The notes under the pieces were generated by a model. It ran no database searches and was not told the origin of the DNA. It was given only the letters and a program-made list of their open reading frames with translations. A program made the position numbers and the translations under genes. From Procambarus clarkii (taxonomy: Eukaryota; Arthropoda; Malacostraca; Decapoda; Cambaridae), in assembly GCF_040958095.1 (NCBI RefSeq), contig NC_091165.1:28869378-28933377 (forward strand): a stretch of 64,000 nucleotides of DNA, in the 5' to 3' direction. This document shows, in pieces, positions 1-64,000 of this stretch; position 1 is the stretch's first letter, and the number at the start of each line of letters is the position of its first letter.

Positions 1-3000
1 TCGCCCTCAACACACGTCTTCCTCTGTATCCTGACAAGTTCTCCAGGTAAGACGCTTCGTGACACACGTTACTCCACTTATATTCGTGATTTTTGTATAA
101 TGCTGTGCATTCGTAAGTCTTAGATAACACGAAGTCTTTCTTTGTGTTGCATAGTCATGTGTATACATTATTTTGAGTAGATAACTGCCTGATTTGTTTT
201 GTCTGTTGACGTCTCAACATAGATAAGAGAGCAGAGAAGAGGTCACAAAAGTTCATGGTTGGGTTATATGGATCACTGTTGCAAAGTCAACGTTTTTGAT
301 TCTTAGTAAATACCTATATTAATCCCCCTGTCATTTCATTATAGTATACAGGAATTTTGCTTATTTTGGCATTATATCTAACAGTCCTGATTCAAATAAA
401 AATTGACCGGATTCACTAACACAACATCGGTTAAGATCATAAAGTCGAAGACCTTTAAGGGAGACCGTACGTTCTGACCTTTGAATCATTTTACGAAATG
501 GTCTGTATGGTTAACGAAGTCCTTAATTCTAGTTCAAATGATCACCGATAGAATGCAGTAGTAAATCTGAGTTTACCAATCACAGCGAAGACAATATTTT
601 GCCTGGAATTGTTCTGTCAATCACATTGCACCGTCAGGGAAAGAAGTAATCAATCATGTAAGAGTTTCATCAGCTGATTGCTATAAGCAAGAAGGTACTT
701 TGGTACGAGTAATAGTACATAGTTCAATTACAGCCTCGCTCCTGTGCCAGCTAAGTCCACTACGGGCTCACCATAGCCCGTGCTATTTGGAACATTTTGT
801 TCCGAGTAGCTGAATCTAAAACAACAAGAGATACGAGTACTTACCTATCTGTGGCGTTAGTGAAGGTGAGGTTTGGTGTGGCAGGTTCGTGGAGGCGCCG
901 CAGCTGGTGGTGGCGGCGGAGGAGTTCCAGCCTCACGTGATTGTCCAGACCCGGACCTCAGCCCTCTCCTTCCTGGGTCCCATGGCGGAGGCTCTCCACC
1001 TCTTGGCGCGCTCACTAAACTTCACGTGAGTAGCCCCCGTGCTCTGGCTCACTCGGCTCAACCTCCGACCTGTCCTGCAACCCTTGCTTAGGCCAGGCTC
1101 GTTAGAGAAGCTGTCTCCCGAGACGCATTCATCAGTTTGAACACACTGTGTAATAAAAGTAGGTTAGTTCTTACATATTAATTAATATTATACAATAGAA
1201 GTAGAGGTGTAGTTAGGCGTATGTTAGGGGTTTAGGTTCTACTGGCAATTATTTGTATTTGTAGTACGTTGTTGAAGCATTTACAGCGTTGTGGTTCGAG
1301 TAAAATTCGTCAGTGAAGCACTTGTTCAAGAAGTGTTCGAACGTCATCAGTTGTGAGTCGAGTATAAACCGTTTTTCATACATAAACAATTAACACTTGA
1401 AGCCTGAACAATTTTTCATACATAAACAGGGGGGGATTAATGAGCATTTGGCTTTTGTTGACGAGGACGGGCTGTTATGTAAGTACCTCTGGCTCGCTCA
1501 CCGTCTCGTAAGTAGCGAAGCAGCACTGATACTCACTCATTTACTTAAAGTCGTACGAGTCTCGTTCACTCACTCAGCTTCTTATGCCTCACTCACCATT
1601 ACCTAGGCTGACCAGCCTCTTCCATCAACCAGTCCAAAAATGTTGGCCAGTAGCTCTTTGATGAAGTAAGTGTCATCACTGTTTAGGAATGAGAAACTCT
1701 ATACACACAAATCTCAACCGATTGCATTTGATTTTTCTCGAAAAATGCTTCATTCATTTTCTAATGTTTAACTCGCACCTCTCTGTACTCCACCAGCTTA
1801 CTATAAATACAGTTAAACGATAACTAAACTCAAATTCATAATCTAGGTAGCATTCTCCACCAGATTATAATAATACAGTAATTTAGATTTGAGATTAAAC
1901 AATTTTAATAAACAGAAAATCAACATTCTGTTTATGCCTTCGGTGAGGATCGTAGCTTGTTTGAGAGTTGTTTGAGGATGAGTTAACTGTGTTTAATTTT
2001 TTTTGCCAGAACTATATAACTTTGACCTAGTTGGCAAGGACTAACTTTACAAATATCCCAATTAATCCATAGTTTATGCTCGTGCAAGTTCTGACCGACT
2101 CCTAAACTACATTTTATCCTACTCTATTCTAACCTAAACTAACTTAAGTTTAATCTTAAGTTAAACTAACCTTCCTGTCAATTTCTTCTCAAAAAGGCAT
2201 TAACGAATTGACAGTAAAATATCTTTTTCCAGGTACACTTTTCTGCGTCCACCTGACGGCTCCTGGGGCGTCAAACTGCCTGACGGGTCTTGGACTGGCA
2301 TGGTGGGCATGGTTGGTAGGAAGGTAGGCATTATTGGGCAGGCTTATTGGAACGTACGGTGGGCAGACACTGTTACGTATAGTGGGTGTGTGTGTGTGGG
2401 GATTGTGGTCCATACTGCTGGCAAATTGAACAAGCGCAAGGGCATGATAGGTAATGAGACAGTTATAGTTTGTGAAATATTAATTATTGGTCAATAATTT
2501 TATATTGTGATTACCTGGTGGGTTGAGTACAGGAGGCAGACATTGGTCTGGGGCCCTTCGCCGTGACATCCGTCCGTGCCGAGATGGTCGACTTCACCTA
2601 TCCCATACTGGTCGATTACGGCAGGATCTTGGCCAGACGAGGGCGACCTGAAGTGGACCCGTGGAGCTTCCTCCTGCCGTTCACGCCGGAGGTATGGGTC
2701 GGCACCCTGGCGGTGCTCCTGCTGGTGCTCTCTACTGTGGCCGTGATGCAGCGGTGCTCCGCGCGCATGACCGCCCCGCGGGACAGATGGCTGGGTGATA
2801 CGCTCTTCACCTACTCCAGAGTGTTGCTTCAGCAAGGTTCGTCCCTCCTCCAGCTTGCAAGAGCGTCTCTGGTTGCAAATTCGTTCGAATATTTTGAACA
2901 CACTTATGCTTATAAAATAACATTGGCCATCTGGTCCCTCTAGAGACATTGAGAGAGTTGGAGTTGGTGTTCCAAATGCCTGTACCGGCATTATATATCT

Positions 3001-6000
3001 TATTTGCTTTAGGGTTGGATTTGTTTACAGAGTAGCAGTGACGTCCAAGGGACCATAATATTTCTTTCAAGTGTTGAACTTATTCAGCTGTTGCCGCCAC
3101 AGACCTGACGTGTGGTTGGAAGAGTGGCTAGTGATGGGTGGAGGAGGGACTAGTGATGGGTGGAGGAGGGACTAGTGATGGGTGGAGGAGGGACTAGTGA
3201 TGGGTGGAGGAGGGACTAGTGATGGGTGGAGGAGGGACTAGTGATGGGTGGAGGAGGGACTAGTGATGGATGGAGGAGGGACTAGTGATGGGTGGAGGAG
3301 GGACTAGTGATGGATGGAGGAGGGACTAGTGATGGGTGGAGGAGGGACTAGTGATGGGTGGAGGAGGGACTAGTGATGGGTGGAGGAGGGACTAGTGATG
3401 GATGGAGGAGGGACTAGTGATGGGTGGAGGAGGGACTAGTGATGGGTGGAGGAGGGACTAGTGATGGATGGAGGAGGGACTAGTGATGGGTGGAGGAGGG
3501 ACTAGTGATGGATGGAGGAGGGACTAGTGATGGGTGGAGGAGGGACTAGTGATGGGTGGAGGAGGGACTAGTGATGGATGGAATGATTCTTGATATTAAG
3601 TAGAACTAGTCCCAGAAATGTCCAACATGTCTCTACCAAACACCTAACAGAACAGCCCATCCTCTCGAATAACACATCGTATTTTGACGTAAAAATCCCC
3701 AACGTCAAAGATGTAGAAAGCCGCTAAATGCCCAACAACAACAATAAAAACTAACGTAGCAGCCTAGCTGACCAGACCACCAACCAAGAGGTCTGATCAG
3801 AGATCGGGGCGCTGGGGGATCGATCACTGGAACAACCATCCCAAGGTAGGAAGGATGGATTCTGCTAATACTTCATAGGCCTCCACAGATGCAAGAGGGT
3901 GCAGTAGGCTGTGGTGGGAGCGTCTAGTGCTGGGGGGATGGATGTTGTTGATGTTGGTGTTAACACGGAGTTACTCGGGGACCCTAACATCCATCCTGGC
4001 CGTCAGGTATGTACCGGAGCCCTTCCAGACTCTCCGAGCTCTGCTGGACAGCCCCCGCGTCACCTTGGTCTGGGAAGCCAACACGATGTACGTGCAATAC
4101 TTTCGTGTAAGTGAAAAGAGCTGTGGTTCAATTGTGGTTATAGTGAGTGCGATATATTGGGAATGGCCACCACTTAGCTTTTGCAAATGAACGCTACGAT
4201 TGGTTGATCTTCAAAGATGGCCTACTTCACCTAAATCAATAATCCTTCTTAGCATTAAGAATTTATGATGAAATATGTCCTGTGATATGCTACCCCACAA
4301 TGCTACATTCAAATTCTAATTTGAAATGTTCAATCGTGAACAATTTGTCAGGAACCAGTCAGTATGACAGTACATATAACCTTGTATTTCTTCCTTTCTG
4401 ACGCAACTCTGGATGCTGTTCAAGTCGGTGGACTCTGGCATCTTCAGAGAGGTGATGGACTCGGAGAAGGCTGGCCGAATTAAATACGTGAAGAGCACAG
4501 AATACACCTACATGAGGGATCATCTTGTGCGACAGGGCAAACACGTCTTTCTTGGCGAAGACCTTAGCAGCAAGGTCCTCATGGCCCAGGACTTCTCCAA
4601 CACAGGTTGGAGAAATTCAGTTCATCCTTTTTTTTTAAAGACAGGATATTAATCACTTTATGATGTCATTTACTTCAATGTAGGGGAAAGGATGTCATTT
4701 ACCGTATATACACAAGTGGCGCGACAAGAATGTAAAATTCACACCAATATTTTTATTTTATTGCATTACTCTCAGAATTTATTACATCTCTCAGAATGGT
4801 CGAGAGAGTGCATACCTGACCTGGCCGTGTTAATGTGTTACATAAATGACTTCCCATTAGCCCATTATGATTTTTTCAGAGCAACCTTTTCCCCCATTTC
4901 AAATTAAAGATGACCAAGAACCATCCTATTACACGTGTCATAGAAAGTTAACACATCATCACCAGTAAGCTGAACACATGTTTCCCTGAGGTCTTCTAGT
5001 TGGCAGTAGACTTCTGGAAGTCACATTTATTGTGACTTCCCGTTATTCTTATGCTGACGTCCAGATAATGACGTCTACAACTGCAATTCTCGACGGGTTA
5101 TGAGGCATCAGTGTGTTACTTAGTGGGAAAAAATTGTACCTATCAAATTATTGCGGCTCAAAGCCCATATTATCACCGAGAATATCCCAGTGTTACTTTG
5201 TCTTCAGTGGTTACAAAAAAACATATATAAAGTCTCTGTAGCCATGTTGGGGGGATAAGTGAGGAGAGAAGGATATAACCGCCATGCCTTGTCTTTCTAA
5301 ACTGTCTTGTCCCACATGATTATTTCGGTCATTGGTTAGTGGATATATAAACATCCCACAACACTGGTTTAGCTCATTAAATTATGTAGAACATATCCAG
5401 CCTGAGAGTAAACATATTTACAGAAGCTCTATAATAGAACACAGCTATACTCAATAGATTTGTTCTTTAAGATGCGTTATTGTTAAGTTATTCATCTTAT
5501 TTTATATCTTTGCCTCGAAATAATCGTCGAGTGACAGGTGCGTGTGACTTCTACACTTCAAGAGACAAGTTCCTGCCGTTTATGTTCGCCATGATAGGCC
5601 AGAAGGAGAGTCCACTAGTTCCAGCGCTAAGCCAGAGGTAGATATACCTTCTTCTCGGGTGCATTGTCCCTTACGAAATCAAATTGTCTTATAAACTGTA
5701 GCTACAGCAGTCCACCAGGCCTATGAGGCTCCCTGTCCTAAACAATGAAGCACCATAGTAAGAAAAACCTGCTGAAATAGATATTGATCGACATGTTCCA
5801 CTCCATATATTGAAAGACCAAACAGTGAGATTAGCATACATATACAAATGTTGAGAATCAATTTGATAAATCATTATTCCAATCCACCGTTTTCCCCACA
5901 CACACACACAAGAGATAATCGCCTAATCCTCTGCAGGTACTAAATTAAAAATTAATGCGATCATTGCTGCATGGGTAACAGCTTCTCCCCCGAATCAACC

Positions 6001-6692
6001 TACCCTGGCTTTGCGCCCTGGTGAGGCCACTCCAGACCGACAACCAGAGCGCAACTCCATAGTCTCCTGAGACTGATGGATGCCTACTAATGTGATCATT
6101 TGTAAATTTAAATTCAGTAATACTTTCTCTTACACGTGCGGCAGGATCCAGACCATGACTGAGGCGGGATTGTACTGGCATTGGCTGGAAAACATGATCC
6201 CCAACTCCACCTCCTGCGTTCGAGCCGCCAGCAAGATTTTCGTCGAATCTCCACTTCAAATTCCTAACCTCTGGGTACGAAACATTCCCCAAAGTCTTGA
6301 TTTTAACTAGTTTATTAAGGACATAACCCGCCTCCCCCATCACTCCTATCCTCGGCATGCTCGATAAAACATTCCAAAAACTGCCCAAAAATTTTTGATT
6401 TGCTCAACAAAATTGACAGAATTTAATGTACTATACAAATGCAAGTAATTATCAAAAGAATTCTACCGGCCTGGAGAATATTTAGCACCACATGTAGAGC
6501 ATTACAGGTAAATAAAAGCCTCAAACCAGAGCAAGTACAGACGTAAAATCTCATTCTCTTTGTATATTTCAGGGTGGAAATATGTGGAAATATATTTGTA
6601 TATTTCAGGGTGTATTTGTGGTGCTGGCAGGAGGTCACATAGTGGCCTTGTTGGGGTTCGGCTCCGAGCTGCTCACCGCTCCTCTTCACTAG
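1..6692 (+). CDS. Ionotropic receptor gene A (variant iGluR family), 3' part, 9 exons visible
   Basis: Likely chemosensory ligand-gated cation channel of the plasma membrane. Exons: 1-46 (cut by the window edge), 885-1025, 2233-2323, 2533-2836, 3889-4106, 4425-4605, 5538-5637, 6145-6274, 6609-6692. All phases join and give 430 open residues to a TAG. The order fits an IR: S1 half of the ligand domain with GPFAVTSVRAEMVDFT, where the Arg matches the glutamate-binding Arg of iGluRs; M1 after FTPEVW; pore region; M3 with SYSGTL; S2 with TEY, a CDFY cysteine and an NSTSC cysteine; final helix GVFVVLAGGHIVALLGFG. Exon sizes 304, 218, 181, 100 and 130 equal those of gene D, its closest relative here. 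The N-terminus lies outside the window. It is convergent with gene B. The last acceptor is duplicated 36 bp upstream (6572), in frame. Confidence 0.9.
733..832 (+). repeat. Interspersed repeat, 'ACGGGCTCACCATAGCCCGT' family
   Basis: A roughly 95-bp unit with a central inverted repeat, then a run like GTTCCGAGTAGCTGAATC and an ACAACAA tail. Other copies in the window are at 15940-16022 (- strand), 37590-37670 and 62955-63030. The A-rich CAACAA end suggests a SINE or a SINE tail. Confidence 0.75.
3124..3583. repeat. 22-bp minisatellite, about 20 copies, in an intron of gene A
   Basis: The unit is GACTAGTGATGGGTGGAGG plus AGG, with a recurrent GGATGG variant. It lies between the M1 exon and the M3 exon of gene A. 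It holds no splice site of that gene, unlike several arrays in genes B, C and D. Confidence 0.95.
5960..6085 (-). repeat. Interspersed repeat copy in an intron of gene A
   Basis: The segment reading ...CCACTCCAGACCGACAACC...TCTCCTGAGACTGATGGATG matches, in reverse, the start of the longer copy at 32075-32360. It ends about 60 bases before the acceptor of the penultimate exon of gene A. Confidence 0.7.
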
Positions 6693-6867
6693 ACAAGAGG
6701 AGTGAAGACATCACCACACACCAAACAGAACGCTTTGAAGGAAACCAACGTCGTCTATGCCACAGAAATTATCGACAGATACAATGACAACGGGAGACTC
6801 GACAACAGGAGACTCGACATCAGCGAGGCCCTACACATCAAAAAGTCAAATCCAGCAATCGCCAGTC

Positions 6868-6873
6868 AATAAA
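6868..6873 (+). promoter_or_regulatory. Candidate polyadenylation signal of gene A
   Basis: AATAAA lies about 175 bases after the stop codon of gene A. A second AATAAA is at 7067-7072. Motif match and distance only. Confidence 0.4.
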
Positions 6874-7114
6874 CACATAATTACATTCTACCCACTTCAA
6901 GACTCCGAACAACACAGAAGCAAGGCGATAAAACACACATTGTACCCATCGATTCATGTCCTATCAACTCACCCTAAAAACGAATATAAATATTAACAGA
7001 GTATGTAAAATTGCCTTTAAAAATGTAAGAAGTATCTTGCGAGACGCTTATAGGCGTCAGACCATAAATAAAATGTAAAAATGAACTTTGGAGAGTTAAT
7101 TTTTCAACTACCCT

Positions 7115-7234
7115 CGACATTGAAGAAAAACATAAGAAATATTGAGAAGATTCGTATTAGCATCATTAATCTTACCCTTTCGGTTATATTCAACAACATA
7201 TGTTTACAAGAAAGACTGCTACCAAAAAATAAAC

Positions 7235-7313
<79 letters not shown>

Positions 7314-7314
7314 C
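7115..7314. repeat. Microsatellite-linked repeat followed by (TA)n
   Basis: Bases 7115-7235 (containing GTTTACAAGAAAGACTGC) match the reverse complement of 62695-62850, and both sit directly beside a long (TA)n tract. Here (TA)n runs about 7236-7314 and abuts the 5' end of the LINE copy. Confidence 0.75.
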
Positions 7315-8480
7315 AATCTTTCCCTCAGCGACTCACAGTGGAAACAGGCCTCCCTTCCTGTCAGACTCGGGGGCCTTGGCGTGCGCACAGCAACACAAAT
7401 TGCTGTACCAGCATTCCTGTCCTCTTCAGTGGGGTCTGACAACCTGGTGAAGGAAATCCTACCTGAGCACCTAGTTCAACAGGCAGGGGTGCATGATCCC
7501 AGCTTCACAGACTGCACAACCAAATGGGTCTCTCTCGCAGGACCAGCACCCCAACCACCGCCTTCTGAAGCCCATAAGCAATCCAGCTGGGATCGCCCCA
7601 TTGCCGACCAAGAAGCTGCAACTTTGCTAGAAGCTGCGACGACACCACATGACACTGCCCGACTTAGAGCTGTAGCAGCTCCCCATGCAGGTGATTTCCT
7701 ATTAGCAACCCCAATGTCAGCAACCGGCACCCGTCTCACACCGCAGGCCCTCCGAATTGCCGTGGCTCTTCGCCTAGCTGCCCCAATCCACACCGAATAC
7801 AGGTGTATTTGCGGCGAGGCAGAGGCCGACAGATATGGACGGCATGGCCTTCTTTGCCAAAGGACCGGAGGATGGCATGCAAGACACGGCGAGGTTAATG
7901 ACATTATTAAGAGAAGCCTTACCACAGCCGGTTGTCCAGCAGAGAGAGAGCCCCGTTACCTAATGTCCCGCAACTCTGATGAGCCTGTCGGTCGCCCAGA
8001 CGGAATTACGGTGAACCCCTGGAAGAATGGTAGACAGTTGGTGTGGGACTACACTTGCGTTTCAACTTTAGCCAATACCTATGTTGACTTCAGTGCTACA
8101 CAAGCAGGAGGAGCTGCCAATCACCGGGAAGCGGCCAAGTCACGTAAATACAGAGACCTTGAGCACCACTACAATTTTGTCCCCATTGCCTCAGAGACGC
8201 TTGGTGCCTGGGGTAAAAGTGCTGCTAGCTTTTTAAAGGAGTTGGGGTCTAAGCTAATCGAAACAACTAGAGACCCCAGAGCTGCCAGTTTTCTTTTTCA
8301 GCGCCTTAGTGTGGCAATCCAGAGAGGAAATGCTCACTGCATCCATGGTTCGTGCCCGCCATCTGAGGAGCTGGAGGAGCTATTCAACTTATGACAAGCA
8401 GCCTTGTACCCTGTATGTAATCAATATTGTAACTTTTTTTGTGTAATGACATTTTCAAATAAAGTTAGATAAATATACAC
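7315..8480 (+). mobile_element. 5'-truncated non-LTR retrotransposon (LINE) with CCHC and restriction-like endonuclease domains
   Basis: An open frame from the (TA)n tract to a stop at 8394 encodes the end of a LINE polyprotein. First comes the reverse transcriptase thumb region (SDSQWKQASLPVRLGGLGVR). Then a CICGEAE...H...C zinc-knuckle-like cluster, and then a restriction-like nuclease core with RPDG followed by LVWDYT (PD...D) and a KYRDLEHHYNFVP stretch. This layout is known from R2/NeSL-type LINEs. A short 3' UTR ends in AATAAAG at 8459-8465. The fingers and palm of the polymerase are absent, so the copy is dead on arrival, but its remaining frame is open, which suggests a young insertion. 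A decayed relative lies at 53929-54775. Confidence 0.85.
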
Positions 8481-8489
8481 ACTTAACAA

Positions 8490-8645
8490 AAGAATAGGGG
8501 TGGTAGGAGAAGAAAATATCAAAGTGTTCAGTGAGGATCCAAAAGGTCTTCTCTGAGTACTCTTTATTTTCTTCTCTGAGGCTATGGGTCCCTACATTTG
8601 CACCAGAGGTGGTACCCCTTCTAGGTATATATATATATATAATTT
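8490..8645 (+). repeat. Microsatellite-linked repeat next to the LINE 3' end
   Basis: It starts near GGTGGTAGGAGAAGA and continues through CTGAGGCTATGGGTCCC and CCAGAGGTGGTACCCC into a short (AT)n. Relatives are at 43148-43290, 49985-50065 and, beside the second LINE copy, 54791-54915. Confidence 0.7.
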
Positions 8646-9318
8646 TACACATCAGGTTTGTGGAATGGAACTATTCCTTCCAGGTTTTCGTGTCTCTTGT
8701 TTGACCACAAAACCAGAATTTAATATCAAGTTATAATAATTCGCTTTTCTTCCTACTTTACTGTGTTTTGTTTCGCATTTTTCCTTGTTCCATGTGGCAG
8801 CCCGAGCTAATATAAGGAAAGGAGAAGAATTCTATTACATGCAAGCATCGGGAGGAAGGAGGGGGGGGTGGGGGGCGAGGCCATGGTTGGTCAACAAAAC
8901 TGAAAATTATATTTTGAAAATATATAAAATAAAGTCTCTAAAAAAAAGCAATTATAAATAACAATCATTATTGTCGATCATAATTATATAGGCTCTAAAA
9001 GCGAGTTTTAAACAACGTTTTACTGTGAAATTCCTATAGATCAGAGAAAGTGTGTAAACTACAATATAATTGCTCTTTCAACTAAACCATGAAACTATTC
9101 GCTTAAATGCAGATAAATGAATTTATGTCCCGCAGCTCTTATCACTAATAGCGAACTATCTCCATTGAAGCCCGCGTTGGCTTCCGTAGAAGTCGCGTTA
9201 TCTCCAGTAGAGTCACCACGTTACTTATAGTGGTAGTGGTAGCGGTGGTGGTGGTGTGGGAGACTATCGGAAACAAGGAGAAACGGGAGACGATAGTCTG
9301 AGGGGGGTGTAGTGAAGC

Positions 9319-12300
9319 TCACGAGGCAGGAGAGACAGGAGACGAAGCCCTCTGGATGTGGTGGAGGCGTGCAGCGACCAGCTCCAGGCCCAGCACCATC
9401 AGACCCACCACATCACCAACAGGAGACGAGGCCCTCTGGGTGTGGTGGAGGCGTGTAGCGACCAGCTCCAGGCCCAGCACCATCAGACCCACCACGTCAC
9501 CAACAACACAGAACACAAACATTCCCTGCAGTTAAAAAACCATCTTAATACGGTGTAAACTGCCAATTATCCTAACCTTCAATCTGGGAAATGCACACAC
9601 ACACACACACACACACAATCAGGTGGTAATCTCTCTGTAACTCTTGTTAATTAAGAGTATCAAGGTTGCCACTTTAATAAATCACTGATTTCCTGTGATA
9701 AAACAACAACAATTAAGCTTTGAAGTTATTAAACTTCTTGTTAGAAAAGCTTACTAGACTGCCTTACTGTATCTCTGATGTGTCCCGGAATGTGTGACTG
9801 AGTGTCTTAGATCCGTCCGAGTGTGTAACCGACTGGAATTGCCTGTCTATGGCTGTCCCTCTGTCTGTGTGCATCTTGATATGACTGACTATCTGCATAT
9901 GACTGTGCTTAATAAGCTGCATTGTTCTCCATGCTCGGGGCTTTTAGATGAGCACGTATTAAAAGGACTAACTGTGCTGTTGGAATAGCTAAATCTCTTT
10001 TCTCTGCTTACTATCTAAATATGTTTTAGTTACTTATATAATATTCACCGTAACATTTTTATTCTGGAGTTCCCAGAGACTAGTAAAATGACCACACTTG
10101 CAGTATACACGAATGTGATATATAAGCAATAGGCTTCCACATAGAACTGAGTGGTAGACAAGAGTATACAATGCTGTACTTTTGAAGTGCAGGGAGAGGG
10201 GGTGAAAAAAGGGAGAGGGGCTTATCTTCCATAGTGTAGTAATGTTGATGTGGTATAAGCCTTACCCAGACGTTGGTGAGTGAGAGGGAAGTCCTGACGG
10301 TGATCTTAGAAGGTGGGTGAACACACACTGTTGAGTTCCTGTTGAGGCTCCTCATCCAGAACTCGTACAGCCCGGCCTCTGTCATCCACCTGATTCTGAA
10401 ACACTCCGCATGTTCACCGACTGTCTCGCTTCATGCACGTCGGCGTTCAATCCCCGATCGTCCAAGTGGTTGGGCATCATTCCTTTCCCCTCGTCCCATC
10501 TCAAATTCTTATCCTGACCCTTGTCAAGTTCTATATAGTCGTAATGGCTTGGCGCTTTCTCCCGACAATTCCCTCCGTATGTTGACTGGTATTTTGCGTT
10601 ACAGAGATATTTTGTATCTCTCTCAGATATATAGAAGTGATATTCCTACCATGTCTGAATTTTGTGTAGGCATAGTAACATTTTCGAACATTGAGAAATT
10701 ACTCAAATATTTCATGAATTAAAAACAAAAACGACTAAAGTATTTTTTTTAAGCTTGTTTCAAACAACAACAATATCCTGAAACAATCTAGTGCTATCAC
10801 TCCTATTATCCCATAACCTGTTCCGTTAATCTGTAAACACACGCCTATCTGTCTCCTACCCAACAATGCGCACGTACCTCCTGCTTATACCCAACAATGC
10901 GCACGTACCTCCTGCTTATACCCAACAATGCGCACGTACCTCCTGCTTATACCCAACAATGCGCACATACCTCCTGCTTATAGAAGGGATAAGAGGGCTG
11001 GTCTTGGGTCCGATCATGCAGTACAAGAAGGACATAAACGCCTCTCGCGAAGTGTAGAAGTCACACCGACCTGTTGAAGCCAAGAGTTAAGGGGTGCACT
11101 GATCAGGATAACTATGATCATCAAAGCTATCAGGATTAGCCTTTTGCAGTTTAATATACAACTTAGGTGTGATTTTAAAGTGTAAATGTAAAACGTAAGT
11201 AGTTAAGCAGAGACTAAGTCATAATAACAGTTTAAATAACCAAACTCTACACATGTATGAAATGAAAGTAACGACGTTTCAGTCCATCCTGGACCCTTAT
11301 AAAATCGTGTCACTACGAGACAAGAGCCCAGGATGACCCCCAACCCCACCACTCTCCTTTCATACCTGTAGGAGTGGAGTATTAAGTACTCAAGGCTCGC
11401 CATAGGAGATACCGGTTTTAGAGAAATCTTGACCCGCGAGGACTTTGATGGTCAAGCCCTCGCCCACGAAGGCGTATGGTCCCTCCCGTACCAAATGGTC
11501 CAGCATGGTCGAGTACTCCGTCGCCAGCAGGTACATGATGTGTCCGGCCTGGTCGATCTGGTGCACCTCGCGGAAAATCCCAGATTTAGACGTCTGTCAA
11601 ACAAATGTGGCAAAACTGATGAAGATATCCAACATTCTGGAGGTTGCGTTGTGTTACCCCTTAATGGAGACTGAAGATCGGTGAGGTCGGGAGGGGGACA
11701 GTGGCTTACCACCGACGTTCACAGAAGGTAAGGGCTTTGCCATGGACATAAAGACACGTCCGAAACGCTATGCGTGTCAGTGGCTTTGCAAGAATGTAAA
11801 AGCATCAATGTTAGGTGTGGTATATCATGCCCTAGTACCATCAATCTTGCTTCTATATTGTATGATGTATTCGTTATTTTCTAATTTTTCTTGAATTTTT
11901 CTTCTATTCTCTTTGACTCTTCTCCTCTCTAGTCCCTCCTCTCCCTCTCTTCTCCTTCTCCGCATTCCCTTCCTCTTTCACAAGCCCAATGTACCTTCTT
12001 GTGTATATAAATAATAATACAAAATCATGCAAATCATGCGAGGCCATTATTTAAGACAAAGGAGAATACAGCCTAGAAGTGAGGGAAATGTAAATATATT
12101 CCCTCACAAACCACACACACGCATGTATCTAAATAACTACCTATTGCAAAATGTGTTGATTATTAGATATACACAACACAGGTGGAAATATTAACTTTAA
12201 CATCTACCACTTTGATATATCTGGTACGCAAACTTTATAAACTTCAGGGTATCTAAGAACAACTAAAGGCTTACACGGAAATAATTGACGTAAGCAGTGT

Positions 12301-15300
12301 TGTACTCCCAGATCATGGTAGTGGAGGAGGAGGAGTCCAGGAGAGCCCGCAGGGTCTGGAAGGGCTGAGGGATGTACCTCACGGCCAACAGAGACATGAG
12401 ATTACCGGAGTAACTCTGCATCAACACCAGCATCATTAGCATCCAGCTGGCCAGCACCAGCCGCTCCCACCACCGCCCCGCCGGCACTGCCGTGTCTGTC
12501 AAAGGGGTTTTCACATGACTAAAAAATACATTTCGTCAGTACAATGAATGAAATTCACTATCACACGATAACTAATCTAATCCAGCGGTCGCCAACCTTT
12601 CGGACCTCAAGTCGATTTGAGAATGGTCCAGGACGGACCGAAACGTCGTCGTCCCTTGAACTTCTAGTGTGTGGTCTGGTCAACATTCTTCAGCCACGTT
12701 ATTGTGACTCATCGCCTGCTTTCGGACCTCACAGACAGTTATTAATCTCGAGGTTTAATTAACGCCTCCACAAAACATTACAGATCATCCAGCAAGTGTA
12801 ATTTAGTTCTAAACATAATTCAGAACTAAAGTTCACTGTTACACGGGATACACCTTTGCGTATAAACACCTTGGTCCATAATTTTGGTTTTTGACGCAAG
12901 TTTAAGCTTGCAGGAACAAAAAAATATATAACCCTCGGATGCTAACCCATTTCTGATGCATGATACCAAACTTACTTTTCTGTATCGTCATGCGAAAATA
13001 GATGGATAGCATTGGGGATCCGACGGAGAAGAACGATGCGAGCAGCAGGAGAGCGACCAGCACCACCAGGAGGGACCCCAACAGGGCTGCCCACACTTCA
13101 GGAGACAGGGGCAGCAGGAACCCCCACGGGTCCACCTCGGGCCGGCCCTGACCTCCAAGTATCCTAAGGGAGTCACTGACGACTGGTGCCGTGTAGTCTA
13201 CTATCTCGGCTCGTTCTGCCGTGATGCCAAATGGACCGAGTCCCAGGTCCACTTCCTAAAGCCACCAAAAATTACAATTATCATGTCGTATCCCAATGAA
13301 TAATGCACACATGGAGAAGTAATGCAATAGTGACCAAAGAGGAGAGCTTTATCTCATTGCTTGATCACCAATCTAAAAGATTATGCAGGCTACCAATGTT
13401 GTTCATATTGATATATTTCCCCTATTGTTTCAACATACATTGTAACAATGGGAATGACAACTGCCAATTTCTGACACCAATAGCGAGAACACAGTTTTTT
13501 TTGTGTGTTTTACACAAAATATTTCTGCTCTGAAAAAGAAAAATTATATATTCTTAAGGTTTTATTTGCTATCATGAGCCATTGTTAAAATAATTAAGAT
13601 CCAGAAGAGCTAAGTCTTATGGGCAGTATCAAGGAAATTTGCTTAGCTTTGCTGAACTGGTTTTAATGATACTATGGAATAAATGTGTGGATGTGAAATA
13701 CAGTGACGAATATAACCTCACGTTGAGGCATAAATATGCTCGATGTTTTTAACATAACTCACCTTCCTGCCCACCATGCCCAGTTACACACTCACCTTCC
13801 TGCCCACCATGCCCAGTTACCCTACTCACCTTCCTGCCCACCATACCCAGCTACACACTCACCTTCCTACTCACCATACCCAGCTACACACACTCACCTT
13901 CCTACCCACCATACCCAGCTACACACACTCACCTTCCTACCCAGCTACACACACTCACCTTCCTACTCACCATACCCAGCTACACACACTCACCTTCCTA
14001 CTCACCATACCCAGCTACCACACTCACCTTCCTACCCAGCTACACACACTCACCTTCCTACTCACCATACCCAGCTACACACACTCACCTTCCTACTCAC
14101 CATACCCAGCTACACACACTCACCTTCCTACTCACCATACCCAGCTACCACACTCACCTTCCTACCCACCATACCCAGCTACACACACTCACCTTCCTGC
14201 CCACCATACCCAGCTACCACACTCACCTTCCTGCCCACCATACCCAGCTACACACACTCACCTTCCTGCCCACCATACCCAGCTACCACACTCACCTTCC
14301 TACCCACCATACCCAGCTACACACACTCACCTTCCTACCCACCATACCCAGCTACACACACTCACCTTCCTGCCCACCATACCCAGCTACCCCACTCACC
14401 TTCCTGCCCACCATACCCGTCATGCCCGTCGCCGTGCCATTGGCCAGCTTGGTTCCAAACGACCCGTCAGGCGGCCGCACGATGGTAAAACTGTCAGGAA
14501 ATGTCTCAAGAAGAATTATGTTTCGTGACGAGTAGAAATAGTGTATTTTCTTATATTTCGAGCACCAATGTTTTACCTGGCATTACTGAAGCACAATTAA
14601 CTGTTGCAAGGTAAATATGCAATTACTGTGCCAACTGAATAACCACTGTAACATGTCCTTGTGAATAATGCAGAATTATTATACACAGAAATCACAATAG
14701 CGTGATGAATCAAATGATTCGAGGAATCGAATCCTCGTCACGGCCCTTGTGGATTTGTTCATTTCATGCAGGATTTTAATATTACTATTATTGACTCAAG
14801 AGTTTCATATCTTTGTCACACTTCCGTATCTTCAACACTGAGAAGTAGATTTGAATTTTAAAATGTTTGAATCAATTTATCCAACGAGTGAGAACACATG
14901 GTCAGATGCATTTCTTTACAATACTTGGAAGCATTAGTAATACAGACTGCCAAATGGTAATAATTATGTCATAAATTACCCCAAACACTAACAAAACTCA
15001 AGATGTTAGCATGAGACTAAATGCTAGCAAAATGTTTAACATGTTAAACTCGGTATGGCAACGAGTTAAAGACACCGCCATCATTGCATAATATAGACTA
15101 TAATATCAACTCTAATGAAAATAAATGGGCTATTTTTGGGGGGCTAATGTAATCCTTCCTAATTATGATTTGTATCATATATCAATATCTTTCAAATTTG
15201 AGAGTGCGAATTGGCTGGATAAAAACCTGGATTATGGTGATATATTTTACCTGAAGTTAAGAGAGCGACCAAGCAGCTGCAGGAGCTGAACCATGGCGCC

Positions 15301-18300
15301 GGAGAACTTGTACCTGTGGCCTAGACCCGTCTCCCTCACCTCCACGTGTGGAGGAAACTCTTCCGTCGTCAGCGACAGCGTTGGTCTCTCCGTGAACCTG
15401 GCGCGACACACCGCGTGAATGTTTATCTATCTACCCTGATGCAGATCCAAATCAAAAGACCACAGAGGGGAAGGCCCGGCAGTACCTCTCGTCCAAGGCT
15501 TTCACCCCGGTCCTTATACAGTGTGAAGTCTACAAGACGAGCATCAAAGAAAGTGCTCATCACGTCACAAACTTGGAATACGGTTATGCTAATGTGATTT
15601 AAAGGTAAAATCACCAAGCAGGATAGAAAGATGCTGGGACAATGTTGATTAGATGCGTACTTTGAGTAGGATGTAAAGTGAGTAGAATCCTGTGGCTTGC
15701 GATAGGGCTCGTGGAATGGTTATGTGATAAGGTCGGCAGTTGAGTGCCTCAGAGGGGTGCCGAGGGAAGGGGTGGATGTTGTCAAATGTTATGTATAATG
15801 TAAATTGTCATCCACACTTCCCCTGGAAAAATTCCCGTGTGAGAGTTTCGGCCTCACACGCGTGGGGTCCATGGTTCGAGTCTCCTAGAGCCCAGGTGAA
15901 TGGAATTAGGTGTAGTTTTTTTTTTTTTTTTAGATTCAGCTACTGGGAACAAAAGGTTCCATGCAGCACGGGTTATGGTGAGCCCGTAGTGGACTTACCT
16001 GGCACAGGAGCGGGGTTGTAACTTTGAGCACTGTAGGTATAATAACGGAGCTCAGGTTAAGGGCCGTTATCGATTTTTAAACTAAAAAAATACAGAATAA
16101 AATGCCAATTAAGCCAAGGAAGCCAAAGAAGACGCACACATTTTGATACTGCAAGGATGATTTTTTGGTTATCTATATTCAGGGGGGAGGGGGGGGGAGT
16201 GAAGGAATTGGCATCTCTTGTTAGGTATTGACCTGATTTCCCCATGTTAAAGAAAGTTCTACTGAAATTTAGGTCAAATAACCTTTCGGGAAAATCAAGA
16301 GATCTGACTTTTCAACAGAGATCTCAAGCGATACCGTTATTAGCTAAGCTCACTATTACAAGATTGCAGTCGATAATTTATTGTTCGCCTTCACAATAAG
16401 TAATTATAGTAGTATAATGAAACATGCACATAAAATAAGTCACAGTGACGTCAATGAAACAAATAACTTAATCCAAATATGTGTACTGAAAGTGACGAGA
16501 CGATTTTGCGTGTTAAGAACACACACACACACACACACCTTCACTACCGCCCTCAACCCACAGCTGCTAACAATGTTTGCGAGGCTGAGACCCACAAGTG
16601 TGCTACGATTAGCCAATAGGTTTCAGTTCAAGTGAACACTTTTTTCCCCAGGACAGTGTTGAAATAAGTAGTCACGAATACTACCAAGTCCACCACAACA
16701 ACGATAATCCCCGGACTCGAACTATAATTTATTGAAATGTATCGTTCTGGTCATACATATGGCCATTTCCGACACGAAACAAACACGCAGCATCAGAGGG
16801 AAGACTCGCCTGTAGAACTTCTCGGGGAAGAGCTGGAGGCTGGTGGTGAGGGAGAGGCCTCTGTGGGGCGTCCACTTGGCGACCTGCAACACTGTACTGC
16901 TGTACGGAACGTGCACCCACACGCTGCACCTGCACATGCAACAATCACCAACACAATCATTAAGTCGACCCGTGTTTCAACACACTCGACAGCAAGGCAA
17001 ATAAACACCACATTAATAAACAATTTATCCAATATCAATCGTCATTTTGTCATTAGGACTAACAAATCTGATTATTTTGTGGTGGTCGTATATGCTAACT
17101 AGTCCAAGTGGCACTTCTCAACCACGCTCAGTATATCCAGAGGTAATAAAGCTGTCCTGTCCAGGAACAATTAAACACGTGCAAATTTTGTGGTAGGAAG
17201 TGCCTGTACATATAACATGGAGGCTGGAGAAGTAATCATTTTTTTTGAGTGAATGTCCTTGCACGCATTTTGTGATACTCTACCAGATCACAGCGAGCTC
17301 AAAGGACCTATGGAATATATGTACTCACGTCGCCACCAGTGTATTGAGGTACTGGTTGCAGAAAGGTGTAACGATCTGGAGGCGGTGGCCAGGTAAGCAC
17401 CATGGCTGTTGTTCATTACCTGGAGGAGGCGTCCAGGATGAGCAACATGGTGGCTGGTCATTACCTGGAGGAGGCGTCCAGGATGAGCAACATGGCGTTC
17501 ATCATGGAGAAGGAAGTGTGGAGGTGACGGAGGTCAGAGAGAGGTCGGCGGGTGATGGCGAGCAACCTGTTGGCCCACAGCAGAAGGTGGCCCTTGATGG
17601 CCCACTCGGCTGAGGCGGCCAGGAAGGTCGGGTCGTCGCTCACCACCACCACCATCACCAACCACGACACCTGTCGCACCTGTCGAGAGGTCAGCCACAG
17701 GTTATATCGTCTGTCTGACAGCTGGTGTGGCTGTTGAGAAGACAAGAATGGAGGAAACTGACAGGAGGCCTACTGGTCCACTGAGACAATTACCATCGTT
17801 ATAGCTAATTCATATATTTGTCTACACCAGGGGGTTCGAAAACTGTATTCCCGTCTATTATGTTATCTGGCTACGTGTTAGTAATTCAACAAACCTATTA
17901 CAAAACTAGTTTTTTTAATCGAAAGATTTACAGTTTGTATCTATTAATTCGTGTTGTATCGATATCCCTTACAGTATAATTAATATTCGAGAGGTTTTCT
18001 TAAGCTGGATTATTTTTTTTACTTACCCAGACCATTACTAGTCTGGGGGTAGTTTACCTTGCGAGCTTGGGTGACGGCCCAGTACAGCTGCGCCTCCGTC
18101 AGATTGGTTAGGTTGCTGCTCTCTACTGCCACCTCAAACACCGTCATTCCCCAGGGCACGTCCAGCCGCCCTCCCAGCTCCTGAAGAGAAAATAATAAAC
18201 AGTGAAGCCTGTTTACGGCGGGAGTTGGCGATTTATGGTCACATGTTCAATACAATATGCCCGTGCTACCTCTTGGGTGGCTTAATCGTCATCAATCAAT

Positions 18301-19533
18301 CACAGGTGGAGCAGTAGTGTGGACGCACGGTGAAGACAGTGGAGGGGGAGGTGCTGCCATCTGTGAGGAGGATGACGGAGGAGCGCGGCCGCCACACTCT
18401 GGTCGCCACAGCCGCCACGCACCGCCCCGCCGCCCTCAGCGTCTCCTCTCCAACTGCTCGGCATGAAAAGATGGCTTTAAATAGTGCGACGAACAAGTTG
18501 GTGGCAGGGTTAAAGGAATTGACCAGAAAGAGCCAAACCAGTATAGCAAGAACCTAGTACAAGGGTCACTTGTAACATCGGGTGATCGAACAAAGACATG
18601 CAAGAAGCAAAACCAACGTTGCATCGACTAATCCAATTTTATGGAAACTATTTCTAATCAAATTTGCACGTAAACTAAGTCAAAAACAATTTGTATCGAT
18701 GTAGACGAAAGTTAGACTGCTATAAACATACGCAGCTGTTTGCTAATTTGTTGTGTGCATCTGATCTTATTTATAAAATGTTAGCCAGGTGACTGGCGCA
18801 GTCTTCCAAATTTACCAATTAAATAACTGACGGGATGGCGATTCTGTGAACGCACTGGCACACCCCCCCCTCTCCCTGGTAGATCTATGGAAAAAGACGT
18901 TAGTGTAACAAAGAATCTACATTGAAAACGTAGATCAAGACGTTACGGTAGCAAGCTTTGTCCGATGGTAGACGAGAAGGCAGATATATATTCTCTAGCC
19001 ATGAGGTATGTTCAGAGAGGAAAACGGGGCCAGAACGGGGCTCTGTGCTAGAAAAGGTTTACCCCTCTACTTCCTTTGGTAGAAAGGTGAAGTTCTTTGG
19101 CATAGTCACCTTGTTGCAATGGCTGCAAAGCGGCCTAAAGGCCTTAATGCAAGGCGATGTTTGAAGGAATAAATTAAACGTACTCGTCTTTCAGGTGGTG
19201 CTCTGATATAGAGCACCACGAACAGAACAGCACCTTTCTGTTCCTCGAGGCAACCCAATACACCAGTTTAGGCGTGTACGTATTTTGCCAAAATACGATG
19301 AGCTACTGCACTATCTGGTGCATGTACAAGCCACCAACTGGCCTACCGTGGCGACCTCTGATTATTGTTTGAATGCGTCTTACTACCAAGTAACTCCTGA
19401 GCTCAATATAACGACAATCTAGCACATCAACATAATGAAAATAGATTAACTTACCACGAAGATGAGGCAATCGGGCGACGGTGAGGCAAACTGTTGCAGT
19501 GAGGAACAGTAGCAGTGACGTTGCCATCGTCAT
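9319..19533 (-). CDS. Ionotropic receptor gene B, complete, 13 exons, 673 aa
   Basis: Likely chemosensory IR channel. Exons in transcript order: 19533-19455 (signal peptide MTMATSLLLFLTATVCLTVA), 18456-18329, 18180-18058, 17679-17465, 16929-16810, 15397-15251, 14490-14400, 13255-12976, 12495-12275, 11593-11413, 11070-10971, 10395-10266, 9525-9319. All phases fit, with a TGA stop. S1 has GPFGITAERAEIVDYT with the ligand Arg near residue 316; M1 about 355-377; M3 with SYSGNL about 406-432; S2 has LATEYST and the paired cysteines CDFY and NSTVC. The last exon codes for the final helix and then an in-frame copy of 28 residues (613-640 repeated as 641-668). Odd points: a GC donor after exon 5; donors of exons 4, 7 and 11 embedded in tandem repeats. 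Closest relative is C. No transcript evidence; the exon 4 acceptor could be 9 bases further in. Confidence 0.9.
9357..9524 (-). repeat. 84-bp in-frame tandem duplication inside the last exon of gene B
   Basis: Two copies of a 28-codon unit (start VGDVVGLMVLGLELVA, end QRASSP) lie head to tail in the terminal exon. They differ at only a few bases. The first copy forms most of the last membrane helix together with GMFVFCV; the second repeats its hydrophobic core. Confidence 0.95.
9597..9617. repeat. (CA)n microsatellite
   Basis: Perfect CA dinucleotide run in the last intron of gene B. Confidence 0.95.
10410..10590 (+). repeat. tRNA-headed SINE copy in an intron of gene B
   Basis: It contains a B-box-like GCGTTCAATCCCCGA followed by a conserved body (GTTGGGCATCATTCC, TATATAGTCGTAATGGC). 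Other copies are 53225-53390 (+) and 63045-63245 (-). Confidence 0.7.
10861..10985 (-). repeat. 31-bp minisatellite carrying the exon 11 splice donor of gene B, 4 copies
   Basis: Read on the - strand, each unit ends an exon-like TATAAGCAGGAG followed by the donor GTACGTGCG or GTATGTGCG. The copy at 10970/10971 is the true exon-intron border; three further donor copies lie downstream in the intron. A 31-base shift breaks the frame, so only the first donor keeps it. Confidence 0.9.
12598..12740 (-). repeat. Fold-back element family, single arm
   Basis: Carries GAATGGTCCAGGACGGACCG, the ACGTCGTCGTCCC core, GTGTGTGGTCTGGTCAACA and the GCCACGTTATTGTGACTC end. It is one arm of the element that is complete as an inverted repeat at 41687-41852 and 44758-44933. 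It lies in an intron of gene B. Confidence 0.85.
13760..14420 (-). repeat. Minisatellite of about 20 units carrying the exon 7 donor of gene B
   Basis: Units of mostly 35-36 bp (some shorter) read on the - strand as GGGTATGGTGGGCAGGAAG, then GTGAGTG and GTGTAGCT. The last unit at 14400-14420 is the real 3' end of exon 7 (GMVGRK followed by donor GTGAGT). Every other unit repeats both the exon end and a consensus-quality donor inside the intron. Open frames on the + strand through the array are a consequence of the repeat and not genes. Confidence 0.95.
14700..14780. repeat. Possible SINE fragment
   Basis: A B-box-like GAATCGAATCCTCGTCACGG precedes GGATTTGTTCATTTCATGCA, a block I recognise from decapod SINEs. 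It lies in intron 6 of gene B. A related motif is at 20625-20665. Confidence 0.4.
15825..15920 (+). repeat. tRNA-derived SINE head with poly-T border
   Basis: CCATGGTTCGAGTCTCCTAG followed by AGCCCAGGTGAATGGAATTAGG and a T16 run. A second, diverged copy is at 47135-47215. It is followed directly by a - strand copy of the 733-832 family (15940-16022). Confidence 0.6.
15940..16022 (-). repeat. Interspersed repeat, same family as 733-832
   Basis: Reverse-complement match: GATTCAGCTACTGGGAACA, GGTTATGGTGAGCCCGTAG and CCTGGCACAGGAGCGGGG. Intron of gene B. Confidence 0.7.
17411..17500 (-). repeat. 45-bp tandem duplication of the exon 4 donor of gene B, 2 copies
   Basis: On the - strand the unit is ATGTTGCTCATCCTGGACG, CCTCCTCCAG and then GTAATGACCAGCCACC. 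The donor at 17464/17465 ends the exon and one copy follows in the intron. The same 45-bp unit is expanded in genes C (6 donors) and D (4 donors). Reading through gives a stop at once (AGG TAA), so only the first donor makes protein. Confidence 0.9.
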
Positions 19534-19728
19534 GATCACTGTTCTTCACATGCCGACTGTCAGGTTTCGTCGAGAAGAAAGCTTTAGGAGAAACAAAATT
19601 AAATTACACTTTTAAATATCTCTATTCCGTTCAACAGAGCGTGCAAATGAACGACATAAAACAAAGAGAATTAAAAGAGCCTTCTAAAGTTTGCGTACAG
19701 AACGAAGCTTATTAAAACGTTACGGCAG

Positions 19729-19860
19729 TTGACCAGACTACACACTAGAAGGTGAAGGGACGACGACGTTTCGGTCCGTCCTGGACCATTCTCAAGTCGA
19801 TTGCGGTCTGGTCAACATACTTTAGCCACGTTATTGTGACTCATTGCCTGCGTTACGGCA
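19729..19860 (+). repeat. Fold-back element family, single arm
   Basis: GTTGACCAGACTACACACTAG, the ACGACGACGTTTCGGTC core, TCCTGGACCATTCTCAAG and the GCCACGTTATTGTGACTC end, just upstream of the first exon of gene B. Confidence 0.85.
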
Positions 19861-20204
19861 GTTGCCATACCAAATAAGAACACAAAAGAGAAACTAGTTA
19901 GTACTGTGATACATAAACGATAACAATAGAATTAACACGAAATTGTAAGGTATGGTAATTATGAGAAGAAAGTACTAAGTATGACTATATAGTCCTTGGA
20001 CAGGGCATGATGACAAGGAGCTGGAACAGAACGCAGGGGATGAATTAACGGGTTAGAAGGCACATAGAATGATAACTGTACTCTATGCGGGTTCAGTACA
20101 CAAATAATTAGCCTATCCTCGAGATGACAATTCAGTTATCTCAAGGATAGGCTACGTAGAATACCTCCCTGTATACGAACATACGTTAAGGGCCTAGGAA
20201 TCTA

Positions 20205-20455
20205 GATTTGTACAGTGGCTTCGTTCTCTACTCGCAACAACCGAGGATCCCGGGTTTGATCCCCGGAAAGGGACAGAAATGGTTGTGCAAGTTTAATTTC
20301 ATCTGAAGCTCTGTTCACCTAACAGTAACTAGGTATCCGGGAGTTAGGCAACTGTTGTGGGGTTGTATGCTGGGGAGGGGTCAGTAGTTCGACTTTGGGG
20401 ACCTCAATACAAGCCTACAGTATATACACAGGCTTCCAGTCCCAGACAAAGCGAT
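20205..20455 (+). repeat. tRNA-derived SINE
   Basis: A tRNA-like head with GGATCCCGGGTTTGATCCCC (B box) is followed by a body with GCTCTGTTCACCTAACAGT, TCAGTAGTTCGACTTTGGGG and ACAGGCTTCCAGTCCCAGAC. This order is a SINE type I recognise from decapods. Confidence 0.65.
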
Positions 20456-21237
20456 TTGTTAATTAAAATATTTGTTCGATGTTCCAATAAAACCAAGACC
20501 AAAAAGGCTAAAATGTGTAAATTCAAAATGAACAGAAAATATTTAGAACACAGTGAATCTTTTAAGCACAGAATTTTAACTTTAATCTGAATTAGAACAT
20601 CTTTTGCAGCAATAGTGGTGGTGGTTGAGCAGGATCGAACCCTCGTCACTCCAGACGCGCGACTTAAATATCATGGACTGTGATTTTTTCCAGAACATTG
20701 GTTCCAGTCCCCCCCCCCTTTCATTCCCCTAACCATAGGTTATTTTCACAGACATCTCACACATTATATTGTGATTTCATTGTGTAGTTCGATTTAATAT
20801 GGTCCAGTTATCCGAAACACCCTAACCTAAGGTTAATCAGGGGTTGTAGTTAGTCATAGCAAGCCTAGTTAGGTTTGTATATCTACCCAACAATTAATTT
20901 CAAAGCCGCGCACTTCCCATGAACATTGTATTATTCTGTTCGATTTGTTGCATTCTAGAGAGAATTTCCAAGAAGAACTTAAAAAAAAAGATAACCATGT
21001 TCTCATAAAAACAGATACAACTAATCTTATAACTAAAATATTGTAATTATCTAAAAATGGGCTTTAGTGTACACGTCAAACCCAGAATAAAATAAAAGAT
21101 TAAATTTTTTTTTATTTCCTCATTATCTATGACAAGTTTAAGCATAACCATACCATTAACAACATAATATCAATAAGTTACTCTCGAGGTTCCGTATACT
21201 CTCCAATTAAAACCACGAAAGTAACAAACAACTCACT

Positions 21238-21332
21238 TAGCTGGTCAAGGTAAGTAAGTTTACAGGTGAACCAAGCGAGATGTTCACGACCCACCGCTGC
21301 CGTCCGTGGCCAAGACTCGACTGTTTATATAT
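21238..21332 (-). promoter_or_regulatory. Candidate promoter and 5' leader exon of gene B
   Basis: On the - strand ATATATAAA (21332-21324) lies 1.8 kb upstream of the signal-peptide exon of gene B. About 90 bases downstream there is a donor-like CTAAGTGAGTTG near 21238. Motif inference only. Confidence 0.3.
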
Positions 21333-22016
21333 TAGTCCTCCCTCCCGCTTCGACTCCCTCTATGTTAGGCTTTAGACCTATCAACCTCTGGGAGGGTTAT
21401 TTAGACCATACAAATGCTTACTGACTAACCAGTAAGTACACTGTAGTCCTGAACATAGCTCAGGGTTAATGTAACCTCTCAGTGTATATAGACTGAGATG
21501 TGGGGGGGGGGGGTATACCCTTACTGTATATATATTCGACTCCCTTTCCTATCGGCGGAAGAAAACGTAAGCCAGGAAAAAGGTAGTTAATGCTGCTGTT
21601 GCTCGTTTCCTTAACTGCTCTTGAGCAGTTATTTTAACCTCTAAGATAGGGTTGCCAAATCATAACATTCAGAATCTAGGACACCTCCACTAATAGTCGC
21701 CAAGACTCTTCGTGCCCTCTCTTAAATTTTGGTTTTAAACATAATTACCATTATAATGGAAAAACACAAGCACAGTACAGAATTATTTCGAAAAAAAATA
21801 CAATAAGATTACCTTTACATAAGGGTGATCATCTTGAATTGCTATAGTTACAATCTTCTTCCCCCCCCACTGTCTGTGTCTTTATGTGCCCATTGCATAT
21901 TTTTCTGTAGATCTGATTTGGTTTTCAATGTCTTATTGGACTTTAAAAAAGCTAAGAAAGAACTAACTAAATAATGTGTGTAAATCACGAAAATTAACGT
22001 GATGAAAAATGTGACA

Positions 22017-22192
22017 GTGTCAGACCACGGAGGAAGATTTGAAACAGGAATTTCCTTAAGTACTTTCGTATATTAAAACATTTTCAGAAGGAATGAAGAT
22101 GTTTTTTCAAGGCAAAATTCCTTCTGAAGATGTATTAATATACGAAAGTATTAAGGAAAGTCTTTTTCAGTTCTTCCTCCGTGGTCTGACAC
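22017..22192. mobile_element. Palindromic MITE, 176 bp
   Basis: Terminal inverted repeats GTGTCAGACCACGGAGGAAG face each other; the arms continue with TTAAGTACTTTCGTATATTA. Non-coding, so probably a non-autonomous DNA transposon. Confidence 0.8.
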
Positions 22193-23260
22193 TAAATAAT
22201 ATATATAATTAGATAATTTTTTTTTAAGTGATGGAACCTGAAATTCTGGACTTTGAGAGAAGTTCTAAAATTCTTCCTGGGCATAAATTTTGACACGTGA
22301 ATCGAGAAATGTCCTGGATTCAAGCCAGAATTTACATTAGTTTGTCTACATATCTAAACACACTTTAAATTCTTAATAATAAGACTGTAATGTAAGCACT
22401 ATCTTATTCCAATAACAGTCTTGGCCAATATAATCGGTAACCTCGTAAGACCAAGTAATTTTCAAGTCAACTAACCAAGTCTTAAGGGTAAGTCTACTGT
22501 AAGCAGGTAAACTAAGAACCAAGTTAAAATTAGGAAATGAATTATGTAACATTGAATGTGATCGGTGTTTGACAGACCGCAGTGATGAGGGGATATTAAA
22601 ACACAAGTAAAATCATATAATCTATTGTAATAAACAATCGAATTACAAAACAAAATATTGGGGAAACTTCACTTCTTGCATAACAATCACAATCATGTCA
22701 GATGGCTAGTAATCTTCACAATTCTCAAGCAAATCCGTGAGAATTTCATACATGATGCTTACAATGCCGTCACTCCATTGTAGTTCTGAGGTGCTCACAT
22801 GAGTTCCATATATGAAAATCCTAATTTATTATTGCACCTTAGTTTAGATCATAAAATATAGTGCAGTGTTTCTCTATATCATGAAACAATAGGCCTACTG
22901 CAATATTTAGTTTCCCTCTCTTCCATTTCATTGTGGATATCTAGAGGGAGAGGAACTGAGCAAAGAACAATGTTCTCTCAAGAAAATTATTTTATTATTA
23001 CGGCACTTCTTAATCTAGTGTAATTATGTATATACTTTATATAGTATACAATTATGATGATTTCATGTAATCTTCTATTATGAATTTCCTAGATAAATAA
23101 TATATTGTAATTTTAGTTGTAAATTAAATAATTTACAAATCTAAACATGTTGCACTGAGAATGCTTATATTTATTTATGCTGGAATAAATTAGATAATTT
23201 TTGTTTAAAACATAAGAGACTCAGAACCATGTTATGAGTCATTTTTTACACAATTTAAAA

Positions 23261-23600
23261 ATTTTGGTTCCTGGGTAGTAAGTGTTATTTTCTGATTGTC
23301 TATACCTCCCAAAGTATAGAAATGGTGGTTATTCTCCTCGAACTTTGCTTTTACCTTTATATTTGACAGCTTAAGAAGGACGTCTTTAAGGGTTATTTGA
23401 AGGCTGCCGACTCCTTATCTTGAGCTGTGACACGTTATTTCATAAATCAGCAGCCTTCAGGTACTTTCAAAACGTCTTTCCTACGCTGAGGTAAAAGTAC
23501 AAAGTTTGTACTTTTTTTTGTTTGAGGGAAATAATAGCCATTTCCATACTTTGGAGGCTTAAACAATCAGAATATAACACCTACGTCTCAGGAACAAAAT
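23261..23600. mobile_element. Palindromic MITE, about 340 bp
   Basis: The ends ATTTTGGTTCCTGGG and its imperfect reverse complement continue inward for over 50 bases (TTCTGATTGT..., CAAAGTAT). The inner part also pairs (AGGCTGC..., AAAGTACAAA). Confidence 0.75.
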
Positions 23601-23669
23601 CAATTTTCATAAAGTGATAATTATCGGTGTTTTTTGAAGATTGATAATTATCGGTGTTTTATCCAACAA

Positions 23670-23711
23670 ATGACATTCGTGTGACGGTCGTCACGCGAAT
23701 GTCATTTGTTA
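23670..23711. repeat. Perfect short hairpin
   Basis: AACAAATGACATTCGTGTGACG is followed after two bases by its near-perfect reverse complement. It lies just after a direct repeat of GATAATTATCGGTGTTTT. Confidence 0.8.
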
Positions 23712-24848
23712 TTGTGAATTAAAGCAATTTTCCCACAATATATGTCAAGTTAATTGACCAATAGTTCGATGCAATTAATCTATCTCCCTTGTTAAAAACC
23801 AGCTCTACGTTTGAAGATAAAAACAGATCATTAGCTTGAATGATGCAAGAAATTTATACCATCGTCCAGAACCTACAGCCGAACCAATAATGATCCACAT
23901 TCCTCTTCATTCGGAATTTATCTAACTTATGAATTGAATTTGCACTGAAGCTGTGTAAACTGACACTGACTCATGGGGTCAACAGCGTCACTCTTGTCTC
24001 GTAACATCACGCTCTTGGTACTTTGTTTCTTGCTTTGTATGTTCTAGTGCTGTTAGTTTGCTAGATTGCTTGGTACGTTTGCCGGTCTTCATTCCTTTGA
24101 TCGCTTCCAACAGCTTTATCATACGTCGGGTTTGTTATAATAGAGTAGAACAAGATTATTTCTATCGTTTGTCGTGTTGCAGGTCTATTTCTGTTGGTTC
24201 GTCAAGCTGCAGGTCAATTTCTGGTGTTTTTTCAGTTTTTTCCTCTGTTGGCCTATTTCTGTTTGCGCAACTTAAAGTTTTGTGATTCCAAGTCAAAGTT
24301 AAATTACTTATTTGTCGTATGAGCAACACAATTTCCAGGTCAATCCAAGAGAGTTTAGGCGACATGACAGCTGCGAAAATATATACTCTGTCACCCGGCA
24401 CCTGTTTTACCGTTTCTGTTGTCACACTGCCGGAGTACTTGACGTAGCGTGTCACACTGTTGATCTGAGTGATGTTGAATGATTATAACGCTGATGAGCT
24501 GGTGTTGATTTTGTCGCTAGGCTTGTTTACATGCGCTTCTCTCCGTCAAAACTTTTGTCTGGCATGAGGTTACTTCCAATTTGACGGTACTAATGCTTCT
24601 GTGTTTGTTGCCACTTTTAGCCTGGATTCTATTGTAAAGCAATGCTGGGTTGGTAGAGGGATTTTCCTACTGTTTATCTGTGATCGTCTAATATTCAGTG
24701 CTTGTTTTGCTAGACCCTGAAACAAATTCTAAACTAACTTTCCCACTCATGTACTTGTCTGCGTGTGTCTGTACTTTGCTAACCTATTCTTTCGTGGGTA
24801 CTAATTTCACAGTCTTTGTATTGTGGTAAGTTGTTCATGCCAGTGTTG

Positions 24849-25355
24849 TTATGAGTAAGTCGTGTACTGGGACTGGTCAGGAGGCCACAACATTGCACTA
24901 CTAGTAGAGTCCTGTTTAACGTCATCCACTGTCGAGTAATATTTGAACGCTGATCCAGTAGCAGGATGTCTCAATGCAAGGCGAAGCTCTGGGTTATTTT
25001 GAACGTGATTCACATTATCAGAATACGAGGGCAAGGCTTGGGTTACCCCGTCCTGGTATCGGACAAGACCTGAGTTTGAGATGCAGCAAGAATGGCAAGG
25101 GTCGTGATGTTGGGTAGTGGCTTGTTGGTCGGCCATGGTAGCCATGTTACATAGAAATAGTCGAGGCCGCCCACTGCGAGCTTTGTTCTCGACGCTGCCT
25201 TCTTGATACCACCGTCTGATCCACCTGTAGACAGTAGTCACACTCGCTCCTGTCTTCTGCGCAATCGTGCGAACTGGGAATCCGTCGACCCACATGCGGA
25301 TAAACACAGCGCGTTCTTCCACGCCCGTGGGTCGGAACTGGTGTTTCCCCATCAT
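24849..25355 (-). CDS. HTH1: transposase-type helix-turn-helix protein, 168 aa
   Basis: Single coding exon. Start chosen at the first ATG (MMGKHQFRPTG) because a splice acceptor TCCTCACAG sits 9 bases upstream, as in HTH2 and HTH3; a 5' leader exon is therefore likely. Residues about 5-62 form a paired/Tc1-transposase-like DNA-binding domain: ERAVFIRMWVDG, then VRTIAQKTGASVTTVYRWIR and ending RSGRPR (AT-hook-like). No DDE catalytic domain follows. The C-terminal 100 residues align with HTH2 (RYQDGV, PELRL, SAF, W-PDQSQ), so the whole protein looks constrained. Role unknown; a nuclear DNA-binding protein is inferred. It sits upstream of receptor gene B on the same strand. It could also be a remnant of a DNA transposon. 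Confidence 0.7.
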   Translation of the reverse strand: MMGKHQFRPTGVEERAVFIRMWVDGFPVRTIAQKTGASVTTVYRWIRRWYQEGSVENKARSGRPRLFLCNMATMADQQATTQHHDPCHSCCISNSGLVRYQDGVTQALPSYSDNVNHVQNNPELRLALRHPATGSAFKYYSTVDDVKQDSTSSAMLWPPDQSQYTTYS

Positions 25356-26500
25356 AGTGACGCTCTGTGAGGATAGAATCATAAACACATCTTCATACAC
25401 ACGTATATTATCAACATTTAACTTCTCATGATGAATGTACCGATACAAATATAAGATGAATCAAGATCTAGTGGGAAGTTAATACAAATTTCAACTTATT
25501 AAATTTATACATTAAGGAGCTGAAAGAATAACATTACATTTTTTTGCGTCAATCTAATTCAGATTCCTTTTTATATATAGACAGTTCTTGTGCGCATATT
25601 TCCCCGTGAGAATCAAGGTAGCTGATAATCAACAAATCATGGCGTGTCGGAAGTTAAAGCAGAATTCAATTATTTACCTAAGTATGACACTGCGAGAAAT
25701 ATAGCACTACATACTCTAGGACAGAGCAACCCCCAATTATCTCCTGCTCTGACATGTCCCGCATAATACCACATAAGAATTTCTTACTAATGATGCCAAC
25801 ATTCGTGGGAAAATTTCACCACAAACACAGGAACATGGTAAATCTCTCACTGTCTTGCTCAAACATGTAATTGTGAGGAGGAGAAAGTGCTATGCCTACA
25901 TGGCACATTGAAGGGCTAGGGGACAGGAACGATCCAAAATCCTTGGACCGTCGGGATCGAACGGCGACTGCACGAAGCGAGGCTGTCACTGTACTTTGAC
26001 ATATCCTCATATCAATTAAGTAGTTCTCACATAAAAATACAAGACAATTATGTACAGATAAAACCATTTTACCAATGTCATTAAACACTTCAAATAGTCG
26101 TAAAACATTAAACAAGACGACGGAATTCATGTGATGAAACACTCTGTCGTCTAAAGATGACCGTGTTCCCCCAGCTGACGAAGGCATAGCCTCGCCTAAC
26201 CTCCACTGGATGGCGTATACATTCCATCCAGTTTGAACTAATTTGCTCACAAGATATGTAATCACTTCAACGTATGGTACAGAGTTAAAAGATGTTAAAT
26301 ATTTTTGTTTGTGATTTGTAACTTCATGCGGCGCATCAAAACGGAGGAAAGTCAGCAATTGAATTCTCTTCCTCCCCAGTGATTACATATAGGAAATAGT
26401 AAAAAAAAAGAATGAAATTGTAAAAAATAAAACGTGAATTATACAACAAGCATTATAAAAATATGATGACTAAGTAAAAAAATTAAAATGAATCAAAAGC
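25356..26500. other. Presumed intron of HTH1
   Basis: The stretch between the HTH1 acceptor and the promoter-like segment. I see no domain-bearing frame in it; a 180-residue open frame on the - strand (25816-26358) matches nothing I recognise. Confidence 0.4.
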
Positions 26501-26501
26501 C

Positions 26502-26915
26502 TTACACGTTAGAGCTTTCAGTGAACAGAAGTCCAGCTCCAGAGAGGATGATGATTGCGTCACAGTAAAGACAGACTGGATCCGGCTGGCGGGTTGATGG
26601 CCATAGTCTCCACGGTACTGACGCCTCCATCACCACCTTCCACACCTTTATTGTCTTCACTCGCAACAACCACCACACTAACTGTGCCCTCATTGGTCCA
26701 CGGTGAGCCAGGGACGCTGATTGGTTACCAGCTGCCTGTATACAACGTCGTGAGTGGCCCGGCAGTAGTCTGGTCGCCAGTCTGGTTGATGTTACTGGTT
26801 GGGGGGATGTTGATGCGCGCGCTTTGCCTATTTCCTCACAGTATACAGTGACTGCTTCATGCACTGTGATCATAGGAGCCTCGCTGGAGGAGTGGAAGCT
26901 TATTTATCTTTCATA
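26502..26915 (-). promoter_or_regulatory. Duplicated promoter-like segment upstream of HTH1, with two CCAAT boxes
   Basis: About 94% identical by eye to 39600-40005 upstream of HTH2. On the - strand it carries AACCAATCAGCG and GGACCAATGAGG about 30 bases apart, then CGAGTGAAGACAATAAAGG. A donor-like GTAAGG near 26505 could splice to the HTH1 acceptor at 25365. It also reads as an open frame, but base changes between the copies are mostly amino-acid-changing, which speaks against coding. Confidence 0.5.
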
Positions 26916-27111
26916 ATGGCTAGTGAAAACAAGCAGCATACGACTATACTGGCTAACCACATAATCATAATAAAAATGATAATGGCAGTTAACATATAAG
27001 GTCACACATCATCTCGGGTCAGGCATAAATAACCAGGTAGCATTAACGATGGGGGATTGTTGAATTATTTCAGGCGAAGTTTTGCATACAGACGAATTAG
27101 CTTGTACGTAT

Positions 27112-27300
<189 letters not shown>

Positions 27301-27947
27301 TGCGTAGTAGTGAGGACCATTTGTAGGGGTCGAACCTAGTATATGATTATGGTCCGTATTTGTGCTGGCCGGGGGAAAAAAGCGTCAAACATGATTGCCG
27401 AGCTGAGAAAGCAGGAGAAGGATATTGGGGCAAAACAATAAAACTTTTGAGATTTTTAATAATATATATATACTAGACATTGGTAACAAAGAGGAACACA
27501 AATATAATTGTACTCTAAAGATATAGTACATAAATAGTAAAAAAATATTATAACTAAAATGTATGAATTTAATGTTTTTGTGTAAATGGAGCCCCCAAAG
27601 TCTCTCGAACACGTAGTCAAGAACAAGTGTGAGTGTGGTTGACCTAGCCGGCCTTCCTAAGCTTCCCCAACGTCAAAAAACTGTTGTACTAAAGTGCCCT
27701 TATCCTAACTTACCAGAGAAGGTATCCAAAACTGAAAACAGAACAGTATATCAATTTCACGAGCCGCTGACATTTTCTATAACACGTTTTAGGCTTTAGC
27801 TGAAGTATTCGTCAATATGCGACGTTCTATTAGGAGGACGAGTTGGTTGACCAACGTGGGGGTTGGACATGGATGGTTTTGAAAGCAGACGAAGACCTCT
27901 GGCAGTGGAGGAGATCACGAAGACTGGAAACCAGGAGACGAAGACCA
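27301..27947. other. Spacer downstream of gene C
   Basis: 3' flank of gene C. AT-rich; no clear AATAAA on the - strand close to the stop codon and no gene seen. Confidence 0.5.
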
Positions 27948-30900
27948 CTAGGTGTGGAAGCGTGTGGCGATCAGCTCGAAGCACAGCGCCACCAAACCCA
28001 TCAGATACCCAACACCACAGATCACAAACATTCCCTGTAGTTAACATACCATCATCATCATTATATTTTGAATGTTATAACTGAAATAGATGAGTGTAGT
28101 ACTCTTGAGTGCACAGAAGCAATAAATATTATCGCAATCTCAATCAATTATCACATGGATGAATGTACCCAAAGCTAGAGAATATTGGGTTGTTGTTGTT
28201 GTCTGCATATTGTATATATTTTATAATGAATACAACGGCAGTATAGCACAGCATTACCCAGACGTTGGACAGCGCGAGAGGGGATCTGACGGTGATCTTG
28301 GAGGGAGGGTACAGACACACAGTCGAATTTATCTTCAGGCTCTTCATCCAGTACTCGTAGAGTCCAAACTCCTTTATCCAGGTAATTCTGTGATTCACAT
28401 GAGCTGGATTAGTTTAGATGTCTTAAATTAATGCCGTTTTTATTTAGCTGTAACTAGGTAGCGTGGTGTTCCGTAGCTCTATAGTGCCGGATCGTCTAAA
28501 CGAGCTTACATGTGCTATAAAATTAGTGGGTTGGATGAATGTATATATTTCTGGCATGAGTGTGCGTATTACCGGCATCTCACATTTTGTATTAAGCTTT
28601 TATTATTGTGTATACATTATATAAGTATATATATATATATAATGTATGTGTGTGTATGCTCACCTCCGACTTATAGAAGGCACTAGAGGACTGGTCTTCG
28701 CTCCTATCATGCAGTACTGGAATGGCATAAACCTCTCCCTCGACGTGTAGAAGTCACACCGACCTATGGGAGTCGGGGGAGACGGTCTCAAGATACACTC
28801 GAGATGAAAGAGTACACCTATTATCATCATGGAAAAGGTCTTTCTATTTCTAGGAAATAGAAAGAACTCTATTTCCAGACCTAGGTTTGGAAATAGAGTG
28901 GTTAACCTATTGAATAAATCAACAGGTATATGATAAAATAAACAGATATTGTGAGATATCCATAATATCAATAACTTTAAGATATATATATTATAACATA
29001 TTTTTATAGCCACCCAATCTCGTAACATAATAAATATATGAGTTTGGGTGGGTATAAACAGGAGCTGGCTCGTGTTATACTATATGCCTTCTGCAGTTAC
29101 CTTGATTCTTATGTTCCAGTTCGCTTTAATCGCTACCAATCCTATTATGATTAATACTTATAAGAAGAACTGGCTTCCTGAAACCAAACCTAATTCCTGT
29201 TGAAATCAGATTCTGAGACGTGAATTATGGGGTCATATTGTTCATCACAGAATTTGTAGATGAAAAGTTTTGCTTGAATATTTCAATAATGTTTACATAT
29301 TATGAGTCACAGAACAATTAGAGATATTAACTTCAATCTCTCTTTATGTATTTTAAGTTATAATTTTCCGTCATTATATGTACAAGTGTAATTTTATGAT
29401 ACATGTATTAAATAAGCAAATGCGTAAGTCAATACAAATTTATTAACTTGTATTGATTTTCTTGTTATTAATTTTATTTTTATCATTAAAAAACTAAGCT
29501 TTACAACTTTGGGCATTAATAATGTACTGAATAAGCACCTGTTTGAGAAAAGTCCTGAGCCTTGAGAACTTTGATAGTAAGGTCCTCGCCGACGTAGACA
29601 AATGGACCCTTTCGTACCCTATCGTCCAACATGGTCTGATACTCCGTAGCCAAGACGTAGGCGATACGCCCTGCTTGCTCCGATTCCCGCACCTCCAGGA
29701 AGATCCCGGATCTTGACATCTTGAGCAAAAATTGAGAGGAAAAAACTGATGAAGTTATCTACATGGTGAAGACCAGGCATATGTAGACAAGTTAATCGTA
29801 ACGTCTCGGAAATTGGAGAAAGAAAGGGGAGGAGAAAGTCACAGTGAGGGAGGTAGAGAGGTGGAAGGGAGGAGTGAGAAAGCGTGGTTAGGAGAAAGGG
29901 AAAGTTTAAAATTGAGAGAGAAAGAATGAGAGAATGGAGGAATGTAAAATGAGTAGAACGTGGTAGAAATGTAGGCTTACGTCAAAGCTGTCTGACGCCC
30001 CATTGATTGTTCAGTACGTCAAGAATGTGTGATGTTCCCCAGATTGTTCAGTACGTCAAGAATGTGAGGTGTTCTGATTGTTCACTACGTCAAGAATGTG
30101 AGGTGTTCTGATTGTTCAGTACGTCAAGAATGTGTAGTGTTCTGATTGTTCAGTATACCACACATTCACTCACAACTAGATGAGTACATTATGAAGAAAA
30201 GACTTACACGAAAGTAACTGACATAGGCCGTGTTGTACTCCCAGATCATGGTAGTGGAGGAGGAGTCCAGGAGAGCCCGCAGGGTCTGGAAGGGCTGAGG
30301 GATGTACCTCACGGCCAACAGAGACATGAGGTTACCAGAGTAACTCTGCGTCACCACCAGCATCATCAGCATCCAGCTGGCCAGCACCAGCCGCTCCCAC
30401 CACCGCCCGGGCGGCATTGTCGTGTCTGAGGACAAGAGGCCAGATTCACGAAAGCACTTACGAATGTGTACATCTTTTCTCAATCTTTGACGGCTTTGGT
30501 TACATCTATTAAACGGTTTACAAGCATGAAAACTTCCCATTCAACTGTTGTTATTGTTATAAACAGCCTCCTGGTGCTTCGGAGCTCATTAACTATTTAA
30601 TAATTGGAAACAAAGCCGCGAAAGATTGAGAAAAGATGTACAGGTTCGTAAGTGCTTGCGAATGTGCTTTCGTGAATCTGGCCCAAGGTTTGTTTATATT
30701 TTGAACTAAATGGCCGTACGCAGAAAATGTACAATTATGCGTATACAAACACACACACACACAATAGTAAATGAAAAAAGTAATATGGCTCAGATTGCGA
30801 TGATTGAATCAATGCTTCAGAAAAGGCAGCATGAGAGAACAGCCTGGCATGCTGTAGTGAGCGTTGTTCATGAACCCTGGTACAGCATAGGCTACAAGAA

Positions 30901-33900
30901 AACAAAAAAAAATTAACCTTTAGATGTCTGAATTATAGTAAGAAATGTATTCCCATATTCTTAATTCCAAAACAATAACAAATATTTGTTGTTTACTCTT
31001 TCTTCTTTGCATGTAATGGCAAAGACAACATTCGTCTCTTTCAAGGGTTGGTTTGGTGTTGGGCTTAAATGATTCTCAACCTCAAGATGTTGTTAAAGCA
31101 ACCACAATAGCTTACTGATCAAGCAGTAAGTATGCTTCAGCTCTCAACATAATCGAGGACTAAGGTACATATCTCTACTCACAATCTTGTTTTCGAGATG
31201 CTTATTTTATCACCCATAATCAGTGTTTTGACCCACATAATGTGCCTTGTGTATCTTGATTTAGCTGAGTTGCCAGAAGCGCCACGTACCATTGGTCTCA
31301 CAGTCAATAATCTACATACTGTCATATTAACAAAACTAAACTCACTCTTCTGTAGCGTCATGCGAAAGTAAATGGAGAAGTCGAACTCTTCGGGGGAGAA
31401 GAAGGAGAGCAGGAAGAGAGCGACCAGCACCACCAGGAAGGACCCCAACAGGGCCGCCCACACTACAGGAGACAGTGGCAGCAGGAACCCCCACGGGTCC
31501 ACCTCGGGTCGGCCCTGACCTCCAAGGATCCTCAGAGAGTCACTGACGATCGATACCGTGTAGTCTATGATCTCGGCTCGTTCTGCCGTGACTCCGAACG
31601 GACCAACGCCCACGTCAACCTCCTGAAGGCATGTAAACACTTGGGGTTCACTTTAGCTTCCGAATGATATAATGAAAAGGTTGAAGATGAAGGAACGTCC
31701 CAATATATGTGGACGTTTATTAAAACCCAAATTTTCGGATGTACGTCTACCTTCTTTCTCAAGGTACTGTACACAATGTTTAGCATTATAGTGTGAGAAC
31801 ATTGTATACAGCACCTTGAGAAAGGATGTAGGTTCCGTCCGAAAAATGTGGTTTTTAATGCACTTACACATATATTGGGTCGTTCCTTCACCTTCATTCA
31901 AGCACTACGGATTTGTAATAAGTTTCTCAATGAAAAAGTTATTATGCTGGAAGAACCAAGTGAACAAGGACAAAGACTATTAATGATCAATAAATGAACC
32001 AAGCATAATCAGACCCAGTAGCTGGATTAAGCCCTAATAATATCTCTACTTGTTCCAGTATTTACGGCAATAGTAGTAGTAGGCATCCATCAGTCTCAGG
32101 AGACTATGGAGTTGCGCTCTGGTTGTCGGTCTGGAGTGGTCTCTCCAGGGCTCAAAGCCAGGATAAGTTGATTCGGGGGAGAAGCTGTTACCCAGGCAGC
32201 AGGTCCCCCCTCTCCACGACGCTGAAAGTCTCCAATGGAAAGGCATACGCCAATACGATTGGTTTAACCACTTCAATGTCTCCCTTCGCGGGTCTGAGAT
32301 GGATTGCACCAATGACTGTCACACTACAACATTCGAGGACACTAGTGTGACGTTATCCAGGTCATGTCTAATGTTAAGGGGGTAACTCCCTTGGTCTCGC
32401 GTAGTACACCTCCTGCAGTGGCTTACATCTTCCCAGCTGCGCCCCTCTCACCTTCCTGGCCACCAAGCCCACCATCCCCGTCTCCGTCCCGTTGGCCAGC
32501 TTGGTCCCGAACGACCCGTCAGGTGGCGGCACAACGGTGAAGCTGCTGGTGATGTGACGGTAAGTGTCTGTCTCATGACATGGGGGGGGGGACAGATGTT
32601 TATCATGTTATGTAAAGTTTTAGGGGACAAGTACATCCAAGGTGAAATGTTAACTTTTTTTTTAAGAAGTGGCACTACATTAGCAGCCTTCCATGCTTCT
32701 GGAGCAACTCCACAGCTATTAAATTAATAGTTTGAGAAAAGGTCTTTGCGACATTCTTGGTACTATATTATACAATGAACTAATGTTGTTTGTTACTACC
32801 TTACCTGAAGTTGAGGGAGCGGCCAAGCAGCTGGAGGACCTGGATCATGGAGCCGGTGAAGATGTACCTCTGGCCGGCTGTACCAGACTCCTCCCTCATC
32901 TCCACGTGCGGCGGGAACTCCGTCGCCGTCATCTTCAGCGTCGGTCTTTCCAGAAACCTGATGAAGCACACAGATTCAACACACCTCTCGCCAGGTTACC
33001 CACCTTACGCAGCACACCTCCATCAACTATATAATAATTAACACTATATAATACTGAGCAAAACGCATTAGACTCAATATAGTAGTAAGATCAGATATCG
33101 CAAAATAATATTTTAACTTCCTAACCAAGTTATGAAGAAGCAAAGGTTAATGCCAGAAGCATGGAAGTAGTCTAACTCTTTCGGTCACATATAATAACAC
33201 ACCAAAATATAACTGTCACGAAATAAACAGGCAGCATCAGAGGGAAGACTCGCCTGTAGAACTTCTCGGGGAAGAGCTGGAGGCTGGTGGTGAGGGAGAG
33301 GCCTCTGTGGGGCGTCCACTTGGCGACCTGCAACACTGTACTGCTGTACGGGACGTGCACCCACACGCTGCACCTGCACATGCAACAATCACCAACACAA
33401 TCATTAAGTCGACCCGTGTTTCAACACACTCGACAGCAAGGCAAATAAACACCACATTAATAAACAATTTATCCAATATCAATCGTCAGTTTGTCATTAG
33501 GACTCTTAACAAACCTTAGGCCTGATTATTTTGTGCTGGTCGTATGTGCGATCTAGTCCAAGTGGCACTTCCTAGTGGACCTATGAAATATTTGTATCAA
33601 AGTCGCCACAGGATGAGCAACATGGTGGCTGGTCATTACCTGGAGGAGGCGTCCAGGATGAGCAACATGGTGGCTGGTCATTACCTGGAGGAGGCGTCCA
33701 GGATGAGCAACATGGTGGCTGGTCATTACCTGGAGGAGGCGTCCAGGATGAGCAACATGGTGGCTGGTCATTACCTGGAGGAGGCGTCCAGGATGAGCAA
33801 CATGGTGGCTGGTCATTACCTGGAGGAGGCGTCCAGGATGAGCAACATGGTGGCTGGTCATTACCTGGAGGAGGCGTCCAGGATGAGCAACATGGCGTTC

Positions 33901-35712
33901 ATCATGGAGAAGGAAGTGTGGAGGTGACGGAGGTCAGAGAGAGGTTGGCGGGTGATGGCCAGCAACCTGTTGGCCCACAGCAGAAGGTGGCCCTTGATGG
34001 CCCACTCGGCTGAGGCGGCCAGGAAGGTCGGGTCGTCGCTCACCACCACCACCATCACCAACCACGACACCTGTCGCACCTGTCGACAAGTAGGTGTAGG
34101 TTACGAGGTCTGTGTCACAACTGGTGGCGACTTTGTATCTCTGGGGAGACACAAGTGATTGTAGTGAGGCTACCTCACTGTCTCACTACTGTTCTACCTC
34201 CCTGCCTCGCTAACAGGAAGGAGTTCCACCTCTCTGTCTCACTAACTACTGGCAGGAACGTACCTGGCGAGCGTGGGTCACCACCTGCGCCATGCGCGAC
34301 TCCGTCAGGTTGGAGCTGATAACTTCTGCTGGTACCTGGAACACCGTCACCCCCCAGGGCGCTCCCAGACATCCCAGCTCCTGAGGTCACATAAGAACAA
34401 ACTGACGCCAGATCATGGAAGGTTGTTTCACCTAGTCAAAGACAGGTGGTATGAGACACTGTATCAAGACACAGGTGGTGTAAGCCAGTGTATCAGGTCA
34501 CAGGTGGTGAAAGACAGTGTATCAGGACACACAGGTGGTGTAAGACAGTGTATCAGGACACAGGTGGTGTAAGCTAGTGTATTAGGACACAGGTGGAGCA
34601 GTAGTGTGGACGCACCGTGAAGACAGTGGAGGGGGAGGTGCTGCCATCTGTGAGGAGGATGACGGAGGAGCGCGGCCGCCACACTCTGGCCGCCACAGCC
34701 GCCACGCACCGCCCCGCCGCCCTCAGCGTCTCTTCTCCAACTGCTCGGCATGAGAAAATCATTACGAGATAATTATACGATCAATTATACGAGAATAAAA
34801 ACAAAATCCATAACCAAATAATTTGATTTTATTGAAAAATGTCAGAAAGAGTTAGATCAAATATTCTAGCAAGAATCTTCTCCATATTTCTGATGCTTTT
34901 AATTTGAAAAGGAGTTTGAAACATTCTTTTTTTCTCCAACGTCTAATAGTTTTACATGGCGTGACGTTAAGAGAGTTTTTCGTTGACACTCTCAACATCT
35001 TCAGCGACGGAGGGAGAAGCAGATACACGCTACCTAGAACAACGAAATATATAGTCAATATAGAATCATTGATCTAACCTCTTTCAATAACGTACGTCTT
35101 CAAGACATTATATAAATATATATATATATATGGTCCTCAAGCTATAAATCACTATAAACTATTTGGCCCTTCGAGGATTCGAACCTGGGCGACCAGCGAT
35201 CACCCGACTGGCTATCCAGCACTAGCGTCCCTCCACCATCAATTGCCTATAAGTGATGGCTGGTCTTCAAACCCACATACGTCTATATGGATTCCATTAC
35301 CATCCATAACCCGGCAACAATCGTGGTTCATATCGGATATCGTTTTTCGTAGAATCTTTACACATATTAGGATCCCGCTGGAGGATGTTACGTAACACGT
35401 TAACTTAAAAATTGAAGAACATAGTGAAATTGGGGAAAAAATATATTAAATACTCTCGCTCTGTCAGCATCTTCGTCAGCTGTCATTCCCTTGGTGAAGA
35501 TGATAGTTAGATAGACAGCGATAGTTAGATAGACAGGCAACAGCGATAGCTAGGTAGACAGGCAACAGCGCGAGAGAGACAGGAAGACAGGAGAGACAAT
35601 TACTGAACAACTTACCCCCTGGGCGAGGCAGGTGATGTGCAACAGTCAACATGACAGTCGCAGTCAAGATGCTGACAGTCAACTTGAGCAGCATCAACTC
35701 CACTCTCGTCAT
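27948..35712 (-). CDS. Ionotropic receptor gene C, complete, 13 exons, 637 aa
   Basis: Likely chemosensory IR channel, closest to B. Exons in order: 35712-35616 (signal peptide MTRVELMLLKLTVSILTATV), 34743-34616, 34380-34264, 34079-33865, 33373-33254, 32957-32805, 32542-32452, 31622-31346, 30425-30208, 29719-29539, 28763-28664, 28387-28258, 28034-27948. All phases fit; TAG stop. S1 has GPFGVTAERAEIIDYT with the ligand Arg near residue 322; M1 about 360-382; M3 with SYSGNL; S2 with LATEYQT, CDFY and NSTVC; a short tail ATRFHT after the last helix GMFVICGVGYLMGLVALCF. The exon 7 acceptor is CAGCAG, so one Ser/Ala-type codon may be optional. The exon 5 donor is GC as in B. A MITE ends 13 bases before the exon 9 acceptor. 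Six copies of the exon 4 donor lie in tandem. Confidence 0.9.
29040..29125 (+). repeat. Interspersed repeat, 'CCTTCTGCAGTTACCTT' family
   Basis: GGGTATAAACAGGAGCTGGC, ATGCCTTCTGCAGTTACC and GATTCTTATGTTCC in order, as in the copies at 27112, 56347 and 60325. Abundant in decapod genomes by recall. Confidence 0.65.
30008..30155. repeat. Minisatellite, 4-5 copies
   Basis: Repeated GTTCAGTACGTCAAGAATGTG with GGTGTTCTGATT spacers of varying length, in intron 9 of gene C. Confidence 0.85.
30438..30684. mobile_element. Palindromic MITE, 'GGCCAGATTCACGAAAGCA' family
   Basis: About 247 bp with long inverted arms (CACTTACGAA, GTGTACATCTTTTCTCAATC) and an asymmetric centre AACTGTTGTTATTGTTATAA. A second copy is at 41243-41501. 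It sits in intron 8 of gene C, and its end is 13 bases from the exon 9 acceptor. Confidence 0.9.
31671..31897. mobile_element. Palindromic MITE in intron 7 of gene C
   Basis: Ends AATGAAGGTGAAGGAACG-like and its reverse complement; the arms continue with CACATATATTGGG and the centre pairs (CTTTCTCAAGGT...ACCTTGAGAAAGG). It lies about 50 bases upstream of the exon 8 acceptor. Confidence 0.75.
32075..32360 (+). repeat. Interspersed repeat, long copy
   Basis: GCATCCATCAGTCTCAGGAG, TCGGTCTGGAGTGGTC, GGGGAGAAGCTGTTACCC, then a unique body. The first part is shared with 5960-6085. It lies in intron 7 of gene C. Confidence 0.65.
33596..33897 (-). repeat. 45-bp minisatellite carrying the exon 4 donor of gene C, 6 donor copies
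   Basis: The same unit as at 17411 and 51250. The true donor is at 33864/33865; five exact copies of exon end plus GTAATG donor follow in the intron. Confidence 0.95.
34442..34605. repeat. About 30-bp minisatellite, 5-6 copies, intron 2 of gene C
   Basis: The unit resembles ACACAGGTGGTGTAAG plus ACAGTGTATCAGG. It starts about 15 bases downstream of the exon 2 donor but does not include it. Confidence 0.85.
35140..35240 (-). repeat. tRNA-like SINE head
   Basis: On the - strand CCAGGTTCGAATCCTCGAAG gives a B box, with AGCCAGTCGGGTGATCGC upstream as a possible anticodon arm. It lies in intron 1 of gene C. Confidence 0.4.
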
Positions 35713-35904
35713 CACTCTCGTCTTTCCACCACCCCGGCCGTCACACACGTCACACGTCACGGCCGTCACACGTCACGGCCGTCACACACACACTTACACA
35801 TTGGGCAAGGAAACAGTCCAATTAGCACCATCGTGTCACTGCTTCTGTGAATGATCTGCCAAGTGTATTTACACATCAGAGTTTACAAAAGTTGATTAAA
35901 GAAC

Positions 35905-36250
35905 CTAGACGCTGGCTATTAAGAAGCAAGATACTGAGTATTAAGAAGCAAGATACTGACTATTAAGAAGCAAGATACTGACTATTAAGAAGCAAGATAC
36001 TGAGTATTAAGAAGCAAGATACTGAGTATTAAGAAGCAAGATACTGAGTATTAAGAAGCAAGATACTGAGTATTAAGAAGCAAGATACTGAGTATTAAGA
36101 AGCAAGATACTGAGTATTAAGAAGCAAGATACTGAGTATTAAGAAGCAAGATATTGATTATTAAGAAGCAAGATACTGACTATTAAGAAGCAAGATACTG
36201 AGTATTAAGAAGCAAGATACTGACTATTAAGAACTAAGATGCTAGGTATT
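35905..36250. repeat. 22-bp minisatellite, about 15 copies
   Basis: The unit is GAAGCAAGATACTGAGTATT plus AA, with GACTATT variants. Confidence 0.95.
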
Positions 36251-36589
36251 ATAAGAACCAAGACGTTGGCTATTAAGCACCAGTACGAATAACAAAGTGT
36301 CCTGATAACAGGACACGATGTGTCCTGTCCTGTCCGAATAAAATACATGTCCTTTGTATTTAGGACATACATAAACTTTGTATTAATATTTCCTAAATTC
36401 AAAGTGTAAGTATTGAAATCATTCTTACTGCACTACAAAGTATCTAAGGCTTGTTATCTCAAGTAATCTCAGTAGGAGTGGCCTTTGATCTTGTCTAATT
36501 ACAATAGAAATAGCACTTGTGATCTTATATTATTACAGTAAAGTTCAGAACTTTCGCGGATATCTTGTAGGAGGAGGAGAAGGAAGAAC

Positions 36590-37165
36590 AGTGACACCCT
36601 GGGGGAGGAGGGATAGTTCCGACACACCCTGGGGGAGGAGGGATGGTTCCGACACACCCTGGGGGAGGAGGGATGGTTCCGACACACCCTGGAGGAGGAG
36701 GGATGGTTCCGACACACCCTGGGGGAGGAGGGATGGTTCCGACACACCCTGGAGGAGGAGGGATGGTTCCGACACACCCTGGGGGAGGAGGGATGGTTCC
36801 GACACACCCTGGGGGAGGAGGGATGGTTCCGACACACCCTGGAGGAGGAGGGATGGTTCCGACACACCCTGGGGGAGGAGGGATGGTTCCGACACATCCT
36901 GGGGGAGAAGGGATGGTTCTGACACACCATGTAGGAGGAGGGATGGTTCCGACACATCCTGGAGGAGAAGGGATGGTTCCGACACACCCTGGAGGAGAAG
37001 GGATGGTTCTGACACACCATGTAGGAGGAGGGATGGTTCCGACACATCCTGGGGGAGGAGGGATGGTTCCGACACACCCTGGGGGAGGGGATAATTCCGA
37101 CACACCCTGGGGGGGGGGGAGGGATAGTTCTGACACATCCTGGGGAGGAGGAGGAGGTAGGGCAG
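36590..37165. repeat. 30-bp G-rich minisatellite, about 18 copies
   Basis: Unit GGGATGGTTCCGACACACCC plus TGGGGGAGGA. The G-runs on the + strand could form quadruplexes; this is inference from the sequence. Confidence 0.95.
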
Positions 37166-37589
37166 AGAACACCCTCCTCTTTTGTAAGTGACTTTAGTAG
37201 AGAGAGAATACTCCTGATCCTTCCCAAAGTTAATGATTTTATAATGACTATTGTGGGAGATCGTCTAAACAATAACTGCAAAAACATTTACCCCCCCCAA
37301 AAAAAGGTTAAAACAATATGGAAGTAAAACATTTATTATGTTTTTTCTGTTAAAATTTATTATTTAATACTTAATATTTTTGTACAAACCTTTCTCACGA
37401 AATTTACAATCTTGACGAATCGTCGTAAATGTGCGTTAATCCGTTATTGAGTAAGAAAAACACAGTTTGTTTACATTGTGTACATAATAAAAACCATTTA
37501 ATTGGTCCTTTTACTTTTCGTGTTGGCTGACCAACTCTCACCATACAAAGTTATTAACTCCGATCACACAAAATTAAAATATTAATTAA

Positions 37590-37670
37590 TACGTCCACTA
37601 CGGGCTTACCATAGCCTGTGCTACTTGGAACTTTTTGTTCCAAGTAGCAAATCTTAAACAACAACAACGT
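37590..37670 (+). repeat. Interspersed repeat, same family as 733-832
   Basis: CCACTACGGGCTTACCATAG, CTTTTTGTTCCAAGTAGC and an ACAACAACAA tail. Confidence 0.7.
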
Positions 37671-37693
37671 ATATTAATTTTGTCAATAAAGAC

Positions 37694-37696
<3 letters not shown>

Positions 37697-37741
<45 letters not shown>
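37697..37741. repeat. (AAT)n microsatellite
   Basis: Perfect trinucleotide run. Confidence 0.95.
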
Positions 37742-37742
<1 letters not shown>

Positions 37743-38593
37743 TTATTAGCTCTAGTTGTCTGTAAATATTGACTGTCTATGTTTACAGTTTATGGTTCGA
37801 TTTGCTAAATTAGTGTTTTTAAGTGCTTGTCTCTCTCACACTATTGGCTAGTTTCTGTTAAGTTTCTCATGCTCTTAGTGTCTTTCTTTCCTAATGTCTG
37901 ACAGTTTGTTATGCTGTTGGTCTCTTTCGCTGCTTTTTCTCTCTCTCTCTATTTATCTCACTCTTCTTCTGGACTCGTTAATGCGTTACTCTTACTGTTT
38001 TTTGTGTTGCTTTTCGAGCTATTATTTTGTTTTCCATGATTGGCAACACTAGATTGTTTATACTGGCTCGCTATACTAGATCTTGTTTATTTGTTTGTGT
38101 GTCACGCTGCTCAATTGTTTCCTGCTGGCCCTTTTTGGGGGGACATTGGCCCGTTTCTGCTATTTTAACATGGTCTTAGTTCCCTATCACTGACACACCG
38201 TTCAGGTTGATGCGTCGTTCTTGTCTGTGACGCTTTTAGCGGGTTCCCGCTGGTTCTTCACGTTATCGTCACGTTATAACTTTATCAGCATGTTTGTATG
38301 TGGGCATTTGTCTTATTCCAGCATGATGCTAGTTCCCCCCCTGCTCTGTCTCCCTCAGCATGATGCTAGATGCCCTGCACTGTCTTCCTCAGTACTAAAG
38401 CGTCGGTTCTGCTCGCTACCTTTGGTTTCACACAGTGCTCTTTGTTTAATATTTTAGTATGCTAGTTTACTTGTGAAAGCCTAATGGTAATTGTGTAAGC
38501 TGGGTGTCTCAGCTCTTTGTGTAAGCTGGGTGTCTCAGCTCTTTGTGTAAGCTGGAGCTCTCGGCGCTCAGCTTAGTGTTCACATCAACATTC

Positions 38594-39193
38594 TCAACAC
38601 ATAGACAAGGAAACATTTGCCTGAATTGTTCTGTCAATATTTTCGTGTACAAAGAACTGTGTTTGGTTTGGCGACCAAAACACACTGGCACCCAGAGAGT
38701 CCTGGGTCACGCGGTGCCTGGCGTCGTTCAGAGGCACACAATCTCTGAAAGCTGATTTGGGGGAACTTTGACCTCGTGTTAACCGAAATTCCTGATTGCT
38801 TTCAAAGGGATTCAGAGAGTCCATATACACCGGTTGGCAGCTATTTACTCCATCCTGGCAACGGATCAGGCTTGGGTTCCGGGCGTAGCGGGAATGGGTG
38901 GAGTGGGCGTCGTTGTGTATGGGTGTGGGCGGGTGGCCTGTGCAGGCTTGCCGGTTGCAGGCGGCGGCGGCCGCAGCATTCCGGTTCCGGAGGGAGAGTC
39001 GGGGCCTTCCGCTACGAGCTCTGTTTTCTACGTTGCCTTCCTGTTGCCACCGTCTAATCCACCTGTAGACAGTCGTCACGCTTTTGCCCGTCTGCTGTGC
39101 GATCCTACGAACCGACTGCCCGTCGACCCACATGCGGACAAATCCAGCGCGCTCGCGAACGCCCGTCGGACGGAACTGTTGTTGCCTCATCAT
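38594..39193 (-). CDS. HTH2: transposase-type helix-turn-helix protein, 199 aa
   Basis: Closest relative of HTH1. Starts MMRQQQFRPTG, 7 bases after an acceptor-like ATCTTCACAG. DNA-binding region about 5-62: ERAGFVRMWVDG, VRRIAQQTGKSVTTVYRWIR, then RSGRPR. An alanine run follows (about 74-80) and a C-terminus sharing RCQDGV, EFRL, SAF and W-PNQTQ with HTH1, then an extension ending SLSMC. No DDE nuclease part. Upstream lies a duplicated CCAAT segment (39600-40005). Gene C lies downstream on the same strand, so HTH2 to C mirrors HTH1 to B. Function not known; a DNA-binding regulator is inferred from the domain alone. Confidence 0.7.
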   Translation of the reverse strand: MMRQQQFRPTGVRERAGFVRMWVDGQSVRRIAQQTGKSVTTVYRWIRRWQQEGNVENRARSGRPRLSLRNRNAAAAAACNRQACTGHPPTPIHNDAHSTHSRYARNPSLIRCQDGVNSCQPVYMDSLNPFESNQEFRLTRGQSSPKSAFRDCVPLNDARHRVTQDSLGASVFWSPNQTQFFVHENIDRTIQANVSLSMC

Positions 39194-39599
39194 AGTGAAG
39201 CTGTGAAGATAAACAAAATCACAGATATGTCTTCAGTTACTTAATATTTAAAACAATTATAATTTGTCAACTCCAGCATGATTCGTAGGTCTTTTTTAAT
39301 CTCCCGTTCAGTCTTGAGGATATCAATATGAATAACAAGAATCTTCATAAAACGTGTACTTAAGTATAGCGAATGATCCTTAGGGCCAAACTGACCCTAA
39401 CCCAGAGACGCTTCGTAAGTCTTATTCTACTGTGATGAAAGAAAACCTCTGTATTTCCTTATATATAAATTCATATAATGTTTATAAGTAGGTCTAGAAT
39501 AGGTTAGGTGTTTTGATTCTGTTTGCAATTATTTGCATATCAAAAGCAATTGGATAGTTAATGATTACTGACCGGTGAACGAAATGACTTTAGAGGCTA

Positions 39600-40005
39600 A
39601 TGTCCAGTGAACACTCACAAAAGTCCAGCTCCAGGGAGGGGTGAGGATGGCGTCACAGTTAAGACAGACTGGACCCGACTGACGGGTTGATGGCCATAGT
39701 CTCCACGGTACTGACGCCTCCATCACCACCTTCCACACCTTTATTGTCCTCACTCGCAACAACCACCACACTAACTGTGCCCTCATTGGTCCACGCTGAG
39801 CCAGGAACGCTGATTGGTTGGCAGCTGCCTGTATACAACGTCGTGAGTGGCCGGGCAGTAGTCTAGTCGGCAGCCTGGTTGATGTTACTGGTTGGGGGGA
39901 TGTTGATGCGCGCGCTTGGCCTATTTCCTCACAGTATACAGTGACTGCTTCATGCACTGTGATCATAGGAGCCTCGCTGGAGGAGTGGAAGCTTATTTAT
40001 CTTTT
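39600..40005 (-). promoter_or_regulatory. Duplicated promoter-like segment upstream of HTH2
   Basis: Paralog of 26502-26915, with two CCAAT boxes on the - strand (AACCAATCAGCG and GGACCAATGAGG). A donor-like TTTTGTGAGTG near 39615 could end a leader exon about 420 bases upstream of the coding-exon acceptor. Confidence 0.5.
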
Positions 40006-40841
40006 ATATGACTTCATAAACACTTTATACTGAGCGGTTATGTGGTGTTCCAGTCGCTGTTCGGAAGTTGCTGGAGGAGGACTAGAGAGGGGGAGGCAGA
40101 TGATATAGAAAAGGAAGTTTGGAGTAAAGACATCAGCAGGGAAATAAGGAACATGGGGGGTTTTGATACTTACAATATTGTATGGAGCTGCAAAATTTGC
40201 ATAGCAAATATTAAACATTTATCCATAACACCAATAGCCATGATTATTATTATTATATAAAATGGTATAATTATGTTGTTAATATTAAAGTACTACACAT
40301 GAGCCATGTTCCTTTACATACAGTCCACTAATAGTGGGGGGTGATGGTTGGATGGGGAAGTTTTGAAGAATGGGGAGGGTGTGGGGGATGCAGGGGTGGT
40401 GGGGAAACACGATAATAAATACTAATGGTGCCCATACCTTGTACACACGACCAACACATGAAAACAGTTAAAAATTCAGATAATTGTTTTGGTTGAAAAT
40501 TGAAATTCAGATATGCATATTCTACACTCCATGTATTAATCTTTCAATTTCCATTGGCATGTATCTAACTACATGAATACCTAACCTATCCCATAAACAT
40601 GACCCTCCAATCGGTTTACAACCATGTCACCCGTTACCGCTGGATGAGCCTGGATGCCCACATCAATCCTACCTGTCAGGGCTGGAACTCACCGAAATCG
40701 ATCTCAAGCCACGGGGCTCCACGGGTTAAGATTACACATGAATACGAGTTTATATAACAAATAAAAAATTATAAAATGTATTGTTAAATTAATAAGTAAA
40801 TGCTAATTATAAAATATTTAATAATAGCTTGATTTATAATA

Positions 40842-40982
40842 AAAATCTCCACGGTACTGACGCCTCCACCACCTCAATGGTGAGCCATCACCATGACGCC
40901 TCAATGGTGAGCCAGGGACGGTGATTGGTTGGCAGCTGCCAGTATACAGCGTCTTGAGTGGCCCGGCAGTAGTCTGATAACA
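40842..40982 (-). promoter_or_regulatory. Third, shortened copy of the promoter-like segment
   Basis: CTCCACGGTACTGACGCCTCC, GTGAGCCAGGGACGGTGATT and GGCCCGGCAGTAGTCTG are in the same order as in 26502-26915 and 39600-40005, with an internal deletion. One CCAAT box (ATTGGTTGG on +) remains. No HTH exon follows before HTH2. Confidence 0.5.
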
Positions 40983-41242
40983 AGTTAGATACGGACATTT
41001 CTGAAAGTGGGGCACTGGGGCAGACCTTGACTGGCCTATGACAGTCCCCTACCGGAGACGTTTCATGTGTGAAAGTTGGTTAGAAAGCCAAACAGAAATT
41101 CTCACCTTTTATTTTTATTGTATACATATACAAGAGTTCATACATTCTTGTACAGCCAGCAGCACGCTTAGCGTTACGGGCAGGTCCTTAATCCTATTTT
41201 ATCCCCCGGAATACGACCCATCAAATAGTTTAACAACCAGGA

Positions 41243-41501
41243 ACCAGATTCACGAAAGCACTTACGCAAGCACTTACGAACGTGTACATCTTTCTTAAAT
41301 CTTTGACGGCTTTGGTTACGTTTATTAAACAGTTTACAAGCATGAAAACTTGCCAATCAACTGTTGTTATTGTTATAAACAGCCTCCTGGTGCTTCGGAG
41401 CTCATTAACTGTTTAATAATTGTAAACAAAGCCGCCAAAGATTGAGAAAAGATGTACAGGTTCGTAAGTGTTTGCGTAAGTGCTTTCGTGAATCTGGCCC
41501 C
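41243..41501. mobile_element. Palindromic MITE, second copy of the 30438 family
   Basis: ACCAGATTCACGAAAGCACT at one end and AAGTGCTTTCGTGAATCTGG at the other, with the same centre as 30438-30684. Intergenic between C and D. Confidence 0.9.
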
Positions 41502-41509
41502 AGGTACCC

Positions 41510-41645
41510 ATTCACTGCTGGGTGAACAGAGGCTACACGTTAAGGATTGGCTCCCGATCAATCCTCCCCGGCCAGGATACGAACCCACGCCAAAGCGCTC
41601 GCGAAGCACCGGGAGAGTGTTTTACCACTACGCCACGGGGGACTG
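41510..41645 (-). repeat. tRNA-like SINE
   Basis: On the - strand GTGGTAAAACACTCTCCCGG, GGGTTCGTATCCTGGCCGG (B box) and a body ending GTACCTGG. It directly follows the MITE. Confidence 0.55.
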
Positions 41646-41686
41646 CAAAGTTTATAGAAAATTATTACCCTTATACGTATAGATAA

Positions 41687-41852
41687 TGCAGGCGATGAGT
41701 CACAATAACGTGGCTGAAGTATGTTGACCAGACCACACACTAGAAGTTGAAGGGACGACGACGTTTCGGTCGTCGAATCGACTTGAGAATGGTCCAGGAC
41801 GGACCGAAACGTCGTCGTCCCTTCAACTTCTAGTGTGTGGTCTGGTCAATAT
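41687..41852. repeat. Fold-back element, complete inverted repeat
   Basis: GACCAGACCACACACTAGAAG with the ACGACGACGTTTCGG core on one arm, and the mirror arm ending CTAGTGTGTGGTCTGGTC. The loop is only a few bases. The left flank GCAGGCGATGAGTCACAATA is shared with 44758-44933. Confidence 0.9.
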
Positions 41853-41977
41853 GGATAATGCATTCGTACAATGCAAGACATCTAAGCCCTTGCTGAATAA
41901 CCCATGCCATTGTGAAAGCTTTATTCCCAGTGAAAATGTATTTGTTGTAGCTACTTTTGTAAGTCTATGACAATCTC

Positions 41978-42042
41978 AGTACACTCAACCTCAGTCTTAT
42001 TTACAGACAAAGTCTGTAAATAAGACTGAGGTTGAGTGCACT
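41978..42042. repeat. Near-perfect 65-bp palindrome
   Basis: ACTCAACCTCAGTCTTATTT and ACAGAC mirrored around AAA, with one mismatch. Cruciform or small MITE. Confidence 0.85.
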
Positions 42043-42335
42043 CCACGTCCTGCCATGACCTCTCTCCTCCAAACATATACTTTCACACGACTTCTAGTGT
42101 TCATAATCTTAATATTTCATGCAAATGAAAACTGCATGTAACTTGTTGACCAGAACCGTAAATTGCGTCGGGGGCCCAATTTCCTGAGAATGGGCCCCAA
42201 AGAACAATGGGGTCCAGTTTCTGAGAGTGTAACCCATCTGCTGCTTTACAGAAGGTGGATATAGGGCCCACAACAAGCAAATTAACCTTAAACTATCACT
42301 TGACCAAGTTTCCTCCGATTCTTCATTCTTAAAGT

Positions 42336-42431
42336 GATTTTGCTTTAAATTCCTTGAGTTTTTCCTTATAATTCACATCTGTCAGCTCTGGTCCTCGTCT
42401 GGTGGCATTCACTAAATAAGTCATTCACTGA
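42336..42431. repeat. Direct repeat flanking the last two exons of gene D, copy 1
   Basis: About 95 bp (GATTTTGCTTTAAATTCCTT ... GCATTCACTAAATAAGTCATT) is nearly identical to 43627-43722 in intron 11 of gene D. The two copies bracket exons 12 and 13. Confidence 0.9.
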
Positions 42432-42433
42432 GA

Positions 42434-42439
42434 TTTATT
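42434..42439 (-). promoter_or_regulatory. Candidate polyadenylation signal of gene D
   Basis: AATAAA on the - strand about 185 bases after the stop codon. Motif and distance only. Confidence 0.4.
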
Positions 42440-42623
42440 AATATTGATTTTTATATACATAAAATCAAGTAACCATGCAATGAGGAAGAGCCGTGCCAGT
42501 CACAGGCTGAAGGAGACAACATCTGTCCCACACAATCCGTCTCAAGTGTCACCTTCGGATATCAGAAGACCATGAAGACGGAGAGAGAGAGAGACAGAAG
42601 ACCGAGACCTCTGGATGTCTGGA

Positions 42624-55237
<12,614 letters not shown>

Positions 55238-55803
55238 TGCCACTCAAGTACTCCTCACGCCATGCCTGAGACAGTGAACACCAACCCTAAATATCATTGT
55301 TATTAACCCTTGCACTGCGCAATATCTGTCATATACACTAATCTTGAAAAATTGTAAAAAGTTAATTTTACGAGTTTATTCTCTGTAGATTTCTTACACC
55401 ACATTGGATATCTATAATTTCATATCAATTAAGCTCTGATCTTGATATCAGTGCGAAAATTTGGCATTAGGAGTTAACATTTAAATTTCTTTTTTACTTG
55501 CAAGATTGAGAGAAAAAGCACCTAAATATGGGTGACTAAGCAAAAATACCAAAAGTTATTTCTGACCATATTCTTTTAAATTCTTCGGCACAATAATTCC
55601 ACAAGCGCCAAATTATTGTAATAACTTTTATTGTACAATTCCAAGTTTAATCTTATTAAGTAACAATATCCAGATATATGAAAAATCTTTGTAATTAGAG
55701 AGCTTTATAAACAGAATTCAAATAAGTAATTGTAATTAATGCTAAATAGGCTTTCCTGGCTTCGAGTCTTCTTTAGCAAATTATGTAAAGAAGACACGCA
55801 GCC

Positions 55804-55940
55804 TTCAAGCTTAAAGCCAAAAAAGGCACCAAATCTTCAAGCCAAAAAAGGCACCAAACGTTCAAGTCAAAATAGGCACCAAACCTTCAAGCCAAAAAAG
55901 GCACCAAACTTTCAAGCTTCCAGCCAAAAAAGGCAGCAAA
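55804..55940. repeat. Tandem repeat, 5-6 copies
   Basis: Unit like CTTCAAGCCAAAAAAGGCACC with short spacers. Confidence 0.85.
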
Positions 55941-56584
55941 CCATCACAGAAAATGGAGAGGTCCTGGTAACGCTCAGTGTGCTTACAGGGCAGACTATAT
56001 AATGTTCCTAGCAGCTACTTCCTCTATATTCTACAGTAACAAATTAATTTGCCTGCAAATAATGTTATATGAAGCATAAGGATCCACAGGATCAAACTGC
56101 ATCTTATGTCACATGTGGTCATTGTAACAGTGACAGATATTTGACATCTGCCTCCTGGGGAATATTTGAGCCCAAATATCGTGACACGTAGGGCTCAGTA
56201 GTCTTCCAGGTTGGTGCCTTCTTTACAGAATGGTCTACAGAAGACGACAAAGCTGAGAAAGACTATTTAGCAGTAAATATAATTACCCATTTGAGTTCCG
56301 TTTATAACTGTAATTATCAAGTTTTTTCATAATTTTCTGATGTCAATAGGCGCTGCCTCGTATATACCAATAGGGCTTCTGCGGTTTCCGTAGTTATTAT
56401 GCTCTTATCTCTTAATTTCCTCGAAAGTCTTATATACAGCAATGACTATGAGCAGTATCCCCACTGCAGTAATGCCTAATTGAATTACAACAATTAGGTA
56501 AAATTTATTACAATTTTTGTCAATAAAGATGATAATAATAATAATATCTATGCAAAAATAAATCCCATTAACGTGATTGATCAA

Positions 56585-56700
56585 TGAGAAAATCAGTAGG
56601 AGCCATAAGGAGGATTCGAACCTATGCTCTGGCTACTCCCAAGGTGTTTGCTTGGAAGTACCGAGAGAATAGGTTCGAAGCCTCCTACTGATTTTTCTCA
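56585..56700. mobile_element. Palindromic repeat with tRNA-like motif
   Basis: TGAGAAAATCAGTAGGAGCC and its mirror CCTACTGATTTTTCTCA enclose GGATTCGAACCTAT. One arm recurs at 60695-60745. Confidence 0.7.
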
Positions 56701-58194
56701 ATAATAATCCATGTTAATAAATACACCTAAACATAACGCTAAAGTATGGTTCTTTAATACTGTGGCGTTTCGATACATAATTTAACAGACTTTGGGTTGG
56801 ATTTGTCCCCACAAGGGCATCGATCCCAGGATAGTATGTGCTCGAGTCATGCTTTGATGCCATGTGTCGGAAAATCCGACACCATTTAATAATAATCATA
56901 CAGATAATAACTGTATTACCAACAAGTTACCCATAGAAAACGTAACTTGTAGTGGAATTACCGTCTATAGAAAACGGGATATCATCACCACATACTATTA
57001 TAATTCACCACCTATTATGGTGGGAATTATTCTTAAATACATTAGTCTTTGGACTTTACCATCATAAAAACATCTCATATAAATTAACTTAATTATCAAT
57101 ATTAAAGTAGAGTAAATGTGACCCTTCTATCATGTTCTGAAATCTGGACAATGTAAGCCAGGCGTCAGAGGGAGGAGGAGGGCAGCCATTGTTGTTTATA
57201 CGAGACCAGAGGCTCACACGGGAGCAAATTCGGCTCCTGTTAATTTTACTTGGACGTAGTGTTATGGATACCAAAGGTGTACCATCTGTCAACACGCTGT
57301 CAACAAATCAAGTTAAGTGTTCTTTCCGAAACCCGTTTATCATTCATTTATGGCCATTAATGTCAGGATATAGGGTTAGCCGGTTAGAACGCGAAATCGC
57401 CTCATACTAAAGGTCAAGACGAGGAAGGATTTGTGCACCAGTTACTGGGTGATATGGAAGCTACCTCAAAGAGGATAATTTGGTGTCTACACCCTAGTTA
57501 TACCTGGTGGACTAACCTGCTGTACTATAAGAGAAGGAACCTCATCAATGTATGTAGCTATTACTGTAATTTGATTGGCTGCATATGTGTAATATAAACC
57601 CCCCCTAATGTGTAGAGGATCGATTTGTGAGATTGAGATTATTGCAGAAATACAGTCCACTTATCATTATACAAATTGCTATCGAAGTATATAAATTAAC
57701 GTAAATATAAATTCATATAAATTAAATAAATATAAATCTCACAGGTCGGTTCCCACACCATGTAACAACCTACTCCACTTCACGGTCACTTACAAATTGT
57801 CTACCAACCTGAGTGCCTCTTCACGAATCCGAAGCAATCGCCTGGTACGAAACTATAAGTGCCAGGAAAGACAGTGCCAGACAAGAACCTAGGACGAGTG
57901 ATTCTTCTACCACCCCTTCCCTTCCTTTCCCAGCCCATTTCTTCAACCAGGGCATTCCACTGTACCTATTTACCACCGTAATAAACAAAAAACAAAAAAT
58001 GTATACAACCGTTTTGTCTAACCAGAAAGGTACGAGCCCAAGCAACCCATTTAACCTATAGTACCAGTTACACAGAAAAACATTATGGTGTATTAATTTT
58101 TACCAACACGTCCCATTTTCAATGGATCAGTCAAAACGTTACCAAAAAAAAAAGTCTACGAGCTGTTCTGGTATTGACATCAAACTTACGTTCA

Positions 58195-58325
58195 CTTGAT
58201 CATACAGCAGGTATAGGGTCATACACCAGGTGTATGATCACATACTTGATCATACACCAGGTATTTGATCACATCCTTAATCATACACCAGGTGTATGAT
58301 CACATACTTGATCATACATCAGGTC
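58195..58325. repeat. Tandem repeat with internal palindromes
   Basis: ACTTGATCATACACCAGGTG and TATGATCACAT repeated three to four times; TGATCATACACC/GGTGTATGATCA are inverted pairs. Confidence 0.8.
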
Positions 58326-59047
58326 GAGGGCAAAACACTAGCACTGTCACTTGGACAGTGAGTTGCCTGTAAGTGTAGGGCAAAAAGGATACTTTTCCTG
58401 GCGTCTGGTTATTACGGCTGCGACGCTTGCGTGTCGACTGTCCAGCAAGTGTGATTTAGTCATAAACATAGATCGAGACTAAGGTAAATCCTCAGTGTAT
58501 ATATATAGATACACAACAAGAAGCGGGGTATACATCTCTCGGTGCCTCTTTATTCCTTCGCTGGGATTCAAGCCCTGAACCAGTATCACGCCAAACCATA
58601 TATGATGAATGAAAATATACCACACATTGTACACGGGAGTCTTTATTAATACATGTCTTGATATTCAGCATTACAGAGGACAGCTCTGAAAAACGATTGA
58701 GGGTACGATGAGCAGTGTGGCGGGTAAGGCAAGGTAACCCCAGCCTGGCTCAATATGATGCAATCATTTATTATGTTGCTGTGACAGTGTTGCTGCAACT
58801 AATAATCTGTGAGAAATGCTTTCAACATATCTCTGTCACTGTTGTTGTATTAGTGTAATTTGGAAGGCAAAATCGTGTGTGCGTTTTACTGGCTCGGTCA
58901 GAGTAGCATCCAGATGATTTTATCCTTGACTGGACCCCATGATAGGTGTGAAGGAATTGTGGCGTTTGAGTCCAGCAACGTTCCACTTCTTGCTAGAGGA
59001 AAAATCGAGTGTCTTACGCCATCTTCTGAAACGAGGCTTTTGCAAGT

Positions 59048-59461
59048 TTAAAGTGGTGTCTGTATGCTCCAAGCTAAGTTCCGATTTGTAGTTTGGTTTG
59101 AGTAGATTCGCACAGTCGGTAAAGGAGAGAGTGCGTAAAAACTCTCCTTTCTCGCTGGAAACTCGCTTGTAAGCGAATCAGGTGGGGCATAAACCCGCAG
59201 GGAGGTAGGAGCGTCCATAGCGTTGGCGGGAACACTCGAGGGGTTCATCATCCTTGGCGCACTGGAGGGGATAATTGTACGATGCCTTGAGCCATAAACG
59301 TTGCCGTCTCGCTGCCACCGCCTTATCCACCTGTAGATGGTAGATACACTGGTCTTTGTCCTCAACGCTATGTCGCGCACAGATATGCCGTCAATCCACA
59401 TGAATATGATCTTCACACGGTCATCTACAGCAGTTGGTCTGAATGTTCGACCACCTGCCAT
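59048..59461 (-). CDS. HTH3: transposase-type helix-turn-helix protein, 137 aa
   Basis: Starts MAGGRTFRPTA, 7 bases after an acceptor-like TCTCATACAG, so a 5' leader exon is likely as in HTH1 and HTH2. Residues about 7-60 carry the same DNA-binding fold: DDRVKIIFMWIDG, VRDIALRTKTSVSTIYRWIR, then RWQRDG. The SGRPR end is replaced by GSRHRT. The C-terminus is shorter and shows only a weak match (SNQTT, LAWS) to HTH2. More distant from HTH1/HTH2 than these are from each other, as D is from B/C. Upstream of gene D on the same strand. Function unknown. Confidence 0.65.
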   Translation of the reverse strand: MAGGRTFRPTAVDDRVKIIFMWIDGISVRDIALRTKTSVSTIYRWIRRWQRDGNVYGSRHRTIIPSSAPRMMNPSSVPANAMDAPTSLRVYAPPDSLTSEFPARKESFYALSPLPTVRIYSNQTTNRNLAWSIQTPL

Positions 59462-59814
59462 AATATTCCTGTATGAGATGAAATAAGAAAAAACCTTCGT
59501 TGGTAAAGGTATATAAAATGAATAACGTTATGAATATTATTATAAAGTTGAATGAATATTATTATAAAGAGCAGCATTGACGCCCGTGCATATGTGTTTA
59601 CCAATGTTTTTAGATGCAACACAATTAGATCAAGTTTATGGATATGAACGCTACTTTTTATTGTCACAGTTCGTTACAGTTGAGAAACATCCGAGTGCAG
59701 AGATTCGTTCCTGTGTGGTGTTGATTTCTGTACACTAGTCAACAGCTCCTGCTCTTCATCTAGTGTGTATATATAAAATTACTTCAAATAATATTAGCTG
59801 GAAATACTCTGGAT

Positions 59815-59935
59815 ATGTCACTAGTAGTGTAAAGTAGGACTGGAACCATTCCCTTTTGAGGATGACTTGATAATGGTCTAGGACGCAACAAAACTTCTTC
59901 GCTTCTCCAACTTTTGAGTTGTGATTTGGTCATTA
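59815..59935. repeat. Old, diverged fold-back arm
   Basis: GAATGGT-like, TAATGGTCTAGGACGCAACA and TTGTGATTTGGTCATTA keep the order of the 41687 family with many changes. Confidence 0.5.
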
Positions 59936-60324
59936 TTTCTTTTTTATTTTTTTCAGGGGGGCGGCTTCCATCCTACTTTTTCCGTGAACCTCGACAGGGG
60001 ACGGCTGATATATATTTACAAAGATATTAAAAATGCTGAGCAGATATCTAAATTTGGAACTTCTTTAAGCAGCTGTGTGTGTTCAACCTCGTCAAATGTT
60101 TCGGGCATATTGAGAAATGACAGCAAGCAATTGCAAAACGGAGTACACTGCCACATCTTGGAAAATGAGATTGATATAACTATGATGCAATCCATAACAA
60201 TACGGGCAATAACACTTCATTCTCTAGAGCCTTGAACTCGGATCAACTATGTTTCAGAGTTATTAGCGAATTTTTGGCTGCGAGTTCTGGGGAAGGTTGT
60301 GTTGGGGGAATAATTTCTGTCAAA

Positions 60325-60405
60325 AGGAATCTGGGTGGATATAAATAGCAGCTGTCTAGTGTGGGTCTTCTGCCATTTCATTAAATCTTACGTTCATGTA
60401 AGGCA
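60325..60405 (+). repeat. Interspersed repeat, same family as 29040-29125
   Basis: GGATATAAATAGCAGCTGTC, GGGTCTTCTGCCATTTC and TTACGTTCATGTAAG. Confidence 0.6.
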
Positions 60406-61279
60406 TTCAATCTTGTATTCACACTGAAAATAATAAGGCTTTTCATTTATCACTATACAAAATCATTCAATATGTTTCTTGATGCTTTTAAAAGAATTGA
60501 ATACAATGCATCTTCGGTTATAAGCTGGTGAATGTTAGTTTTATCTGTTAAACACCTTCATTTGTTGAAAAAAAGTTGTTTAACTGTGCGGGAAGGCTTA
60601 GCAAAGCATCATCTACAGTTAGTGCTGAATCGTTATATTAATATTTCACATTCAGTCCTCCTGAACCGAATAAAACATTTTTTCATAAACTAATAATAAT
60701 GAGACAATCAGTAGGAGCCATATGAGGAGGATTCGAACCTATCATTATTAATATTATATAAAAATATTACTGAGGGTTTGATTACATTTTTTTATATTAG
60801 GTTTTCCTTTTGCAATTAATCTTGCGCACAAATGAAATCCAACCATCCTTCTAAAAGGACGAAACCCTATAGCTACTTAAGGTGAAATTTACAAAATACG
60901 TACCTTTTATCTCCCAAACAGTCCACTATTGTTTTGATGAAATGCTTAGGAACACAACTACTGAAACAGCCTAACCTAGTCCTTGTATTTTTTCTTTTCT
61001 CAATAAACATACTTTAACTTCAACCTAGTCTATCCTAGGTCAAAATACGCACTCAAAATACCCCTAACATACGCAAATCTTAGGCCTAATTTAGAAAATA
61101 AATGTACTATATTTTACCTAGATAAAATTAGGTTTGGGTTTTGCCATCGTTTTAGGGCCCTCTATAAAAACCAAAAGAAATTGTTACAAATTTTCAAGAG
61201 CAACATATGTTCAACATCCCATTAATAGCAGCAATAGGTACAATATTTTTTGGAAACCATTAACTATGACTCAACAACG

Positions 61280-61845
61280 ATTTAGGGAACCGCTACTGTA
61301 CCACGCCGGGTACAGAGAACCACTGACTACTGTACCACAACGGGTATAGAGAACCACTGAATACTGTACCACAACGGGTACAGAGAACCGATGACTACTG
61401 TACCACAACGGGTACAGAGAACCGATGACTACTGTACCACAACGGGTACAGAGAACCGATGACTACTGTACCACAACGGGTACAGAGAACCGCTGACTAC
61501 TGTACCACAACGGGTACAGAGAACCGCTGACTACTGTACCACAACGGATACAGAGAACCACTGACTATTGTATCACAACGGGTACAGAGAACCACTGACT
61601 ACTGTACCACAACGGGTATAGAGAACCACTGAATACTGTACCACAACGGGTACAGAGAACCGATGACTACTGTACCACAACGGGTAGAGAACCGATGACT
61701 ACTGTACCACAACGGGTACAGAGAACCGATGACTACTGTACCACAACGGGTACAGAGAACCGCTGACTACTGTACCACAACGGATACAGAGAACCACCGA
61801 CTATTGTACCACAACGGGTACAGGGAAAACTGACCCCTGTACCGC
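61280..61845. repeat. About 34-bp minisatellite, about 16 copies
   Basis: Unit ACTGTACCACAACGGGTACA plus GAGAACCGATGACT; a larger internal block seems duplicated (variants recur in the same order). Part of the presumed HTH3 5' intron. Confidence 0.95.
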
Positions 61846-62164
61846 AACACGTTCAGGGAACACACAGTGGCTTTGAAACGTCTAGGAAAAAATTATGAAA
61901 AATATAAAAACTGAGTTAAATTGAACACAATTACTAAAATAAATACAACATGGTCTAGCACCACCCTACTGGTTCACAACGCCCCGGAACCTGTTGGGCA
62001 CGCTGAAAACAGCCTAAAAAAAAGGCAATTAAGACTAAAAAAGTATATGATAATATTCACCACTATGGCAAGAGATCAGGTGTAATGAGTCTGAGGAGAG
62101 GTGAACAGCACAGCGTCCAGCCCCTTACTGAAACCAGAAACACCAGCTGTGCCTTTTATGTACT

Positions 62165-62290
62165 CGCATAACAACACCATCTTCTCAAACTCTTTTTTCC
62201 ATTGGTCGACAGCGGCTGCTCGAAGCCGCGATTGGTCACAAAGTAGTGATTAGCTATTGGTTAGCGCGAGGATCATCAACTCTTGGGTGT
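62165..62290 (-). promoter_or_regulatory. CCAAT-rich candidate promoter for HTH3
   Basis: Three CCAAT boxes on the - strand (GACCAATGG, GACCAATCG, AACCAATAG, within about 60 bases). No other gene is near on this strand. Inference from motif clustering and from the CCAAT pairs upstream of HTH1 and HTH2. Confidence 0.35.
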
Positions 62291-62511
62291 GTATTCAGCG
62301 TTAGTTCAGGTTGGAGGGATCACATAGCTTTCTAGTACATTTAATTAATTTCAACCCGCCATACCCATCCTGTGGGTGATTGTGGGTAATGTTATAGAGG
62401 CGCATAATGGACTCGGGAACTGAGCCGAATGAAGAACAACGAAGCCTCAACTGATTTAGAGTATTCTAAAATGCCATTATAATATTCATAGTGAATTCTA
62501 TTTTTATTTTT

Positions 62512-62675
<164 letters not shown>

Positions 62676-62694
62676 TTGCTTATTGTGTCAGACA

Positions 62695-62850
62695 ATATAT
62701 ATTAGTATATTTTGGTTGCAGTCTTTCTTGTAAACATATGTTGTTGAATATGAACGAAAGGGTAAGATTAATAATTCTAACACGAATCTTCTCAATATTT
62801 CTTGAGTTTTTCTCAAAAATTGCTCTTGAGAGCGCTTTCCGGAAGTTTGG
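62695..62850 (-). repeat. Microsatellite-linked repeat, same family as 7115-7235
   Basis: Reverse-complement match through GCAGTCTTTCTTGTAAAC, ACATATGTTGTTGAATATG and CGAATCTTCTCAATATTTC. Confidence 0.8.
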
Positions 62851-62954
62851 CGTTATACAGGACGGATTTGGGGTATTAAGGTCTCCAGTCAGGAGGGTTT
62901 TTAAGTGTTATAGTTTATCAGTGAGCGGAGGGGAAGGAATGGTATGCTCTTGGA

Positions 62955-63030
62955 GACACGGGCTCACCATAGCCCGTGCTACATGGACACTTCGTTCTGC
63001 GTAGCTAAATCTGAAACAACAACAACTTGG
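62955..63030 (+). repeat. Interspersed repeat, same family as 733-832
   Basis: ACGGGCTCACCATAGCCCGT followed by TAGCTAAATCTGAAACAAC. Confidence 0.75.
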
Positions 63031-63044
63031 AGACGCCGTAGAGA

Positions 63045-63245
63045 GACGGTGGCAGCACACTTACACCTTGAAACAGCTCATGGGTGAAGGGACGGCACGT
63101 ATCAGGAGAAAGGGTCAAGCCATTACGACTATATATCACTTGGAAGGGATCAGGATAAGGATTTGGGATGGGGATTTGGGATGGGACGGGGGGGGGGGGA
63201 GGGAAGGATGATACCCAACCACTTGGTTGGTGAGAGACTTTAAAA
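63045..63245 (-). repeat. tRNA-headed SINE body, same family as 10410-10590
   Basis: GGTCAAGCCATTACGACTAT, GGGATCAGGATAAGGATTTG and ATGATACCCAACCACTTGG in reverse order of the other copies. Confidence 0.65.
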
Positions 63246-63880
63246 AGCACCTGGATACGAATTATTTATTAAATGAAAAAGCAAGTTGAGTTTATAGATA
63301 ACAAGAGCGCATCGGTTTTGTCACTACAGATGATTGTAAAAATGGACCAAGAGCCTATGACAGCGAGTCCCAATCAGGAATGAGAGACCATGCCCGGGTT
63401 CCGCGAGAACTTTAAAAAAACTTGCGAAAAAGAATACATTACCATTTGACCTTTATCGAGCTTTATTACTTGTTACCTTTTTTTTTATCGAGTAACAATT
63501 TTGATATGATTAAAGTTTCAACGTGACCTGTTAATAAGAATTATTCGACTCCGAATTAAGTTGTGTTAAAAAAATCCAAAGCCAAGTTGAACATGAAATT
63601 TGGAGACAATTAGAATCAATGTTATTCTGTTGAAACCTGTTTTAAAAACAGTCAAACGTAACTTTTTTTGCTAACATTGTTAAAGACAATTGTATGAAAA
63701 CAAAATCATTACAAAATATAGACAAGATGTTTGTAACTAGTATGCCAGGTGTTTGTAACCATTAAGCCAGATGTCAAGTGAAAAGCTTTTTCATTTTATA
63801 TTAACAGTAATTAGTAAAAAGAAATAAGCAATAAATACTTTTATAACGTTTTATTAAAAAATATGAATTATTATTGCAGA

Positions 63881-64000
63881 CAAGGAGTCACAATAACGTG
63901 GCTGAAATATATTGACCAGACCACACACTAGAAAGTGAAGGGACGACGACGTTTCGGTCCGTCCTGGAACATTCTCAAGTCGACTGTCGTCGTCCCTTCA
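63881..64000 (+). repeat. Fold-back element at the window edge
   Basis: AGTCACAATAACGTGGCTGA, GACCAGACCACACACTAGAA, the core, and the start of a second arm (GTCGTCGTCCCTTCA) cut by the edge. Confidence 0.8.

Follow-up and report, generated by a model that had tools for sequence, protein, structure and literature searches.

Small HTH genes paired with tuning-type ionotropic receptor genes form a probable co-duplicated two-gene unit in Procambarus clarkii

Small HTH genes of Procambarus clarkii are paired with ionotropic receptor (IR) genes far beyond chance, and an ancient two-gene unit that has been co-duplicated is well supported by the data below. Coordinates refer to the window, the whole stretch of 64,000 nt that was analysed (NC_091165.1:28,869,378-28,933,377, forward strand, assembly GCF_040958095.1). 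Genome-wide counts cover the whole 4.03-Gb assembly of this one genome, in which the HTH family has at least 166 members.

Results

IR genes of the window

We located the exons of four IR genes by cross-module protein comparison. IR-A lies on the + strand, with positions 1..6686 inside the window and a putative signal-peptide ATG at -1857. The other three are on the - strand: IR-B (about 13 exons, 9420..19533; signal-peptide ATG 19533, TM3 exon 12499-12266, last matched exon ~9544-9420), IR-C (27932..35712; signal-peptide ATG 35712, TM3 exon 30429-30199, last matched exon ~28053-27932) and IR-D (42640..55237; signal-peptide ATG 55237, TM3 exon 46845-46606, last matched exon ~42761-42640). Taken singly, the exons resemble Lig_chan or Lig_chan-Glu_bd. 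At the Lig_chan cut-off of 30.8 bits, the TM3 exon of IR-C scored 35.4, the sole tested window exon above it, and that of IR-D scored 30.2; the S1-type exons of all four genes matched PF10613 at E 0.0015-0.02, all below cut-off. Hydrophobic first exons, putatively encoding signal peptides, were found in A, B, C, D and the further unit C4; the donor after each of them reads GTAAG or GTAAA. IR-B and IR-C had been proposed as a close pair with IR-D as outlier, and identity to the IR-C TM3 exon was indeed 91% for B, 72% for A and 59% for D. This genome holds many divergent IR copies, a trait of tuning IRs. Decapod tuning IRs, for example those of Panulirus argus, likewise form large, divergent, lineage-specific sets and likewise have signal peptide, ligand-binding and channel parts, as described in PMC7067487 and PMC7510291.

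An HTH gene lies 5' of each IR gene of the window

The earlier note had placed co-oriented HTH genes 5' of IR-B, IR-C and IR-D, and we confirmed all three, on the - strand, as open frames with an HTH_23 domain. The coding exon of HTH1 (24849..25355, 168 aa) encodes an HTH_23-type domain (E 1.4e-10), an RSGRPR stretch and a faster-evolving tail; those of HTH2 (38594..39193, 199 aa) and HTH3 (59048..59461, 137 aa) match HTH_23 at E 1.1e-11 and 2.6e-10. A further gene, HTH0 (locus L039, + strand, C16:28865212-28865541; gene at about -4165 to -3710 in window numbering), stands 5' of IR-A, some 4.2 kb beyond the left edge of the window, and with it a co-oriented 5' HTH gene is present for 4/4 IR genes here. 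The distance from HTH to IR start is 1.9-5.3 kb in the window units and 13 kb in one other unit, and such nearness was observed in these units only. As the earlier note had it, HTH1 and HTH2 are the closest HTH pair (53% identity) and HTH3 is the outlier (33% between HTH1 and HTH3).

The HTH exons begin at ~25364, ~39200 and ~59468, directly after acceptors reading CTCACAG, TTCACAG and CATACAG, so that the ATGs stand 9, 7 and 7 bases behind a pyrimidine-rich AG, in agreement with the 7-9 bases first reported. Across the genome, 76 of 82 HTH genes had an acceptor-like AG no more than 15 bp from the ATG, vs 35% at random positions. Each HTH gene apparently has a single coding exon, to which an untranslated leader is spliced. 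For the units read, we rejected the HTH exon as the first coding exon of the IR, because the HTH frame stops and a separate signal exon opens the IR.

A 391-bp block with two CCAAT motifs (26525..26915, - strand), ~1.2 kb 5' of the HTH1 ATG, is a candidate promoter or leader region. Its 392-bp counterpart (39617..40008, - strand), ~0.4 kb 5' of the HTH2 ATG, is 94.6% identical to it, and a third piece of 71 bp (40906..40976, - strand) also lies 5' of HTH2. We rejected the block as a dispersed repeat, since only two complete copies, plus the 71-bp piece, turned up in the assembly. Among 24 loci, no shared short word 5' or 3' of the HTH genes rose above the simulated maximum (low-complexity words excluded).

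Domain content of the HTH protein

The best Pfam models for the family are HTH_23/28/29, with HTH_SB weak, and three further members match HTH_23 at E 3.4e-12 to 8.2e-9. The PAX profile gave no match in the window proteins, and one member of another subgroup reached E 0.0064, below cut-off. No DDE/D catalytic domain was found: the window frames end at 137-199 aa without a further Pfam domain, as do 6 further members scanned against Pfam. The protein appears to consist of a single HTH domain of Tc1/paired type and then a fast-evolving tail. Over 150 HTH matches, open frames span 66-405 aa, mostly 90-240, and 146 have no stop within the matched part. In the PDB, entry 2lvs_A matched at E 3e-4, with the alignment confined to the HTH; HTH2 had no relative in IMG/VR at E 1e-3, and PHROGs gave weak matches alone, the best at 1.3e-4. 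The HTH proteins vary at positions 43 and 47 of HTH2, within the presumed recognition helix.

Linkage, orientation and order across the genome

With a single TM3 exon as the IR marker, a scored IR channel exon lay within 1 Mb of 156 of the 166 HTH members, on 19 contigs, and within 500 kb of 132; the other 10 had no scored IR within 1 Mb. The earlier note had named beforehand, as evidence against a unit, copies scattered with no bias towards IR genes, and these copies are not so scattered. Pfam queries, both independent of the window sequences, placed 86 of 150 scored HTH_23 matches within 500 kb of a Lig_chan match, where 3.7 were expected. Family protein queries also found 142 of the 150; of the remaining eight HTH_23 matches, three inside IR clusters were kept and five excluded, a slight bias toward linkage. 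Near-identical copies were all retained, and some may be assembly duplicates.

We then asked which element lies nearest upstream of the 110 IRs of the window subclade, a set that excludes eight weak IR matches. It was a same-strand HTH in 80, compared with a mean of 33.6 and a maximum of 45 over 1000 draws of random strands. The other 30 had nothing within 500 kb (14), another IR (11) or an opposite-strand HTH (5), and six well-matched subclade IRs had no HTH within 1 Mb. Same-strand HTH-to-IR neighbours numbered 90, vs a mean of 46.6 and a maximum of 62 in 5000 within-contig label shuffles; the 50 same-strand IR-to-HTH neighbours are expected from an alternating array. In isolated groups of one HTH and one IR, the HTH was 5' and co-oriented in 6/6 (two, on C25, are near-copies). 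The distance from HTH to TM3 exon had a median of 177 kb over the 90 pairs.

Linkage is concentrated in one part of the IR family: an HTH lay within 500 kb of 98/118 subclade IR matches vs 10/81 other Lig_chan matches. Linkage is partial in a second group of IRs. Of its 29 matches 22 were tested, and eight of these lie in HTH clusters, six with a same-strand 5' HTH within 500 kb; the other 14 are without an HTH within 16 Mb upstream. On an IR tree built from 72 columns of one exon, which carries a long-branch warning and for which the author chose the unlinked rows, the linked label changes 7 times (3 forced by starred branches) vs 22 when shuffled. One side of this tree holds 75 linked and 5 unlinked IRs; on the opposite side, 5 are linked and 19 are not.

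Co-divergence and selection

Of the 90 exclusive HTH-IR pairs, both sequences were available for 82; dropping one IR shorter than 45 aa left 81 for the distance tests, and 80 are in the tree. Distances between IRs correlate with those of the HTH core (Mantel r 0.54; 0/2000 permutations as high, the best 0.19) and with those of the HTH tail (r 0.43; 0/2000 as high). Pairing each IR with the next downstream HTH gave r 0.27 over 44 units, vs 0.54 upstream, a comparison of bare r values. Unrelated branching of HTH and IR, also named in advance as counting against a unit, is not what these correlated distances show. For the HTH1/HTH2 core, dN is 0.14 and dS 1.09, and in 51 HTH paralogue pairs median omega was 0.39 in the core and 0.60 in the tail. 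Purifying selection acts on the HTH core. Constraint on the tail is weak, with omega above 1 in 12/51 pairs. Taken together, the IR-biased placement and the correlated distances support the co-duplication of a two-gene unit first proposed for the window.

Discussion

We consider it somewhat probable that the small HTH gene and the co-oriented tuning-type ionotropic receptor gene that follows it form an ancient unit, and that their linkage has been preserved because the HTH protein has the receptor gene of its own unit or class as its target. The position of the HTH gene upstream of many receptor genes, and its multiplication along with them, suggest that the protein may regulate its receptor, which is the reading we prefer. 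It would be a nuclear DNA-binding factor and most likely a regulator specific to a locus or class, at work in the neuron expressing that receptor, for example by stabilising or narrowing receptor choice through feedback. More tentatively, the units could make up a distributed receptor-choice code, in which each tuning IR gene carries its own DNA-binding regulator gene, co-diversifying HTHs give each class self-reinforcing or mutually exclusive control, and regulators multiply with receptors.

We know of no receptor-choice system in which every receptor gene has a dedicated regulator gene at its side. Linked regulator-target pairs are a known class in gene clusters, and there too regulator and target are duplicated as a unit; to our knowledge, none involves a chemoreceptor family at the copy number of the HTH-IR units. 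An HTH family physically paired and co-duplicated with receptors is a concrete candidate for how crustaceans choose among hundreds of tuning IRs per neuron, testable gene by gene. In lobster OSNs, strong expression is seen for one or a few tuning IRs (PMC7510291), and in vertebrate olfactory receptor choice (PMC10765522) each neuron likewise strongly expresses few members of a large receptor family. Neither an HTH (helix-turn) nor a transposase is named anywhere in the main text of PMC7067487, PMC13372173 or PMC11939437, and that of PMC7510291 names no helix, homeodomain, transposase or transcription factor. No description of an HTH-IR unit was found in the literature searched.

Linkage could instead be passive, a reading that we hold to be doubtful. 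Here an HTH gene of unrelated function, such as genome defence or general chromatin, would by chance have been the neighbour of one IR gene before the IRs radiated, and segmental duplication would have copied it along with the IRs. Co-duplication alone gives rise to linkage and co-divergence, and the large HTH-IR distances, the weakly constrained tail and the 30/110 IRs lacking a direct same-strand 5' HTH all fit. Nonetheless, pairing, strand and order are kept on 19 contigs, also between units with IR exons of only 30-50% identity, and the HTH frames are open. As an argument, such persistence speaks against passive linkage, since a neutral neighbour should tend to degenerate or become separated. 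Passive linkage would itself be an unusual case of conserved gene order, with no fewer than 80-90 strand-ordered pairs kept on 19 contigs.

We regard a shared transcription unit as unlikely. The HTH exon would then belong to the 5' portion of the IR transcription unit, and one promoter would give an HTH or an IR mRNA, or one mRNA with two frames; the nested cholinergic locus is a precedent for one promoter giving alternative mRNAs. The acceptor-like site before the HTH exons and the near-identical non-coding block 5' of HTH1 and HTH2 agree with this arrangement, as do candidate acceptor-like sites 20-132 bp before the IR signal ATG, although five units, with sites picked by eye, do not suffice to establish IR acceptors. 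Against it, poly(A) signals show a slight enrichment in the 300 bp past the HTH stop, as for a separate mRNA (17/25, shuffle mean 12.4, p 0.03), and inspection by eye of the 75 bases past the HTH core at 29 of 30 loci gave no common donor (at L014 the core end was not found).

That the HTH frames are transposase N-termini of a mobile element inserting near IR genes is very improbable, and we rejected it as the main reading: the domain does resemble transposase HTHs, but the frames are short and no catalytic domain was seen in the window proteins, and the copies are not dispersed, accompany IR genes in common strand and order, and are under purifying selection. Domesticated transposase DNA-binding domains of Tc1/mariner and paired type are a known class. 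Like the HTH family, they have a single HTH and the pattern W..G.S.R.IA...G.S..TV.RWI.RW, and the RSGRPR stretch is common to them and part of the family members. The HTH family differs from them in that no DDE domain was seen and in its size and placement, with at least 166 members mostly beside receptor genes.

HTH and receptor genes form co-oriented units

The window, C16:28869378-28933377 of the assembly, holds three small HTH_23-type genes, HTH1, HTH2 and HTH3, and local checking of frames and exons placed them 5' of the ionotropic receptor (IR) genes IR-B, IR-C and IR-D, all co-oriented, as the earlier note had described. The closest pairs also agreed as claimed: HTH1 and HTH2 are 53% identical and IR-B and IR-C are the nearest IR pair, with HTH3 and IR-D farther off. 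In a tree of the TM3 exon, a channel exon used here as an IR marker, the four window receptors formed one clade (99/88), within which IR-B grouped with IR-C (100/92) and IR-A with IR-D more weakly (99/71). If the unit of one HTH gene and one receptor is real, IR-A, which lies on the other strand, should have its own 5' HTH gene outside the window. This independent prediction was borne out by HTH0, found 5' of IR-A at C16:28865212-28865541 on the + strand (C-numbers denote contigs). From HTH stop to IR signal ATG the distance is 1.9 kb for A, 5.3 kb for B, 2.9 kb for C and 3.8 kb for D. The order recurs in a unit on contig C4 (HTH ATG at 30604121, IR signal ATG at 30617552), with 13.0 kb from HTH stop to signal ATG and more IR exons past 30638426.

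HTH genes are linked to IR genes genome-wide

The source is probably a decapod-like crustacean: PF01147, the crustacean neurohormone family, to which some insect proteins also belong, has 9 matches in the assembly, and 5 of them form a single tandem group. We searched the whole assembly (4.03 Gb, 2308 contigs), each search scoring up to 150 candidates, and found at least 166 HTH members on 21 contigs: 150 by protein queries, 8 and 2 more in further ones, and 6 counted from a Pfam HTH_23 search. The IR markers comprised 150 scored Lig_chan matches of 424 candidates and 118 matches to the IR-C TM3 exon, which define the subclade of the window's receptors; 69 places were common to both sets, giving 199. 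Among the members listed, 156 of 166 HTHs lay within 1 Mb of an IR marker and 132 of 166 within 500 kb, so the copies are not scattered without bias towards IR genes; the approximately 156 HTHs that lie near a marker are spread over 19 contigs. With Pfam queries alone, 86 of 150 scored HTH_23 matches were within 500 kb of a Lig_chan match, against 3.7 expected. The linkage was selective, with an HTH within 500 kb for 98 of 118 subclade matches but for 10 of 81 other Lig_chan matches, 7 of these 10 belonging to a second linked IR group.

This second, distinct group (C53 7.1-7.3 Mb; C28 27.3 and 41.2 Mb; C32 9.67 Mb; C76 3.09 Mb) is HTH-linked in 6 of its 8 closest members, and its HTH proteins are of their own type. 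Tandem IR groups at C24 37-41 Mb, C50 16-19 Mb and C83 13 Mb had no listed HTH within 1 Mb, and these Lig_chan groups are a natural comparison set.

Order and strand are maintained. For the 110 stronger subclade IRs, the nearest upstream element was a same-strand HTH in 80 cases (random strands: mean 33.6, maximum 45 in 1000 runs), an opposite-strand HTH in 5 and another IR in 11, while the other 14 had no element within 500 kb; downstream, the nearest element was a same-strand HTH in 43 and an opposite-strand HTH in 7. Same-strand HTH-to-IR neighbors numbered 90 (label shuffles within contigs: mean 46.6, maximum 62, n = 5000), and IR-to-HTH neighbors 50. In all six groups of exactly one HTH and one IR, the HTH was 5' and on the same strand; two of the six lie on C25 and their members are nearly identical. 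The median distance from HTH to TM3 exon was 177 kb (90 pairs); the large distances in big clusters probably reflect long introns and repeats, which were readable in one unit beyond those of the window.

HTH and IR sequences diverged together

Distances between TM3 exons correlated with those between HTH cores, the HTH domains (r = 0.54), and between the faster-evolving C-terminal tails (r = 0.43) across 81 units, and none of 2000 permutations reached either value; HTH and IR branching is therefore not unrelated, although, because related units are not independent, the correlation shows co-divergence and not the number of events. Where another unit followed downstream (44 units), r was 0.54 for a receptor's own HTH and 0.27 for the next HTH. 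Units on different contigs gave r = 0.37 (110-column HTH alignment, a figure without permutation). For 30 of 81 units, the same unit was the closest relative by IR and by HTH; with same-contig units excluded, this held for 10 of 81.

Linkage, strand order and co-divergence together support the co-duplication proposed earlier, and the interpretation that fits best is a two-gene unit of ancient origin that has been duplicated and retained as a whole. Passive linkage of the two genes is possible; we favor a regulatory link, which would connect the HTH protein with the receptor of its unit, because a neutral neighbor should often have decayed or left the receptor. We found no description of an HTH-IR unit in decapods or crustaceans in the accessible portions of the open-licence PubMed Central literature, where the sole match for an ionotropic receptor with a domesticated transposase was a review of human transposable elements. 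The main texts of PMC7510291, PMC7067487, PMC13372173 and PMC11939437 yielded no mention of an HTH or transposase gene; the last places tuning IRs of O. oratoria in tandem groups (PMC11939437).

The HTH genes appear constrained and share a putative leader

The matched part was stop-free in 146 of 150 HTH matches. Between HTH1 and HTH2, the domain had a dN of 0.136 and a dS of 1.09, and the tail a dN of 0.57 and a saturated dS of 2.1; from these values both genes look coding and constrained. Median omega was 0.39 for cores and 0.60 for tails in 51 paralogue pairs, which are not independent; it was below 0.5 for 34 of the cores and above 1 for 12 of the tails. Among 90 members, core residues S38, T41, V42, R44, W45, R48 and W49 were nearly invariant, and positions 43 (C/F/Y/R) and 47 (R/H/K/N/Q) were variable; by analogy, these two presumably face DNA.

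The acceptor noted before the HTH exons of the window has counterparts genome-wide: a pyrimidine-rich, acceptor-like AG lay no more than 15 bp upstream of the HTH ATG in 76 of 82 units, against 35% of random upstream positions, and thus a putative spliced leader is probably general to the HTH genes. The AG-to-ATG distance was most often 4 bp (41 units). HTH1 and HTH2 each have a 391-bp block on their 5' side, and the two blocks share 94.6% identity, compared with 78% for the coding exons; the genome search found one 71-bp piece next to HTH2 and no other copies. The likeness of the blocks could be due to gene conversion or to a conserved promoter.

Possible exchange, and repeats, within the cluster

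Some N-terminal IR exons and the adjoining intron sequence share 92-99.7% DNA identity among B, C and D (17376-17727, 33775-34126 and 51309-51659; 18301-18472, 34588-34759 and 53669-53844; 16773-17117 and 33217-33571), and A is as close in protein. S1-type ligand-binding exons, by comparison, are 70-83% identical. Judged from sequence, the near-identity would fit patchy gene conversion or recent exchange. A 45-bp tandem unit that contains an exon end, GCCTCCTCCAG, and the splice donor directly following it, GTAATGA, multiplies 5' splice sites; it is present in six copies in IR-C, four in IR-D and two each in IR-B and IR-A (33655-33880, 51279-51414 and 17435-17480, - strand; near positions 9563-9608, + strand, of L039, the locus carrying HTH0). 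A long-frame sequence recurs at 7072-8394, at 53924-54815 and on L040 (reverse strand), and is thus common to the window and its right flank; it had no Pfam match at E 0.1 and probably belongs to a repeat element. Short units repeated in tandem form arrays at 13757-14418, 36594-37151 and 61293-61861.
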